This document shows positions 1-64,000 of a stretch of 64,000 nt of DNA, piece by piece. The stretch covers positions 186,001 through 250,000 of the forward strand of contig NZ_JADQDR010000006.1 in assembly GCF_015694705.1 (NCBI RefSeq), written 5' to 3'. This DNA is from Pontibacter rufus (GTDB lineage Bacteria > Bacteroidota > Bacteroidia > Cytophagales > Hymenobacteraceae). Numbering within the stretch: the stretch's first letter is position 1; every line of letters begins with the position of its first letter. The position numbers and the translations under genes are program-made. The notes beneath the pieces are model-generated. The model searched no databases. It was not told the DNA's origin and was given only the letters and a program-made list of their open reading frames with translations.

Positions 1-1
1 C

Positions 2-853
2 AGCGAGATAGCAGGCCGCGTAACCAACATTAATTTTAAAGAAGGCACCCGCGTGAAAGAAGGACAGCTGCTGCTCACGATAAACGATGCTGAAATGCGT
101 GCGCAGCTGCAAAAGCTTCAATCCAATCAAAAGCTTTACAAAGACATGGAGGAGCGCCAGCACACGCTGCTCGAAAAAGAATACATCAGCAGGCAGGAGT
201 ACGATCAGGTATCCAACCAGCTGGCAACCGCCAATGCCGACATCGGGGCGCTGAAAGCCTTGATGGATAAAGCTTATATCAAAGCACCTTTTGACGGCGT
301 GATTGGCCTGCGCAATGTGAGCGAGGGCAGCTATGTTTCGGCGGCTACACCCATCGTCAGCGTAGTGGATATCAGCCCTGTGAAAATTGATTTTGGCATA
401 CCCGGCCGCTATAGCAGCGAGGTGAAAGTAGGCGACTCTATTTCTTTTACAACAGAGGGAGATCCTAAACCCTACACGGCCCGCATTTATGCCATAGAAC
501 CCAACATCGACCCGGCTACCCGCACCCTGCAAATCCGGGCCTTATACCCGAACACCAACGAGGAAGTGAAGCCAGGTGCTTTTGTAAATATCCAGTTGGC
601 TTTAGAGAATACAGATCAGGCCATACTTATTCCAACAGAGTCCATCGTGCCGGAGGCTACAGGCCAGAAAGTATTCCTGGTGAAAGATGGCAAGGCGGTT
701 CCGAAGATGGTAAAGATCGGGCAGCGTACAGAGCGCATGATTCAGATCCTGGATGGGCTGGCGCCGGGCGATACCATTATCCGCTCCGGCGTGTTGCAGG
801 CACGCCCTGGCTCAGAACTTGATATCAGGGAAGTAAAAACCGGTGAAATTTAA
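2..853 (+). CDS. RND efflux periplasmic adaptor subunit (HlyD/AcrA family), 5' end outside window
   Basis: Membrane-fusion protein linking an inner-membrane RND pump to an outer-membrane channel. The reading frame is open from base 2, so the true start and signal peptide lie upstream; the GTG at 53 is internal. The visible part holds the second half of a lipoyl-type domain, a coiled-coil hairpin rich in Q, E and K (codons about 35-85), the returning lipoyl strand with KAPFDGVIG, and the beta-barrel and membrane-proximal domains (GIPGRYSSEVKVGD onward). It is followed after 187 bp by the RND permease and then by a TolC-like channel, which fixes its role. Substrate cannot be read from sequence. 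The family assignment is secure; the N-terminus is simply not in the window. Confidence 0.93.
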   Translation, partial: SEIAGRVTNINFKEGTRVKEGQLLLTINDAEMRAQLQKLQSNQKLYKDMEERQHTLLEKEYISRQEYDQVSNQLATANADIGALKALMDKAYIKAPFDGVIGLRNVSEGSYVSAATPIVSVVDISPVKIDFGIPGRYSSEVKVGDSISFTTEGDPKPYTARIYAIEPNIDPATRTLQIRALYPNTNEEVKPGAFVNIQLALENTDQAILIPTESIVPEATGQKVFLVKDGKAVPKMVKIGQRTERMIQILDGLAPGDTIIRSGVLQARPGSELDIREVKTGEI

Positions 854-1040
854 AGCAGTTGCTTTAAGATAAGCTTTTTATAGTATCATAAAGGGAGGTT
901 TTCAGCTGCTTTGCTGTTGATAGCTCTAGTCGAGACAAGGGGCAGGCAGGTGACGCATACGCCGGCAGATGCATTGGTAAATTAATTTGTGACATTACAA
1001 TTCCGGATGCAACGCCGGCATTTTATAAGTGTAAGTAGAT

Positions 1041-4000
1041 ATGGCAAGCTTATCGTCTATAAGTATAAAGCGCCCCGTACTGGCCATCGTGATGAGTATC
1101 ACGATTATGCTGTTCGGGGTCATCGGGATTTCCTTTCTGGGTGTGCGGGAGTACCCGAGCGTAGATCCGCCTATCGTGAATGTGTCGATGTCGTACACGG
1201 GCGCCAACTCGCAAACCATTGAGGCCGAGATTACAGAACCGCTTGAGGAATCCATCAACGGTATTGCCGGTATCCGCACGCTGACGTCTACCAGCCAGGA
1301 AGGCCGCAGCAACATTACCGTAGAGTTTGACTTGGGCGTAGACATGGAGGCTGCCACCAACGATGTGCGTGACCGCGTATCGCGGGCGCAGCGCCAGTTG
1401 CCGGACGATGCTGATCCGCCTACCGTATCCAAAGCCGATGCCGACTCAAACCCGATTCTGATGCTGGGCATCAAAAGCGATACCCGCTCGCTGCTCGACC
1501 TGACAGACATTGCCACCAACAACTTTAAAGAACGCCTGCAAACCATACCGGGCGTAAGCTCTGTGGATATATGGGGCGAAAAACGTTATTCCATGCGCCT
1601 GTGGCTAAACCCCGACAAGCTGGCTGCCCTGAAAATAACTCCCATTGAAGTACAAAACGCTATCCTCCGCCAGAACATTGAACTGCCCTCCGGTAGTATC
1701 GAAGGATCTACTACCGAACTTTCAGTACGTACCATGGGCCGCATTTCCACGGCTGAAGAATTCAACAACCTCGTTATCAAGCAGGATAGCGACAGGCTGA
1801 TCCGCTTCAGGGATGTAGGCTATGCAGAGCTGGCGCCTGAAAACGTTAAAACAGCCCTGCGCTACAACGGCATCCCAATGGTGGGTGTCGTGCTGATTCC
1901 GCAGCCGGGCTCAAACCAGGTAGCTATTGCCGAAGACTTCTACAAACGCCTGGAACTTATCAAAAAGGATCTCCCGAAAGACATAGAACTGGTGATTGGT
2001 TTCGACAACTCGCAATACATCAAAGCTTCTATTTCGGAGGTGGAAGAAACCATATTTATTGCTTTTGGCCTGGTAGTTATCATTATCTTCCTGTTCCTGC
2101 GCGACTGGCGCTCCACGCTTATACCTATTGTGGCCATACCTGTATCGCTGATAGGTACCTTTTTTGTGATGTACCTGATGGACTTTTCCATCAACGTGCT
2201 GACGCTGCTGGGTATTGTGCTGGCCATTGGCCTGGTGGTGGATGATGCCATTGTGGTGCTGGAGAATATTTATGCCCGCATTGAAGAGGGAGAGCCTCCG
2301 ATGAAAGCCGCTAAAAAAGGCTCGGCAGAAATATACTTTGCCATTATCTCTACTACTGTGGCGCTGGCGGCGGTGTTCCTGCCCGTTATCTTCCTGGATG
2401 GGATGATAGGCCGCCTGTTCCGTGAGTTTGGTATTGTGATTGCCTGCTCGGTTATTATATCCGCCTTTGTGTCGCTTACGCTTACGCCGATGATGTGCTC
2501 GCGTATGCTCAAGCATAAGGATAAGCCTAACTGGTTTTACCGCAAAACCGAGCCCTTCTTTGTCGCCCTTACAGAGGGTTACCGCAGCAGCCTGCAAAGT
2601 TTTATGCGCGTGCGCTGGGTCGCTTTCGTCATCCTGTTTGCTGCGGCAGGCGGCATTTACCTGCTGGGCACCATGCTGCCGTCGGAACTAACGCCTTACG
2701 AAGACAGAAGCGGTATCCGTGTCAACGCGACAGGCCCTGAGGGTGCTTCGTTTGAGTTTATGGATGAGTATATGAACGAGCTCACCAACATGGTCAGCGA
2801 TTCTGTAGGCGGTATAGAAAGTATGCTCACGATGACGCGCAACTCCAACTCCGGCTTTGTGCGCCTCCACCTTGTGGAGCCGGAAAACCGGCACCAGACA
2901 CAGCAGGAAATTGCGGATCAGCTTACCAGCCTCACCAAAGGGATACCCGGCGCCCGAGCCTTTGCCTCCGGCGATCAGGGACTGAGCGGCGGACGTGGCG
3001 GCGGGCAGCCCATACAGTTTGTGGTACAGGCACAGGAGAGCGAGAAACTACGCGACATCATTCCGCCCTTCCTGGAAGCAGCACGCCAGGATCCCACTTT
3101 CACCTTTGTGGATGTAGACCTCAAGTTCAGCAAGCCGGAACTGCGCGTGGAAATCGATCGCGAGAAAGCCATATCAATGGGAATAAGTGTGCGCGACATT
3201 GCCCAGACGCTGCAAACCGGCCTGAGCGGCCAGCGCTACGCCTACTTCGTGAAAGATGGAAAGCAGTACCAGATCATCGGCCAGGTATTGCGCGAAGACC
3301 GCAGCCAGCCTCTTGATTTGCGCAGCCTCTATGTTAAAAATGCCGACGGAGAACTGGTGCAGCTCGACAACTTGGTACAACTGAAGGAACAAAGCGCCTC
3401 GCCGCAGCAATATCGTTTTAACCGTTTTGCGTCTGCTACCTTTAGCGCCTCGTTGGCCAAAGGCAAAACCATTGGCGACGGCATTGCCGCCATGGACAAA
3501 ATAGCTGATAAAGTGCTGGATGAAACTTACCAGACGTCGCTTACCGGCCAGTCACGCGATTTTTCCGAGAGTTCGTCGAGTTTGCTGTTCGCCTTTGCCC
3601 TGGCGCTGGGGCTTATATACCTGGCGCTTTCTGCACAGTTCGAGAGCTTCCGTGATCCCGTTATCATTATGTTAACTGTGCCGCTGGCGCTGGCGGGCGC
3701 CTTGCTCAGTCTTTGGTGGTTCAGCCAAACCATGAACATTTTCAGCCAGATAGGTATGATTATGCTCGTGGGCCTGGTAACAAAAAACGGTATCCTGCTG
3801 GTAGAGTTCGCCAACCAGAAAAAAGAGCAGGGCATGCACAAACTCGAGGCCATACAGGATGCCGCTGTGTCACGTTTGCGTCCCATCCTGATGACGAGCC
3901 TTGCCACCATACTTGGTACGCTGCCCATTGCACTGGCCCTGGGCGCCGGCGCCGAAAGCCGGGTCTCGATGGGTATAGCCGTGGTCGGGGGCCTTGTTTT

Positions 4001-4163
4001 CTCTACCGGCCTGACGCTGTATGTAATTCCGGCTATTTATTCATACTTCTCTACTGCCTACATCAGGCATACGGATGATGATGTGCAGGAGCATGGGGAA
4101 GTGCAGGAGGATCAGCCGGAGCAGCCAGTTAAGCGCGAGCCCATGCCCGCATACAGCAGATAA
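1041..4163 (+). CDS. RND multidrug efflux permease (AcrB/MexB-like, HAE-1 type)
   Basis: Proton-driven inner-membrane pump of 1040 residues, the usual length for AcrB-type proteins. It has an N-terminal transmembrane helix (residues about 10-30), a large periplasmic porter domain, a helix bundle around 335-500, a second periplasmic domain and a final bundle at about 860-1010. The proton-relay residues are visible: the Asp pair D401/D402 in VVDDAIVVLENI of TM4 and K915 in VTKNGILL of TM10. The missing metal-binding signature argues against a heavy-metal pump. It sits between the adaptor and the TolC-like gene in one direction, forming a complete tripartite system. The C-terminal tail (from about 1015) is acidic and low in complexity. 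Confidence 0.96.
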   Translation: MASLSSISIKRPVLAIVMSITIMLFGVIGISFLGVREYPSVDPPIVNVSMSYTGANSQTIEAEITEPLEESINGIAGIRTLTSTSQEGRSNITVEFDLGVDMEAATNDVRDRVSRAQRQLPDDADPPTVSKADADSNPILMLGIKSDTRSLLDLTDIATNNFKERLQTIPGVSSVDIWGEKRYSMRLWLNPDKLAALKITPIEVQNAILRQNIELPSGSIEGSTTELSVRTMGRISTAEEFNNLVIKQDSDRLIRFRDVGYAELAPENVKTALRYNGIPMVGVVLIPQPGSNQVAIAEDFYKRLELIKKDLPKDIELVIGFDNSQYIKASISEVEETIFIAFGLVVIIIFLFLRDWRSTLIPIVAIPVSLIGTFFVMYLMDFSINVLTLLGIVLAIGLVVDDAIVVLENIYARIEEGEPPMKAAKKGSAEIYFAIISTTVALAAVFLPVIFLDGMIGRLFREFGIVIACSVIISAFVSLTLTPMMCSRMLKHKDKPNWFYRKTEPFFVALTEGYRSSLQSFMRVRWVAFVILFAAAGGIYLLGTMLPSELTPYEDRSGIRVNATGPEGASFEFMDEYMNELTNMVSDSVGGIESMLTMTRNSNSGFVRLHLVEPENRHQTQQEIADQLTSLTKGIPGARAFASGDQGLSGGRGGGQPIQFVVQAQESEKLRDIIPPFLEAARQDPTFTFVDVDLKFSKPELRVEIDREKAISMGISVRDIAQTLQTGLSGQRYAYFVKDGKQYQIIGQVLREDRSQPLDLRSLYVKNADGELVQLDNLVQLKEQSASPQQYRFNRFASATFSASLAKGKTIGDGIAAMDKIADKVLDETYQTSLTGQSRDFSESSSSLLFAFALALGLIYLALSAQFESFRDPVIIMLTVPLALAGALLSLWWFSQTMNIFSQIGMIMLVGLVTKNGILLVEFANQKKEQGMHKLEAIQDAAVSRLRPILMTSLATILGTLPIALALGAGAESRVSMGIAVVGGLVFSTGLTLYVIPAIYSYFSTAYIRHTDDDVQEHGEVQEDQPEQPVKREPMPAYSR

Positions 4164-4450
4164 CCATCGACAGCAAAACAGCGCATAATAATTCAGGCCT
4201 TTGGTTAACAGGAAACCGGTACAGGTATAACCAGCATTTTATATTTGTACCGGCTCAGATAACAGACAGTGACGTAACAGTTAGCTTTTATAAATCGCCG
4301 GCACATCGTTCAGGTATAAACAGGGCTTGGCTGAAGTATAAATGTGTTTAATACCGGGATTTATACTTGATGTCATTGTTCTGATTTACCTGGCAGACGG
4401 TACACTTTAATTTAATAAATTTATTTATAAGCATTCGAGATAAATCACCG
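4164..4450. other. Intergenic region ahead of the tolC-like gene
   Basis: This AT-rich gap of 287 bases separates the permease from the channel gene and suggests the channel may have its own promoter. TATATTTG at 4240-4247 matches the Bacteroidota -7 consensus TAnnTTTG, but I see no TTTG at the expected -33 distance, so it is only a weak promoter candidate. Two copies of the heptamer AAGTATA, in opposite orientations (near 4334 and 4371), lie here. No open frame of interest. Confidence 0.4.
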
Positions 4451-5794
4451 ATGTCATACATGAAAGCTGCAGCATTCACCTTTATCATCATAGTGCTGCT
4501 TTTGCCCGGCAAAGCCTTTAGCCAGGAGAAACTTACTTTAGAGCAGGCCATCCGCATCGGCCTGGAGCAAAACTATGATATCCGGATTGCAGGTACCCAG
4601 GATGATATAGACGCCAACAACGTGACGCTGGGCAATGCCGGATTTCTGCCTACGGTGAATGGCCGCGTAACACGCGACTTTTCTAACAACAATACGCGCA
4701 ACCAGTTCGAGAGTGAAGAGCCCCGCATAGTAGATAACTTACGTTCCAATACAACCAATGCCAGTGTGCTGCTGAACTGGACAGTGTTTGACGGTGGCCG
4801 CATGTTTATAGAATACAATCGCCTGAAAGCGCTGGAGCAATCGGGCAAGCTGCTGACAAAGGCCGTTGTGGAAAATTCTGTAGCAGATATTTCGGATGCT
4901 TATTACGAAGTGGTACGCCAGTCGAACAAGATAAAGGCGCTGGAGGAAGCCATAGCGATTTCTGAAAGCCGCATGCAGATTGCACAGGCACAATATGAAG
5001 TAGGCGTAAGCGCCAAGGTAGAGATCCTGCGGGCGCAGGTAGATTACAACGCCGACCGCTCGGAACTGCTGCGCCAGCAGGAAACGCTGCAAAACGCTAA
5101 AATCAACCTCAACCAGTTGCTGGGCCGCGACCCCGTTATCAACTTTTCTGTCGCTGATTCTATTGTTGTAGACAGGCAGCTAAATTACCAGCCGGCCAAC
5201 ACCAGCCTGCTGGCTACAAACCCCAATCTGCAGCGCCTGCAACTGCTGCGCGACATTGCCCTGTATGACCTGCGCGCAGCCCGTGCACTGCGCCTGCCCG
5301 TGATAGGTGTATCGGGCAGCTATGGCTATAATAACTCGCTGCAGGATCCGGTAATTTATGGAAACATCGCAGGCACCAACGAAAGCAGGCGCCTCGGCTT
5401 TAATTATGGCCTGGCATTGTCGCTGCCCATCTTTAATGGCTTCGAAATCAACCGCCAGGTGCAGAATTCCAAAATATTAATGGAGAGCAACACCCTCGAA
5501 TATCAGCAGGAGCAACTCAGGCTGCACTCGGAGCTCGCCCGCGCCTACAGCCGGTACAACAATCGCCTGGAGCTGCTCACGCTGGAAGAAGTTAACCGGA
5601 AACTTGCCGACGAGAATGCGGAGATCGCGTTGGAACGGTATAAACTTGGCCTGCTTACGGCTATTGAGCTGCGGGAGGCCCAGCGCAACCAGTTAGTAGC
5701 CAGCAACCGCCTCATCGACATCAGGTACGAAGCCAAAGCCGCTGAAACAGCCCTGAAACTCCTCACCAGCTCCCTGCTGCAGGAAACGCTATAG
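4451..5794 (+). CDS. TolC-family outer-membrane efflux channel
   Basis: Outer-membrane channel of 447 residues that completes the efflux system. A signal peptide (residues about 4-25, ending AFSQ) precedes the mature start EKLTLEQAIRIGLEQN, the typical opening of the outer-membrane efflux protein repeat. Two such helical repeats follow (about 30-225 and 250-440), each with long amphipathic helices and a central beta segment (GVSGSYGYNN, FNYGLALSLPIFNG). ATG at 4451 is used here; the in-frame ATG at 4460 gives an equally good signal peptide. The gene ends 67 bp before the convergent GH9 gene, with a hairpin in between. Confidence 0.94.
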   Translation: MSYMKAAAFTFIIIVLLLPGKAFSQEKLTLEQAIRIGLEQNYDIRIAGTQDDIDANNVTLGNAGFLPTVNGRVTRDFSNNNTRNQFESEEPRIVDNLRSNTTNASVLLNWTVFDGGRMFIEYNRLKALEQSGKLLTKAVVENSVADISDAYYEVVRQSNKIKALEEAIAISESRMQIAQAQYEVGVSAKVEILRAQVDYNADRSELLRQQETLQNAKINLNQLLGRDPVINFSVADSIVVDRQLNYQPANTSLLATNPNLQRLQLLRDIALYDLRAARALRLPVIGVSGSYGYNNSLQDPVIYGNIAGTNESRRLGFNYGLALSLPIFNGFEINRQVQNSKILMESNTLEYQQEQLRLHSELARAYSRYNNRLELLTLEEVNRKLADENAEIALERYKLGLLTAIELREAQRNQLVASNRLIDIRYEAKAAETALKLLTSSLLQETL

Positions 5795-5824
5795 CAAAAG
5801 TTAATTCGCTAAACTAACTACACG

Positions 5825-5855
5825 GCATCACAGGTATAATGCATGCCTGTGATGC
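5825..5855. terminator. Bidirectional terminator hairpin between tolC-like and GH9 genes
   Basis: A perfect 10-bp stem (GCATCACAGG with CCTGTGATGC) closes an 11-base loop exactly in the gap between two convergent genes. There is no long T-run, so efficiency is uncertain, but position and symmetry support a shared terminator. Confidence 0.55.
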
Positions 5856-5861
5856 TGATTA

Positions 5862-7679
5862 TTACTGCGCCGCTCCCGAAAAACCGGCTTCTTGTTGCAG
5901 TGCTTCCATGGCGCCGGCCAGGTAAACGAGCGGTGCATTCCAGTTGATGGCTATTTCGTTGGAGGCGTAAGAACAGTCTGCATCCAGGTACATTTCATCC
6001 GGAGATGTGGCTGTGTAGCCGGTACAGTTATCCTGTTTCGGCGCATTAGCATTTGTGCCTCCTGAAAGCAGCCCCGGAACCGGTTCCTCTATTCCGTCTG
6101 CAACAGATGGGCGATGATGCGGATGCATGGTGGACTTCTCGCCGTAGCCCGTTAAAAAAGAATAACCCGTGGCATTGCGGCCCAGCAGGTAATCCAGGTT
6201 GGAGAGTGCTGACTGCAGGTATTTTTTGTCGCCCGTAATCTGGTAGGCCTGCACCAGCGCCACGCCCTGGTTAGCTGCCACAGCGCTGCTGCCCCATATA
6301 TAATCGTCCTTTGATTTACCCATTACGGTTCTGTACGCGTTGGCAGCAGTACCATCCAGCAACTCATCGGCAAAATGTACCAGGCGTTTTTTTATCTCAG
6401 CAATATCATGCTGGGCAACAGGTGTCAGATTATTGCTGTTGCGGAGCAAAGTATAATAGGCCAGTAACCTAACCTGCGGCCAGGAAGGAAGTAGCATCTT
6501 GTCGTCAGGTAACATGTTCACAGCTGTGTAGTAGCTGTCGTTGTGGGTGGTGGTATATAATTCGGCGGCAGCCCAGATAAACTCATCACTGAAATCTTTG
6601 TCGCCATAAGCACCGGTGGTTACATCCGGGTCATATGCCTTGTTCATCTCATCCTGAGCATATACTACGTCAGGATTCTTTTGCGCCCACGCCCAGGCTT
6701 TTGTGGCAGCAGTCAGACAGGAATCAGACAGGCCCGGCAGCGCCTGCTCATAGTTTTTGTAGATGCGGCTGGCCTGTGCCATCACGGCGGCAAAGTCCAG
6801 GGTAGCCGCTGTTCCTTTCTGCACAACGTAGCGCACCTTTCTGGCATCAGCAGGCATAATCATCCCTTCAAAAGCCGGAGCTGTCAGTTTGTGATACACG
6901 CCGCCATCATTCGGGTCCTGCATGGCCAGCATCCAGCGCAGGTTCCAGAGGGTTTCATCCAGCAGGTCAGGCACGGTGTTGTTGCTCTCCGGTATGTTCA
7001 GGTTCTGTGATTTATAGTATTGCGGGAAGTCTTCATAAGCCGACAGCAAAGTGCCCATACTAATGCCGCTGTTCACGATATACTTGTTGTAATCCCCGGC
7101 ATCGTACCAGCCACGCGGCGCAGAAATAACGGTGCCCGCCGGCCGTTGCGCCGTTGCCGCTGACGGATGTACCAGCACTTTATTATCAGGATGCCCGGCG
7201 GGGCGGGGCCATTTGCCTGCATACTGCTCCGGCAGGTCAGCAGACATGCGCTGGTAATAAAAACCTTTTAGGGCAGCAGCGGCTACATCCTCATGTACAT
7301 CCGGGCCAATTTCAAAAGTATAGGAATGCCCCACTCCCGGAATATCAATTACATACACGCCTGGTTCACTAAATTCGCTGAAATCAGCTACACGCGTGGG
7401 CCTGTTGGACAACGCGGCCGGTTTGGTATCCGTCAGCTGGCCGGAATAAACTGTTTTGGACAGATCCGGGGTTTTCAGGTAAAACTTATCACCTTCGTTC
7501 TCTCCTACTACTACGGCTATCTTTGGTGCTTTGGGATAAAATCCTATCTGATTCAGGCGTATAGCTTCAGTGGCCGGCTGCGCCGCTGTTGCCCCGGGCT
7601 TCTGCTGCACTCCGGAGCAGGAAAACAGAAAGGCAAGTGAAAGTAAACCTACTGCTTTTGTAATAGTAGACAAATCCAT
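5862..7679 (-). CDS. GH9 endoglucanase-type lipoprotein
   Basis: Glycoside hydrolase family 9 enzyme of 605 residues, expected to cut beta-1,4-glucan backbones (cellulose, xyloglucan, mixed-linkage glucan) by inversion. A lipoprotein signal peptide ends at C21 (LFSC), so it is probably anchored in the outer membrane. Residues about 38-125 form the Ig-like CelD_N domain often found in front of GH9. The catalytic (alpha/alpha)6 barrel follows, with WYDAGDYNKY at 191-200 carrying the base aspartates, HPHHRP at 519-524, and the acid glutamate E575 in NEIAINWNAPLVY. All key residues are intact. The 22-bp element at 7816-7837 lies 136 bp upstream of the start and is shared with SusC of PUL 1 and GH31, which suggests co-regulation with hemicellulose uptake. 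Confidence 0.94.
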   Translation of the reverse strand: MDLSTITKAVGLLSLAFLFSCSGVQQKPGATAAQPATEAIRLNQIGFYPKAPKIAVVVGENEGDKFYLKTPDLSKTVYSGQLTDTKPAALSNRPTRVADFSEFSEPGVYVIDIPGVGHSYTFEIGPDVHEDVAAAALKGFYYQRMSADLPEQYAGKWPRPAGHPDNKVLVHPSAATAQRPAGTVISAPRGWYDAGDYNKYIVNSGISMGTLLSAYEDFPQYYKSQNLNIPESNNTVPDLLDETLWNLRWMLAMQDPNDGGVYHKLTAPAFEGMIMPADARKVRYVVQKGTAATLDFAAVMAQASRIYKNYEQALPGLSDSCLTAATKAWAWAQKNPDVVYAQDEMNKAYDPDVTTGAYGDKDFSDEFIWAAAELYTTTHNDSYYTAVNMLPDDKMLLPSWPQVRLLAYYTLLRNSNNLTPVAQHDIAEIKKRLVHFADELLDGTAANAYRTVMGKSKDDYIWGSSAVAANQGVALVQAYQITGDKKYLQSALSNLDYLLGRNATGYSFLTGYGEKSTMHPHHRPSVADGIEEPVPGLLSGGTNANAPKQDNCTGYTATSPDEMYLDADCSYASNEIAINWNAPLVYLAGAMEALQQEAGFSGAAQ

Positions 7680-7815
7680 ATATCGTTAGATTAAGTGATA
7701 TTAAACGTTCTCACGCACCCCCAACATGCAGGCAGCATTACAGGAATGTCACCGGCAGGCTGCAAGCGGATGGGCTTAACATACAGCTAATGTAAGCGAA
7801 TAATACAGCAGGATA

Positions 7816-7837
7816 GGTTATAGAATGTTTCTGATGT
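7816..7837 (-). promoter_or_regulatory. Candidate PUL operator, copy A (upstream of GH9)
   Basis: On the + strand the site reads GGTTAT, three free bases, then ATGTTTCTGATGT. The same 22-bp layout recurs at 23519-23540 and 36637-36658, each time upstream of a carbohydrate gene on the minus strand. It lies 136 bp before the GH9 start. A role as regulator binding site is inference. Confidence 0.5.
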
Positions 7838-7965
7838 ATAGCCTAAGCGTTAAACACGGCTGATGCAGGATACTGTCCTGGTTCCGCAACCAACTTTTAT
7901 GGCATCGCGGTGCAGGCCTGCCTATACCAGGGCCTGTGCCACAGAATACAGTAATAAAAGAAAAG

Positions 7966-9315
7966 CTATTTTTGTACGATTGCCTTGCTGCCGGCTGAGG
8001 CGGTTTTGCCGGTTTTGTATAGTATCCACTCCCCGACCTGCAGGCCTTGTGTACGTCCGTTGTCGATAGCGTCCATAAAATGAATGCCACCATAAAACCG
8101 GGAAATTCCGGCTTCGATCGCTGCCTGCTGAAAGGATGCAAATGGGCGGGATGGCAAGCCATAACGTGTTTCCACCGAGTCGGTAAACCTGAAGTTATCG
8201 CCAAAATAATGGGTTAATACCACCGCCGATGCAGCAGAAATGGTAGAATGGCCGCTCAGGTACTCCGGGAAAGGAGGCGTCTGCAGGAAAGGCTTCCAGG
8301 TAGCATCCATATACCTGCGGATAGCTGTTTCAGGGCGTATGCGGTTACTCCTGAATTTCTCGTCCCAGCAGGAAATAAAGCCATCCATCAGCGCCACCGA
8401 CACCAAGGTGTTTATTTCCATGGCTTCTGAAAAGCTTTTATTCGCCTTCTGGCAGGCAATACCCGTTATACCCAGCCAGTGCGCGCCGGGTGATATTTTC
8501 TTCATACCCACCATCAGGTGGCCGTTGTCCTGCAGCGCAAATGGGTTGCAGTCCCAGAAAGCAGCTATTTGCTGATGCTCATCTGATAAATCAGCGGCAT
8601 TTTCTTCAAGATTCAGCAGCATGAGGGTATAAAAGGCTGAATTCTTTTCCGTTGAGAAAGGGACAGGCGGTTTGGGCTTAAACTGGCTGCAGGTGTCGAG
8701 GGTAAAAGAACGAACCGTATTGAAGTATGGCTCCACAGGGGCAAAAAAGCCAGGCGGCGTAGGCTGCCAGGCACCCGCTTCCTCAGAAGGCGAATAGCGG
8801 GAATAGTTGCTGATACGGTTGTATTTATCCGACTTGGCATAAGCCAGGATGCTTTTGCTTACCGCCTGGGCATACGTTAGCGAGTTAGCGATTACGTCCT
8901 CCGGTACACCACTGTGGCGGCAGGAGTCCAGAAACTGCTGCTCATATGCCGCCAGCATTGCCCCAGAAGGTTGCATTTTCTGCGCTGTCTCCATCATGGC
9001 CAGCAACGCACTGAGCTGATAAGAGTAACCGGTGAGCCCGGCAGGCTTCTCTATCTTTGGATATTCATTCAGAATGCCATGCATGCTGCGGAAGGTGCTA
9101 TCGTGCTGCGAAACAATTTCGTAGCCGGCCAGGGTAGCATAAGAGAAGAAGCGCGCGGCGAGCGGTGGGTTGGTTACATCATTCACCATTACGTCAGTCA
9201 TTTCGGAAATTACCCCGCTGATGGCATCTCCGCTAAACTGTGGCTGCACAACTTCCTGCTTATGACAGGCCGACAAAGCAACAACAGCTACCATAAAGTA
9301 TAACAGCTTTCTCAT
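7966..9315 (-). CDS. Vanadium-dependent haloperoxidase-type lipoprotein (PAP2 superfamily)
   Basis: A 449-residue lipoprotein (lipobox ALSAC, C17) whose C-terminal half is an acid phosphatase/vanadium haloperoxidase fold. The oxyanion-binding signature is visible as SGHS at 354-357 and as SRFYGGIHFMDAID from about 405, giving R406 and the catalytic H412. An upstream segment RIRPETAIRRY (326-336) supplies the first basic motif. Sequence does not separate haloperoxidase from phosphatase activity. Its start codon overlaps the end of the upstream FG-GAP gene by 4 bp (ATGA), so the two are translationally coupled and probably act together on the cell surface or in the periplasm. Confidence 0.88.
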   Translation of the reverse strand: MRKLLYFMVAVVALSACHKQEVVQPQFSGDAISGVISEMTDVMVNDVTNPPLAARFFSYATLAGYEIVSQHDSTFRSMHGILNEYPKIEKPAGLTGYSYQLSALLAMMETAQKMQPSGAMLAAYEQQFLDSCRHSGVPEDVIANSLTYAQAVSKSILAYAKSDKYNRISNYSRYSPSEEAGAWQPTPPGFFAPVEPYFNTVRSFTLDTCSQFKPKPPVPFSTEKNSAFYTLMLLNLEENAADLSDEHQQIAAFWDCNPFALQDNGHLMVGMKKISPGAHWLGITGIACQKANKSFSEAMEINTLVSVALMDGFISCWDEKFRSNRIRPETAIRRYMDATWKPFLQTPPFPEYLSGHSTISAASAVVLTHYFGDNFRFTDSVETRYGLPSRPFASFQQAAIEAGISRFYGGIHFMDAIDNGRTQGLQVGEWILYKTGKTASAGSKAIVQK

Positions 9316-12300
9316 GGCTTCTTTATTTTATACGCTTTTACCTCGCCCTGATTCATACCGAACAGCAATATGTTGTTGACGGGCACAATGCTCCGCACAT
9401 CGCCTTTCAGTTGCAGGCCCGACTTATGCTGCGGCACAAACGCAAAACCACCTTTGCCGTTGCCCTGCAGCAACACACCATAGTTAGCGTCGTACTTGCC
9501 AAAGCGGAGGCGAGCCTGCCGGACGTTGCCGCACAGCAACAGGTCCTGCAGGCCATCCCGGTTGTAGTCTATACTTTGTATGGCAAACACCGGTGCAAAC
9601 TGAGCCTCTACCGGCAGCGTCTGCTCTTTAAATTTACCATCTGCACCGCCTTCAAAATAAGCTGTTTTCAGGTAATTCGCCGATAAATGCCCGGCTCCTT
9701 TCAGTTCCTGCGGGGTGAAAATATCATTGAGGGTAGCGTCAGAGTAGGTTTCGTAGTTGGCAAAGCGCGTACGTGTCATGCTAATCTGGTCCTGCAGTTC
9801 GTCGCGTGTTACATAAGGATAGCGTTTGCCCTGGATGTAGCAGCACAGAATCGGGTCTACCGAACCGTTGTCATCGAAGTCCTTGTAGTATAGTTCGGCA
9901 GGCTCACTGGCGGAGGTTTTTACCTGCGTATTCAGCCCCTGGTTGCCGGCTATCAAATCCGGATGACCATCCTGATTAAAATCATCGATCAGCAGTTTAT
10001 TCCACCAGCCGTTATACTTGTTACTGAAGTATGATTCGGTTTCATCACTGAGCTTGCCGTTTACATTTTTGAAGACCGTGATGGGCATCCATTCCCCTAC
10101 CACAACCAGCTCCTGCTTCCGGTCACCATCCAAATCATACCAGGCGGCATCCGTTACCAGGCCCAGCTTTTGCAACTGCGGCGCCAGCGATGCAGTCGCG
10201 TCTTTAAAGCGGCCTTTGCCATCGTTTAACAGCAAATAACTTTCCGGTATTTCGGGGTAGCGGCCAGGGATAACACGGCTGCCTACAAACAGGTCGGCAA
10301 AGCCATCGCCGTTTACGTCCGCTGCACGTGCACAGCTGGTGCTGGTAAGCATATCCGGCAGCGCATTTATACTTTTAACGAAGTTGCCTTTGCCGTCGCC
10401 CAGGTATAAGCGGTCCTGCAGCAATGCATCCTGCGGCATAAACGCACCGTAGCCGCCGCTGCTCACGTACAGGTCAGGCTTCCCGTCTTTGTTAGCGTCG
10501 AAAAACAGCGCATCGGTGTCCTCGCTGTTCTTGTCCTCTTCAAAGGCCGGAATGTCTTTATGCGCGAAGCTTTTATCTGGCTGTTGCAGGTATAAGGCAG
10601 CGGCTTGTCCGCTGCTTCCGCCCACAAACACGTCCTCCAACCCATCGCCGTTTACATCACTCTTCACCATGCAGGGCCCGGCAAACGACAATGGATTTAC
10701 CAGCAGCGGCTGGCGCTTAAAATCATTAATTGCTTTCTGCTGATGCGTAAAAGTAACCGGCGATTTAACTTCCTCAAAAATAGCGGGTGCTGCTTTCGCA
10801 GATTTATACTTGCCGGTGGCGTCTTTTTCCTGTAGCCTAAGCACCTGGTCTGCTTTTACCTCATGCAATACCTGCTGCCTACCGCTCTGCCACACAATGC
10901 GCAGCGAATCTATACCTGCTGCTTTGCCTAAACCAAAGTGCAACACCGGCGACACGCTTGACTGGTAACCCCGGGCCGGCATCTGCTCCTGGTATTGCTG
11001 CTGCCCGTTATTATAAAGCGTTACTTTAGCCCCAATGCCCTGCGTATTTTGTCCGGCCCCAGCCAGTTTTATCTGCAGGTAGTGGTTGTCTTTGAGCTTG
11101 TTTGCCTGGTTCTGATAAATGAAAGCGGGCTTGTTGATATTGTTGATCACCAGGTCCAGGTCGCCGTCATTATCCAGGTCGGCGTAGGCCGCTCCATTGC
11201 TGTTAGACGGCGTGTTGATACCCCAGTCTGCGCCTTTGTTGCTAAACTGCAGGTTGCCATCGTTCCGGAAGATATAGTTTTTGACGTTGGAAGACGGAAT
11301 CTTCTTGACCAAAGCCAAGACGCTTTGCTCGTTTAAGCCTCCCCGTTGAATAAAGGAACTTTCGTATTTGATAAAGTCCATGTTGGTGAAATCGCGCAGA
11401 AAGCCATTGCTCACGAACAGGTCTTTCCAGCCATCGTTGTCATAATCAGCAAACAGCGGTGCCCAGCTCCAGTCGGTATTGGAGATCCCCGTCAGCTGCC
11501 CTATTTCACTAAAAGTGCCATCGCCGTTATTTATTTGCAGCATATTGCGCATGTACTGGTGGTGCAGACCTGCCCGCACAAACATATCAAAGCGCTCATA
11601 ATTGTCGGGCGAAATCAGCAGTTTCTGGCGGCGGTTGTCTTCGGGCAGCATGTCCAGCGCAAAAATATCGAGCAGGCCGTCGTTATTGATATCTGCCACG
11701 TCGTTGCCCATCGAGTACAACGAAGTGTGTCCGATGCTTTGCTGCAGCTTGTCGGTAAAAGTGCCGTCGCCGTTGTTGATGTAAAGGTAATCCGGCGCAG
11801 AATAATCGCTGGAAATATAGATGTCAGGATGGCCGTCGCCATTCACATCGCTTATACCGGCTCCCAAGCCATACGTCAGCGCCGATCCGGCCAGGCCCGC
11901 TTTATCCGATACATCCGTAAAGTGGCCGTCGTCGTTCCGAAGTAGCTTTACGCGCATTTCCTCGGCTTTCCTGCTTAGTATCTGCTGAAAGGCAACGTCA
12001 TCGAGGTTACGGAACTGAATGGGGTTATGGTTGAGCAGGAACATATCCAGGTCGTTGTCCTGATCATAGTCGAAAAAGGTAGCGCTGGTGCTGAAAGAAG
12101 AACCGGCAACGCCATACTCCTGTGCCTGGTCCACAAATTTAGGAACACCGTTGGCATCAGGTCCCTGGTTGATAAAAAGCTGATTTGCCCGCGTTTCGGG
12201 GGGCATATTACCGGAGTAGCAGAGGTACATATCCAGCAGGCTGTCGCCGTTCACATCGGCCATCGTCACACCGGTTTTCCAGTTGTTTGGTCTGCCGGCC

Positions 12301-12668
12301 ACGCCTGCCGTGGTGGTGATATCCTCGAACCGCATGTTGCCTTTGTTCAGGTACAGGCGGTTGGGCGCCATGTTGCCGGAAAAGTATATGTCCTGCAGCC
12401 CGTCATTGTTCAGATCGCCCACCGCGACACCGCCTCCGTTGTAGAAGTACTGATACGTTAAGATATTCCCGTATGGGTTTTCATTGACGGTATTATTGAA
12501 GCTGATGTTGGTTCTTGCTACAGGCAACAGGGTGAACAGGGTTTCGGAGGGCGCATTATTTTGCTTAGCTGCACCTGTTTCAACCTTTGTGTCTTTCTGC
12601 TGACAGGCTGCCACCATAACTGTGAGGACCAGGAGATGAATAAGGCCGGATGTTTTTAAAAACTGCAT
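9312..12668 (-). CDS. FG-GAP/VCBS repeat lipoprotein with UnbV/ASPIC domain
   Basis: Large secreted lipoprotein of 1118 residues. I place the start at the ATG at 12668, because it gives a clean lipoprotein signal peptide (MQFLKTSGLIHLLVLTVMVAAC) and the 25 codons upstream look non-coding. At least a dozen Ca-binding loops of the form DxNxDGxxD are visible (for example DLNNDGLQDIYF, DVNGDGHPDIYI, DYDNDGWKDLFV, DFNQDGHPDLIA, DYNRDGLQDLLL), the mark of integrin-like FG-GAP propellers. Two propeller blocks flank a UnbV/ASPIC domain (about residues 510-610, with QGIGAKVTLY and HFGLG). Such proteins are assumed to bind ligands or partners extracellularly; the specific role is unknown. It is coupled by a 4-bp overlap to the haloperoxidase-type gene. 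Confidence 0.9.
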   Translation of the reverse strand: MQFLKTSGLIHLLVLTVMVAACQQKDTKVETGAAKQNNAPSETLFTLLPVARTNISFNNTVNENPYGNILTYQYFYNGGGVAVGDLNNDGLQDIYFSGNMAPNRLYLNKGNMRFEDITTTAGVAGRPNNWKTGVTMADVNGDSLLDMYLCYSGNMPPETRANQLFINQGPDANGVPKFVDQAQEYGVAGSSFSTSATFFDYDQDNDLDMFLLNHNPIQFRNLDDVAFQQILSRKAEEMRVKLLRNDDGHFTDVSDKAGLAGSALTYGLGAGISDVNGDGHPDIYISSDYSAPDYLYINNGDGTFTDKLQQSIGHTSLYSMGNDVADINNDGLLDIFALDMLPEDNRRQKLLISPDNYERFDMFVRAGLHHQYMRNMLQINNGDGTFSEIGQLTGISNTDWSWAPLFADYDNDGWKDLFVSNGFLRDFTNMDFIKYESSFIQRGGLNEQSVLALVKKIPSSNVKNYIFRNDGNLQFSNKGADWGINTPSNSNGAAYADLDNDGDLDLVINNINKPAFIYQNQANKLKDNHYLQIKLAGAGQNTQGIGAKVTLYNNGQQQYQEQMPARGYQSSVSPVLHFGLGKAAGIDSLRIVWQSGRQQVLHEVKADQVLRLQEKDATGKYKSAKAAPAIFEEVKSPVTFTHQQKAINDFKRQPLLVNPLSFAGPCMVKSDVNGDGLEDVFVGGSSGQAAALYLQQPDKSFAHKDIPAFEEDKNSEDTDALFFDANKDGKPDLYVSSGGYGAFMPQDALLQDRLYLGDGKGNFVKSINALPDMLTSTSCARAADVNGDGFADLFVGSRVIPGRYPEIPESYLLLNDGKGRFKDATASLAPQLQKLGLVTDAAWYDLDGDRKQELVVVGEWMPITVFKNVNGKLSDETESYFSNKYNGWWNKLLIDDFNQDGHPDLIAGNQGLNTQVKTSASEPAELYYKDFDDNGSVDPILCCYIQGKRYPYVTRDELQDQISMTRTRFANYETYSDATLNDIFTPQELKGAGHLSANYLKTAYFEGGADGKFKEQTLPVEAQFAPVFAIQSIDYNRDGLQDLLLCGNVRQARLRFGKYDANYGVLLQGNGKGGFAFVPQHKSGLQLKGDVRSIVPVNNILLFGMNQGEVKAYKIKKP

Positions 12669-13292
12669 ACTACTATACAAGGGAGATAAATTTAAAGGGC
12701 TTATATTTACCTGTAACTGGTTAAATCGCACTATACTAAGCATTTTAACTTAGAAAACGTTCTATAACCTTCAATTTTCAGGCTAAATAGCAGATGCAGG
12801 TAAGGACTATGTAAAATTTGGCACAAATTATTTTACAGTCAACTTTTACATGCTCAAAACACAAAAAGTCTTTTTGCCGTGTGGCTTAATACTTCATGAT
12901 CTTTACAGATTGTACCATGCTTGTTTGTTAGTAAGAAGGTAGAGTCAGGATTGCATCGCAGCCTCACGCGCTACACTATGCTGATGCACCAGATAGCACA
13001 CAAGCACTATAAGGAAGAAATCCAGATTGGCTTTTTCATTTCCGGGAATGTTTGATGATGAGGTATGGGAGAGCGCAACTTCAACGTACCAGTTGCAAGT
13101 ATACTATCCTTAGTCAGCAAAAAGAAATTCTTACACTTCGGGAGTGAAGCGGTACAGATAGTGGATGCCGTCTTAAAGCTTCTTAGGCGGCGGAATGTTC
13201 CGGTAGCTGCCTTTAATAGATTTAATGGTGAGCTGTTTCAGGAGTAATCTTTATACATCCACCAATGCATACTATATACTTTGAAGCGTTGC
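12669..13292. other. Intergenic region of about 620 bp, no supported gene
   Basis: This gap lies between the start of the FG-GAP gene and the end of the GH26 gene, both on the minus strand. A 60-codon + strand frame at 13065-13247 has no recognisable motif or signal peptide. AAGTATA heptamers occur near 13095 and 13276. The left part should hold the promoter for the FG-GAP/haloperoxidase pair; I could not identify convincing -7/-33 boxes. Confidence 0.5.
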
Positions 13293-14957
13293 TTACTCCT
13301 TTATCACCTTGATAGCTCGCTTCTGGTCTACTCGCACCAGGTAAACACCCGATGCCAGCCCTTTGAAAGAGATAGCTGTCTTTGCTCTACCGACACGTTG
13401 TTGCCTGACCAGTACGCCCAGCGCATTGTACACTGAAACAGTTTCGATCCTGTGCTCACTACTCACCATTAAATCTGCTATCACCAGGGTAGGATAAGCA
13501 GAGAAATCCGGCTTCTCTGCAGGCTCATTCCAAAAGCCAGTTGGCTCCTGCAGCGTGTCCTGCCTTTCGTAAGTACGCAGGTTGGGCATTTCGTCGAGTG
13601 TAATTACGTAGTCGTGCGCAAACATCTTTTTCCATAGATCAAGGGAATTATACTTGCTGTCTTGTGTGTAAGCCCCGTACCAGGGCATAAACCACGACCA
13701 AGCTGTCCCGTCTTTTATGAGGTTATCTACATCCGGGAAAGAACCTGTTTCGCTGAGTGCCAGCATTTTTTTACCACCATACCTGTTATTCATATCACTA
13801 AACTCCAGTGCCTGTGAGCCATGATCACCATCTTTGTAAACATCACGCCCAATAATATCTACATATTCATCGCCCGGGTACCAGGCATCATCATTGGGCT
13901 CGCGCGTCCATACCCAAATTAAGTTGGTGAGTCCATGATACTTTACCATCCTGTCATACATCAGGTGCCACAACGCTTTTAAAGGCTCCGGCCCCTTGGC
14001 ACCCCACCAGAACCAGCCGCCTGCTGCTTCGTGCAAGGGTCTCCAGATGACAGGGACATGTAGATCCTGCAGTTCTTTTAACATGCCGGCGGTAAAGTCT
14101 ATGTCAGCCAGCATGGCTTTGTATTCTGCAGAATTTACATCTGCAATCTTTGAGATATCGAAATCTGTTCCGTCCGGCTTTGACTGGTTTTTGGTATAAA
14201 ACGCTTCCGTAATGCGTGAAGGGTCCCGCCAGTGCCACATCAAGGCAGGTATCCCGTTTCTGTTGTACCAAGCCAAAGCATCGTTTACAGGCTCCTTATC
14301 GTTGTACCAGGTATAGCCTCTGCCGCTATGCATAAAGTCCAGACCAAGCAGGGCCGGCTCTTTGCCGGTATTCTGCTTCAGCCAGTTTACCTCATCCATA
14401 CTCTTTAAGGTCATGACACCCGAGATAATTTTCTCTCCATAGTTATCAAGCAGGAAATCGTATAAGGCTTTGGCTTCCGGTGTTGGGTTGGGGGTTATCA
14501 GGGTCTGGTTCAGGTGAAACCTGTTTGCGCCATCTACTTCTTTCACTTCTAAGTAATCAATGTTTATCCATCCCCAGGATTTGATAATCTTCACCTGCTG
14601 TTTTCCAGCCGGTAACTTCTGGGCACTGACAAGCTTCTGGGTAGTATAGGCACTGTTTTGTGCTAAGGAGAAGTCCAGCGTATTTTCACCTAGCTGCAGC
14701 TTGTTTATTTTATCGCCATTTGGTGCTGAAGCATTAATTGATAAATCATAAAAGCCTTCTTTCGGAATTGTGATGTCAAAGGTAAGGCTGCCTTCCTGCT
14801 GGGCTACAGCAGCGGCGCCGGAACAGGTGGCACATACTATCTTCGATGCGCCACCTGCGAGTATAGCATTTTCAGCCTCATACTTTTGCCCTGAAGTCTG
14901 AAAAGTAGACATACAGGAAAAAAGCAGAAGAAATAAACCGGCAGAAACTTTAATCAT
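13293..14957 (-). CDS. GH26 beta-mannanase with carbohydrate-binding module and T9SS sorting tail
   Basis: Secreted endo-beta-1,4-mannanase of 554 residues, last gene of PUL 1. A signal peptide (about 1-23) is followed by a CBM6/35-like beta-sandwich that opens KYEAENA and ends near 140. The GH26 barrel covers about 150-480. The acid/base E310 lies in WRPLHEAAGGWFWWG, and the nucleophile E403 in ALSETGSF. The last 70 or so residues (SVYNALGVLVRQQ to AIKVIKE) are a type A type IX secretion C-terminal sorting domain, so the enzyme is exported by T9SS, unlike its lipoprotein neighbours. A 117-bp gap separates it from the IPT lipoprotein gene upstream. Mannan is the likely backbone substrate; other beta-1,4 or 1,3/1,4 glycans are possible in this family. 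Confidence 0.93.
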   Translation of the reverse strand: MIKVSAGLFLLLFSCMSTFQTSGQKYEAENAILAGGASKIVCATCSGAAAVAQQEGSLTFDITIPKEGFYDLSINASAPNGDKINKLQLGENTLDFSLAQNSAYTTQKLVSAQKLPAGKQQVKIIKSWGWINIDYLEVKEVDGANRFHLNQTLITPNPTPEAKALYDFLLDNYGEKIISGVMTLKSMDEVNWLKQNTGKEPALLGLDFMHSGRGYTWYNDKEPVNDALAWYNRNGIPALMWHWRDPSRITEAFYTKNQSKPDGTDFDISKIADVNSAEYKAMLADIDFTAGMLKELQDLHVPVIWRPLHEAAGGWFWWGAKGPEPLKALWHLMYDRMVKYHGLTNLIWVWTREPNDDAWYPGDEYVDIIGRDVYKDGDHGSQALEFSDMNNRYGGKKMLALSETGSFPDVDNLIKDGTAWSWFMPWYGAYTQDSKYNSLDLWKKMFAHDYVITLDEMPNLRTYERQDTLQEPTGFWNEPAEKPDFSAYPTLVIADLMVSSEHRIETVSVYNALGVLVRQQRVGRAKTAISFKGLASGVYLVRVDQKRAIKVIKE

Positions 14958-15074
14958 GTGGAAGGGCTTATGTGCCTGAAAGGAGCACCTGATCTGTTGA
15001 TTTTCGATGCAGTGAGTGAGGTATATAAAAAAGAAAGAGCATTGCTGCCCTTCCTTTTACTTTAATTCAGTATA

Positions 15075-17138
15075 CTACCGGAGTCCTAAATCATCAATGT
15101 AAATGGTATTCGGATTGGTACCATAGTTTTTGATGTACAGTTCTGCAAGTCCGCTGGAAACATCTCCCAGGGAGCTAATCGGAATTTCAACAAGCTTATA
15201 CTCTCCTGCTTTTACATCAAAGGGAACATCGCCTGAAGTTACACCGGCAGCATTTTTAACCTGAATGGCTAACTGGCTATCCTTTTCACCACCACGCACA
15301 TAAAGAACCAGGTGGGTTTTACCGGCTAAGATGTTGGCATTAACCGGATGTAACTGAAGGGCTCCATACGCATCTTTGAAAACTACTTTGATTGCTTTGG
15401 TACCTCTGTTTACGTTTTCAGTATTTTCCAAATCCTGAACATCCGTGCCCCAGCCGCCCCATAGCTGCCAGGTTTCATTGTCGGCAGTATTAAGTGCGTC
15501 GTTGTAGATATAAGAGGAGATATTTGGTGCTGCCGTACCGATTTGCGCCTGTTTGTCTGTTGTTACAGTAAAGCCAGAGGTCGTTATGAGTGTCAGCACA
15601 CCTGTTTTAGCGGCAGCCGGCACTTTTAAAACTATCTGGCTAGCATTCTGCGCTACAAACGTTGAAACTGTCGCACCACCCGTAAATACTACCGATTTTA
15701 CCTGATCCAGTTCAGTTCCGCTAATCGTCAGGTAGCTTTCTGCAATTACGGGTTCCGGCGCTACACTTGTGATTGCCGGTAAAACAATGGTTACCTGAGC
15801 ATCTGTGGCAACTACATAGTCCTTTATGGTAGTAAGTGTTAATGCTCCTTTTTTAGCATTCATCGGCACCTTTACAACAATGCGGCTCGGCGACTGACTA
15901 ACAAAAGCAGACACCTTTGTTCCACCCTGAAACTCAATGCTCTTCACCAAATCAAGGTTGGTTCCGTTAATGGTAAGATCCTGACCTGGATCTACAGGGC
16001 TTGGAGAAAGAGAAGTAATAGCCGGTAACAGGATGGCGAGTTGCTGTGTGGTGGTTACTTCTACGCCAGACTTAGCCACCAGGGTGAGGGCACCATTTGA
16101 CGCATTGTTTGGCACCTTTACCACAATCTCGTTTGCTGACTGGCTTACAAATGTACTTGCCTTCGCCTCGCCTACGCCTGTAAATTTGATCTCCTTCACA
16201 AGATTCAGGTTAGTACCCGTAATAGTCAGGTTATCGGAATGCTTTACTGCCTCAGGAGACAAAGCCGTTACCGCAGGTAAAATTACATTCAGCTCTTGTG
16301 TAGTGGTTACCTCCACGTCAGAGTTAGCTACCAGCGTTATGTTTCCTGAAGAGGCATTCTCCGGTACTTTTACCACAATCTGCGTAGCAGACTGGCTTAC
16401 AAAGGTGCTGGCTAGGGCCTCGCCTACCCCTGTAAATTTAATAGCTTTTACCAGATCCAGGTTTGTACCTTTTATAGTGAGATTACTGCCGGTAAGTACG
16501 GAAGCTGGCGTCAAGGCTGTTACAGCCGGTAAGGTCACAATCAGTTCTTCCTCTGTTTCTATAAAGGTTGGTTCTGTGCCGCCACCTAACAGAAGCAGGG
16601 TTCCGGTTTTTGCTGTTGCCGGCACCTGCAGCACCAGTTCTGTTGCAGACTGGCTTACAAATTCATCAACCGTATCCTGCTCGAATACAACACCTTCTAC
16701 CCAGTCGAGTTTGGTGCCCGTAATAGTAATGTTTGCACCGGGCCTTGCTTCTTTGGTGACCGAAGCTATTGTAATCGGCACCAAAAAGCTTAGGATGGTT
16801 TTCGATGTAACATCCGCACCGTCCGAGAGCTTCAGCGTTACTTTACCTTCCTTGGTTTCTTCCGGCACAATAAGCCTGATGAGTTCGGGCGTCTGCTCGA
16901 TAAAGTCTGCTTTCGCAACAGTTACGCCAGGCAACTCAATGGCTTCTACTTTATTAAGATTACGGCCGATAAACCGGATCTCCTCTCCGAGCTGAACGCC
17001 GGAGGGACCAAAGCTCAGCAGCTCTACCTGCCCTGTATTGGGACTATTTTCATCGTCATCCTCACAGGAGGTTATTATCCCAAACGACAGTACCAGACAT
17101 AAAAAAAGCAGGAACCTTGTATTATAAAAATTTTTCAT
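15075..17138 (-). CDS. Surface lipoprotein with six IPT/TIG repeats and a C-terminal binding domain
   Basis: A 687-residue lipoprotein (C25 in IITSC, followed by acidic EDDDE, a surface-export-like tail). Six consecutive Ig-like IPT/TIG repeats of about 80 residues fill positions 38 to about 535. Each carries a variant of GTNLDLVKxIxFTG and FVSQSAxxIVVKVP; repeats 3 and 4 are nearly identical, pointing to recent duplication. The last 140 residues form a beta-sandwich with many aromatic residues (ETWQLWGGWG, LYVRGG) that resembles galactose-binding-like carbohydrate modules. Placed 28 bp after the glycan-binding lipoprotein gene in the PUL 1 operon, it is probably a surface glycan-binding protein on a stalk. 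It has no catalytic signature. Confidence 0.85.
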   Translation of the reverse strand: MKNFYNTRFLLFLCLVLSFGIITSCEDDDENSPNTGQVELLSFGPSGVQLGEEIRFIGRNLNKVEAIELPGVTVAKADFIEQTPELIRLIVPEETKEGKVTLKLSDGADVTSKTILSFLVPITIASVTKEARPGANITITGTKLDWVEGVVFEQDTVDEFVSQSATELVLQVPATAKTGTLLLLGGGTEPTFIETEEELIVTLPAVTALTPASVLTGSNLTIKGTNLDLVKAIKFTGVGEALASTFVSQSATQIVVKVPENASSGNITLVANSDVEVTTTQELNVILPAVTALSPEAVKHSDNLTITGTNLNLVKEIKFTGVGEAKASTFVSQSANEIVVKVPNNASNGALTLVAKSGVEVTTTQQLAILLPAITSLSPSPVDPGQDLTINGTNLDLVKSIEFQGGTKVSAFVSQSPSRIVVKVPMNAKKGALTLTTIKDYVVATDAQVTIVLPAITSVAPEPVIAESYLTISGTELDQVKSVVFTGGATVSTFVAQNASQIVLKVPAAAKTGVLTLITTSGFTVTTDKQAQIGTAAPNISSYIYNDALNTADNETWQLWGGWGTDVQDLENTENVNRGTKAIKVVFKDAYGALQLHPVNANILAGKTHLVLYVRGGEKDSQLAIQVKNAAGVTSGDVPFDVKAGEYKLVEIPISSLGDVSSGLAELYIKNYGTNPNTIYIDDLGLR

Positions 17139-17166
17139 ACTTGATATTTATCTTCTTAAGGATGAA

Positions 17167-18342
17167 TTATTTAGCTGCCTTAGGCACTACCCGCATGTTG
17201 TCCATGGCAAAGTTTGTATTTACTGCCAATGGTCCGTGGAAGTAAAAAGACACGCCATACCCGTCAGGGTTATATGGGAATTTAGCATTCGCAGCATAAA
17301 AGTCTTCGAAAGGAATACTTACTGTTTGCCATTGACCTTCAGTATCCAGGTTGGGCTTCCAGTTATAGTAAATATCATTCCTTTCATTCGCCATGTTGTT
17401 ACCCACATACATTCTCATTTCTGCACCAGCGAGTGGTGCCAGTGTGTTTACTTCAAACTTCACGACATACTCGGCTGGATTAACAAATGCTGCTGCCGGA
17501 ATATTTTTAGTTTCCTTTGTTGCATCGCTGGCTGTTGGTGCAACCCAGAACTCGGCGTAGGGGTAAGGACCCAGCTCTTTATTAAACCGAAGGAACTTAC
17601 CATTAATAGGTAAAATAACCGGATCTGATGATTTGATGTAATCCGCTCCTGTCCAGAACCCTGCGGTCGTTTCATCAAAGCTCGCTATTATGTTTCTGTT
17701 ATCATGGAACCAGAAATCAGATTCAGCCCCACCGAAGTTAGTGGTAACAGTTATGGGGCCTGGCTGGGCTCCCTCAGGCACTCTTACTTCTATGGCATTA
17801 GCATCTTCTGATACAGAAACTACTTCGCCCTGTATGCCTCCGGTAAAAGTTACCGTAGCAGGCTCGTAAAAGTAACTGCCATAAATAGTGGCAACATCAC
17901 CAGTATTCACATACTCACTCAGCATACTGGTAACCACCGGCTCACTTATATCTACCACGAAATCATACATCAAAGAATCGCCGTTCGCAAAAACAAGCTT
18001 CATTTGGTTGGTGATGTCTGTTGGAATATCAGCCGGCACCCTGGTGATAATGGAAGTACTTGTGATAAAGGTAGGCGATAGTGTGCCTTGCAGGTCGTTG
18101 AACCATATTTCACGTGCATTCTGGAGGTTTTCTCCTATAATGGCAATCATGGCTCCCTGTCCTGCTTTAGCCAGGAGGGAATCTGATGCTTCAGGGCTGG
18201 TTACCCGGATGTAGCTTATTCTGGGCTTGCCACCATTGGGCTGGTCTTCGTCGTCCGAACAGCTGGAAAATATCCCTGTCATCGCAAAAGCGATGAACAG
18301 GAACAGCAATGACTTATAGTTAAATTTCATATCGTAGTTCAT
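17167..18342 (-). CDS. Surface glycan-binding lipoprotein (SusE/SGBP-like)
   Basis: A 391-residue lipoprotein in the position normally taken by surface glycan-binding proteins, just after SusD. The lipobox is FSSC, with acidic SDDEDQ behind the cysteine that favours surface export. Two Ig/IPT-like domains (about 40-130 and 131-215) precede a C-terminal glycan-binding domain with many exposed Trp and Tyr residues (ETTAGFWTGADYI, IYYNWKPNLDTEGQWQTV, GVSFYFHGP). The start could also be the ATG at 18330, which gives MKFNYKSLLFLFIAF, a tidier signal peptide. It is separated by only 21 bp from susD, so it belongs to the same operon. The ligand is presumably the PUL 1 glycan. Confidence 0.86.
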   Translation of the reverse strand: MNYDMKFNYKSLLFLFIAFAMTGIFSSCSDDEDQPNGGKPRISYIRVTSPEASDSLLAKAGQGAMIAIIGENLQNAREIWFNDLQGTLSPTFITSTSIITRVPADIPTDITNQMKLVFANGDSLMYDFVVDISEPVVTSMLSEYVNTGDVATIYGSYFYEPATVTFTGGIQGEVVSVSEDANAIEVRVPEGAQPGPITVTTNFGGAESDFWFHDNRNIIASFDETTAGFWTGADYIKSSDPVILPINGKFLRFNKELGPYPYAEFWVAPTASDATKETKNIPAAAFVNPAEYVVKFEVNTLAPLAGAEMRMYVGNNMANERNDIYYNWKPNLDTEGQWQTVSIPFEDFYAANAKFPYNPDGYGVSFYFHGPLAVNTNFAMDNMRVVPKAAK

Positions 18343-18363
18343 TATTTTTAGACCGCAATGTTA

Positions 18364-20022
18364 CTATTCGAAATCATAAGGGACTGGTTCCTCTCGCAAC
18401 CATGGCGCCTGACTTGCCTCAGATGCCGGTATTGGCAGCAGGAAGTTTCCGGAATTAGCAGTAGCTGTTCTTTCTGCAAACCACGAGGTTTTCTCAAACT
18501 CCCAGGAAGTTGGGTTAGGCATGCGGTTTGGATGAACCACAAAGAGGCCGCGGTCCTGGCTGTTGATGATCTCATAAGCCCTGTCAGGATTATAGTAGTG
18601 TATGCGAACCAGGTCATACCATGCTAATCCTTCCATGGCAAACTCCTTCATGCGCTCTTCAAACACATCGCGCCAGGTAAGCGGCCCTTCAAGAGGGGCT
18701 ACACCTGCTCTGTTGCGGATAACGTTTACATACTCCAGTGCTTTGGGGTCTGAGGTAGACTCGTTGCTACCCAATACAGCGTCGGCATAGATCAAATACA
18801 TTTCGGCCAGGCGCAACATGTAGGTATCGTTCGGATAGCGCTGCGCGGCAGCCTCGCCGCCTAAGTCGGCAGCTTTACCAACCACATACTTCTTAATATT
18901 TACGAAGCTGTTATCTGCTGTTGCTGCAGGTGCCGGAAAGATGAGTTCCTGCTCTGCGGCATTACCATCAGCATCTCTAACTGTTTGGGAGATCTCAGGA
19001 TAATGGAAGCCAGGCAGCATATAGGTTGCTTTCAGACGTTCATCATTCGTAAATCCGTCTTCAAACAAACCATCGTATAGGCTCAGCTGCCACCACGAGG
19101 CGCCTAAATCTCCTCCCCAGCCATCACCGTTGGCAATATCATTGCTGTACGTGATCTGCGAAACCATGGTGTTGGCGTAGCCATAGTTGGTAGTAAACAC
19201 CCACTGCTGCTCAAACAAAGATTCGATGTTGTTGTCGTAAGGATAACGGAACAGGTCAGCATAGTCCGGCAACAGGGCATGGCCACTCAGGGTGATCACT
19301 CTTTCGGCATACTCTTTTGCCTTATCCAGGTACTCCTGGTTCATCGTACCACCTAATCCGGCCCGGGTCAGGTATGTGCGGGCCAGCATACCTTCTGCCG
19401 ACCACTTTGAAAGCCTGCCAGGCGCAATTTCGCTATCCGGGAGGTTTTCGGCGGCATACTGGTAATCGCGGGTGATGAACTCCCACACACTCTCTACCGT
19501 GTTACGCTTCACTTCCGGAGAATTCAGCAAGGCAATGTTGTCTTCAATGATCGGAACCGGGCCATAGTTCATTACCAGCATAGCATAAGCTGTGGCGCGC
19601 ATAAAGCGGGCTTCGGCAATAACGTGCTTCTTAATGTCTTCTGACACGCCGGGACCAGCATAGCGATTCACGTTCTGAATGAGCGTGTTTGCCTGCCCTA
19701 CCACAATCCAGAAAGTGCGGTATGCTTCGCTGTTTGAGGTAGAAACTTCGGTAGTATTGAACAGTACGTCATCCCGATAGCCCCAGGCGCGCATGGTAGT
19801 ACCGGCTCTCAGGTCACCAAGCGCCCAGGAAGCCTTGTCCACGTAATCCTTCCATACTACACTGTAAAGCGGTGCCGAAGCGGCCAGTAACTGCTCGTCT
19901 GTTTTAAAGAAGTTGGCATCCACTAATGTATCCTGTGGGGGTCTTTCCAGGAAATCCTTCTCACAGCCCGAAAAAAGGGACAGGGCCAGAAGTCCACCCA
20001 TGTATAAAAATCTATTCTTCAT
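18364..20022 (-). CDS. SusD/RagB-family glycan-binding lipoprotein of PUL 1
   Basis: Outer-membrane lipoprotein of 552 residues that caps the SusC transporter and binds oligosaccharides. The signal peptide ends at C20 (LFSGC), and the mature start EKDFLERPPQDTLVDANFFKT is the classical SusD opening. Helical TPR-like segments (RFMRATAYAMLVMNYGPVPII) and the conserved C-terminal region with RLAEMYLIYADAVLG and YVNVIRNRAGV are all present, so it is complete. It lies 18 bp downstream of susC of PUL 1 and shares its transcript. Confidence 0.96.
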   Translation of the reverse strand: MKNRFLYMGGLLALSLFSGCEKDFLERPPQDTLVDANFFKTDEQLLAASAPLYSVVWKDYVDKASWALGDLRAGTTMRAWGYRDDVLFNTTEVSTSNSEAYRTFWIVVGQANTLIQNVNRYAGPGVSEDIKKHVIAEARFMRATAYAMLVMNYGPVPIIEDNIALLNSPEVKRNTVESVWEFITRDYQYAAENLPDSEIAPGRLSKWSAEGMLARTYLTRAGLGGTMNQEYLDKAKEYAERVITLSGHALLPDYADLFRYPYDNNIESLFEQQWVFTTNYGYANTMVSQITYSNDIANGDGWGGDLGASWWQLSLYDGLFEDGFTNDERLKATYMLPGFHYPEISQTVRDADGNAAEQELIFPAPAATADNSFVNIKKYVVGKAADLGGEAAAQRYPNDTYMLRLAEMYLIYADAVLGSNESTSDPKALEYVNVIRNRAGVAPLEGPLTWRDVFEERMKEFAMEGLAWYDLVRIHYYNPDRAYEIINSQDRGLFVVHPNRMPNPTSWEFEKTSWFAERTATANSGNFLLPIPASEASQAPWLREEPVPYDFE

Positions 20023-20040
20023 TTTGCTCTTTGTGTTAAA

Positions 20041-23000
20041 TTAAAAATCAATACCAACATTCACAGAGTACACCGGCGTTAGCGGATAGCGTCCGTAGTC
20101 AACACCTATAGCAGCGTTTTCTGCAGTTGCATTCGGGCCTACATAAGAACCAACTTCAGGATCGTAGCCGGAGTAATTAGTGATGGTATAAATGTTCTGA
20201 GCACTTACGCCAATTCTTGCTCCTTTAATATACTTCAGCCTTTCTACCATGGCAGACGGGATGTTGTAGTTGAGGGTGACGTTCTTAAGGCGTACAAAAG
20301 ATCCATCCTCTACATACTTGTCGGTGTGGCGTTGGAAGTTGTTATTCTTGTTACCACCAGACATTCTGGCCACGGTTGTGCCCGGGTTTTCAAGATACGG
20401 GTTACCTTCTCCGTCTAAAGCCACCCTGGCATAGTCAAAAGCACCTACAAACAAGTTACGGCCCAGGTTGATGTTGTTGGGGTTCGTGTTCTCGCTACGC
20501 AGGTAGTTGTAGATGTCGTTTCCGATGGTGCTGGTGATGAGCACACTCAGGTCAAAGCCTTTGTAAGTAAAGTTGTTGGTGAAACCGGCATAGTACTTAG
20601 GCCAGGGGTTACCAATAAAGGTCTGGTCCTCACCTGTAATAATGCCATCGCCGTTGATGTCTTTATACTTCACGTCGCCAACCCAGATGCTGTTTTCGGC
20701 GATCGGGAATTCTACGCCATTATTGTCGGCTGGCAGGGCACTGTTTTGCAGTTCTTCCAGCGATCCGAAGATACCTTCTTCAATATAGCCATAGAATAAC
20801 CAAGGCGCCTCTCCCACTACTGTACGCTGTGTCCAGTTGTTCATCCACCAGTTGATGCGGTCTATCTGGCTGCTCTCAGTGGTAAGGCTCACCACCTCTG
20901 TTTTAAAGTGCGAAAGGTTGAAGTTTGATGACCAGGTAAAGCTACCATTGTCCACATTAACAGTGTTCAGGCTCAGGCTCCAGCCTTTGTTCTGGAGAGA
21001 TCCGATGTTAACGGTAGGAGGCTGAATGGCGCCATTGCCGTTTGTACCCATGTACCAGGGAAGGGAGCTTTGCAGGATCAGGTTATCTGTGTTTTTGATA
21101 TAATAATCAGCCTCTACCTGCACTCTGTTCTCGAACAACCCTAAGTTAATACCAAAGTTATTTGTCTTGGTCTCCTCCCACTGGAAGTTAGGGTTAGGAT
21201 ATCTGCTGGCGATAAAGCTGGTACCCCACGGTGTAGGGCCGGCAGCAAGCGTACCATAAATGGCGCCGGCGCCCCCCTGGTTACCTGTCAGGCCAATCTC
21301 ATAACGTAACCGGAGATCGCTTATGAAGGGCACATTAAAGAAATCTTCTTCAGAAACTCTCCAGGCTGCTGATACTGACGGGAAATAGCCCCATCTGTTT
21401 TCTGGGCCAAAGTTTACGGAACCATCTACCCGGAAAGCACCTGTGATGATGTAGCGCTCATCGAAGTTATAAATTATCCTGCCCAGGTAAGACTCCATCG
21501 CCCATTCTCCTTGTCCGCCTCTGGCAACGCTTGTTGCCTCATCGCCTGCGTTCAGGTCGATTACGTCGTTTGTCTGGAAACCGCGTCTTTCGCCATACAG
21601 GTTTTTCCATCTCGATTCGTTCACCTCGTGGGTTGCCATCAGGTTGATGCCGTGCTTGCCAAACGTTCTATCGTATTGGAGCATCTGGTTCCAGGTATAG
21701 GAGGTGTTCAGGCTATTATTATTGTTCAGAACAGCAACTGTGTTTTGCTGGTAACCGAACTGGTAGGTTGGGAGGAAGTAAGTAGAATTTGAAAAACCAA
21801 CGTTCCCGTTAAATGAGGTGTTGAAGTGCAGGTCATCGGTGATTTTAAATCCTAAGGTCAGACCGCCCAGGAACTGTCGCTTTTCCAGGTCGTTTTGCGT
21901 GAGTTCAGCAAGACCAACCGGGTTTGGTGGCGAGAATTGCTCTGCTGTGTTGGTTGTCGTAACTATACCACCACCGTAGGTGCCGTTCAGGTTTCTTACC
22001 GGGATATGCGGTGCCAGCTGAATTCCGTAGGTGATCACGCTTGATTGAGTGGTAGACAAACTTTCATCTGTCTGCGCATAGTTGATGTTTGCTTTAATAG
22101 TAAGCCACTCTTTTGCCTGGTTATCTAAGTTCAAGCGGATGGAATAACGGTCGAAGCCGGAGCCCAATGCCACACCATCCTGATTGAGGTATTCACCAGA
22201 CAGGTAATAGGTTGTTTTCTCGTTACCACCACTTAGGCTTAGCTGGTGCTTTTGCATCGGAGCATTCCTGAAGAGCTCTTCCTGCCAGTCCGTTCCTTCG
22301 CCCAACAGCGATGGATCTAAGAAGTCCTCGCGCACGTTACCACCGGCAATGGCCTTATACTCGTTGTCCATCTGGGCATACTGGCGCAGGTTCATTACCT
22401 TCAGTTTTTCTGGGGGCGTTTGTACGCTGTACAGGAAGCCATAATTAATACGAACTTCGCCGGCCTTGCCACGCTTGGTGGTGATCAGGACTACGCCGTT
22501 TGTTGCCCTTGAGCCATAAAGGGCTGTAGCAGATGGGCCCTGCAGAATCTCCATGCTCTCGATATCAGCTGGGTTAAGTGTAGAAAGCGGGTTAGAGCCG
22601 GAAGGAGAAATAGAACCCGGTATCTGTACTCCGTCCACTACATAAAGGGGCTCGTTTGTTCCGCCAATAGAGTTAACGCCCCTGATATTTACTGAAATAC
22701 CGCCGCCTGGCGCACCTGTGTTCTGCGTTACATACACACCGGCAGCACGGCCCTGAATGGCCTGTTCGATAGTGGTGTTCACTGTTTTGCTTATCTCCTC
22801 AGAGCTAATGGTAGTTTGAGCACCGGTTACTTCACTGCGTCTTATCTCGCCGTAGCCGGTTATTACCACTTCCTCCAGTTTCTTTTCGTCTACAGCCAGC
22901 GCTATGTTAAGCTGCGAACGGCCGTTTACAGGAACTTCCTGGGTCTTAAAGCCAATATAGGACACAACAAGCACTGCGTCCGAAGGGGCCTGTAACGTAA

Positions 23001-23226
23001 AATTACCTTCGGCATCCGTTATAGCTCCGGTAGCAGTACCTCTGACTCCTATGCTTACACCGGGCAGCCCTGTGTTATCGGCCGCAGACGTTACCTTGCC
23101 GGTAATGGTATTAGCTGTCTGAGCAAAGCCACAGAAGGCCTGAAGAAGCAAGAGAGCCAGCAGCACGGGGGCCAGCTTCCACTTAAAATCATACATAAAA
23201 TAATTTTTAAAGTACATATACTTCAT
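20041..23226 (-). CDS. SusC/RagA-family TonB-dependent transporter of PUL 1
   Basis: TonB-linked outer-membrane importer of 1061 residues, first gene of PUL 1. A signal peptide (ending GFAQT, about residue 37) leads into a carboxypeptidase-regulatory-like domain (about 40-115, TGLPGVSIGVRG, VVSYIGFKTQEVPV), the TonB-box region, a plug domain (about 120-240, PLYVVDGVQIPG, SATALYGSRATNGVVLITTK) and a 22-strand barrel ending in a hydrophobic-aromatic strand (VNVGIDF). ATG at 23226 is used, but ATGs at 23217 and 23196 are also possible. The upstream region holds the 22-bp element at 23519-23540. Together with the SusD, glycan-binding lipoproteins and GH26 it forms a mannan-type utilisation locus. 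Confidence 0.96.
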   Translation of the reverse strand: MKYMYFKNYFMYDFKWKLAPVLLALLLLQAFCGFAQTANTITGKVTSAADNTGLPGVSIGVRGTATGAITDAEGNFTLQAPSDAVLVVSYIGFKTQEVPVNGRSQLNIALAVDEKKLEEVVITGYGEIRRSEVTGAQTTISSEEISKTVNTTIEQAIQGRAAGVYVTQNTGAPGGGISVNIRGVNSIGGTNEPLYVVDGVQIPGSISPSGSNPLSTLNPADIESMEILQGPSATALYGSRATNGVVLITTKRGKAGEVRINYGFLYSVQTPPEKLKVMNLRQYAQMDNEYKAIAGGNVREDFLDPSLLGEGTDWQEELFRNAPMQKHQLSLSGGNEKTTYYLSGEYLNQDGVALGSGFDRYSIRLNLDNQAKEWLTIKANINYAQTDESLSTTQSSVITYGIQLAPHIPVRNLNGTYGGGIVTTTNTAEQFSPPNPVGLAELTQNDLEKRQFLGGLTLGFKITDDLHFNTSFNGNVGFSNSTYFLPTYQFGYQQNTVAVLNNNNSLNTSYTWNQMLQYDRTFGKHGINLMATHEVNESRWKNLYGERRGFQTNDVIDLNAGDEATSVARGGQGEWAMESYLGRIIYNFDERYIITGAFRVDGSVNFGPENRWGYFPSVSAAWRVSEEDFFNVPFISDLRLRYEIGLTGNQGGAGAIYGTLAAGPTPWGTSFIASRYPNPNFQWEETKTNNFGINLGLFENRVQVEADYYIKNTDNLILQSSLPWYMGTNGNGAIQPPTVNIGSLQNKGWSLSLNTVNVDNGSFTWSSNFNLSHFKTEVVSLTTESSQIDRINWWMNNWTQRTVVGEAPWLFYGYIEEGIFGSLEELQNSALPADNNGVEFPIAENSIWVGDVKYKDINGDGIITGEDQTFIGNPWPKYYAGFTNNFTYKGFDLSVLITSTIGNDIYNYLRSENTNPNNINLGRNLFVGAFDYARVALDGEGNPYLENPGTTVARMSGGNKNNNFQRHTDKYVEDGSFVRLKNVTLNYNIPSAMVERLKYIKGARIGVSAQNIYTITNYSGYDPEVGSYVGPNATAENAAIGVDYGRYPLTPVYSVNVGIDF

Positions 23227-23680
23227 ATTGATAAAGAATTAAGGAGATTTGGTTATGTTGCCTGGTTCAGTTTAGATGCTGAATTCATATTGTTTATTCT
23301 ATATTAAAGGATTGTTGATTTTCCATTTTCCATACTTCCTGCTAATTGTTCCAGGGAATACGGTCAGAAGAGCAGAGCAAATCTTACATGCAGCGCCACA
23401 AGATTTGTATGTTACAAACTTCCTGTCTTTAAGGCACAACTTGGAATGAAATAAGCAATCACTCAAAAGTACGCTAACGTATGAAGCATCTAAATTATAG
23501 AAACGGCATGATTGATAAGGTTATCATTTGTTTCTGATGTGTGTGCTGTTTGTTAACAACACAGTGAGTGAGCGCTTAAAACCTACCCCAAACACGTTTT
23601 TGCCTGATGACCCGTAAACACCTACTGGGGCAGTACAAGATAAAACCTTAACAGCACCCCTTTTCTGATTCGGCTAAAAT
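23227..23680. other. Leader/promoter region of PUL 1
   Basis: About 450 AT-rich bases between the double palindrome and susC contain no open frame of note. The 22-bp element (copy B) lies 292 bp upstream of the susC start, leaving a long leader. I found no convincing TAnnTTTG/TTTG pair on the minus strand. Confidence 0.5.
23519..23540 (-). promoter_or_regulatory. Candidate PUL operator, copy B (upstream of SusC, PUL 1)
   Basis: The site reads GGTTAT, CAT, then TTGTTTCTGATGT on the + strand. It matches copies A and C at 16 positions identical in all three, with the same 3-base spacer. Function as regulator site is inference. Confidence 0.5.
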
Positions 23681-23730
23681 CATAAGGCCAGGGCAGACAT
23701 GCTTTATAGCATGTCTGCCCTGGCCTTATG
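23681..23730. repeat. Perfect palindrome with 23-bp arms and TTAT loop
   Basis: The left arm 23681-23703 is the exact reverse complement of 23708-23730, around the four-base loop TTAT. No mismatch occurs in the stem. It lacks a T-run on either side, so it is not a textbook terminator; it may act as one, or be a REP-like element or an mRNA stabiliser. It sits 7 bp from a second, even longer palindrome. Confidence 0.8.
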
Positions 23731-23736
23731 ATGATT

Positions 23737-23797
23737 TATAACTATCGTGTAAGGTTCGGCGCCCTTGCGCGGCGCCGAACCTTACACGATAGTTATA
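23737..23797. repeat. Perfect palindrome with 27-bp arms overlapping the DUF1080 stop codon
   Basis: The left arm 23737-23763 pairs without mismatch with 23771-23797 around the loop CTTGCGC. The right arm includes the stop codon (23793-23795) of the DUF1080 gene, so the 3' end of that mRNA folds into this hairpin. The apex is GC-rich (GGCGCC). It probably ends or protects the GH2-DUF1080 transcript and separates PUL 2 from PUL 1. Confidence 0.8.
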
Positions 23798-24557
23798 GTT
23801 CCCTTATCCAGATATTACGATAGCTAACCGGATTGCCATGGTCTTGCAGCGTAATGGGCGCTTTGCCATGGGCTTTATATTCAGGCAGGCCAATATATTC
23901 AGTCGGGCCCTTTATTTCGACATTGTTCTGTACCACAACACCATTTTGCAGCACTGTTACACGGGCAGGCGTAAATACAGTTCCATCCTCCTTAAAACGG
24001 GGAGCAGTATAAATAACATCGTACACGTTCCAGTCGGTTGGTTTGCGGGTAACGTTTACGAGCGGGCGGTGCTGCTTGTAAATACTGCCGGCCTGGCCGT
24101 TGGCATAGGTACGGTTATCGTAAGAATCCAGCACCTGCAGCTCATACCTGTCCTGCAGGAAAATACCACTGTTGCCGCGGCCCTGGCTGGTGCCTTTCAC
24201 CTCGTCGGGTGCGCTCCACTCGATGTGCAGCTGAAAATCACCAAAATCTTTTTTCGTGGAGATATCTCCTTTGCCTACTGTAAACGCATTGTCTTTTACC
24301 TGCCATTTGGCCTCACTGCCATCGCTTTTGGCTTTCCACTGCGACAGGTTTTTACCATCAAACAGCACAATGGCATCGGAAGGAGCTGCAGCGCCTGTAC
24401 CAGGTGTAACAACACGTACTTCAGGCTCCCAGAATTCGGTCATCTCAGGCACCATTTTGGGCGGTTTGGGTGTTTCCTGCGCCTGGGCATGGTTGTAGGC
24501 GCTTAGGCCTGCTATCAGAGTTATGGCTGCGGCTTTTTTCGTGAATTTAAAGGTCAT
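23793..24557 (-). CDS. Secreted DUF1080 protein (3-keto-disaccharide hydrolase family)
   Basis: A 254-residue secreted protein with a Sec signal peptide (about 1-26, ending AQAQ) and no lipobox cysteine. The concanavalin-like DUF1080 domain spans about 62-254, with the hallmark segments IVLFDGKNLSQWK, GDFQLHIEWSAP, GRGNSGIFLQDRYELQVLDS, the Tyr/Lys-rich GSIYKQHRP, and the final ITLQDHGNPVSYRNIWIREL. Members cleave 3-keto-glycosides or related sugars; the exact substrate is not deducible. It follows the GH2 gene by 132 bp and may be in its transcript, which ends in the large palindromes. Confidence 0.9.
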   Translation of the reverse strand: MTFKFTKKAAAITLIAGLSAYNHAQAQETPKPPKMVPEMTEFWEPEVRVVTPGTGAAAPSDAIVLFDGKNLSQWKAKSDGSEAKWQVKDNAFTVGKGDISTKKDFGDFQLHIEWSAPDEVKGTSQGRGNSGIFLQDRYELQVLDSYDNRTYANGQAGSIYKQHRPLVNVTRKPTDWNVYDVIYTAPRFKEDGTVFTPARVTVLQNGVVVQNNVEIKGPTEYIGLPEYKAHGKAPITLQDHGNPVSYRNIWIREL

Positions 24558-24689
24558 AATATGTATGGCTTGTTTTAGTTTGACATTTTAACGAGCTCCG
24601 GTAGGTAACGTTTGCTCCAGTTATCTAATATCGTCCCTAAAGATACTGGTTTGCCGCTATAGGCGCGTATCAGCACCCATAGTTTTTCT

Positions 24690-27161
24690 CTATTTTTCCA
24701 GATGTATTGTGATTGTTGCCGGCGCCAGCCCTTCGGAAGTAGCCGTGAGCTTTACCTCATCCGGCTCTTCCTGCGCCTGCACAATAGCCAGACACTTGCC
24801 ATGAAAAGCTTTGCGGTAACTGGCTTTAAATGGCTCTAAACTTGTTTGCAGGCCATTATCCACGCCGGCTATACTTGCTTTGCCGTCCAGGGCAAAGTGT
24901 ACCAGGTTGTCGGCGTAAGGCACCTCTATGCCATCCTTATCTACAATATGCACTGTCACGAAAGACAGGTCTTTGCCGTCAGCCCTGATGTTGTCGCGGT
25001 CAGCCTCCAGTATGACACGGGCGGGCGCACCAGCTGTTTTTATCTCCTGTGTCAGCACTTCTTTCCCGTCTTTTCTGGATACAGCCCGCAAGGTGCCCGG
25101 CTCAAAGGTCAGGCGCCACATTACGTGCAGGTCATCGCCTTGCTTGCTGCGCTTTCCCAGTGATTTGCCATTGAGGTATAACTCCACTTCATCGGCATGG
25201 TTGTAGTAAGCCCACACATCTATGGTTTTGCCAGCTGGCCAGTTCCAGTGCGGAAACACGTGCAACACCGGCTTGTCTGTCCACTCGCCCTGGTACATGT
25301 AGTAAGAATCTTTCGGAAACCCGGCCAGATCAACCACCCCGAAGTAGGAGCTGTGGGCAGGCCAGTCATAGGGCGTTGGCTCGCCGATGTAGTCGAAGCC
25401 TGTCCAGATATACATGCCCGAAAGGAAATCATACTTCTTGATTACTTTCCAGGTTTCTTCGTGCGTGGAGCCCCAGGGAGCGCTCACGTTGTCGTAGGCG
25501 GAGATGGTCAGATCAGGATTGCCGCCGTGGAAAGGAATATCCCAGCGCACCGGCCAGCGTCGGATGCTGTCGGAGGGCATGGTGTAGGTGCCGCGTGTGG
25601 CCAGTGCCGATGTAGTTTCGGTGGCAATAAACTTCTGTCCCGGAAAGTTCTTCGGAAAATCCTTGTAGAGCTCGTGATGGTAATTGAAGCCAACCAGGTC
25701 CAGTGCGCCGGATTTATAGATGTTGTTGTTGGGCTGCGGATCGTTCAGGGCAGAAGTTACAGGGCGGGTTTTATCGAGGCCTTTAACGATGCTTGCCAGC
25801 TCTTTGGTGATGGCAGGCCCTGCTATACTATCCCACTGCTCCGGAATCTCATTACCAATGCTCCAGATAAACACGCTCGGGTGGTTGCGGTCGCGGCGGA
25901 TGAGGTCTTCCAGGTCTTTCCGGTGCCACTTGTCCCAATGCGCGCTGTAGTCATACTTGGTTTTGCCTTTCTTCCACATATCAAAAGCTTCATCCATTAC
26001 AATAAAGCCCATTTTGTCGCACAATGCCAGCAACTCAGGTGCAGGCGGGTTATGCGACGTGCGGATGCCATTCACGCCCATGGCCTTCAGAATCTCCAGT
26101 TGCCGCTCCAGCGCACGTGTGTTAACGGCAGCACCCAGCGCGCCCAGGTCGTGGTGGTTGCACACGCCCAGTATTTTCATGGGTTTGCCGTTCAGCGAAA
26201 AACCCTGCTGCGCGTCGAAGTTAAAGTAACGGATACCCAGCGGCGTTTCGTAGTTGTCGATTACGTCGCCGTCCTGAGTAACCTGTGTTACCACAGTATA
26301 CAAGTATGGCTTCTCGACAGACCACAGGTTAGGCTGCTCTACGGTAAGTTGCTGGTTAAACTCGGTGGTACTGTCTGCCAGTTGCAGGTTGTCTTTGGTT
26401 GCGCGTGCTACCTCTTTGCCAGCGGCATCATACACAATGGTTTCTAAAGTATAAGGGCCTTTCTTTTCAGTCCTGTTATTGATTTTGGTGCTGATGACTA
26501 CTTTGGCCGTTTGTGCATTTACCTCGGGCGTGGTAACGTAAGTACCCCACTGGTCTACATATACCGGATTCGTTTTTACGAGCCATACATTGCGGTAAAT
26601 GCCTGATCCGGAGTACCAGCGGGAGTTCGGCTGCTGCGCATTGTCTACTTTTACGGCAATGGTGTTCTCTTTATCGCCATAGTTGAGGTAAGGCGTTAGT
26701 TCATAGCGGAAGGAGCTGTAGCCATTTGGCCGCTTGCCCAGGTAATGGCCGTTAATCCATACTTCGCTGTTGGTGTACACGCCGTCAAAGTCGATGAAAA
26801 ACAGCTTGCCTTTATCAGCTTCATCTATGGTAAATGATTTTCTGTACCAGCCGATACCGCCCGGCAAAGCGCCTCCACCCGCGCCCGCCGGATTGTCTTT
26901 GCTGAAAGTGCCCTCGATGCTCCAGTCGTGTGGCAGGTTCAGCTTCCGCCAGTTGGTATCATCAAAATCAGGCGCTTCAGCGTTGGTTGTATCACCCAGA
27001 CGGAAGGCCCAACCTTTATCGAAATCGGTTCGTTCTCGGGCCTGTGTTTGAGCAGATTCTTTTACAGCCGAGGTCTTGCAGGCGTACAGGCTGAAAACAG
27101 CAGCCAGCAAAAGGGCAAAGGTATAGCCTTTGGCAGCGGCTTTTCTTAAAGTATGATACAT
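24690..27161 (-). CDS. GH2 beta-galactosidase-type lipoprotein
   Basis: Glycoside hydrolase family 2 enzyme of 823 residues, releasing beta-linked terminal sugars (galactose most likely; mannose or glucuronic acid possible). I choose the ATG at 27161 because it opens a lipoprotein signal peptide that ends at LYAC; the ATG at 27197 would add 12 residues. Domain order is a jelly-roll (GWAFRLGD, LPHDWSIEG), an Ig-like domain, the TIM barrel with acid/base in IWSIGNE and nucleophile in FIATETTS (E450 and E527 counted from 27197), a DUF4982 domain (KTIDVWAYYNHADEVELYLNG) and a final Ig domain with IRADGKDLSFVTV. It lies after the PUL 2 terminator, so it probably has its own promoter in 27162-27367. 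Confidence 0.93.
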   Translation of the reverse strand: MYHTLRKAAAKGYTFALLLAAVFSLYACKTSAVKESAQTQARERTDFDKGWAFRLGDTTNAEAPDFDDTNWRKLNLPHDWSIEGTFSKDNPAGAGGGALPGGIGWYRKSFTIDEADKGKLFFIDFDGVYTNSEVWINGHYLGKRPNGYSSFRYELTPYLNYGDKENTIAVKVDNAQQPNSRWYSGSGIYRNVWLVKTNPVYVDQWGTYVTTPEVNAQTAKVVISTKINNRTEKKGPYTLETIVYDAAGKEVARATKDNLQLADSTTEFNQQLTVEQPNLWSVEKPYLYTVVTQVTQDGDVIDNYETPLGIRYFNFDAQQGFSLNGKPMKILGVCNHHDLGALGAAVNTRALERQLEILKAMGVNGIRTSHNPPAPELLALCDKMGFIVMDEAFDMWKKGKTKYDYSAHWDKWHRKDLEDLIRRDRNHPSVFIWSIGNEIPEQWDSIAGPAITKELASIVKGLDKTRPVTSALNDPQPNNNIYKSGALDLVGFNYHHELYKDFPKNFPGQKFIATETTSALATRGTYTMPSDSIRRWPVRWDIPFHGGNPDLTISAYDNVSAPWGSTHEETWKVIKKYDFLSGMYIWTGFDYIGEPTPYDWPAHSSYFGVVDLAGFPKDSYYMYQGEWTDKPVLHVFPHWNWPAGKTIDVWAYYNHADEVELYLNGKSLGKRSKQGDDLHVMWRLTFEPGTLRAVSRKDGKEVLTQEIKTAGAPARVILEADRDNIRADGKDLSFVTVHIVDKDGIEVPYADNLVHFALDGKASIAGVDNGLQTSLEPFKASYRKAFHGKCLAIVQAQEEPDEVKLTATSEGLAPATITIHLEK

Positions 27162-27367
27162 CGTCAGTGGCTTTTTACTCAACATTTTTGTGAGCAATAA
27201 ATATACAAAAGGATAAGTGTCGTGAACGCGTTAATATATTCCATACGAGGCAGCAGCTTCAGGAAAATACAAACAACCAGTACCCGCAGACCTGCTTTTT
27301 AAGCGGAGCTACTTACTTATACTTCGATCAGCACAGGCTGCATCTTTCAGGTTCAACAGCTCTGTAA

Positions 27368-27418
27368 TAAACAAAAAGTGGAGCAGCGCCATTCTTGCAT
27401 CACCCCACTTTTTGTTTA
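27368..27418 (-). terminator. Terminator after the PUL 2 lipoprotein gene
   Basis: A perfect 14-bp stem (TAAACAAAAAGTGG at 27368-27381 with its complement at 27405-27418) encloses a 23-base loop. In minus-strand sense the descending arm contains TTTTTGTTTA. It lies 36 bp beyond the stop codon at 27455 and separates that gene from GH2. Confidence 0.7.
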
Positions 27419-27454
27419 ATTTATAATTCTGTATTGGTAACTCTTACTGAGTCG

Positions 27455-28834
27455 TTAAGGCAAAATATAGTGGAAGGCCAGCCACTCATCTTTTCCAGCA
27501 TCATAGCTGGTACCAAACCAGATACCTTTGCTTTGAAATTCTTCCGGGAAAGCTTTTACAACCTTCAGAATATTGGTAGCCGGGTTCATCCAGTGTCCCG
27601 GATTCTGGATTAGCGTACCCCCTTCGCTTAAGGTAATTTCATTGGTCTCTTCGTTTATCGTAAATGTGCCTGTTGTGGTCTCGCCGTTCTGGTAGCGGGT
27701 ATAATTCTGGCCGCCAAATTGGTCGAAGCGAACCCATGCGCCTGCCGCAGCAGTAACCCAGGTGTCGTTCCAGCCCCAGTCTTTAGAGTCTGCGGCCGAT
27801 GTCGTCCAGCCTTTGCCGCCTGCAATCCAGTCCACCGGATTACCTGCCACATCCAGTTCCCATACCCGCCCGGAAGACTGGCCACCGGTCAGCATCGTCA
27901 GTAATTCGCCAGGAGCAAATGTTGGATCAAAACCTTCGTCCGGACCTGTTTCTACCGGCGCTTCGGGCACGTAGTTATCAGCGTACTCTTTCGGGATAAA
28001 ATTCCATACATACAGGTAATCGCCTTCGCTGTTGGTGCGGCGAACGCCGACCTGCAGCGCGTTTTCAGTCAACGACAGCACCACCAGGTTGTTGTTCCAG
28101 TTTGTGGCGTTCGCAATAAAGCTGGGAGATCGGAGGATAGTCGCATCTGTTGTGCTCAAAGTATGCTCTTTCGCGTTGAAAGAGAAAGTGCCTGTCTCGT
28201 TCACACCTTCCGATACTTTATGAGTTTTCAGAATGGGCCCGCCTTTCAGGCTGAAAGTCATGGTACTGGCTGTATCTGCCGCCGGGATCAGCCAGGTATT
28301 ATCAGCATAAGCAGGCGCCCATCCTAATTTAGCAGTCCCTACCTGGAAATCTTCCCAGGTGGTTAACGGCTCATAGTAGTATATAGGCCCGTCAAAAATA
28401 CCGTGCCCGCCATAGTCCAGTACCCACGTCTTCTCATTGCCAACGCCGCCGGTCAGGTTTGTCCACAACGGATCGTTCACGTAGCTGAGGTTATCTTCTG
28501 TCACATGGATGGTCGTCGGCTCCATCTCCACGATTCCGCCGGCTGTAAGCGCAGAAAACTTGATAACATAATCGCCTGCAAAGGCAAAATGCACCGTATC
28601 GACCATGCGGTTTGACTTTCCGGTGCCGTAATCCCACATAGATACTGTTTCGGGAGTCTGATTGATGAGGATAACTGTGTTGCCGCCCGGATCGGCCTCC
28701 AGGTCCTGCACCACTTTGTAATGTATCTCGGATCTGTCGAGCATTCTGCCCAAATCGTGGTCATTATCCTGGCACGATGTAAAAAGAAACATCGGGGCAA
28801 GAAGCAGTAAAAATAAAATTCTGAAGCTTTTCAT
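27455..28834 (-). CDS. PUL 2 surface lipoprotein with PKD-like domain and a duplicated C-terminal domain
   Basis: A 459-residue lipoprotein of no named family known to me, in the place of a surface glycan-binding protein after SusD. ATG at 28834 is chosen since it starts the signal peptide MKSFRILFLLLLAP ending at TSC; the 29 codons upstream look untranslated. Residues about 25-110 resemble a PKD fold (PETVSMWDYGTG, DYVIKFSA). Two copies of one domain follow (about 120-285 and 305-459). Each runs from LTGG plus a W-x-L-D strand, through a Trp-rich middle, to TGTFxxN, ILxxP, a hydrophobic VV or VK strand and a final W/F strand. The many Trp residues suit sugar binding. A terminator lies just downstream. 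Confidence 0.78.
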   Translation of the reverse strand: MKSFRILFLLLLAPMFLFTSCQDNDHDLGRMLDRSEIHYKVVQDLEADPGGNTVILINQTPETVSMWDYGTGKSNRMVDTVHFAFAGDYVIKFSALTAGGIVEMEPTTIHVTEDNLSYVNDPLWTNLTGGVGNEKTWVLDYGGHGIFDGPIYYYEPLTTWEDFQVGTAKLGWAPAYADNTWLIPAADTASTMTFSLKGGPILKTHKVSEGVNETGTFSFNAKEHTLSTTDATILRSPSFIANATNWNNNLVVLSLTENALQVGVRRTNSEGDYLYVWNFIPKEYADNYVPEAPVETGPDEGFDPTFAPGELLTMLTGGQSSGRVWELDVAGNPVDWIAGGKGWTTSAADSKDWGWNDTWVTAAAGAWVRFDQFGGQNYTRYQNGETTTGTFTINEETNEITLSEGGTLIQNPGHWMNPATNILKVVKAFPEEFQSKGIWFGTSYDAGKDEWLAFHYILP

Positions 28835-28911
28835 CTTATAAAGTCTTTTATGGTCACCTGGTTCCCTGCATGTACCGGACAGGAGCTGCGCAAAGATCTG
28901 TGCTCCCCTGC

Positions 28912-28927
28912 CCCGGCACATGCCGGG
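28912..28927 (-). repeat. Intercistronic hairpin between SusD2 and the lipoprotein gene
   Basis: CCCGGCACATGCCGGG forms a 6-bp GC stem with a 4-base loop in the 123-bp gap between the two genes. It may attenuate transcription or stabilise the upstream susCD message; no T-run follows. Confidence 0.4.
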
Positions 28928-28957
28928 TTCATGTTGTTTTACCTGATAAGCTGCACC

Positions 28958-30550
28958 CTACCAGCCAGGATTTTGCTGCAGCACGCCATCTGACAGCGTG
29001 ATTTGTGTATAGGGAATTTGCTGCAGGCCCCGGGTTTGAATAATATTATTAGCTACTATCGTTTTAGGTACCGTTGTGCCGCCGTTTTCCACCGTAGTTG
29101 ATTCGGCAATTTCAGCAGCAGCCACTTCTACACCCTGGCGCAGCAGGTCCCAGTAGCGCAGCCCTTCAAAGGCAAACTCCAGGCGGCGCTCTTCCAGCAT
29201 GTTTTCCCCGGTTACGGGCAATGCCGAGAAGTTGTCTTTGTAAGCGCGTCGCCGTACTGTATCAAAATAAGCCTGGGCATTGGGGCTGCCCAGCTCGGCT
29301 GCCATCAGCAACACATCCGCATAGCGAATAGAAACAAAATCCTGGAACTGGCCAATCATAAAGTTAGTGGCGCCCAGGCTTACGGGTATGCTGTTGCCGT
29401 TCTCGTCCACCATCGGGGTATACTTCTTTATATAATAGCCGGTGTATTCTCTTTGTTTGGCCTGATTGACAAAAGGAATGTCCTCTTCTTTAATAGCGAT
29501 GATAGATGCTGTTTTACGCGTGTCGTTGTCGCTGTAGGCATTCCAGAGTTCCGGGTTCACGGTACCTCCTCCCCACCCGTTTCCGTAAGGATAGTTGAAC
29601 TGCTCACGCAGCCCGAGCATCACCATCCAGTGGTTACCATCGGTGTTTCCGTTGTAGTCGCTGGTATAGGTATACTTGACGGCAAACACGGTTTCCTTGT
29701 TATCCTCTCCCGCATAGTCTCCGAGCGAGGCTGCCGGCCATAGATTAGCATAGTCTTCTACCAAACCAAAGCCGCCATTGGCAATCACGTCTTCCAGGTA
29801 GGCCAGGGCCTGTGCTTTGTCCACCACGCCTGCCAGATCGGGCTTTGCGTAATAGCCGGTATAGTATAAGTATGCGCGACCTAGCAGCGCTTCTGCCGCC
29901 CATTTGGTTGCGCGGCCGTAAGTTGCCGGATTTTGAGCCGTATAGGGAGTAGCCGCCAGGTTCTCGGTAGCAAACTTCAGGTCTTCCGCAATCACTTTAT
30001 ACACCTCTTCCGGCGCTGCCTGCGGCAGGTTTTCGGCGGTGGGTTCTGTCAGCAGCGGAATATTGCCCCAGAGCCGCACCATGTCGAAGTATAAATAAGC
30101 ACGTAAGTACCTGGCTTCAGCCTCGTAAGTATTCCTGAGTTCTTCTTTACCGGTCCAGTCTATCTGATCCATTTTGCTGATCAGCACATTGCAGCGGTAT
30201 ATGGCCCTGTAATAAGCAGACCAATTACCCCCAAAGAGATTCTGATCCGAAGGAGAACGGGATTTATCAAACTCATCGAGCATCTGGTAGCCGAAACCGT
30301 CTGAGTTGCCTGTGCCGCCGTAAGCATTGTCGGAGAGCACGATGGAAGCAACCGGAAAACTGATGCCTTCTGCCCACACCGACTGCAGTCCGTCATAGCA
30401 TCCTACCAGGGCTTTGTAAGCATCGTCCGGAGTCCGGTAAAAGTTGGCATCCGTTACCGATGTCAGGGGTTCTGTATCCAGGAAGCTATCGTCGCAGGCC
30501 CCCAATGACAGAACGCCCAATGCCAGTAATAATATCTTTGCTCTTTTCAT
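28958..30550 (-). CDS. SusD/RagB-family glycan-binding lipoprotein of PUL 2
   Basis: A 530-residue SusD homologue that pairs with the SusC immediately upstream. ATG at 30550 gives MKRAKILLLALGVLSLGAC, a clean lipoprotein signal; the ATG at 30565 adds five residues. The mature start DDSFLDTEPLTSVTDANFYRTPDDAYKAL is typical of the family, as are ARYLRAYLYFDMVRLWGNIPLL and the C-terminal ISIRYADVLLMAAELG-like region and RRLEFAFEGLRYWDLLRQG. It is complete. The gap to SusC is at most 18 bp. Confidence 0.96.
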   Translation of the reverse strand: MKRAKILLLALGVLSLGACDDSFLDTEPLTSVTDANFYRTPDDAYKALVGCYDGLQSVWAEGISFPVASIVLSDNAYGGTGNSDGFGYQMLDEFDKSRSPSDQNLFGGNWSAYYRAIYRCNVLISKMDQIDWTGKEELRNTYEAEARYLRAYLYFDMVRLWGNIPLLTEPTAENLPQAAPEEVYKVIAEDLKFATENLAATPYTAQNPATYGRATKWAAEALLGRAYLYYTGYYAKPDLAGVVDKAQALAYLEDVIANGGFGLVEDYANLWPAASLGDYAGEDNKETVFAVKYTYTSDYNGNTDGNHWMVMLGLREQFNYPYGNGWGGGTVNPELWNAYSDNDTRKTASIIAIKEEDIPFVNQAKQREYTGYYIKKYTPMVDENGNSIPVSLGATNFMIGQFQDFVSIRYADVLLMAAELGSPNAQAYFDTVRRRAYKDNFSALPVTGENMLEERRLEFAFEGLRYWDLLRQGVEVAAAEIAESTTVENGGTTVPKTIVANNIIQTRGLQQIPYTQITLSDGVLQQNPGW

Positions 30551-30568
30551 ACGTTTACAATTCAATTC

Positions 30569-33500
30569 TTAAAACTTAAGGTTCGCTCCAATCAACACTG
30601 TTCTTGGCCTTGGATAATATCCCAGGTCCACACCCTGCGCAAAGTCAATGCTATACCCTATTTCCGGGTCCATACCTTCGTATTTGGTGAAGGTGTACAG
30701 GTTCTGCACCGAAGCATAAATTCTTACCTGGCTGAGGTAATCTTTCTTGATCAAGCGGCCGAAATCATAACCAACCGTTACATTGCTGATGCGCAGGAAA
30801 TCGCCGTCATGGATGTACAGGTCAGAGAAGTTGGTCCAATTACGGGCATCTTCTGTTACACGCGGAATGGTGTTGGAAGAACCTGGGCCGTGCCAGCGAT
30901 CCAGAATAGCGGTGGTATAGTTGGCATACTGGTTTGCCTGGTTGCGGTACGACTGCACGAGTTGGTTGCCGGCCACGCCCGAAGCAAGCAGCGAAAAATC
31001 AAACCCTCTGTAATCGGCAGAGAGGGTCAGGCCGAAAGTATAATCGGGGTTGGGATTACCGATAATGGTTCTGTCCTGCTCATTGATCACGCCATCGCCG
31101 TTCTGGTCCACATACCTCACATCGCCCGGCGCGGCATTTGGCTGGATCAGGACGCCTTCCGGCGATCTGTAAGCACCTACTTCTTCCTCACTCTGGAAAA
31201 TACCGGCGGTTTGCAAGCCCCAGAAATAGCCGATAGGGAAACCGTTCTGCGCTCTGTAGAACTCCAGCGAGTTGTCGAACAACTGGTTCGCCAGTCCGTG
31301 CACAACGCCATCAGCTGTCGGGATGCTGCCTACTTCATTTTTGTTGTAAGCGCCGTTCACGCCCACTGAATAGTTAAGCTCCCCAATGTTGTCGTTATAC
31401 GTAATACCAAGTTCCACCCCTGTATTCTTCACGTCTCCACCGTTGATAAAAGGCGGTGCGGCGCCTGCCGTAGCCAGGATGGGCGCCTCTATCAGCCAGT
31501 CTTTGGTCGTTTTATCATACCAGTCGAAGCTCATATCCAACTTGCCGTTCAGGAAACGGGCATCGAAACCAAGGTCGGTCTGCTCCGATGTTTCCCATTG
31601 CAGATCAGGATTACCGAGCCTGCTGGGATAAGCGCCAGGGGTAAGCGTGCCTTCTTCAGATCCGAAAATATAGTTGGTGTTGGCAAAAGTAACCGGCGCC
31701 AGGTACTGGAAGAAGCTGATGTTCTGGTTGCCGACCTGTCCCCAGCTGGCACGCAGTTTCAGAAAACTCAGCCAGTCCTGCGTATCACCCATAAATGCTT
31801 CGTTGGTTACTACCCAACCAGCCGAAACAGAGGGAAAGTAGCCCCAGCGGTGGCCTTGTGCGAACCTGGATGATCCATCGGCACGGAAGGTCGTGTTCAG
31901 CAGATAAGTTTCCTTGTAATTATAGTTCAGTCTGCCGAAATACGACATCCTTCTATCCTGGTCGTAAGGAGCGCCGGTGAGGCTGATGCCGGCCCCAAGG
32001 CTGTTGGTGGCATTAGACAGCCAGGCGTGCTCCAGATCATTGAATATAAGATCCGTGTTGCTGCCATAGATGCTGCTGCCATCGTTCTGGTAGGCAGAAG
32101 TACCAACCATCACCTCAAAGGCATTGTCTTCGTTCAGGTTGAAATTGTAAGTCAGCAAATTGTCCCAGATCAAGGTTCTGCCTTTGCCCATCGACTGTCC
32201 TACCCTTGTGATGTTGTTAAAGGCGTAAGCAGACAAAGTATAAACTGGCATGAAAGAACGGCTTTCGCTCGCAGCATAATCCAGCCCCAGGCTTGTTCTG
32301 AATCTCAGGTTTTTGATAGGCTCCACGACCAGGTACATATCTCCTAACAGGCGCTGGTTGTTGCGCTCGTTCTGGTTACCATAAACCATCTGTGCATAAG
32401 GATTCGCCTCACCAGTATTCCAGGTAGAATTGCTGTTGTCGTAGAAGTTACCGTCCTCGTCATACATCGGCACAAACGGGCTGGTGTTAAAGGCGCCTCG
32501 TAACGAGTTATTGTACTGGTTACCTACCCCGATACCATTATTGTTGATATAGGCATAGGTCAGGTGCTCGCCTATTTTGATAACGTCCTTATACAGGTTG
32601 TGCTCAGAGTTGATCAGGAAATTATAGCGCTCATAGTTAGACAGGCTTTTGCCGCCCACAATGCCTTCCTGCGAAGTATAAGAAAGAGACGTAGAGAAAG
32701 TAGAAGTTTCAGAGCCTCCGCTCGCCCCCAAAGTATAATTTTGGGTAACGGCATCATTCACAAACATCTCATCCAGCCAATCGGTGCCGCTGCCCATGGC
32801 CGCAATCTCATCGTTGGTGAAATACGGCATTTTGCCTGCATTTACGGCAGCCTCGTTCATGATAGAAGCATACTCTTTGGAGTTCAGCAAGTCAGCTTTT
32901 CTGGCAACATTCTGCAGGCCATAGTAGGCATCAAACGTAATTTTGGCCGGCTGACCGGTCTTGCCTCCGCGGGTTGTGATCAGCACCACGCCGTTGGCAG
33001 CCTGCGAGCCATAAATAGCGGCAGAAGCGGCATCTTTCAGCACATCAATGGAGGCAATATCCGCAGGGTTCAGGTAAGAAATATCGCCTGTCAGCACACC
33101 GTCTACCACGTAAAGCGGGCCGGCATTGCCGATGGTACCCAGGCCCCGCACAATCACGCGCATCCCTTCGCCCGGCTGGCCCGACGTAGAAGAAATCTGC
33201 ACGCCCGGCGCCTGCCCCTGCAAAGCCTGCAGTGCGTTGGTGGTGCTTTGCTTCTGAATGTCCTCCCCTGATACCTGCGCTGTGGCGCCGGTTACGAGTT
33301 TCTTCTGTTGCGTGCCATAACCTACCACCACTACCTCGTCCAGCAATTCCTGATCGGTGGCCAGGGCTATGTTTATTTGTGAACGCCCGTTAACAGGCAC
33401 TTCCTGTGTTTTAAAACCGATGTAAGATACCACGAGCACCGCATCATCAGCGGCCTGCAGCGCAAAATTTCCGTCAATATCCGTTATGCTTCCGGTAGAT

Positions 33501-33637
33501 GTTCCTTTCACGGCAATACTTACGCCGGGCAGCCCTGTTCCATCAGCTTCTGATGTAACACGCCCTTTTACAACCTGCTGCGCATAAGCGGCTCCACAGG
33601 TATAGAGCAACAATATTAGTATTAGAAATTTCCTCAT
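30569..33637 (-). CDS. SusC/RagA-family TonB-dependent transporter of PUL 2
   Basis: TonB-dependent outer-membrane importer of 1022 residues. It has a signal peptide MRKFLILILLLYTCGAAYAQ, a carboxypeptidase-regulatory-like domain (about 22-100), a TonB-box/plug region (PLYVVDGVLTGD, SAAIYGSQAANGVVLITT) and a 22-strand barrel ending GANLKF. The N-terminal 100 residues are close to those of the PUL 1 SusC, whereas the barrels differ, as expected for different substrates. The gene begins 58 bp after GH31, with a hairpin between them. Confidence 0.96.
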   Translation of the reverse strand: MRKFLILILLLYTCGAAYAQQVVKGRVTSEADGTGLPGVSIAVKGTSTGSITDIDGNFALQAADDAVLVVSYIGFKTQEVPVNGRSQINIALATDQELLDEVVVVGYGTQQKKLVTGATAQVSGEDIQKQSTTNALQALQGQAPGVQISSTSGQPGEGMRVIVRGLGTIGNAGPLYVVDGVLTGDISYLNPADIASIDVLKDAASAAIYGSQAANGVVLITTRGGKTGQPAKITFDAYYGLQNVARKADLLNSKEYASIMNEAAVNAGKMPYFTNDEIAAMGSGTDWLDEMFVNDAVTQNYTLGASGGSETSTFSTSLSYTSQEGIVGGKSLSNYERYNFLINSEHNLYKDVIKIGEHLTYAYINNNGIGVGNQYNNSLRGAFNTSPFVPMYDEDGNFYDNSNSTWNTGEANPYAQMVYGNQNERNNQRLLGDMYLVVEPIKNLRFRTSLGLDYAASESRSFMPVYTLSAYAFNNITRVGQSMGKGRTLIWDNLLTYNFNLNEDNAFEVMVGTSAYQNDGSSIYGSNTDLIFNDLEHAWLSNATNSLGAGISLTGAPYDQDRRMSYFGRLNYNYKETYLLNTTFRADGSSRFAQGHRWGYFPSVSAGWVVTNEAFMGDTQDWLSFLKLRASWGQVGNQNISFFQYLAPVTFANTNYIFGSEEGTLTPGAYPSRLGNPDLQWETSEQTDLGFDARFLNGKLDMSFDWYDKTTKDWLIEAPILATAGAAPPFINGGDVKNTGVELGITYNDNIGELNYSVGVNGAYNKNEVGSIPTADGVVHGLANQLFDNSLEFYRAQNGFPIGYFWGLQTAGIFQSEEEVGAYRSPEGVLIQPNAAPGDVRYVDQNGDGVINEQDRTIIGNPNPDYTFGLTLSADYRGFDFSLLASGVAGNQLVQSYRNQANQYANYTTAILDRWHGPGSSNTIPRVTEDARNWTNFSDLYIHDGDFLRISNVTVGYDFGRLIKKDYLSQVRIYASVQNLYTFTKYEGMDPEIGYSIDFAQGVDLGYYPRPRTVLIGANLKF

Positions 33638-33658
33638 GTGAATTGAAATTTAGGTTAT

Positions 33659-33696
33659 GAGAAAGCCCCGCCAGCCGGTGCTGGAAACGCTTTCTC
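33659..33696 (-). repeat. Cruciform hairpin between GH31 and SusC of PUL 2
   Basis: An outer stem GAGAAAGC (33659-33666) pairs with GCTTTCTC (33689-33696), and an inner stem CCAGC/GCTGG closes a CGGT loop. It reaches the GH31 stop codon. No T-run follows, so partial attenuation or mRNA processing between GH31 and susC is more likely than full termination. Confidence 0.5.
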
Positions 33697-36551
33697 TATT
33701 TAAGCTTAACTGATTTGGATTTTCCGGAATATTTAATTACCTGATCAGGCGTGGCGTCAAACTGCAGTTCTTTGGGCCTGTTTTGATTGATGTATACCAC
33801 GTTGAAGGTTCTGTTTTTCAGCATACCATCAAAACTGCCTTCGCGCTTGCCTATCGTGAGTGTTTTAGCGGCTTCGTTGTAGGTGATGGGGATAATGGCA
33901 AACTTTCCTTTCTCATAGTTATAGTTGGTGTTCTCGTCTTCGTAAAGTTCGAATTTACCATCTTTGCCACCATATACATACAGTGTTATGGTTTCTGCAG
34001 GCTTTTCGGCCGCGTATTCTATTTCAGGGCCAAACGGAAGTATAGCGCCCTCTTTTACAAAAATCGGCATACGCTCGTAAGGCGCATCTGCTGTAAGTTG
34101 CTGACCGCCTTTCACGTACTTGCCGTCGTACAGGTTGTACCAGCCGGTGCCGGCTGGCAGGTATAAACTACGGGTAGTGGCTTTGTATTCATACACCGGA
34201 TTTATCAGCAGGCCTGGCCCGAACATAAACTGGTCGCCGATATTGAACACTTTCTTATCTTGTCCGAAGTCCATTACCAGCGCACGCATGATGGTATAAT
34301 CGTCGTGGTATACCTTGCCGGTGAGCGAATAAATGTAGGGCATCAGGCGGTAGCGCAGCTTGTTGTAATACACGATAGACTTGTAAGCCTTGTGATCTGC
34401 CGGGGCAACGTTAAAAACTTCACGATAAGGAAACTGGCCATGCGATCGGAATAAGGGCGTGAACGTGCCATACTGGTACCAGCGGGTTTCCAGTTCCCGC
34501 CACTGCTCCAGCGCTTCGCCTTTCGGCTCAGGCCGGTCATACTTGTTTTCTACAAAGAAACCGCCGATATCGGTTGTCCAGTACGGGAGGCCGGAGAGCG
34601 AGAAGTTGAGGCCAGCCGGGATCTGACGGCCCATCTCGTCGAACGTGGCGGCAATGTCGCCGCTCCAGGTGGCAGCTCCGTAGCGCTGCAAACCGCCAAA
34701 AGCCGAGCGGGTAAGTATAAATACGCGCTTGTTGGGCGCTACACTACGCTGCCCCTCATAAATGGCTTTGTTCTGCATCAGCACGTAGGCATTAAAAACC
34801 TTGTCGGCCGCACCCAGGTAAGTTGGGTTCATCAGGGCCTTGCGGTGCTCGATAGAGGAATTCGACAGGATATCGGGCTCGGTGGCGTCCAGCCACCAGG
34901 CGTCCACGCCTTTGCTGTACAGTTTTTCGTTTAGGAGTTTCCAGAAAAGCTTTCTGCCCTCGGGGTTAAAAGCATCATAAAAAGTGGACACATAGCCTTT
35001 GCCAATCCAGTCGCGGATGCCTTCGTTTATACTTGTTTTGTAGAGCAGACCTTTGTCATCAAATAGCTTATAGTTAGCCGTTCCCTCATAAAACTTAGGC
35101 CACACCGATATCATGAAGTGCATGTTATACTTGTCGTGCAGCTCGTCAATCATACCTTCAGCATCCGGGAAGCGCGTTTCGTCAAATTCGTGGCTGCCCC
35201 ACTGATCTTCCTTCCAGTAAGACCAGTCCAGCACAATGTTATCGATGGGGATTTCCCTTTTCCGGAATTCCTTTGCTGTGCTGAGGATCTCTTCCTGCGT
35301 TTTGTAGCGCTCGCGGCTTTGCCAGAAGCCCATCGCCCACTTCGGCATTACCTGCGCGGCGCCCGTTAAAGTTCTGTAGCCACTGATAACTTCATCGATG
35401 TTGCGGCCATTCACAAAGTAATAGTTGATCTTATCGCCTGCCTCCGAGGCAAAGGCAATCCTGCTTTTCTCCGCCGGCGTTTGCGGCGTCAGGTAGCGTA
35501 GGGCAATAAACGACTGCCCGCCGTCCGGGTTCCACTCAATTTTAAATGGATGCCTGCGGCCCTTTTCCAGCTTCTGCGTAAACACCGATTGTCCCGGATT
35601 CCAGGCTTCGCGCCATTTGTCCAGCAGCAGCTCGTTGTCTATCCATACTTTTACATAGCCGGATGCCGGCATCGAAAAATGAAATTCGCCGCTTGCATCC
35701 GGCTCGATATAACCCTCCCAGGTCACGGTGCCGCCTTCCAGAGAATACCCTTCCGGGAAATTCTTCAGCTGCTCCAGAAATTCATAGTTAATATCCTTTT
35801 CCAGGCGCACAATGGGCGCTTTGCCTGATTTGGGAGCCGATATGTAAGTAGCAGTGAGTCCGCCGGGTTTGTTGTCTTTTGTGTAGAGTTTCAGGCTGGA
35901 AAGTGGCTGATACGGCCGTACATCGCCAAACTTGGTAATGGAGTTGTTATCCCAGAGGATGCCGTAGTTCCTGTTCGAAACCATGAAGGGCACAACAGCC
36001 ACGGAGTTATACTGCGTCAGGTCTACCTGCCAGCCCCTGTAATTCATCAGGCCGGTCTGGTGCTGGCCCAGGCCATAAAAGGCTTCGCCATCAGCTGCCT
36101 TAAAAGCCTGCTGCAATGCATAGCTTTTTTCCTGACCAAACTTAACCGGCGTAAATGCATTGCCGCTTCCACCGGTTTCCTGCAATATTGTATTTCCGGC
36201 CTTATCCTGAAAAGTAACCTCGCCGGTGCTGGCGGCTACTTTTACCTGCAGCGATTTTGTGCTGAGTACCAGGCCATCGTTGTTTTCCTTAATTGTCCAG
36301 CCTGCGGGCGCTTTTCCGGTGTCAATCACCATCAGGCTTTCCTCGTTTCCAAACTCCCGCGTGGGCGCAGCCACTACATGTATGATGTTGTCTGCTATTA
36401 CCTGGAGCTTTACATACTGTGGGTCTGCGGCACTTGTCTGTTCCAGCTCCACCAGCACGCCGTCGTCTAACTTCTTAAAGCTTTTAATGGGTCCGGTGAA
36501 GGACGACAGCGCAACAAATAACAACAGGTAAAGGGCACTTCTAACTCTCAT
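33696..36551 (-). CDS. GH31 alpha-xylosidase-type enzyme with PA14 insert
   Basis: Retaining alpha-glycosidase of 951 residues from the ATG at 36551, which opens the signal peptide MRVRSALYLLLFVALSSF; the 25 codons before it look non-coding. An N-terminal beta-sandwich (about 25-250) is interrupted by a PA14 module (about 255-360: WEGYIEPDASGEFHF, KVWIDNELLLDKW), as in xyloglucan-active GH31 alpha-xylosidases. The barrel carries the nucleophile Asp in WWLDATEPD (residue 555 in this numbering) and the acid/base Asp in TWSGD (632). The PA14 insert and WLDATEPD favour alpha-xylosidase over alpha-glucosidase. The 22-bp element lies 85 bp upstream. With GH9 and GH2 it fits xyloglucan breakdown. 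Confidence 0.92.
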   Translation of the reverse strand: MRVRSALYLLLFVALSSFTGPIKSFKKLDDGVLVELEQTSAADPQYVKLQVIADNIIHVVAAPTREFGNEESLMVIDTGKAPAGWTIKENNDGLVLSTKSLQVKVAASTGEVTFQDKAGNTILQETGGSGNAFTPVKFGQEKSYALQQAFKAADGEAFYGLGQHQTGLMNYRGWQVDLTQYNSVAVVPFMVSNRNYGILWDNNSITKFGDVRPYQPLSSLKLYTKDNKPGGLTATYISAPKSGKAPIVRLEKDINYEFLEQLKNFPEGYSLEGGTVTWEGYIEPDASGEFHFSMPASGYVKVWIDNELLLDKWREAWNPGQSVFTQKLEKGRRHPFKIEWNPDGGQSFIALRYLTPQTPAEKSRIAFASEAGDKINYYFVNGRNIDEVISGYRTLTGAAQVMPKWAMGFWQSRERYKTQEEILSTAKEFRKREIPIDNIVLDWSYWKEDQWGSHEFDETRFPDAEGMIDELHDKYNMHFMISVWPKFYEGTANYKLFDDKGLLYKTSINEGIRDWIGKGYVSTFYDAFNPEGRKLFWKLLNEKLYSKGVDAWWLDATEPDILSNSSIEHRKALMNPTYLGAADKVFNAYVLMQNKAIYEGQRSVAPNKRVFILTRSAFGGLQRYGAATWSGDIAATFDEMGRQIPAGLNFSLSGLPYWTTDIGGFFVENKYDRPEPKGEALEQWRELETRWYQYGTFTPLFRSHGQFPYREVFNVAPADHKAYKSIVYYNKLRYRLMPYIYSLTGKVYHDDYTIMRALVMDFGQDKKVFNIGDQFMFGPGLLINPVYEYKATTRSLYLPAGTGWYNLYDGKYVKGGQQLTADAPYERMPIFVKEGAILPFGPEIEYAAEKPAETITLYVYGGKDGKFELYEDENTNYNYEKGKFAIIPITYNEAAKTLTIGKREGSFDGMLKNRTFNVVYINQNRPKELQFDATPDQVIKYSGKSKSVKLK

Positions 36552-36636
36552 TTTCAAAGGGTAAAGTTTGTCTTTCACGGCACGCATCAGGTGCGTTTTT
36601 AACCCTAGCAAGGTACCGGAAAGCACGGGAGAGCAG

Positions 36637-36658
36637 GGGTATCAAATGTTTCTGATAT
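36637..36658 (-). promoter_or_regulatory. Candidate PUL operator, copy C (upstream of GH31)
   Basis: The site reads GGGTAT, CAA, then ATGTTTCTGATAT on the + strand, between the HTCS terminator and the GH31 start. It shares 16 invariant positions and the spacer length with copies A and B. This is the copy nearest to the HTCS gene. Confidence 0.5.
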
Positions 36659-36740
36659 GCGCACAAAAGGTTAATATCGCCCGAAATACGGGTTTTAAGC
36701 CCTGTTGAGAGTGGTATGTTCGTATCAGATTGAGTATAGC

Positions 36741-36781
36741 CACAAAAAAGCCGGGCAGTTGGATGGCCCGGCTTTTTTGTG
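36741..36781. terminator. Strong terminator after the HTCS gene
   Basis: A perfect 16-bp stem, CACAAAAAAGCCGGGC with its complement at 36766-36781, encloses a 9-base loop. A GC core followed by TTTTTT on either strand makes it a good intrinsic terminator in both directions. It lies 14 bp after the HTCS stop codon at 36795 and isolates that gene from PUL 2. Confidence 0.85.
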
Positions 36782-36794
36782 CGGCAACATGCTT

Positions 36795-39700
36795 TTATAC
36801 TTGCTTTGCTTCCTGCTTGCTTCCGGCATACTGCGACGGCAGGATCTTATACTCCTCTTTAAAATATTTTGCGAAATACTTCGGATTGTTAAAGCCCACC
36901 TGGTAGGCCACTTCGGCCACAGTCAGCTGACTTTTCTTCAGGAGCTGCGCCGCATGGCGGAGCCTGATTTTCCGGATAAACTCCACCGGCGACTGCCCCG
37001 TAATAGCCATCATCTTTTTATACAGTTGCACCCTGCTTACGCCCAGTTCCCTGCTTAGCGCCTCCACCGACAGGGCTGTATCCGACAGGTGTTCTTCCAC
37101 ATGCTTTATCGCTTTCTGAATCAGTTTGTCGTCCAACGACACAATATCCTTTTCGCAGGTCTGCACGCTGATCTTCCGTTCAAAAACTTTCTGCAGCAGC
37201 TCCCGCTGCGTTATTAGGTTTCTGATGCGGGAATGCAGCAGGTCGAAGCTGACAGGTTTGGTTACGTAATCGCTGGCCCCGATGTCCAGACCCTTTAGTT
37301 TCTTTTCTTCGGAGGCATGAGCCGTCAGCAGCACAAACGGAATATGCGAGGTGCGCGAATCCTGCTTTACTTTCTTGCAGAAGTCTATCCCATCCAGTTC
37401 CGGCATCATCAAATCACTCACAATCAAATCCGGCAGGTACGACAGCGCCTTCTGCCATCCTTCCTGCCCATTAGCAGCTTCTATTATCGTAAAGTATGCC
37501 TTCAGGCTGTCCCTGAGGTAGAACCTGAAATCCTCGTTGTCTTCTACCACCAGCACCACCGGCAGGTTTGGGCCGGAAGCGGTTTGTTCAGGCTTTATAC
37601 CTGCCCTGCTTGCTGCCGTTTCCGCTCCTTCTACATCCGATCTTTCCGCATACTTCTCCATAGCCGCCATCCCGGGGGCCGGGCTGATTTCCTTTACCGG
37701 AATGGTTACCGTAAAGCAGCTGCCGACGCCGGGGGCACTATCGACTGTAATCATGCCGCCATGAATTTTCACAAACTCGCTTACTATGGCCAGGCCGATG
37801 CCACTGCCCTGGTTCATCAGGTTGCCCGGCACTGCATCGCGGTAAAACCTCTCAAACACTTTTTTATGGTTTTCTTTTGCAATGCCGATGCCTGTGTCTT
37901 TCACCTTCAGTTCCAGTATTTTGATGCCGGCAGAGGAAGAGTCGTTGTCGAAGCTATTAAGCTCTACTGTAATGCGGCCATGCGCGGGCGTAAATTTAAA
38001 AGCATTGGAGAGCAGGTTAAAGAGTATTTTCTCCAGCTTGTCGCGGTCGAAAGAAACCTGCAATTCCTGCACACCGGATTTAAACGCAAGCGGGATGTTC
38101 TTTTTGTCGGAAAGGTCGGCAAAGGAATGAACTGTTTCCCGCACAAAGGCCACCACGTCGCCCTCCGAGGGTGAAAAGCCAACTACCTTGCCTTCCATTT
38201 TCTTGAAATCCAGGAGCTGATTTACCATGTGCAGCAGCCGTTTCGCGTTTTTGTTGATCATCTGGTACTGCTGCTGCTCACCGGGGTTTGTGGTGGTTTT
38301 CAGCAGCTTTTCGATAGGCGCCAGTATGAGCGTCAGCGGCGTCCGGAACTCATGGCTGATGTTGGTAAAGAAGTTGATCTTCATCAGGTCGAGTTCGTGC
38401 CGCTGGCGGGCCTCCCTCCTTTCCTGCTCCAGCATAAACCTGGCTCTGGCGCGGTGCAGTTCTATGCGCCGGATGAGTACCAGTGCAACAATAGCAAGTA
38501 TAAAGTATAACGCCAGCGCTTCCTTTGTCTGCCAGAACGGCGCCAGCACCCTAATACCCATACTTGCTCCTGCTTTGTTCCAAACCCCGTCATTGTTCGA
38601 GGCCATTACCCTGAATTTATACTTACCGGGATCGAGGTTTGTATAAGTTGCTTTCCTGTTCAAGTTATCAACGGTGTGCCAGTCTTTGTCAAAGCCTTCG
38701 AGCTTATACTTATACTTGTTTTTCTCAGCATGAAAGAAGTTGAGCGCCGCAAACTCTACGGAGAACACATTTTCGTCGTGCTCCAGCGTAATGTTGTCCA
38801 GCCCTGAAATCGCCGTGGGAAGTATAACCCGGCCATTCGTTACCTCGTTTACTTTCAGGCTCTTGTTGAAAAGCTGGAAATCAGTGAACACCACCCGGGG
38901 AGCTGTTTCGTTTTTCTCTATTTTACCTGGGTAGAAAATATTGTATCCGTTTGGGCCGCCGAATATCATCTCGCCTTTGCTGGTTTTCAGCGCCGCATTT
39001 TCATTGAAAGCTTTCCCCTGCAGGCCGTCGCGCTCATCGTAGTTCCTGAAGCTATACTTGTAACTGCCGGCTTTGCCGCTTATAACCAGGTTCGATACGC
39101 CATTTGGCGTGCTCAGCCACAGATCGTTATGCGCACCTTCCAGAATGGTAACAACAGTGTTGCTGGGCAGGCCATCCTCCATCGTAAAATGCGTAAATGT
39201 GCCTTTCTTCTCATTATAAAGCTCCAGCCCCTCCGTTGTTCCTATCCAGATGTTATGCTGTCCGTCGCGGTGGATGTACATCACGTTGTTGCTCACCAGG
39301 CTGTGCGGGTTTTTGGGATCGTGGGAGAAATAGGTGCTTTTGCCTGTCTCTTTGTTGAAAACATCTACGCCGTTGCCGCCGGCCACCCACAGATTGCCAT
39401 GCCTGTCTTCGGCAATGGAAGAAATATAATCGCAGTGTACCGGATACACGCCGGAGCCGAGGCGTGAGTGGCGGAAGCCGTTACGCTGAGGGTCAAACAA
39501 TTCCAGGCCGCCCCGTAGTGTACCTGCCCATATATTTCCCCTCGTATCTTCATACAACTCCCATACACTGTTATCAGACAGGCTTTCCGGGTTTTCGGGC
39601 TGGTGCCGGTAGTGCGTAAACGTTTTGCCATCGTACCTGTCGAGGCCGCCCAGGTAGGTGCCAATCCAGAGTGCCTTATCTTTGTCTATCAGCAAACTGA

Positions 39701-40976
39701 CAATAATGTCGCCGGTGATGCTGTTGGGGTCAGCGGGGTTGTGGGTATAGTTGGTATAAACGCCGGTGGCCCGGTCGAAGTAAAAAAGGCCGCCGCCGTT
39801 GGTGCCTATCCACAGGTTGCCTTTGTCATCTTCTACGAAGCTGTTTACATCATCATAAGGCAGGCTGCCACTCACGGAAGCCTGGTGCCTGACCAGCGGA
39901 AACCGGACAATGTTTTTGTGGTAGTAATTGATGCCTTTCTTGAACGTGCCAACCCAGATAATGCCCGCATCGTCTTTGTACAAGGTGTTGATGCTGTTGT
40001 GGGCAAGGCTTTTGTCAGATTCGTCGTTGTGGCGGATATACTGTACTGTAAGGCTTTTTTTGTCGATTACGTTGATGCCGCCATGGTCTGTCCCGATCCA
40101 GATTTTGCCTTTGGCAGCTTCTACGATTCCCCTTACCACATTATTGTTCAGTTGTAATGACCTGGAGTTCTTGTGAAAGTGCGTAAGCGATTTACCGGAC
40201 TGGTCATAAAAATACGCGCCGCTTTCCTTGTCGTTCACATACAGCCAGAGGTCGTTGTCGCTGTCTGCTACGAGGGCATAATTCTGCATCTCGCGGGTAT
40301 ACTTCCGGTAAATGTCGTCGTTCCGCGCTATTACTTTCAGCGTTTTCCTGTCCAGCTTCTCAAATATGCCGTTCCGGTGCACCACCCACAGGTCTCCCCG
40401 GGCAGTCTGGCTTATTGCAGAAATATAATCGGTGCTGAGGCTATTGCCATCGGAGAAAGTATGCCTGAGGTGAACAGCAGTATGGGTACGGGGATTATAC
40501 TTTGTGAGGCCCTGGCCTGTAAGGATAAACCAGTAATTACCATCCTTGTCTTTTAAAATATCTTCGATACCGGCGCCTGCGGGCAGTCCATACTGCTTCA
40601 GAAAACCGGCCGGATTGCGGTCGAAGTGTTCTGTTTCGGGGTTAAACACACAGGTGCCCTGCGGCGTCTTCACCCAGATTTCACCGCCGGGGCCTTCAAA
40701 CAATTCCAGCACGTCGTTCCCTACTATAGAAGAGCTGTCGTTGGACTGGTACCTGAATACCTTCAATTTATAGCCGTCGTAGCGGTTGAGGCCGTCGAAG
40801 GTACCGATCCATAAATAGCCGTTGCTGTCTTTCAGGAAACATTTTACCTGGTTATTCGACAGGCCGTTGTTGATGTCGATGAGCGAAAACCTGTACTGCT
40901 CCGGCAAGGCGGCAAGCACCGGGGACAGCGTACCCAGCAGGAACAACATTATCAAAATCCATTTGGTACTACGCAT
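36795..40976 (-). CDS. Hybrid two-component system sensor/regulator (HTCS) of PUL 2
   Basis: One-protein two-component system of 1393 residues that senses an oligosaccharide in the periplasm and activates PUL genes. The start at 40976 gives a signal peptide (MRSTKWILIMLFLLG); 40994 is less likely. Order: about 14 two-component-regulator propeller repeats (for example GYLWIGTFDGLNRYDG, NLWIGTNGGGLFYFD), a Y_Y_Y domain near 740-800, a transmembrane helix near 817-836, a HisKA domain with H875 in SHEFRTPL, a HATPase domain, a receiver with D1188 in VSDLMMP, and an AraC-type HTH at about 1290-1392 (VAYQVGFNNPKYFAKYFK). All phosphotransfer residues are present. Its place next to GH31 makes it the likely activator of PUL 2 and, if the shared 22-bp element is its site, of GH9 and PUL 1 too. 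Confidence 0.95.
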   Translation of the reverse strand: MRSTKWILIMLFLLGTLSPVLAALPEQYRFSLIDINNGLSNNQVKCFLKDSNGYLWIGTFDGLNRYDGYKLKVFRYQSNDSSSIVGNDVLELFEGPGGEIWVKTPQGTCVFNPETEHFDRNPAGFLKQYGLPAGAGIEDILKDKDGNYWFILTGQGLTKYNPRTHTAVHLRHTFSDGNSLSTDYISAISQTARGDLWVVHRNGIFEKLDRKTLKVIARNDDIYRKYTREMQNYALVADSDNDLWLYVNDKESGAYFYDQSGKSLTHFHKNSRSLQLNNNVVRGIVEAAKGKIWIGTDHGGINVIDKKSLTVQYIRHNDESDKSLAHNSINTLYKDDAGIIWVGTFKKGINYYHKNIVRFPLVRHQASVSGSLPYDDVNSFVEDDKGNLWIGTNGGGLFYFDRATGVYTNYTHNPADPNSITGDIIVSLLIDKDKALWIGTYLGGLDRYDGKTFTHYRHQPENPESLSDNSVWELYEDTRGNIWAGTLRGGLELFDPQRNGFRHSRLGSGVYPVHCDYISSIAEDRHGNLWVAGGNGVDVFNKETGKSTYFSHDPKNPHSLVSNNVMYIHRDGQHNIWIGTTEGLELYNEKKGTFTHFTMEDGLPSNTVVTILEGAHNDLWLSTPNGVSNLVISGKAGSYKYSFRNYDERDGLQGKAFNENAALKTSKGEMIFGGPNGYNIFYPGKIEKNETAPRVVFTDFQLFNKSLKVNEVTNGRVILPTAISGLDNITLEHDENVFSVEFAALNFFHAEKNKYKYKLEGFDKDWHTVDNLNRKATYTNLDPGKYKFRVMASNNDGVWNKAGASMGIRVLAPFWQTKEALALYFILAIVALVLIRRIELHRARARFMLEQERREARQRHELDLMKINFFTNISHEFRTPLTLILAPIEKLLKTTTNPGEQQQYQMINKNAKRLLHMVNQLLDFKKMEGKVVGFSPSEGDVVAFVRETVHSFADLSDKKNIPLAFKSGVQELQVSFDRDKLEKILFNLLSNAFKFTPAHGRITVELNSFDNDSSSAGIKILELKVKDTGIGIAKENHKKVFERFYRDAVPGNLMNQGSGIGLAIVSEFVKIHGGMITVDSAPGVGSCFTVTIPVKEISPAPGMAAMEKYAERSDVEGAETAASRAGIKPEQTASGPNLPVVLVVEDNEDFRFYLRDSLKAYFTIIEAANGQEGWQKALSYLPDLIVSDLMMPELDGIDFCKKVKQDSRTSHIPFVLLTAHASEEKKLKGLDIGASDYVTKPVSFDLLHSRIRNLITQRELLQKVFERKISVQTCEKDIVSLDDKLIQKAIKHVEEHLSDTALSVEALSRELGVSRVQLYKKMMAITGQSPVEFIRKIRLRHAAQLLKKSQLTVAEVAYQVGFNNPKYFAKYFKEEYKILPSQYAGSKQEAKQV

Positions 40977-41323
40977 AGCTGCCGTAAAAAGCATGTTTAT
41001 ACTGGTTTCCTGCCCTGAGAAAAGTTATTTACATGATATTGGTTCCAAACGGCAGCTATTTAACTTTTAGGAGCAAAAGCCAGTCATGTTAAACACAATA
41101 AAGCCACTATTTTACAAAGAAGCCAAATAAAAAGCCAGCAACAATGCCGGCTTTTTATTTGGTATGAAATCAACTCTTTGTTTGTAGCACAGTTTTACCC
41201 GGTTTCCTCTGGCAGTGCAGCCATGTTCAGCAGTCCATCCGCATTGATGGTCCAATAAGGCGGGCCTCTGTCCCTGCCAGTTCAATGCAATTTCTATCAT
41301 GATCAGGGCAGGCGCTGCTTAAA
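40977..41323. other. Intergenic region between HTCS and the NAD(P)H oxidoreductase gene
   Basis: About 350 bases that hold the HTCS promoter (not resolved) and the hairpin at 41123-41162. A 62-codon minus-strand frame at 41112-41300 crosses the hairpin and has no motif; I do not count it as a gene. Confidence 0.5.
41123..41162 (-). terminator. Terminator hairpin downstream of the oxidoreductase gene
   Basis: CCAAATAAAAAGCCAGC pairs with GCCGGCTTTTTATTTGG with one internal mismatch and a short loop. The A/T-rich outer stem supplies a T-run on either strand. It lies about 160 bp after the stop of the minus-strand operon DoxX-dioxygenase-QorB. Confidence 0.6.
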
Positions 41324-42172
41324 CTACTTCTTTAAGGTATCGGCTACGGTGGCAGACATTGGTGTGGTTGGCCGCCCGATCATTTTGGAAAGCTCGCGGC
41401 TATCATCAAACAAATCTCCTCTCGAGGCAGACACGTCCCATCCGGCAATCGCTTGTGCCAGCCCTTCCGGTAAGCCGAAACTAGTCAGTGCACCTGCGTA
41501 CTCCGCTTCAGGTAGATTGGTGTAAGGGATGTCTTTCCCGGTCTGTTTTGAAATCTCTGCAGCAAGGTCGCTCAAGGTATATGCTTCATCACCGGCTAGC
41601 TCATATATCTTTCCCTGGTGTCCTTCGCTGGTCAAAACAGCCACGGCTGCCTCCGCATAGTCGGCGCGGGCGGCAGAGGCTATTTTACCTTCTCCGGCGC
41701 TTCCGATAAATGCACCACCAGCTAAAGCTCCCGGAATGGAGCCTGTATAATTTTCGTGGTACCACCCGTTGCGAAGTATAGTGTACGGAATTCCCGCATC
41801 ACGCAACGCAGCTTCGGTCGCTAAGTGTTCTCCGGCAAGGCTAAGCGATGAGGTGTCGGCATGCAGCAGACTGGTATACACAATCCGCTTTACGCCTGCC
41901 TGCTTCGCGGCCTTAATTATGTTTTTGTGCTGGGTAGCACGCTTGCCCACTTCACTGCTGGATATAAGTAGCAGGGTGTCTATGCCCTGTAAAGCTTTAG
42001 TGAGTGTTTCAGGCTTGTCATAGTCTGCCTCGCGGGCTTCTACCCCCAGGTCAGCAGCTTTCTCCGGCGTGCGAACTAATGCAACAATGGTATCAGCAGA
42101 CACCTTTTCTTTCAGCTTGTTTACTACAATGCGACCCAACTGCCCGGTCGCTCCTGTGATTCCTATTTTCAT
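41324..42172 (-). CDS. NmrA-type NAD(P)H:quinone oxidoreductase (QorB-like)
   Basis: Soluble short-chain-dehydrogenase-like protein of 282 residues. The Rossmann motif GATGQLG at residues 5-11 and the lines ALVRTPEKAADL, YDKPETLTKALQGIDTLLLISS and VKRIVYTSLLHAD match the NmrA/QorB group (E. coli YtfG type), which reduces quinones with NADPH. No catalytic Tyr-x-x-x-Lys pair is expected in this atypical group. It is the third gene of an operon with DoxX and an extradiol dioxygenase (45-bp gap), which suggests quinone or catechol detoxification. Confidence 0.88.
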   Translation of the reverse strand: MKIGITGATGQLGRIVVNKLKEKVSADTIVALVRTPEKAADLGVEAREADYDKPETLTKALQGIDTLLLISSSEVGKRATQHKNIIKAAKQAGVKRIVYTSLLHADTSSLSLAGEHLATEAALRDAGIPYTILRNGWYHENYTGSIPGALAGGAFIGSAGEGKIASAARADYAEAAVAVLTSEGHQGKIYELAGDEAYTLSDLAAEISKQTGKDIPYTNLPEAEYAGALTSFGLPEGLAQAIAGWDVSASRGDLFDDSRELSKMIGRPTTPMSATVADTLKK

Positions 42173-42217
42173 TATGTTTCCTTTTAGTCTATTTTTGATA
42201 TACGCCAGATTTGTTCT

Positions 42218-43120
42218 CTAAGCATTATTTTCAAGTATAAAGCTGCGTTCACTAAAGGCCGGTATGGTGACTGCCCCCTCATAAAAATGCTTCAGCTCAT
42301 CTTTGCTGTCCATCAGGCCTAAGCTGTACAATACCGGCACATAATGGTCAGGGGTTGGAGAGGCTGTTTTGCCGAGCTTATGGCTGGTTTCATACTGAAT
42401 AAGGTTGTTGAAGTTTCGTTCGTCCAACTGCTTTTTAAGCCAATAATCGTATTCTGCCTCCCAGCCAAAGACGGTCATATCTCCACTTCGCATTTTCTGT
42501 CCGGCCAGTTGCAGGTTATGAATAAGCGAACCGCTGCCGATAATGAGCACGCCTTTTCCCCGCAAAGCCTTCAGTTGCTTTCCCAACTCGTAGTGATACT
42601 CAGGTTTCGCATGATAATCAATGCTCATCTGAAACACCGGAATGTTGGCCTCCGGGAATAAATGCATGAGCATCGGCCAGGCGCCATGATCCAAGCCCCA
42701 CTCGGGCGTTTCCTGCACGGAAGGAATTATATTCTTTACCATCTGGGCAATGGCTGGTGCCCCTTTGGCCTGATACTTCACCTCGTAGTATTCCTTCGGA
42801 AAGCCGTAGTAATCGTAAATCTGTGTTTGCTCCGGCGAGATGTTTACATGTGTACCCTGGGTACACCAATGGGCAGAAACAATTAAGGCTGCCTTTACTT
42901 CATACTTGTTTTGCAGCTGCCCGCCTAATTCATACAAGGTATTCCAGAAGGGCCGCTCCTCTTTCGTAAGCGGAATATCAAAAGGACTTCCATGCGAAGT
43001 AAACAGCACCGGCATCTTCTTACTTTGTGTTGGAAGCGTATCGGTGAAACTTTTAAAACTACTTAATGAGCTCATAACGGAAAAAGTTAATAGCGTTTGC
43101 AGAAACTGCTTACGATCCAT
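42218..43120 (-). CDS. DODA-type extradiol aromatic ring-opening dioxygenase family protein
   Basis: A 300-residue class III extradiol dioxygenase homologue (YgiD/4,5-DOPA-dioxygenase group). Four conserved histidine motifs are visible: TSHGSPFD, VSAHWCTQGTHV, GLDHGAWPMLMHLFP and GSGSLIHNL, giving a metal site for catechol cleavage. An N-terminal stretch (about 1-25, hydrophobic with RK near the start) may be a signal or anchor, an extension seen in several Bacteroidota members. It starts 5 bp after DoxX and precedes QorB, so all three are probably cotranscribed. The natural substrate is unknown. Confidence 0.88.
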   Translation of the reverse strand: MDRKQFLQTLLTFSVMSSLSSFKSFTDTLPTQSKKMPVLFTSHGSPFDIPLTKEERPFWNTLYELGGQLQNKYEVKAALIVSAHWCTQGTHVNISPEQTQIYDYYGFPKEYYEVKYQAKGAPAIAQMVKNIIPSVQETPEWGLDHGAWPMLMHLFPEANIPVFQMSIDYHAKPEYHYELGKQLKALRGKGVLIIGSGSLIHNLQLAGQKMRSGDMTVFGWEAEYDYWLKKQLDERNFNNLIQYETSHKLGKTASPTPDHYVPVLYSLGLMDSKDELKHFYEGAVTIPAFSERSFILENNA

Positions 43121-43125
43121 ATTAA

Positions 43126-43551
43126 TCAGGATCTTGGCTGAATAGGTGCTTTCTTAGATCTTCCCCAAGCAATAAAAACAGCTACCAGAGCCAGCACAAT
43201 GTTCGTACCTATCATAGCACCTTCGCCTCTGGAAAGGTGAAAAATTGATGCAAAAATCATTACGGCTACAAGACCCAAGGCTGCCCAGACGGTAAGTTGG
43301 GGTTTGATGCGAAGCAGGGCAGGAAGGATCAGACCTAATCCACCTAACACTTCACTTATCCCAATAAAGCGTACCAGTGCTGCAGGCACCTGACTGGCCC
43401 AGGGCAGCATTAGCGAGAGTTGGTCTATCGGCTGAGCCACTTTCATAAAGCCTGACATGAGAAACATGCCGGCTAAAAGCACCTGGGCAATCCAAAGCGT
43501 GATGTTCAGGGCTTTATTGCTTTTCTGATTTGTTACACTATGCGTTGTCAT
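43126..43551 (-). CDS. DoxX-family membrane protein
   Basis: A 141-residue integral membrane protein with four predicted helices (about 17-38, 58-80, 83-103, 107-128). FLMSGFMKVAQP in the first helix and RFIGISEVLGGLGLILPALLRI in the second are typical of DoxX/DoxD-like proteins. Members often work with thiol or quinone redox partners. It is the first gene of an operon with the dioxygenase and QorB-like genes and diverges from the Crp-family regulator across 239 bp. Confidence 0.88.
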   Translation of the reverse strand: MTTHSVTNQKSNKALNITLWIAQVLLAGMFLMSGFMKVAQPIDQLSLMLPWASQVPAALVRFIGISEVLGGLGLILPALLRIKPQLTVWAALGLVAVMIFASIFHLSRGEGAMIGTNIVLALVAVFIAWGRSKKAPIQPRS

Positions 43552-43790
43552 ACTGTTTTAGTTTTGAGTTTTAGTTTTTTCCTAACTTGCGATACAAAGG
43601 TGGTGAGATTCTGGGGCCTTCGCCTTGATGTATGTTAAGAAAAAAGCAGCCAGGCTGGAAAGAAGGAATTGGTAATATAGCGACTATTGCCTTTCCCTAG
43701 CAGCTCAAACCTGCTTTGATATCTATTGCTTATCATAATTACCTCCTGAAAGCTTTGGCAGCAGTACACTTTAATAATCATACTTAAAAA

Positions 43791-44369
43791 ATGGTAGAGG
43801 CCTTTTTTGATTACTTGCGTACTAAATTATCTATTAATGACCTGCAGATTTCCCAGCTTAAGCCTAATTTGAAATTACGGCACGTGGAGAAGGGGCAGCT
43901 ATTATTGCGGGTCGGAGAAGTTTGTTTGTATGGTAGTTTTGTGCTTAAGGGATGCTTGCGAAGCTATGTCATTGACGAGAAGGGCAAAGAACATATTATA
44001 CAGTTTGCGCCCGAAAACTGGTGGATAGCCGAACAGATCAGCTTTTTTAATAAAGAGCCCGCCATCTATTATATTGATGCCATTGAGGCGACAGACCTGG
44101 TGGCTTTAGACTTAGCTTTTTTTGAGGAGTTGAACCGGGTGGTTCCTAATATGCCACAAATGTTGAGCAGTTTACAATTGAACAGCCTCCGCTCCTTTCA
44201 GAAACGACTGATCAGCCACCTGAGTGAGACGGGGGAACAGCGTTATCTGGCCTTCATCAGGACGTATCCGTCTCTTTCCCTGCGTTTTCCGCTGTGGATG
44301 ATTGCTTCTTACCTCGGGATGGCTCCCGAATCACTGAGCCGCATCCGCAAAGAGTTAGCTGACAAATAG
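43791..44369 (+). CDS. Crp/Fnr-family transcriptional regulator
   Basis: A 192-residue regulator with an N-terminal cyclic-nucleotide-binding-like beta-roll (about 25-115: GQLLLRVGEVCLYGSFVLKGCLRSY, IIQFAPENWWIAEQISFF) and a short C-terminal winged HTH (about 150-192: FPLWMIASYLGMAPESLSRIRKEL). No cysteine cluster for an Fe-S centre is seen, so it is not a classical Fnr, and the phosphate-binding Arg of true Crp is not apparent. Its divergent placement suggests it controls the DoxX operon. Confidence 0.9.
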   Translation: MVEAFFDYLRTKLSINDLQISQLKPNLKLRHVEKGQLLLRVGEVCLYGSFVLKGCLRSYVIDEKGKEHIIQFAPENWWIAEQISFFNKEPAIYYIDAIEATDLVALDLAFFEELNRVVPNMPQMLSSLQLNSLRSFQKRLISHLSETGEQRYLAFIRTYPSLSLRFPLWMIASYLGMAPESLSRIRKELADK

Positions 44370-44504
44370 AAATGCGCAGATGAATTATCCAAATATATCG
44401 TTAAGCGCTTAGCCGAACAAGGCCGGTTTGCCGCATTTCACCTAAATCTTCAAGAGTTTCTAAAGTATAAACTGGCGAACGGTGAGCATGCCTGCGCTGT
44501 TGAA

Positions 44505-45544
44505 TCAGCCCACTTCTCCCAGGTGTTCCTCATCTGAAAGAGCAGACTTTGCGAGTATCTCCCGGAGGCGCTCGATATGCACTTTCATCTCTTCGGCCCG
44601 ATCTTCCTGCACGCTGGCCCAGCGCTGGTTTCCTTTCTCGGTACCACCCTGCGCCATGTGTATCAGAATGTTTCGTCGTTCCTCCAGGGTACGCAATGCT
44701 ACCCAAAGGGTTTCTTCCAGCGCACTCGACTTGCTGAACAGCAGCGAATCCTCTGTAAAGGCATGGCCGGTATGGCACCTGAAGCGCTTGTTAGTACCTT
44801 CCGGGGAAAGCTCCCACAAGCCGCCGCCGCAATCAGGGCAGCTGTAAGGCGATTTTTTTCCTGCCTTGTCTAAATCTTCTATGCTTGTCATAACGCTGCT
44901 TATCATGATTCGTTCTGCTATTTGCGCCTCCAGCCAGATGTCGGTTGGCACAGCCACAGAATCCTGTGGCGGCTGATGCGCCAGTTCCACGAGTAAATCC
45001 GCCATTTCATCTAAAGATACCACATAATCTGTGGCAACGCGCCGGATAACGTTTTGCGGCAAAGGAGGAAACTCAGCATCTGCCGGGTCCTGCACCACCG
45101 TAATGCCGCCACTGCGTTTTATAGCCTCCATGCCAATAACGTCGTCGGTCATAAAGCCGGTTAAAATCACGCCGATGACGTCTGCCCCGTAATAAGCCGC
45201 TGCCGACCGGAACAGGGGATCAATGGCCGGACGGAACTGGTTTTCGCGGGCGCCCCGAAGTACCAGCATTTCTTTTCCTTTTAAGATTAGATGCCTGTCG
45301 GCGGGAGCCATATACACGTTTCCGGCTTCAAATACCATCTGGTGCCCAGCTACGTGGCAGGTAAGTCCGGTATACTGGTTCAGGCGGTTTACCAGAAAGG
45401 GTGTAGACGAGTCGCTGCTTAAATGCTGTACAATAAAGATAGCGGCCGGCAGGTTAGCCGGAAGTTTAGACAGCAGCTTTGTTAAAGCCTGCATGCCCCG
45501 GCGGAGGTGCTGATAACGATAACTTTAGGGCTGCTTGCTGTCAT
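44505..45544 (-). pseudogene. CheB-type methylesterase with one-base frameshift after the active-site serine motif
   Basis: The intact part from the ATG at 45494 codes for 329 residues of a CheB methylesterase (IVQHLSS with the active-site His, YMAPADRHLIL, the TDDVIGMEAI region for the Asp) plus a C-terminal zinc-ribbon tail (SCPDCGGG, FRCHTGHAF). The missing N-terminus is readable in another frame from the ATG at 45544: MTASSPKVIVISTSAG, where S-T-S-A-G-G would carry the catalytic serine. Joining the two needs one extra G in the run of four at 45496-45499. As written, translation from 45544 stops after about 20 codons, and a start at 45494 loses the serine. Either the gene is broken, the G-run slips, or the read is wrong. 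Confidence 0.75.
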
Positions 45545-45782
45545 AAAATGTTATTAAACTAAGCCCGGAACATGCGGGTATAGTAAATTATATTATAAAA
45601 CGTGAATCCTTATTTATCAGCTCGACATGAAGTGTTGAAAAATATGCAAAAATACATGCGCTCCTATTCCCTGTATTTTTAGTTTATCTGCCATGGCTGC
45701 ACAAACAATATTTCAAGTTATTATCTTGTAAATTAATAAGATAAAGAAGAGAACGGCAGATCCTTTCGTAAGAGGAACAAGT

Positions 45783-45929
45783 ATGGCAAAATCAGCGAAG
45801 CACAAGGAGGACCAAAGCGAGGATACCAAAAGCCCGGCAAAGGCAGAACAGGAGATGTATGTGATAGGGATTGGCGCATCTGCCGGTGGTTTGTATGCCC
45901 TGGAGGCGCTGTTCAGCATGGTGGCCTGA
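45783..45929 (+). pseudogene. N-terminal fragment of a CheB-CheR-PAS type sensor protein
   Basis: A 48-codon frame codes for a Lys/Glu-rich leader followed by MYVIGIGASAGGLYALEALF, the nucleotide-loop-like opening and catalytic-serine motif of a CheB domain, then stops (TGA at 45927). The rest of CheB and the whole CheR domain are missing. Immediately afterwards, in another frame, begins the PAS region of the kind that follows CheR in CheB-CheR-PAS fusions. This is best read as an internal deletion of very roughly 2 kb or more with a frameshift at the junction (about 45915-45930). Confidence 0.75.
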
Positions 45930-46051
45930 TAAACCTGACTGAGAGCGACATCGGCCGTTCGATTTACCACATATCCAACAACCTGCGCTACGATTCGCTG
46001 ATAGAAGATGTACAATACGTTATTTCCAGCAACCAGACGGTTGAGGAAGAG

Positions 46052-47593
46052 GTGCAGGACAAGAACGGCATATGGTACCAGATGCGCATCCTGCCTTATA
46101 TTACGCAGGAGCGGCAAATTGACGGGGCTACCATTATCTTCATCCAGATAAACGAGCTTAAAAGCCTGCACCTGCTGCATGCCGGCATACTGGACAGTTC
46201 ACCCAACGCCATTATGGCGCTGAAGGCCATCCGGGACCAACAGGAAGCCATTACGGATTTTACGATAAGTATGGTTAACCGGAGCGGGATGGAACTGCTT
46301 GGCAGCACGGAAACCAGTTTATACGGAAACTCGCTTTGGAAAGAATACCCAAGTTTGCTGCGCGAGGGGCTGTTTGAGCAATTGGTACAGGTGGTGGAAA
46401 CAGGCGTGATGCTGAACGTGAAGCAAGAAATAAAGTATGGCAAAGATCCGATCTGGCTGCATGTAGTAGCTTCTAAATTTGATGATGGCCTGGTATTAAC
46501 CATGCAGAACATCACGGAACGCAAACAAAATGAGCAGCAACTGCTGTTGCAACAGGAAGAAATTACGGCCAGTGCGGCACGTTTCCGGACCATGCTCGAA
46601 GCCGTGCCACATATTACCTGGACCAACAAACAGAACGGAGAAAATAATTCTTTCAATGAATTCTGGTTCAAATATACAGGTTTAAGCCCGGAAGAATCAG
46701 CAGGCTGGGGCTGGGAGAAAGCATTTCACCCGGCAGATTTCAAAAAACTGAAGCCTGGTTACCTGGCGTCACTGCAATCAGGAGAGGTTTATAGCGCAGA
46801 GGCCCGCATCCTGCGCAAAGCGGATAACCAGTACCGCTGGCACCTGATAAAAAATGTACCCCTCCGCGACGAGACCGGCGAAATAGTGCTCTGGGTTGGC
46901 ACTGCTACAGATATACAGGATCAGAAAGACTCCGAAAAAGCCAATATAAAGCTGGGGCTGTCGCAGCAGCGCGAAATCATGAAGGCCATACTGCAGGCGC
47001 AGGAAGAAGAGCGCAGCCGTATTTCGGAGGCGCTGCATAATGGCCTGGGACAGATTTTGTACGCAGCCAAACTGAACCTCGACAACCTGCCGCTCGACAA
47101 GTCCGGTCAAAAGCATATGAAAGAGCACATAGAACAGTTGCTGGCTCAGGGAATTAAGATAACGCGTAATATTTCTTATGAGCTGACGCCTTCGGTTTTA
47201 AAAGAATTTGGCCTTAAAACAGCGGTAGAAGAAATTATTTCTATGTTTAGCAGCCCTGAGCTGTCGATATCTTCAAACATCAGCGGTTTCACAAAACCGG
47301 TAGATTATACGACAGCCTTATCCTTGTACAGAATTATTCAGGAGCTGCTGAATAATATTGTAAAACATTCGGGGGCAACAGAGGCCTCTGTAACACTTGT
47401 GCGTAAAAAAGATACCATTTTGCTCCGCGTGCAGGACAACGGCATCGGTATAACAAAGGAAGAGTTTAATGCCAAGAAAGGCATTGGCCTGAGCAGCATA
47501 CAAAACAGGGTAGAACTGCTGGAGGGGAAAATGGAAATAGGCTGCCCCGGCGGAGGTAAGGGGTGCGTGTTTGAAATTACGTGCAAAGTATAA
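46052..47593 (+). CDS. PAS-containing sensor histidine kinase (HisKA_3), remnant of a CheB-CheR-PAS fusion
   Basis: A 513-residue frame from a GTG; the same frame is open back to about 45908 and there encodes INLTESDIGRSIYHISNN, the start of the first PAS domain, so the annotated start cuts a domain. Two or three PAS domains follow (up to about 95, 100-190 and 205-305, the last with HITWTNKQNG and WVGTATDIQDQKDSEK). The dimerisation domain has H329 in SEALHNGLGQILYAAKLNL and the C-terminal HATPase has NNIVKHSG, DNGIGI and KKGIGLSSIQNRVELLEG. Asn follows the phospho-acceptor His where an acidic residue is usual. Whether the truncated gene is translated is unclear. It converges on a NarL-type regulator that may be its partner. 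Confidence 0.8.
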   Translation: MQDKNGIWYQMRILPYITQERQIDGATIIFIQINELKSLHLLHAGILDSSPNAIMALKAIRDQQEAITDFTISMVNRSGMELLGSTETSLYGNSLWKEYPSLLREGLFEQLVQVVETGVMLNVKQEIKYGKDPIWLHVVASKFDDGLVLTMQNITERKQNEQQLLLQQEEITASAARFRTMLEAVPHITWTNKQNGENNSFNEFWFKYTGLSPEESAGWGWEKAFHPADFKKLKPGYLASLQSGEVYSAEARILRKADNQYRWHLIKNVPLRDETGEIVLWVGTATDIQDQKDSEKANIKLGLSQQREIMKAILQAQEEERSRISEALHNGLGQILYAAKLNLDNLPLDKSGQKHMKEHIEQLLAQGIKITRNISYELTPSVLKEFGLKTAVEEIISMFSSPELSISSNISGFTKPVDYTTALSLYRIIQELLNNIVKHSGATEASVTLVRKKDTILLRVQDNGIGITKEEFNAKKGIGLSSIQNRVELLEGKMEIGCPGGGKGCVFEITCKV

Positions 47594-47680
47594 GTATAAA
47601 CTTTCCAGCCTATAACGCGAGCTTCCGGCCGCTTTGGTAAGTATAATTCATATACTATAACACGACAGTTGCCGCTACAC

Positions 47681-48343
47681 TTATTCAGGCTGGTTTATAT
47701 TGATGATCTTGTGCTCAAAGGCATACTTTATCAGGTTGGCTGTATTTTTTGCCTGTGTTTTCTCCAATATATTTTGGCGGTGGGTTTCTACGGTCCGCTT
47801 GCTGGTAAAGAGTTTATCCGCAATTTCTGCATTTGTAAAACCTTCAGCTATCAGCAACAGCACCTCCAGTTCCCGCTTCGATAATCCAATCTGTTCCACA
47901 AGCCCCGACCCGTGTTGCGCCTCCGGGTTGGCTGCCTTGTTCAGCATCTTTATAGAAAGCTCGCTGCTGATATAGCTGTTGCCGCCAGCCACCAGTTTAA
48001 TAGCGGCAAATAGTTCCTCTCTTCCGGTGGTTTTCAGTAGAAATCCGGCTGCACCACACGAAATCATTTTCTGCACATACACCACGCTGTTGAGCATCGA
48101 CAGGGCGATTACTTTGGTTTCAGGGTAATTGATGCGGATCTGCTCTGTTGCCTCATAACCATCCATTTCGGGCATGTTGATATCCATCAGCACCACATCG
48201 GCCGGAGCACTAGCCAGCATATGCAGCAGTTCCCGCCCATTGCCTGCCTCGCCCAGTACTATAAAATTTTCGCTCTGTTCGAGCAAAAGCCTGAGCCCCT
48301 GCCGCAGAACAATATGATCTTCTGTAATAATAATCTTTATCAA
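47681..48343 (-). CDS. NarL/LuxR-family response regulator
   Basis: A 220-residue response regulator when started at the TTG at 48343, which gives the standard opening LIKIIITEDHIVLRQGLRLLL and is preceded by AGGGGGGAAG, an unusual Shine-Dalgarno-like run for this phylum. An upstream TTG at 48391 would add 16 unconserved residues. The receiver domain (1-120) has the acidic pair ED and the phospho-acceptor in VVLMDINMPEMDG; the LuxR-type HTH (about 145-210) reads LSKRELEVLLLIAEGFTNAEIADKL. It converges on the PAS kinase with an 87-bp gap, a plausible cognate pair. Confidence 0.92.
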   Translation of the reverse strand: MIKIIITEDHIVLRQGLRLLLEQSENFIVLGEAGNGRELLHMLASAPADVVLMDINMPEMDGYEATEQIRINYPETKVIALSMLNSVVYVQKMISCGAAGFLLKTTGREELFAAIKLVAGGNSYISSELSIKMLNKAANPEAQHGSGLVEQIGLSKRELEVLLLIAEGFTNAEIADKLFTSKRTVETHRQNILEKTQAKNTANLIKYAFEHKIININQPE

Positions 48344-48391
48344 TTTGCTTCCCCCCTGCTTAACAACATAATGATTTCCGCCGCAGCACAA

Positions 48392-48878
48392 ACATCAGAT
48401 ATCCCGATGTGTTGTACATAAAAAGGTAACGGGCTGGTACTACGACACTTCAGCCACTTCCGGGCACGCATAAGTTTACACGCCACAAGGCACTTTAGTT
48501 GCACAGGAAACTGTAAAAGTCGCTCAGAAACGAAACAGGCAGTAAGCAGCGCTGATGTTATACTATAAATGCCACATTACAGAACTCATTGGCAGAACAG
48601 TTTAGGTTGTATAACGCAGCCGCCCGCCTCAGTTCCTTTTCACATAAACTATAAGCCACTTCATCCTACAAAATAACTTTCTGCAGCAGCATAGTTCCGT
48701 ATGAGATAAGATGGAAATTTCAGTTGAAAGTACAAGGGTGTTGTGTTGCTTACTACTGCTTACAGTATCTCTAATTACCATAATACTTAAAGGAGTTTGA
48801 TGCTATACCTGACGGCAGGTAGCTATGTAGGCTTCCGTGCTTCAGACCAGCCGGGCAGTACCGCTCACAAGTGGGCTG
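48392..48878. other. Intergenic region with no supported gene
   Basis: About 490 bases between the response regulator start and the end of the NuiA-type gene. A small inverted repeat TACCTG-ACGG-CAGGTA near 48806-48821 lies 57 bp beyond the NuiA stop and could end that transcript, though there is no T-run. No open frame with a recognisable motif on either strand. Confidence 0.45.
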
Positions 48879-49307
48879 TTACGTTTCTACAAGCGTTGTT
48901 TTCAGCCCTGCCATGTCGCCTGCCTGCGTCCTGCCCAGAATAAAGGCTGTAATATTGCGATGTCCCACTCTGTATACTTTCACATCGTGCAGGTGCAGTT
49001 CCAGAAACTCCTGCAGCTGTTTAAAGCGCGGGGCATTCTGCATTACGCCCTCTTCTTCACCCAGGATTTCTCTGGTCATATTCCGGAAAAAGTGCGGCAG
49101 CGTATCGGTTTCCACTTTCTCCTGCGCCGGCTTTCCTGCCCAGGCAGCCAGTTCAGTGGCTGCGGGCGCACCGCTTTCCGAAACAGCAGGAAAATGCACG
49201 ACTTCAAAAGGGGCATCTGTTTCGCTCTGGTACAGCAATCCCTGTGCATGCTGCCGGAGCCCTTCCAGCAGTGCTGCCGTAGCAGCAGAAGCGTTGTTGT
49301 TACTCAT
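48879..49307 (-). CDS. Nuclease A inhibitor-like protein (NuiA family)
   Basis: A 142-residue cytoplasmic protein without signal peptide, related to NuiA of Anabaena, which blocks the sugar-nonspecific nuclease NucA. Matching segments are the opening helix ALLEGLRQHAQGLLYQSETDAPFEVV, the region RFKQLQEFLELHLHDVKVYRVG and the terminal TQAGDMAGLKTTLVET. In NuiA a glutamate near the first strand and the C-terminal threonine contact the nuclease active site, as I recall; E29 and T142 occupy these places. It begins 20 bp after the stop of a NucA-type nuclease gene, which supports the pairing strongly. The middle (about 40-75) is Ala/Pro/Glu-rich and less conserved. Confidence 0.85.
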   Translation of the reverse strand: MSNNNASAATAALLEGLRQHAQGLLYQSETDAPFEVVHFPAVSESGAPAATELAAWAGKPAQEKVETDTLPHFFRNMTREILGEEEGVMQNAPRFKQLQEFLELHLHDVKVYRVGHRNITAFILGRTQAGDMAGLKTTLVET

Positions 49308-49327
49308 AGATGTAAATGCATTACTAT

Positions 49328-50179
49328 TTATTGTACAGGCCCCGGATCCGTACGGCTCTCGATTACCTGCTGTACCTGTTTTGGCACGGCCGACAGCAAA
49401 TCGTAACCGGTGGCACTTTCTATGGCATCTACGGTGGTGCGGTAGTTGCTCCAGTTGGCGTTAACCGTGTTGTTGTTTGGTGTATCAACTGCTATCACGC
49501 GGGTGCTGGTGTTGATGCGCTGCAGGTCGTTGTCTCCCTGTGGCAGCACCACCAGCACTTTCCAGATACGGGCGGGCACTGTTACGTTGCCGTTGTCGAT
49601 GCTGGTAGCGCGGCCGTTGCTGCCCGTGCCGCCTTCGCCATAACTGCCCATCACCACGTATACTTCCATTCCCTGCTCTACCAGCTCACGCGTATACTCT
49701 TCCAGGTTGGCCCAGGTCTGCTGGTTGTTTTCAGGCGCCTGCGGAATCATGTTCGTCATCAGGAAGGTAGCCGCATTGTCCTCTTCTGAACTGGTCCTGT
49801 CGGCAGATGGCGTGTTGTGGCCGCGGTCGAAGCCACTGCCTTTGTAGCTGGAGCCTGTTACATGGTACCAGCTTTCGGGCAGCGCCGGATCAGGGCGGAA
49901 GTTGTCCTGCCTGTCGGCTGTGCCAAGCCAGTCCGGGCTCACATGCCAGCTCACCCAGTTGGGGGTGCCCCTGTCGCGGCTGTAGGAGAGCGCATACTGG
50001 GGCTTGAGCATCAGGTAATTGCCGGCATTGCTTTCGCTGGTGGTGGCTCCGCTGGGGTTGCCCAGCAGCAGGTGTTCATTTCCCTGGTAAAGTGCCTGCT
50101 GCTTTGCAACCTGCGCATTCTGGCAACCGGCAAGTATAAGCAGAAGAAACAGGAAGTATGTATAGCCGCGTTGAAGCAT
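49328..50179 (-). CDS. DNA/RNA non-specific endonuclease lipoprotein (NucA family)
   Basis: A 283-residue secreted nuclease with a lipoprotein signal (LILAGC, C19). The beta-beta-alpha-metal active site is complete: FDRGHNTPSADR with DRGH at 118-121 and catalytic H121, FLMTNMIPQ at 139-147, and the Asn-containing APENNQQTWANLE at 148-160 for the Mg ion. It should degrade extracellular DNA and RNA for phosphate or nucleotides, or clear DNA from the surface. The NuiA-type inhibitor gene follows by 20 bp in the same transcript, so the cytoplasm can be protected from enzyme that fails to be exported. Confidence 0.93.
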   Translation of the reverse strand: MLQRGYTYFLFLLLILAGCQNAQVAKQQALYQGNEHLLLGNPSGATTSESNAGNYLMLKPQYALSYSRDRGTPNWVSWHVSPDWLGTADRQDNFRPDPALPESWYHVTGSSYKGSGFDRGHNTPSADRTSSEEDNAATFLMTNMIPQAPENNQQTWANLEEYTRELVEQGMEVYVVMGSYGEGGTGSNGRATSIDNGNVTVPARIWKVLVVLPQGDNDLQRINTSTRVIAVDTPNNNTVNANWSNYRTTVDAIESATGYDLLSAVPKQVQQVIESRTDPGPVQ

Positions 50180-50335
50180 AAACTTTAAGTATAAAGGGTA
50201 ATCAGAGAAGATAATATTCAGCTGATGCTATGGCTGGCACCTTTTGCTATAAGAACGACAGATAAAGGTGAACGATACAACCTGCGGGATATTAAAAGCA
50301 AAGTTTTCAGAATAAAGCGGTATAGTGCTACAACT

Positions 50336-52543
50336 TTACTCCTTCGTCATAATTTTTACTTCTCCGCCATTACGGAACAGGTCATGGGATACAAAGTAGC
50401 CTTCGAGTTCCTTGCCGTCTACAAGTATGGCGCGCATCGCCCTGCCCTGCTCAGGTTTACGGATCACCAGTTCCCGTCCATCATCCACTTTCCAGCGCAC
50501 CTCGTCGAAGAGCGGCACCGTTACGATGTAGTTCGCATCAGCCGGCGAATACGGGTACAGACCAAGAGCGCTGAACACGTACCAGGACGACATCTCCCCC
50601 GCATCGTCCATACCGCACAGGGCCAGGCCATCCTCTCCGATGCCGTAGAGGTCGTTGAGTATCCTGTCTATTATTTTCTGAGATTTTTCAGGCTTGCCGA
50701 TGAAGTGGTAGGCGAAGGGCGCCTCATGATCCGGCTGGTTGCCGTGGCAATACTGACCGATAAAGCTCGACACATTACGGGCAATGTAATTGGGATTCCA
50801 GGGCAGCGTAAACAACGAATCGAGCTTCGACTCAAAGCCCTTATCGCCGCCGTAAAGGGCTACCAGGCCCTGCATGTCATGCGGAGCAAAGAAGGATAGC
50901 TGCCAGGCGTTGGCCTCACGGTACATGTACTCGTAGTAAGGGTACTGCGGGTTGAAGTCCTTTATCCATTCGCCATTTGCCAGCCGGCCCCGCATAAATC
51001 TTGTTTTGGGGTCGAACATATTTTTGTAGTTCTGCGACCGCTGCATCAGCACCCTGTAGTTGGCTGTGTCGCCCAGCGCCTTGGCCAGCTGCGCCACCGA
51101 ATAGTCGTCGTATGCATATTCGAGCGTTTTTGAAACGCCTGCCTTTGCTTTTGTCTCCACATGCGGATGCGCAACATCAGGGTCTGAAATGTAGCCTTTC
51201 TCGATATACTCCCTGATAAAAGGACGTGTGCCGCCTTCCACGTTGGCATTTTTGAGCAGCAGCTTATACGTGCCCTCCACATCGAAGCCATCGATGCCCC
51301 GCAGATAGGAACCGGCTATAAAAGAGGCGGCATGATCGCCATGGAAAAAAGTAGGTATAAAGCCGCTTTTGTCGCCCATGTCCTTCAGCGATTTGATGAC
51401 GTCTGTAGTTACCTGCGGAGAAATAATGCCCAGCAGCACAAGTTTGTTGCGGTAAGTATCCCAGAGCGAAGGCACAGTGTAGTAATTAAAGTCTGCCTGC
51501 ACTGTTTTCCCGTCCACGTCTGTATATTCCCCGTTCACATCGCTGCGTAGCGCAGGCCACAGAAAGGCCCTGTACAGCGAAGTATAAAACAGCTCCTTCT
51601 GCTTCTCGGTGCCGCCCTTCACGTCTATCTTCGATAGCAGATTCTCCCAGATCTGGTCGGCCTCATGCCGTACGGTACTGAAGGACTTATCTCCAATCTC
51701 GCGCTCCAGGTTCTGTTTGGCATTTGCTGCGCTCACAAAAGAAAGCCCTATCTTCATCTCCACTGGGCTGCTGCCGCCATCTTTGATATGGACAATAGCC
51801 AAGCCGTCTTTGGTGTTTTCTGCCCTTTTTTCCAGGTTGCTGATGTCTTTGTTTAGCGTGGCATAGAAGTAGATTTTATCGCCGCCCATATCCTGGTAAC
51901 CCTGCACGGCTGCGTTGCCCACCTGCTCTATCTGCCAGCCGCGTACCCTGTTGTTTGCTTTGGCAAGGTCGAATACGATGCTGCGTTCTGCGTTGCCGGC
52001 ATAGTTGTACTGGTGGAAACCGCACCTGAGCGTTGAGGTGAGATTTGCCTGTATCTGATAGTCCTGTAACATCACCCCGTAAAATCCGGGTGCAACGCTT
52101 TCTTTATCGTGCGAGAAACGGGAACTGAAATCCTGCTGCCCCGCCGTATTACCAGATACCGGAAGCACGGGTATGTTGCACAGGTTCCAGTGTCCCTTGT
52201 TGGTATGCGTAAAGGCGTGAATCACGGTATCTTCATACTCGTAGCCTGCCCCTGAACCAAACTCCGTTATGGGGCTAAGCTGCACCATGGCATTCGGAAG
52301 CGAGCTGCCCGGGTATACCAGCCCCGCCCATACCCGCCAGTTTTCAGGAGGCGTGTAGCCGATTATTTTGGGATCGAGGAGCGGCGCTGTGCCAATGAGC
52401 GTGTTTACATACTGCGTGTGGCTGCCCAGGCTTTCAGTACTTACGGCAGCATCGCTGCCTGTGTGCTGGATCGTTTTAGCACAGGAAAAAACAAGCAGGG
52501 CTGTGGATAACAACAAAAGACTTTTTAGCTTGGCTGTGTTCAT
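50336..52543 (-). CDS. GH92 alpha-mannosidase lipoprotein
   Basis: Calcium-dependent exo-alpha-mannosidase of 735 residues. The lipobox is LVFSC (C21). The N-terminal beta-sandwich starts QYVNTLIGT and includes LVYPGSSLPNAMVQLSPITEFGSGAGY; the (alpha/alpha)6 domain contains GNQPDHEAPFAYHF and DDAGEMSSWYVFSALGLYP, both signatures of GH92. The segment before DDAGE reads ALCGM where many members have LPGN, so the Asn next to the catalytic Asp pair is Met here. It stands alone, 156 bp from the nuclease gene, with no SusC/D nearby; its target may be alpha-mannan or N-glycan trimmings. Confidence 0.93.
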   Translation of the reverse strand: MNTAKLKSLLLLSTALLVFSCAKTIQHTGSDAAVSTESLGSHTQYVNTLIGTAPLLDPKIIGYTPPENWRVWAGLVYPGSSLPNAMVQLSPITEFGSGAGYEYEDTVIHAFTHTNKGHWNLCNIPVLPVSGNTAGQQDFSSRFSHDKESVAPGFYGVMLQDYQIQANLTSTLRCGFHQYNYAGNAERSIVFDLAKANNRVRGWQIEQVGNAAVQGYQDMGGDKIYFYATLNKDISNLEKRAENTKDGLAIVHIKDGGSSPVEMKIGLSFVSAANAKQNLEREIGDKSFSTVRHEADQIWENLLSKIDVKGGTEKQKELFYTSLYRAFLWPALRSDVNGEYTDVDGKTVQADFNYYTVPSLWDTYRNKLVLLGIISPQVTTDVIKSLKDMGDKSGFIPTFFHGDHAASFIAGSYLRGIDGFDVEGTYKLLLKNANVEGGTRPFIREYIEKGYISDPDVAHPHVETKAKAGVSKTLEYAYDDYSVAQLAKALGDTANYRVLMQRSQNYKNMFDPKTRFMRGRLANGEWIKDFNPQYPYYEYMYREANAWQLSFFAPHDMQGLVALYGGDKGFESKLDSLFTLPWNPNYIARNVSSFIGQYCHGNQPDHEAPFAYHFIGKPEKSQKIIDRILNDLYGIGEDGLALCGMDDAGEMSSWYVFSALGLYPYSPADANYIVTVPLFDEVRWKVDDGRELVIRKPEQGRAMRAILVDGKELEGYFVSHDLFRNGGEVKIMTKE

Positions 52544-52810
52544 ATACTCACATGTGTTAAAAACTGCTGCTTTGCTTAAGAAGCTGTTCTGATTTATAAG
52601 ATTGGTGTACAGTTATTGCTAAAGGTATAAAATATTCAGTAAAACCGCTGTGCAAGCCCTCTTTTCATAGAAAAGCCATTTCATTTTCATCGTAATACCT
52701 TTAAAGTATAAAAGTCCTGCTGTACCTTTCTGTCTGTTGTGATAAAACGCAAAGCTGATTTCAAGTTTATTCCCTTACAGCAAAGGATATCAATCAAATC
52801 AGGAAAGAAA

Positions 52811-54382
52811 CTATTGCAAATTCTTCAGGCACTGCACCAAATCTACTCCTTTGCCTAATACGCCGTGAAAAACATCGCCTATCTGGCGGAGGCGTGCAGG
52901 TATATTTTTGATGGTGAAATCTGACGGCGAGAGTCCTGGCTTTACCTCCTCCCACACCAATGGGGTTGAAACGGTTGCGCCGGGCATGGGGCGTACCGTG
53001 TAAGCAGAGGCAATAGTCTGCCCGATGGAATTTTGCAGAAAATCAAGGTATACTTTGTCGCGCCGCTCTTTAGGGCTTCGCTCCAGGCTGGTGAGTTTCG
53101 GAAGTTTTTTGTGCACCTCCTGCGCTACCACATGCGCGAACTGCCTTGCCTGATCGAAGCCGTACAAGGCACCCAGTGGCACAAAAATATGCATGCCCGT
53201 GGCTCCGGAAGTCTTCGCGAAAGCCCGCGCACCAGCTTTATCGAGAATTTCCTTTGTAACAAGCGCTACTTCCACTACTTCGTCATAGGTGTTTTGTCCC
53301 GGGTCCAGGTCAATTACCAGGTAATCCGGCTTCTCGAGGCTGGCGGTGCGCGAGTTCCAGGGGTTCAGCTGTATGCAGCCTAGGTTGTTCATATAAGCCA
53401 GGGTAGCTGCGTTGTCACATACCAGGTACTCTACTTCCACGCCTGTCGATTCGGCTTTAAGTTTTATCGTTCTTACCCATTCCGGTGTATGTGGCACATC
53501 TTTCTGGATGAAGCCGGGTTTGGTGATACCGTTCGGAAACCGGAAAAGCGACTGCGGCCTGTCCTGCAGGTACGGCATCAGCACATCAGCTATACTTTGG
53601 TAGTAGTCAATCAGGTCGCCTTTGGTAATGCCCTCATCAGGCCAGTAAAATTTGTCCAGGCTGCTGAGCAGCACTACCTGCCCTTCAATTTTCCTTTCCG
53701 TTTTATTTGTGTCGCTGCTCATTTTATGCGGCATTTCTGCTGCCCCGGCAGACGGCTGGCTTTTGCCGGCAGGCTTCCTGCTCTTTGCTTTTGATCCGAC
53801 GATTTCTGTTTTATTAGCCGGCTTTGTTGGCGCCAACAGGGTTATGCCCTCCAGGTGGTCTTCGCTGTTGTAGCCCTCCACAGCTGCCTCATCTATTTTC
53901 TTGAACAGCAGCCAGGCGCCATCCTGCCGGCCTTTCATCTTAATCAGCGTAAATTCTCCCTGCAATTTTCTTCCTTCCAGCACAAACTTAAGATGGCCTT
54001 CCTCCAGTTCCTGCAGAAGCAGTGCCTCACCTTCCTCCTGATTATCGGTTCCTGCAGCGTAGTAGGTTCCTTCATCCCAGATGTCTACGTGGCCAGCGCC
54101 ATAGTTGCCTTCGGGTATATCGCCGGCAAAGGTGCGGTAGGCAAGCGGGTGATCCTCTACCCTCATGGCCAGCCGTTTATCAGCCGGGTCCAATGAGGGG
54201 CCTTTAGGCACTGCCCAGCTTTTCAGCACACCATCCATCTCCAGCCGGAAATCATAATGAAGTTTAGAAGACAAATGCCGTTGCACCACAAAATGCAGCT
54301 TTCCGCTGTGCGCTTTTTCCTGCCCTTCCGGCTCAGGTGTCTGATTAAAATTGCGCTTTTCGTTATATACCTTTAAACCCAT
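52811..54382 (-). CDS. LigD-like DNA repair protein: phosphoesterase plus polymerase domains, no ligase domain
   Basis: A 523-residue protein of the non-homologous end-joining DNA ligase D family. Residues about 28-145 are the 3'-phosphoesterase domain with H36, H42, D44 and R46 in QRHLSSKLHYDFRLE plus VEDHPLAYRTFAGDIPEGNYG. After a Lys/Ser/Pro-rich linker (165-230) comes the primase-polymerase domain (about 238-505): YWPDEGITKGDLIDYY, the metal pair in YLVIDLDPG, TSGATGMHIFVPL and the final PSDFTIKNIPARL. The ATP-dependent ligase domain normally found in LigD is absent, and there is no ligase motif KxDG anywhere in it. No Ku gene lies in the window. It must rely on a separate ligase, or the ligase gene lies elsewhere. 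Confidence 0.9.
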   Translation of the reverse strand: MGLKVYNEKRNFNQTPEPEGQEKAHSGKLHFVVQRHLSSKLHYDFRLEMDGVLKSWAVPKGPSLDPADKRLAMRVEDHPLAYRTFAGDIPEGNYGAGHVDIWDEGTYYAAGTDNQEEGEALLLQELEEGHLKFVLEGRKLQGEFTLIKMKGRQDGAWLLFKKIDEAAVEGYNSEDHLEGITLLAPTKPANKTEIVGSKAKSRKPAGKSQPSAGAAEMPHKMSSDTNKTERKIEGQVVLLSSLDKFYWPDEGITKGDLIDYYQSIADVLMPYLQDRPQSLFRFPNGITKPGFIQKDVPHTPEWVRTIKLKAESTGVEVEYLVCDNAATLAYMNNLGCIQLNPWNSRTASLEKPDYLVIDLDPGQNTYDEVVEVALVTKEILDKAGARAFAKTSGATGMHIFVPLGALYGFDQARQFAHVVAQEVHKKLPKLTSLERSPKERRDKVYLDFLQNSIGQTIASAYTVRPMPGATVSTPLVWEEVKPGLSPSDFTIKNIPARLRQIGDVFHGVLGKGVDLVQCLKNLQ

Positions 54383-54513
54383 AGATCTTTCTCTTTGACT
54401 GCAGGATGCTGCTGAAAACTTTCAAGTTAAACTGAAGTATGGCTTCTGAATTATACGCAGTCTGCTTCCCGCTTATCTACAAAGCTGTTCTTTATAGCAA
54501 CTGCCTGCAGCTG

Positions 54514-56109
54514 TTAATCCAGTCTCACCACCACGGCATCTTCTCCCTCTATACTTATACTATCAGCTACCAGCCGGCCCTCCGGCTTTCCGGAAACAGA
54601 GATTAGTATTTCTCCCTGCAGCTTCGTTTCTGACTGATAGACAGCCTTTTCTTTCCCGAAGTTAATGGCTACCAGCACCCCGGCCCCGTTGTGGATGCGC
54701 TTGAATACCATCAGTTGCCCCTGTAAGCCCAAGGGTATAAAGTCACCTACCTGCAGGGCAGGCTCCTGCTTGCGCACCTCAATTAACCTCTTGTAAAGAG
54801 AGAGCATGGAGCCGGCAGCTTCTTTCTCTGTCTCCACATTCCGGGCTTGGTAATCATCGGCAAGCGGAAGCCAGGGCTCCGTTTCGGAGAAGCCGGCATA
54901 AGCGGCATTGCTCCACTGCATGGGCGTTCGCTGCGGGTCACGGCTATAGCCCGGCATGGTCAGCTCCTTGGGGTCCTGTATGCGCTCAGGCGGAATATGG
55001 ACATCGTGCATGCCTATCTCATCGCCGTAATACATGGTAGGGGTTCCGCGAAGGGTAAGCAGGAGAACGGCTGCCAACCTGGCCTGTTGCTCGCCAATGC
55101 GGCTCAGCACACGGTCCTTGTCGTGGTTGCCCAATACCCAGTTGGGCCAGTTGCCGGGCAGCAGGCTTCCTTCATATTCATTGACGAGCGCATAGATACT
55201 CTCCGCATCCCAGGCTACCTGGATGAGCTGGAAGTTGAAAGGCAGGTGCACGCCGGCTCCTTCTTTTCCATAGTAAGTCACAAGCCTCCCAATGGGCAGG
55301 TATATTTCGCCGATCAGCAGGCGCTCCCCGTAGGGATCCATTACCTTGCGCATACCGGCAATAATATCGTGTACCCCCGGCTGATCCTCGGAATAAGCGT
55401 TCAGGTATCGTTTGATATCCGGCTCGCCTTCGATGTAATCAGGGTTAGGCGGGTTGTCGCGGAACAGGTGGTCTTTCATCAGGTGCCAGATAACGTCTAC
55501 CCGGAAACCATCCACCCCTTTCTCCAGCCAGAAGCGCATCACGTCAAACATGGCTTTCTTCACGTCCGGATTGCGCCAGTTCAAGTCGGGCTGTTCTTTT
55601 AAAAAGGCATGGTAATAATATTGGCCGGTTTCCTCATCCCACTCCCAGCCGGAGCCGCCAAATACGCTTTGCCAGTTGTTAGGCGGCCCCCCGTCCGGCG
55701 CGGGATCTCTCCAGATATACCAGTCCCGCCTGGGATTATCGCGGGAGGAGCGGGACTCTTTAAACCAGGGGTGCAGGTAAGAAGTATGATTGGGCACCAG
55801 ATCCAGTATCAGTTTCATGCCCTTCTGGTGTATCAGGTGCAGCAGCTCGTCAAAATCCTGCATGCTGCCAAACAGGGGCTCAATGCCGGTATAATCTGTA
55901 ATATCATAGCCAAAATCATCCATGGGCGAAGGGTAGATAGGTGAAACCCAAACGGCATCCACCCCCAGCCACGCCAGGTAATCCAGCTTTTGCATAATCC
56001 CCTGCAGGTCGCCGGTGCCATCTCCGCTGGCATCTTTAAAAGAGCGGGGATATACCTGATAAATAATTCCCTTTTGCCACCATCGGTACTCTTCAAGTTC
56101 TTTCTGCAT
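54514..56109 (-). CDS. GH13 alpha-glucosidase / oligo-1,6-glucosidase-type enzyme
   Basis: Cytoplasmic alpha-amylase-family enzyme of 531 residues from the ATG at 56109 (MQKELEEYRWWQKGIIYQVYPRSF); the ATG at 56151 would add 14 unconserved residues. No signal peptide. The barrel carries the nucleophile in GFRVDVIWHL, the acid/base in LIGEIYLP and the transition-state Asp in LGNHDKDRV, with DLVPNHTS earlier. DITDYTGIEP and GGSGWEWDEETGQYYYH match the oligo-1,6-glucosidase/alpha-glucosidase branch. It lies 92 bp after a trehalose-synthase-like gene, so maltose and trehalose turnover is likely. Confidence 0.9.
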   Translation of the reverse strand: MQKELEEYRWWQKGIIYQVYPRSFKDASGDGTGDLQGIMQKLDYLAWLGVDAVWVSPIYPSPMDDFGYDITDYTGIEPLFGSMQDFDELLHLIHQKGMKLILDLVPNHTSYLHPWFKESRSSRDNPRRDWYIWRDPAPDGGPPNNWQSVFGGSGWEWDEETGQYYYHAFLKEQPDLNWRNPDVKKAMFDVMRFWLEKGVDGFRVDVIWHLMKDHLFRDNPPNPDYIEGEPDIKRYLNAYSEDQPGVHDIIAGMRKVMDPYGERLLIGEIYLPIGRLVTYYGKEGAGVHLPFNFQLIQVAWDAESIYALVNEYEGSLLPGNWPNWVLGNHDKDRVLSRIGEQQARLAAVLLLTLRGTPTMYYGDEIGMHDVHIPPERIQDPKELTMPGYSRDPQRTPMQWSNAAYAGFSETEPWLPLADDYQARNVETEKEAAGSMLSLYKRLIEVRKQEPALQVGDFIPLGLQGQLMVFKRIHNGAGVLVAINFGKEKAVYQSETKLQGEILISVSGKPEGRLVADSISIEGEDAVVVRLD

Positions 56110-56201
56110 ATCTTTACTTTTATTCAGTAGTGCTCCGCTACAACAGGGCACCTTCTACATGCTGTTTTCATTATGGCCATCGCTTTAGGCAGCCGATTGT
56201 C

Positions 56202-57836
56202 TTAAAACTTTTCATTTTCTACCCGGGCCCTGAACCAGCGATAGCCGTAAGCGTTTATTTTAATGATGCTTTCGTCATCCCCCGGCTCATAGATAGCATC
56301 CCCAAATACTTCCGCCAGCCGGTGTACTTTGTCTTCCCCCATATCCAGGTGCACCGCTGCTTCCTTGTCTCCCAGGTTATGAACGGCCACTGTCACCTCA
56401 TCCTTCAGCTTACAATAATGAGCAAACACGGCAGGATGTCCCGTATCAAGGATGTTGAATTGCCCTCTGCCCAACTCCATGCACCTTGTCCTTACCCTGA
56501 AAAGCTTTATTACCCAGTTGAGCAGGCTGTCAGCGTCTCTGTACTGGGCCTCTACGTTCACTTTCTTATAGCTATACTTCCCTTTTGACAGAACGGGTTT
56601 AGCCAGCTCTTTTTTGCTTGCAGAGGAGAAACCGCCATTCTGATGACTCGACCACTGCATAACGGTACGCACACTATTCCTGCCTTCCAGAGAAAGATCT
56701 TCTCCCATTCCTATTTCGTCGCCGTAGCGCATAACGGGCGAGCCTGGCAGAGAAAAGAGCAGGCTGTAAGCCAGTTCAAGTCTTCTTCTGTCGTTGTTAA
56801 ACATAGGCGCAAGTCTTCTGCGGGCGCCTCGGCCAAATATCTGCATGTTCTCCTTTGGGGCGAATTCTTTAAAAACGAGGTTTCTTTCCGATTTACTGAG
56901 CCTTTCCAGGTCCAGTTCATCATGGTTGCGCAGAAAGGTGGCGTACTGCTGGAAAGATCCTGTATCGGGCAACATTCCCAGCGCATAGTCCAGGGGCGCT
57001 CTTTCCTGTTTTGCAAAGGCGAGAAACATGTATTCTGCCAGGTAAAAGTTCAGCAGCATCTGGAACCCGTTTCCGTGCTCTCCGAAGAAGTTCTTGTATT
57101 CGTCAGGCGCCACATCGGTTTCGCCGAGCAGCACACCGTCGTTTCGCACTTCTTCTACAAATTGCGCCAGTTCCCGGACAATCTTAAACGGATCTTTAAA
57201 CTGAACAGGCCCTTTTTCGCGGACGATGTGCGACAAGGCATCTACACGGAAACCGGAAACTCCTAAACGGAGCCAATAATGCATAATTTGTCTTATCTCC
57301 TGAGTTACCCTGGGGTTAGAGTAGTTCAAATCCGGCTGAAAGTCATAGAAAGTATGGTAATAATAAGCCTCCGCCTCTTCATCGTAACTCCAGTTGCTTT
57401 TCTGCTGGCCTGCAAACATAATATGCTCTTCAGCATCCTCAGGCTTTTCTTTTGCCCAGATGTAGAAGTTGCGGTACGGGGAGTCCGGGTTCTTCCGGGC
57501 CTCCTGAAACCAGGGGTGCTGGTCGGAAGTATGGTTGATGGGCAGGTCGATGATAACCCGCAGCCCATGCTCATCGGCTATGTCCAGGAAATCAACGAAG
57601 TTACCCATATCTCCCAGCCGCCTATCGATGAGGTAGTAATCTGCCACATCGTAGCCATTGTCCCGGAAAGGGGTTTTGAAGATCGGCAGCAGCCACAACG
57701 TATGCACGCCAATGGCCGAGAGGTACTCTAAGCGGTTACGCAGGCCTTTAAAGTCTCCTTCTCCGTCGGCGTTTCCATCCTGAAAGGAATCAACATTTAA
57801 TGAGTAAATAATTGTGTTCTTGAACCAGTATTTCAT
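56202..57836 (-). CDS. GH13 trehalose synthase-like enzyme (TreS family)
   Basis: A 544-residue alpha-amylase-family protein that starts WFKNTIIYSLNVDSFQDGNADGEGDF and follows trehalose synthases closely: SDQHPWFQEARKNPDSPYRNFYIWA, YYHTFYDFQPDLNYSNP, FLRNHDELDLERLSKSER, FGRGARRRLAPMFNNDRRR and VMRYGDEIGMGEDLSLEGRNSVRTVMQWS. The catalytic residues sit in GFRVDALSHI, LLGETDVAP and RNHDELD. TreS interconverts maltose and trehalose; an alpha-amylase-like hydrolytic role is the alternative. No fused maltokinase domain. It is the first of a three-gene minus-strand run with the oligo-1,6-glucosidase and LigD-like genes. Confidence 0.86.
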   Translation of the reverse strand: MKYWFKNTIIYSLNVDSFQDGNADGEGDFKGLRNRLEYLSAIGVHTLWLLPIFKTPFRDNGYDVADYYLIDRRLGDMGNFVDFLDIADEHGLRVIIDLPINHTSDQHPWFQEARKNPDSPYRNFYIWAKEKPEDAEEHIMFAGQQKSNWSYDEEAEAYYYHTFYDFQPDLNYSNPRVTQEIRQIMHYWLRLGVSGFRVDALSHIVREKGPVQFKDPFKIVRELAQFVEEVRNDGVLLGETDVAPDEYKNFFGEHGNGFQMLLNFYLAEYMFLAFAKQERAPLDYALGMLPDTGSFQQYATFLRNHDELDLERLSKSERNLVFKEFAPKENMQIFGRGARRRLAPMFNNDRRRLELAYSLLFSLPGSPVMRYGDEIGMGEDLSLEGRNSVRTVMQWSSHQNGGFSSASKKELAKPVLSKGKYSYKKVNVEAQYRDADSLLNWVIKLFRVRTRCMELGRGQFNILDTGHPAVFAHYCKLKDEVTVAVHNLGDKEAAVHLDMGEDKVHRLAEVFGDAIYEPGDDESIIKINAYGYRWFRARVENEKF

Positions 57837-58087
57837 AAGTACAGACTTAAACTTATTCTTTGTAAGAGATCATGGACATCCTTGTTTCAGGAAATCGCTT
57901 TTTTATACTTTGTCACTTCCCAAGCTGCATTACATCATGTGGCGCCGAAGTATAAGAAGAATAAATAAACGCTGATTCCATTAAGAAGGCCCCCCTGCTC
58001 TCTTGCAAAACTCTTCTCTCCGGCGGGATAGATCTTTTGCGCTAAACGATTACAGTTGCTGCCACATGATAGCATTGTTACAACCGT

Positions 58088-59479
58088 TTATTGCCTGGCA
58101 TCCAGAAAAACGACCAGCGCGTGCAGTTCATCGTTCGTCAGCATCCCGCCATAGGCAGGCATTCCTTCGCTGCCGTTCACAATCTGTATCCTGAGCTGCT
58201 CTGCCGTCCAGTTTCGGCCGATGGTGCTCAGGTCCGGGCCTTTTATGCCGCCTACGCCGTGCATCCGGTGACAGTACAGGCAACCCTTATCCGAGAACAG
58301 TACCATCCCTTTTTTTAACACCGGCTGTTCCGGCACCTGCATGGCGGCAGCCAGCGGCCTGGGCTTAAACTCAGGCGACCACGGTGCCTGAAAGCCGGCT
58401 ATCAGCAGACTGATCATAAACACGACCACACAAATCACCACCACCACTGACCACGGCCGCCGCCTGGGGCTGCGCTCGCCTTTGTTAGACAACAGCGGCA
58501 AGGCAATCAGCGCCCCGATAGCCAGCACCGGCCCGATAAAAATCACATACGACTCAATGGATGGGGGCATCAGCGCAAACAGCGCAAAGATGGACAGCAG
58601 ATACCAGTCGGGCGTAGGCGTGGTATAGATGATAGAAGGATCCGGGGGCTTGGTAAGCTCAGGCGGCCCGAAAATAACGGCCAGGGCCACAATAACAAGT
58701 ATAACCAATGAACCGAAGAGCGCGTCGCGCCAGGCGGCATCGGGCCAGAACGGGCGGCCCACTTTCTCCAGCATGTTGCTATACCACTGCCTGTAGGTTT
58801 TGGGATCTACCAGGCGGCCGGGTTTGGGCGGCTCTGAGATACCATTGCGGATAACCTGTTGCAGGTGAAACCCGACAAACAAGAAGATAAGACCCGGAAA
58901 AATAAATACATGATAGGCAAAGAAGCGGCTCAGCGACTGTGCTCCCAGCGTGTCGCCGCCAATCAGGAGCCGGGCCAGCGTGGTGCCTATAAACGGCACG
59001 CGCCCCAACTGCTCCGCCGCCACGATAGACGACCACACCCCGTTGGAGTCCCAGCGAAGCAGCTGACCGGTAAAGCCCATGGTGATGGTAAACAGCAGCA
59101 GGAATACCCCGCTGATCCAGCTCATCTCGCGCGGGTACTTATAGGAGGCTGTCAGGTATACCCGCACCATGTGTACACCCGCCATCAGAATCATACCCGA
59201 TGCACCAAAATAATGAATGCCACGGAGCACATTGCCCATAACCGCCTTGTGCGTAATAAATTGCAGCGACTGGTAGGCTGTTTCGGAGGAAGGCTGGTAC
59301 AGCAATGCCAGGCCGATGCCGGTAAGCACCTGCAACAGAAAGCAGAACAAGGTGGCACTGCCAAACACATAACTCCATTTGGCATCCGGCGGTACCGGGT
59401 GTTTCAGCAACGGCAGAATGGTATCCGAGAAGCCGGTACGATCATCGAGCCAGTGGCCTATTTTTTTAAGTTTGCTCAT
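58088..59479 (-). CDS. b6-type cytochrome b with fused C-terminal cytochrome c domain
   Basis: Menaquinol:cytochrome c reductase subunit of 463 residues from the ATG at 59479 (MSKLKKIGHWLDDRTGF), 8 bp after the Rieske stop; the longer frame upstream overlaps Rieske and is spurious. The four-helix cytochrome b core has haem pairs H-x13-H (HYFGASGMILMAGVH) and H-x14-H (HVFIFPGLIFLFVGFH), the latter spacing being b6-like. Subunit-IV-like helices follow (PPELTKPPDPSIIYTTPTPDWYLLSIFALF). The C-terminus is a monohaem cytochrome c with CLYCH and distal Met in GMPAYG. The Cys that binds the extra haem in cytochrome b6 appears replaced by Val in SYVFGSATL. It is the last gene of the respiratory operon. 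Confidence 0.9.
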   Translation of the reverse strand: MSKLKKIGHWLDDRTGFSDTILPLLKHPVPPDAKWSYVFGSATLFCFLLQVLTGIGLALLYQPSSETAYQSLQFITHKAVMGNVLRGIHYFGASGMILMAGVHMVRVYLTASYKYPREMSWISGVFLLLFTITMGFTGQLLRWDSNGVWSSIVAAEQLGRVPFIGTTLARLLIGGDTLGAQSLSRFFAYHVFIFPGLIFLFVGFHLQQVIRNGISEPPKPGRLVDPKTYRQWYSNMLEKVGRPFWPDAAWRDALFGSLVILVIVALAVIFGPPELTKPPDPSIIYTTPTPDWYLLSIFALFALMPPSIESYVIFIGPVLAIGALIALPLLSNKGERSPRRRPWSVVVVICVVVFMISLLIAGFQAPWSPEFKPRPLAAAMQVPEQPVLKKGMVLFSDKGCLYCHRMHGVGGIKGPDLSTIGRNWTAEQLRIQIVNGSEGMPAYGGMLTNDELHALVVFLDARQ

Positions 59480-59487
59480 TGGCTGCG

Positions 59488-60000
59488 TCAGGCGGTAATA
59501 TTGGTGATAGGAATTGGGGCGGTACGGATCTGCACCTGCCCGCTTTTTACCCGCACCGCATACTGCGGCAGGCTGTTCGGCGGCGGCCCGGCTGCCACCG
59601 TGCCATCGCGGTAGTACACGCCGCCATGGCAGGGGCACATAAATAAATCGGCTTTCTGCTCCCAACGCACGGGGCATCCCAGGTGGGTGCAGTTTACGGA
59701 GAAAGCCAGGAACTCTTTCTCAGAGTCGCGGCGCAGCCAGGCGGCGGAGTGCGCTGTGACACCGGCCCAGGCCTGCGGGTTGGGGTTTTCATACTTTATC
59801 AGGCTGGTAGTGCCTATTTCAAAATCGCGTAGCGTACCCACAGTGCGCCAGGTTTGTCCTGTTTTCTCGAGCAGCGGCGCCAGCAGCGCGCCCAATACCG
59901 GAATGCCCGCCGCTGCCGCTGCCAGGCCTCCAAGGCCCAGGCTCAGTTTCATTAAAAAACGCCGGCGGTCTTCTTCAGTGCCTGTCTCTCTTTGCTTCAT
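59488..60000 (-). CDS. Rieske iron-sulfur subunit of the quinol:cytochrome c reductase
   Basis: A 170-residue protein with a twin-arginine-type leader (RRRFLMKLSLGLGGLAAAAAG) that doubles as membrane anchor. The 2Fe-2S motifs are CTHLGC and CPCHGG, with a conserved GG-P loop behind them. It transfers electrons from quinol bound at cytochrome b to the fused c-haem. The gene starts inside the end of the small membrane-protein gene (26-bp overlap) and ends 8 bp before the cytochrome b/c gene, so the operon is very tight. Confidence 0.94.
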   Translation of the reverse strand: MKQRETGTEEDRRRFLMKLSLGLGGLAAAAAGIPVLGALLAPLLEKTGQTWRTVGTLRDFEIGTTSLIKYENPNPQAWAGVTAHSAAWLRRDSEKEFLAFSVNCTHLGCPVRWEQKADLFMCPCHGGVYYRDGTVAAGPPPNSLPQYAVRVKSGQVQIRTAPIPITNITA

Positions 60001-60202
60001 GTCTCAGTATGTTTATCCAGCCCCTTAAGGCAAGTACGATGATGATAAGCCCGGCCAGCGCCACCACCCAGCCAAGCAAAATGCCCCAGCCCAGGAATGC
60101 CAGTCCCAGCGCCAGGAAAAAAGGGTAATAAGTTGGCTTCGGCAGTACCCCGGGCTTCGCCTTTACCCATTTATCCGTTTCGTTTCTTTGCTGGCTGCTC
60201 AT
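59975..60202 (-). CDS. Small membrane protein of the oxidase operon (subunit IV-like)
   Basis: A 75-residue protein from the ATG at 60202 (MSSQQRNETDKWVKAKP). It has a charged N-terminus, then PTYYPFFLALGLAFLGWG and a second hydrophobic segment (LLGWVVALAGLIIIVLALRGWI), so one or two helices, and a basic tail. It overlaps the upstream CtaG gene by 4 bp (ATGA) and the Rieske gene by 26 bp, which shows it is real and coupled. Its size and place suit a small oxidase subunit IV, but the sequence alone gives no firm family. Confidence 0.75.
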   Translation of the reverse strand: MSSQQRNETDKWVKAKPGVLPKPTYYPFFLALGLAFLGWGILLGWVVALAGLIIIVLALRGWINILRHEAKRDRH

Positions 60203-61098
60203 ATCCTGTCTCCTTCCAGGTTTAGGCCGCTCTCTTTCCATAGCGGTTGCCCGTCTTTGGCTGTCAGCCAGTTGTGGAGCAGGTAAAGGGAGCCGCTCAG
60301 GTAAACAAAGCAGCAGGGCACCCACATGATTAAGCCTGCCATCTGCTGATCGACGGCGGCGGTTATGCCCCAGCCCTTACGGATGAGTCCGTCAAAGCCA
60401 TAGGCGTCAGCGCTCAGGTAGTGGTGGTAAATGCCTAGGGGAGCGAAGGTGATAAGCAGGCCCAGCAGCGAACAACCAACGCAGGCCGTGAACAGGTATA
60501 ATACCCCCAACAGCGGATTAATACGGTACGCTGGCAGCGGACCCAGTATGGGCCAGGCAAACAGCGCCCCTGCCAGCAGCAGGCTAAAAGTAAGCAACAG
60601 CGGCAGCAGGTTAACGCCCGTAGCCAGCGCCGCCGGGAAAGCTGCATCAAACACTGCGGTAACATGCCAGAACCACATCACGCCAATGCCGCACAGCCAG
60701 CCAAGCCACGGCCGCTGCGACAGCACCTTTGAGACGGCTGCAAGTATATTTTGAGTATCTGGCCCCACCTGCTCCGGCAGGCCGAGCACCAGCAGCGGCG
60801 CGCAGCCCAACAGTATGATGATGTGCCCCACCATATGGGCGCTGAACAGGTAATGCATGGCCAGGAAATGCAGCGGTGAACTCTGCACGAGCAAGAGCAG
60901 CACTAAACCGCCAAAGTATAAACCGGCACCTTTTTGCAGCTTTCCGCCCGACAACAGCAAGTATAAACCGCTTAGCCCCGCAATAAGCAGGAGCACGCCC
61001 GGCATCAGCAGCCAGTTGCCCCAGATGCTGTCTGCAGCGCCCTCTGTCCCGCAGAGCGGAATACCGGCAAACGCATCATATAAAAATAGTTCTTTCAT
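60199..61098 (-). CDS. CtaG-type cytochrome c oxidase assembly protein (caa3_CtaG)
   Basis: A 299-residue integral membrane protein with about seven helices, started at the ATG at 61098 (MKELFLYDAFAG), which overlaps the end of coxC by 4 bp. Features of the caa3_CtaG family are HFLAMHYLFSAHMVGHIIILLGCAPLLVLGLP and MWFWHVTAVFDAAF, plus the later DQQMAGLIMWVPCCFVYLSGSLYLLHNWL. It is thought to help copper insertion into the binuclear centre of caa3 oxidases. Unlike the Cox11 type it has no single-helix anchor and periplasmic domain. Confidence 0.88.
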   Translation of the reverse strand: MKELFLYDAFAGIPLCGTEGAADSIWGNWLLMPGVLLLIAGLSGLYLLLSGGKLQKGAGLYFGGLVLLLLVQSSPLHFLAMHYLFSAHMVGHIIILLGCAPLLVLGLPEQVGPDTQNILAAVSKVLSQRPWLGWLCGIGVMWFWHVTAVFDAAFPAALATGVNLLPLLLTFSLLLAGALFAWPILGPLPAYRINPLLGVLYLFTACVGCSLLGLLITFAPLGIYHHYLSADAYGFDGLIRKGWGITAAVDQQMAGLIMWVPCCFVYLSGSLYLLHNWLTAKDGQPLWKESGLNLEGDRI

Positions 61099-61649
61099 AA
61101 TAATACTCCTGGTAAAACATACACCACCGTGAACACCACCAGCCACACCACATCCACAAAATGCCAGTATATGCCTACCGTGTTGATAACGGATGAGTCA
61201 GGTTCGTCAAAATCACCAGCAGCAGCCAGTTTCAGCACGATGGCAAGTATAACCAACCCGATGAACACGTGCAGCCCATGAAAACCGGTGAGTGTATAAA
61301 AGCTGGTGCCAAAATTATTCTTGCTGATGGTCAGATCTTCGTGCAACAGGCTCCAGTACTCCCTGCCCTGGCCAAACAGGAACACAGTGCCTAAGCCAAT
61401 TGTAGCAAACAGCCAGCGCTTCAGGCGCTTTACCTCCCCTTTTTTGTAGCTTTTCTCGGCCCGCCAGAAGGTAAAGCTGCTGGCAAACAGCAACACCGAG
61501 AAAATACCGGTCGATTTGATGTTCAGCAGTTGCCAGGTATGGTTGTCGTAACCCGGCTCAAAGGCAAAGTATACGAAGGCAAAAATGAGCGACAGGAAGA
61601 AGATGGCCTCTGTCCCGATCACCAGAAACATCATCAGTCTATTTTCCAT
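61095..61649 (-). CDS. Cytochrome c oxidase subunit III
   Basis: A 184-residue five-helix protein (MENRLMMFLVIGTEAIFFLSLIFAFVYF onward). Five-helix bacterial COX III proteins lack the first two mitochondrial helices, as here. FHGLHVFIGLVILAIVLKL and YWHFVDVVWLVVFTVVYV are the conserved signatures. It overlaps coxA by 16 bp at its start and ctaG by 4 bp at its end, so translation is coupled. Confidence 0.94.
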   Translation of the reverse strand: MENRLMMFLVIGTEAIFFLSLIFAFVYFAFEPGYDNHTWQLLNIKSTGIFSVLLFASSFTFWRAEKSYKKGEVKRLKRWLFATIGLGTVFLFGQGREYWSLLHEDLTISKNNFGTSFYTLTGFHGLHVFIGLVILAIVLKLAAAGDFDEPDSSVINTVGIYWHFVDVVWLVVFTVVYVLPGVLL

Positions 61650-63310
61650 GGGTCGTCTTGTAGTTGCCAGTTAGGATTATCTTGTTTTAAGTCGCGCAGC
61701 GGCCGGAAACTTTTAACAGGCGGCACCTCCTTAAAATTCTGCAGCTGCGGCGGCGAGGTGGTCAGCCACTCCAGCGTGTAGGCATTCCAGGGATCATCTG
61801 GGGCCTTTTTCCCGCTTTTTATACTTTTATAGATGATAAAGCCGAGGTAAAGCACGGAGAAGCCCATGATAAAAGCGCCAGCCGTGGAGAGCATGTTCAT
61901 CCAGGTATAATTGGGTAAATCGGGATAGGTATACACGCGGCGTGGCATCCCTAATACGCCCAGCGCATGCTGGATCAGGAAGGTCATGTTAAAACCAATC
62001 ACGAACAGCCAGAAAAACCATTTGCCCTGCTTTTCAGGAATAATCTTCCCGCTCATCTTCGGAAACCAGTAAAAGAGGCCGGCCAGCAGCCCGAATAAAC
62101 TGCCGCCCACAAACACGTAATGCAGGTGCGCCACCACGTAATAGGTATCCGTTAGTTGCCAGTCGATGGGTACGATGGCAAAAGAAACGCCGCTCAACCC
62201 TCCGATAGTAAACTCTACCAGAAAGGCAGTGGCAAACAGCATGGCCGTGGTAAAGCGCAGCGAGCCGCCCCACATGGTGCCCAGCCAGCTGAAGATTTTC
62301 ACGCCTGTCGGGATGCCGATGAGCAGGCTGCTGGCCGAAAAAAAGCCGTTCACCGTAATCCCCAGGCCGGTAGCAAACATGTGGTGAATCCATACGCCAA
62401 AGGCCAGCAGCGCGATGGCCATGCCCGAGCCCACAATAAAGGCGTAGCCGAAGATCGGCTTCCTGGAGAACACCTGAAACACCTCCGATAAAATACCGAA
62501 AGCCGGCAGGATGAGAATGTATACTTCGGGATGGCCAAAGAGCCAGAAGAGGTGCTGCCACAGCAGCGAAGAGCCTCCCCCGGCAATGTCGAAAAAGTGG
62601 GCCTGAAGCTGCCGATCCAGCAGCAGCATGGCCAGCGCCGCGTTCAACGACGGAAAGGCCGCCAGTATCAGGAAGGAATTGATGAGCACCATCCATACGA
62701 ACACGGGCAGCTCACGCAGGCTCATACTTGGTACGCGCAGCTTTAGGACGGTTACAATCAGATTAACGGCAGTTGCTACCGTGCCCGAGCCTGCCAGCAG
62801 CAGCCCGATGCAGTAATAATCGATGCCGGGGCTGGGGGAATAAGGCCGCTGGTTGAGCGGCGCGTAGTTAAACCAGCCTGCATCGGGGGCGCCGCCTGCC
62901 AGAAAGCTGAAGTAGAGCAGAAAGCCGCCACACAGAGCTATCCAGAAGCTGAAGGCGTTCAGGCGCGGGAAGGCCATGTCGTTGGCGCCGATCATCAGCG
63001 GCGACAGGTATACCGAGAAACCCAGTATGGCCGGTGTGGCCACCAGAAAAATCATGGTGGTGCCGTGCATCGTGAAAACCTGGTTATATATCTCCGGGCT
63101 CAGCAAATCGTTGCGGGGCACCGCCAACTGTACGCGCATCAGCAGCGCCCCAAGACCGCCCAGCAGCATAAAGAACAGGGCCATCCACAGGTACATAATA
63201 CCAATCTGCTTATGGTCTACAGACGAGATCCATTGCAGCAGTCCCTGGTTGTCTTCCAGTTCTACGCCGGGCAGCGCCTCTTCCGGTTCGGGTATATGCA
63301 GTTTTCCCAT
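61634..63310 (-). CDS. Cytochrome c oxidase subunit I
   Basis: Catalytic haem-copper subunit of 558 residues with twelve or more helices. The CuB site is visible: WQHLFWLFGHPEVYILILP supplies the first His and the cross-linked Tyr, and WIHHMFATG the His pair. The haem ligands lie in VFTMHGTTMIFL and DTYYVVAHLHYVFVGG. GHPEVY places it in the A-type family. It starts 2 bp after coxB and its end overlaps coxC by 16 bp. Confidence 0.96.
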   Translation of the reverse strand: MGKLHIPEPEEALPGVELEDNQGLLQWISSVDHKQIGIMYLWMALFFMLLGGLGALLMRVQLAVPRNDLLSPEIYNQVFTMHGTTMIFLVATPAILGFSVYLSPLMIGANDMAFPRLNAFSFWIALCGGFLLYFSFLAGGAPDAGWFNYAPLNQRPYSPSPGIDYYCIGLLLAGSGTVATAVNLIVTVLKLRVPSMSLRELPVFVWMVLINSFLILAAFPSLNAALAMLLLDRQLQAHFFDIAGGGSSLLWQHLFWLFGHPEVYILILPAFGILSEVFQVFSRKPIFGYAFIVGSGMAIALLAFGVWIHHMFATGLGITVNGFFSASSLLIGIPTGVKIFSWLGTMWGGSLRFTTAMLFATAFLVEFTIGGLSGVSFAIVPIDWQLTDTYYVVAHLHYVFVGGSLFGLLAGLFYWFPKMSGKIIPEKQGKWFFWLFVIGFNMTFLIQHALGVLGMPRRVYTYPDLPNYTWMNMLSTAGAFIMGFSVLYLGFIIYKSIKSGKKAPDDPWNAYTLEWLTTSPPQLQNFKEVPPVKSFRPLRDLKQDNPNWQLQDDPWKID

Positions 63311-63312
63311 AC

Positions 63313-64000
63313 TTACTTTAGTCCAGAGATATAGGCCACAAGGGCGTTGATAGAATCCTGTTCAAAAATGAAGCGCGGCATATGCGCTCCCGGCTTTACC
63401 TGCTGCGGGTCCGTGAGCCAGTCCCGCAGGTTGTCCTCGGTGGTAGGCATCATACCGGCCAGCATTTCGGTGCGGCTGGCGAAGTGTGTCAGGTCCGGGC
63501 CCGACTGCCCCTGCGCCGCCGTGCCACGGATGGTATGGCAGTTGCCGCAGGTGGCCAGGTTAAAGATGGCCTCGCCCTTCAGCGCCAATGGATGTTGCGG
63601 CTCCTGCGCCGGCTGGCTTTTCTGCTGCAGCCACCGCTCGTACTCATCCTGGCGCTGGGCCACCACCCGGATGCGCATCCAGGCATGCTGCTCTCCGCAA
63701 AATTCGCTGCAGGCCCCCTCATATACGCCGGGCTCGTTTATGGTGAGCCACAGGTGTGTTTTCCGGCCCGGCATCATATCCATTTTCGGGCCCAGTTCGG
63801 GCACCCACCAGTCGTGAATCACATCGGAAGAGGAGAATTGCAGCAGCACCTTTTTATGCACCGGCAGATGAATCTCGTTCGCCGTAACAGCGCCTGTGCC
63901 CGGATAAGAGGCCTCCCACCACCACTGGTGGCCGGTCACGATTACATCCGGCACCTGATTTCCGGCGGGTGGATGCACTTCCTGCATTACGTTGATAGTA
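63313..64000 (-). CDS. Cytochrome c oxidase subunit II with fused cytochrome c (caa3 type), 5' end outside window
   Basis: The frame is open to the window edge (TINVMQEVHPPAG precedes the ATG at 63987), so the signal peptide and two membrane helices are missing. The visible 229 codons hold the cupredoxin domain with VTGHQWWWEASYP, DVIHDWWVPELGPKMDMMPG and the CuA ligands CSEFCGEQHAWM, then a linker rich in Gln and Pro and a monohaem cytochrome c domain with CGNCH and distal Met in GAHMPRF. This is the caa3 arrangement, in which subunit II accepts electrons through its own c-haem. It lies 2 bp upstream of coxA. Confidence 0.94.
   Translation of the reverse strand, partial: TINVMQEVHPPAGNQVPDVIVTGHQWWWEASYPGTGAVTANEIHLPVHKKVLLQFSSSDVIHDWWVPELGPKMDMMPGRKTHLWLTINEPGVYEGACSEFCGEQHAWMRIRVVAQRQDEYERWLQQKSQPAQEPQHPLALKGEAIFNLATCGNCHTIRGTAAQGQSGPDLTHFASRTEMLAGMMPTTEDNLRDWLTDPQQVKPGAHMPRFIFEQDSINALVAYISGLK

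Follow-up and report, generated by a model that had tools for sequence, protein, structure and literature searches.

The window, a stretch of 64,000 nucleotides from Pontibacter rufus, contains an HTCS regulator and a series of carbohydrate genes on the minus strand, several of them preceded by copies of a short element (copies 1 to 3).

5862-7679, minus strand: GH9, BoGH9A-like endoglucanase, behind copy 1; matches BoGH9A (6dht) at 565 bits
13293-20022, minus strand: susD1, SGBP-B-like gene (PF18329), TIG/IPT protein and GH26 mannanase-like gene with CBM35; the rest of the putative susC1 operon
20041-23226, minus strand: susC1, first gene behind copy 2
24690-27197, minus strand: GH2 GalB-type beta-galactosidase, passing the GalB cut-off; operon membership assumed
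27455-28921, minus strand: 488-aa protein with no Pfam match; operon membership assumed from strand and order
28958-33637, minus strand: susC2 (30569-33637) and susD2 (28958-30565), behind GH31 on the same strand; putative operon
33696-36551, minus strand: GH31 with PA14, BoGH31A-like alpha-xylosidase, first gene behind copy 3; matches BoGH31A (5jou) at 1097 bits
36795-40994, minus strand: HTCS regulator of 1399 aa, predicted to bind the module described below (from Pfam, PDB relatives and co-occurrence with the site)

By similarity, the locus has the parts of a xyloglucan locus: an endo-xyloglucanase, a GH31 alpha-xylosidase, a xyloglucan SGBP and SusC/D. A 391-aa protein carries the SGBP-B xyloglucan-binding domain and matches PbSGBP-B, and the GH26 matches beta-mannanases. 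Based on the BoGH9A-, BoGH31A-, SGBP-B-like, GalB-type and mannanase matches, the substrate is most likely xyloglucan, with a mannanase-like enzyme attached. An earlier reading of this DNA, made from its letters and open reading frames (the sequence-only reading), had named hemicellulose for its proposed transcript mapping, and gene content narrows this to likely xyloglucan. The GH31 gene probably starts at the ATG at 36551 and not at the GTG at 36626, because in the nine other genus members the GH31 match starts at residues 17-26 of the longer reading, and because this GTG would come before the predicted -7 box. Directly upstream of GH9, at 7966-12743, are two genes, one for a protein with a PAP2 domain and one for a large FG-GAP/UnbV protein. 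The PAP2 gene adjoins GH9 in four other genomes as well (G014, G022, G028, G035), and the profile described below found no site belonging to these two window genes.

As for the regulator, its single chain contains Reg_prop, Y_Y_Y, HisKA, HATPase_c, Response_reg and HTH_18, each above the Pfam cut-off, which is the HTCS plan of propeller sensor, Y_Y_Y, histidine kinase, receiver and AraC-type HTH. It had been described as the only PUL-type regulator in the window, and the other regulators found there are not of PUL type. When compared to its genus relatives, it has SRVQLYKK for SRVHLYKK and NNPKYFAKYF for NNRKYFTKYF, in segments which we take to be the recognition helices; a pairing of recognition-helix residues with operator letters was examined and set aside as too patchy. 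DNA binding by HTCSs in Bacteroides is described, in the available part of PMC11253607, as restrained by an S/CHIP-linked interaction until phosphorylation. The window receiver contains SHIP. This is not a general feature: among 30 open frames including that of the window, SHIP is found in 10, another HIP in 3 and none in 17, in a count which takes the first HIP in the chain and where the receiver position was checked for the window protein alone.

The 22-bp element had been placed at 7816-7837, 23519-23540 and 36637-36658. All three positions are correct, with 0 mismatches each, and the common orientation, the constant 3-base spacer and the 16 positions shared by all copies are equally accurate. 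Each copy is intergenic and oriented toward the minus-strand gene that it precedes. Within the window, pattern matches at up to 3 mismatches are these three copies only, and shuffled windows gave a mean of 0.09 matches, with 0 of 100 shuffles reaching 3 or more. The sequence-only reading had proposed scanning the genome at up to two mismatches, an even spread of hits counting against it. The window covers 186001-250000 of contig 18 in a genome of 5.03 Mb and 21 contigs, in which the 0-, 1- and 2-mismatch matches are confined to the three window copies, with no even spread. At exactly 3 mismatches there are 13 further matches, and a reversed control pattern gives 5 in total; these 13 were set aside, as they are absent from the four matches of the profile at E<=10. 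The exact TGTTTCTGAT core is found at the three copies only. The partial core match at about 37210 is no full copy, as had been stated, and appears only as profile noise (37218-37236, 4.7 bits, E 1.9).

The element is real and 22 bp long, but the operator extends beyond what had been described, and a promoter-like box follows it at constant spacing. Read gap-free on the minus strand, the full module is TGTTAAC-N11-AYATCnGAAACATTTGATACCC-N21-TAnnTTnG, with the 22-bp element as its middle part. In all three copies TTAAC lies 11 bases ahead of the element and TAnnTT 21 bases past it. E-values below are those of the held-out profile on the whole genome.

7787-7854, minus strand: module copy 1, before GH9 (E 1.8e-9); TTAAC 7853-7849, 22-bp element 7837-7816, -7 box TACATTAG 7794-7787
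23490-23557, minus strand: module copy 2, before susC1 (E 2.2e-6); TTAAC 23556-23552, 22-bp element 23540-23519, -7 box TAATTTAG 23497-23490
36608-36675, minus strand: module copy 3, between HTCS and GH31 (E 1.3e-11); TTAAC 36674-36670, 22-bp element 36658-36637, -7 box TACCTTGC 36615-36608

Copy 3 sits 136 bases behind the HTCS gene, and copy 2 is the poorest fit to the profile (29.8 bits). Between the PF06439 gene and copy 2, at 23682-23790, are two long tandem hairpins, each with 20 counted pairs. They were scored as terminator-like on one strand or both, and may insulate the susC1 operon from the upstream unit.

We aligned 27 sites, comprising the three window sites, 19 of 20 sites from relatives and five of the profile's own matches. 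T5, T6, A7, C9, GAAAC at columns 27-31 and TT at 68-69 are invariant. Information reaches up to 2.2 bits inside the module, with a mean of 0.13 and a maximum of 0.97 (column 79) outside it. The distance from TTAAC to GAAAC is 22 bp, forming a degenerate direct repeat whose halves have mainly AAC(A) in common. In a self-match of the operator, lag 22 has the best total among lags 12-33 (10.5; the next is 7.7, at lag 32), and lag 32 beats lag 22 per position (0.64 vs 0.48). ATAACC is found in two of the three window sites and ATACCC in most relatives.

The primary-sigma promoter of Bacteroidota is described as TAnnTTTG at -7 and TTTG near -33 (PMC7366714, PMC9723704, in the parts available), with the -7 box occupying -12 to -5 (PMC9723704). 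The sites resemble this promoter in their TAnnTT box: among the 27 aligned sites, TT is present in 27 and the T and the A in 26 each, with the last two letters varying so that the full TTTG ending is not retained. They differ from it at -33, with no conserved TTTG in alignment columns 43-59, where the proximal half-site ends instead; the missing -33 TTTG suits an activator-dependent promoter. With the -7 box set at -12 to -5, TTAAC would fall at -71 to -67, GAAAC at -49 to -45 and ATACCC at -39 to -34. A sigma-70 promoter scan was set aside as unsuited to this phylum. Five bases past the 74-column alignment and eight bases after the -7 box, column 79 holds an A in 23 of the 27 sites and may mark the transcription start or a position close to it.

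The profile (R1) was built from sequence only, using 20 sites from 11 genus relatives and none from the window's genome. Sixteen of these sites came from matches to the pattern at up to 2 mismatches, chosen by eye as clustered or similar to copy 3, and the other 4 from scanning those regions and the HTCS locus of G021 at four mismatches. One further candidate out of 21, a four-mismatch match without TTAAC (L069:17060), was removed. Together the 11 training genomes have 24 matches with no more than 2 mismatches; the 8 left out before training were not recovered by the profile. The 20 training sites align gap-free over 74 columns. In the window's genome (5.03 Mb), with 150 of 1144 first-look candidates scored, R1 gave three matches, which are the three copies, and the next has E 1.31. 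This genome has one other HTCS-like match reaching the AraC domain at E<=1e-30 (31-35% identical). The protein (L194, G000:C14:431291-434665) lies beside its own susC/susD pair, and no site was found within the 20 kb examined around it.

Wider searches scored part of the first-look candidates under stricter filters (98 per genome in the genus, 24 in the family, 12 in the order). The HTCS was found at E<=1e-300 in 12 of the 50 genus genomes, and sites are present in all 12, with the best E per genome between 6.6e-16 and 1.8e-11. The 38 genus genomes without the HTCS gave only one marginal match, in G045 (E 0.026), lacking TTAAC. Since 11 of the 12 HTCS genomes provided training sites, the weight rests on the absences elsewhere and on the wider searches. 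The original pattern at two mismatches was too loose for the genus and was dropped, matching in 33 of 50 genomes, many without the HTCS. At up to 1 mismatch it gives 11 matches in 8 genomes, all with the HTCS, one of which (G008:C45) was not confirmed by the profile.

Targets of the 33 profile matches in HTCS genomes of the genus were assigned by tblastn with 15 window proteins and a GH9 search. GH31 was assigned 9 times, susC1 8, GH9 6 and a PF06439-like gene 4, leaving 6 without a target (three with a locus and no match, three with no locus). GH9 lies directly behind a site in only 6 of the 12 genomes. The site is 0.14-0.75 kb behind the HTCS in 11 of 12 genomes and 2.3 kb in G035. In the G037 locus (L053), the HTCS match contains one in-frame TAA. 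This HTCS-adjacent site is constant while the next gene varies: it is GH31 in 9 genomes of the genus, PF06439-like in G014 and G028, and GH9 in 8 genomes of genus g5. Furthermore, where target genes are retained without the HTCS, as with GH9 in G002 and G041 and GH31 in G034, there is no site at these genes; in G034, none of six neighbouring ORFs scanned is a PUL gene.

At the family level, sites at E<=1e-3 are found in 25 of 204 genomes, all of them among the 30 that have the HTCS, with the HTCS search scoring 2 candidates per genome and absences holding at that sensitivity. Thirteen of the 25 are outside the genus and contributed no training sites. With the 50 genus members counted within the 204, the remaining genomes have sites in 13 of 18 with the HTCS and 0 of 136 others. 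Fisher tests, which ignore relatedness, give 1.9e-27 for the family and 1.1e-10 for the genus; since the HTCS-bearing genomes are related, the counts cannot be taken as independent. No site at E<=1e-3 was found in five of the 30 HTCS genomes (G052, G053, G055, G056, G057; HTCS 49-53% identical), and in G053 the HTCS match ends before the HTH.

In the order sample, 13 of 390 genomes have sites. Two genomes of family f19 (G446, G424) keep the HTCS-site-GH31 order of the window, in loci that also contain susC1, susD1, SGBP-B and susC2 homologues; no site was found in the 0.6 kb examined upstream of the G424 susC1 homologue. G464 has a site ahead of its susC1 homologue, with no HTCS within the 20 kb examined, and G243 and G387 have partial matches (E 8e-4). 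Records labelled Ohtaekwangia, Bacteroides and Chitinophaga (L121, L122, L135) have weak sites that retain the TTAAC-to-GAAAC/GATAC spacing but lack the -7 box; these were not counted.

Upstream of the window HTCS, the profile found no site. In Sabulibacter ruber, the HTCS match has a second, weaker site about 0.3 kb upstream of it (L119:9652-9718; E 1.3e-4 over profile columns 5-40). Judged by eye, this site has a -7-like box with the usual spacing, and HTCS autoregulation is suggested in that species. In genus g5, seven genomes (G180, G181, G183, G186, G189, G191, G195) have two HTCS matches each at E<=1e-300, and six of them, all except G181, have a site within 0.7 kb of each HTCS. In G183 and G195, GH9 follows one HTCS site and GH31 the other, and the two operators differ slightly; shared or diverging regulons are possible in these two genomes.

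An operator-promoter of this kind could also be genuine and yet answer mainly to an unlinked transcription or sigma factor, with the HTCS merely travelling with the loci. The GH9 and susC1 sites are indeed about 29 and 13 kb away from the HTCS, the G464 site has no HTCS within the 20 kb examined, and the window encodes a cNMP-binding regulator (43791-44369), a sensor kinase (46052-47593) and a LuxR-type response regulator (47681-48391). We consider this improbable: the site remains next to the HTCS even where a different gene follows, it is missing from the three target genes retained in genomes that lack the HTCS, the other regulators found in the window are not PUL-type, and the 22-bp direct repeat fits the HTCS motifs in the available part of PMC3878776.

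It is very unlikely that the element is instead an ECF sigma recognition sequence or an RNA leader element. Hemicellulase genes are also placed under ECF sigma/anti-sigma systems (PMC10766802, in the part available), but the element ends 21 bases before a primary-sigma-type -7 box and so should be upstream of the transcript, and at 38 bp, counted from TTAAC through ACCC, it is longer than a sigma -35/-10 pair. None of the 36 window ORFs scanned is a sigma-family gene above cut-off; the LuxR-type regulator has a sub-threshold match to sigma region 4. Least probable of all, close to negligible, is a recent duplication of promoter DNA with no regulatory meaning, which the presence of all three copies within 29 kb on a single contig might suggest. 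Against it stand the weak signal in the flanks of the 27 sites and the fact that other genera, and a further family, keep the module at homologous genes.

We therefore regard it as very probable that each copy is an operator at fixed distance from an activator-dependent promoter, and that the activator is the HTCS at 36795-40994. The copies lie upstream of PUL operons with a putatively cognate HTCS gene beside them, as expected of HTCS operators. The proposal that the three transcription units form one regulon under the adjacent HTCS is supported by the held-out profile, which finds the three sites and no other below E 1, by the restriction of family sites (E<=1e-3) to HTCS genomes, and by the three orphan targets without a site. 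Under this mechanism, xyloglucan oligosaccharides would enter via SusC/D and bind the periplasmic sensor of the HTCS, whose kinase would then phosphorylate the receiver. The AraC-type domains would dimerise on the direct repeat, in which TTAAC and GAAAC are spaced by 22 bp, or about two helical turns. Of the two subunits, the one nearer the promoter would cover GAAAC and ATACCC, ending at about -34, where the -33 box would be, and would recruit RNA polymerase to the -7 box TAnnTTnG. The outcome would be joint activation of GH9, the susC1 operon and the putative GH31-susC2-susD2 operon. Such a layout is expected of an activator that touches RNA polymerase from a promoter-abutting site, with its dimer on one face of the DNA.

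More tentatively, and at a little short of an even chance in our judgement, HTCS operators of this lineage may be rigid operator-promoter modules of about 70 bp, gap-free across families and found as a unit before different genes, in which the proximal AraC half-site replaces the -33 box; the rule may hold for HTCSs generally. If so, regulon membership in this order could be read from sequence alone. The analysis provides a base-resolved, predicted operator and promoter for an HTCS outside Bacteroides, with sites in 25 family genomes. The constant promoter spacing predicts where the activator would contact RNA polymerase, and regulon members can be searched for with one profile.

Among known systems, the closest in gene content is the xyloglucan locus BoXyGUL of Bacteroides ovatus, reportedly described by Larsbrink in 2014 with GH9, GH31, SGBP-B, GH2, SusC/D and an HTCS. 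The window locus is alike in this gene list, and the best PDB matches of its GH9 and GH31 are BoGH9A and BoGH31A. It is unlike BoXyGUL in that its genes are distributed among three putative transcription units and include two SusC/D pairs and a GH26 mannanase-like enzyme.

As for the operator, predicted Bacteroides HTCS motifs are direct repeats averaging 21 bp, close to two turns of the helix (Ravcheev et al. 2013, PMC3878776), and binding of the dimer on one face of the DNA was proposed for Bacteroides HTCSs in the same paper. The printed HTCS motifs that we found are Bacteroides predictions (PMC3878776), two of which concern promoters that served in binding assays (PMC11253607). The word xyloglucan has 0 occurrences in the main text of PMC3878776. 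A listed Pontibacter PUL paper concerns GH13/GH57 (PMC11206854). Among the literature matches listed, which mostly leave out subscription journals, we recognised no HTCS operator from Pontibacter or its family. The window sites resemble the Bacteroides motifs in being HTCS-associated repeats before transport and hydrolase operons, 22 bp here and 21 bp there, and differ in belonging to Pontibacter and its relatives, in the HTCS being that of a xyloglucan-type locus, and in the distance to the -7 box being fixed in the aligned sites. The system is most likely a known kind of switch, defined here base by base in a less-studied bacterial group.
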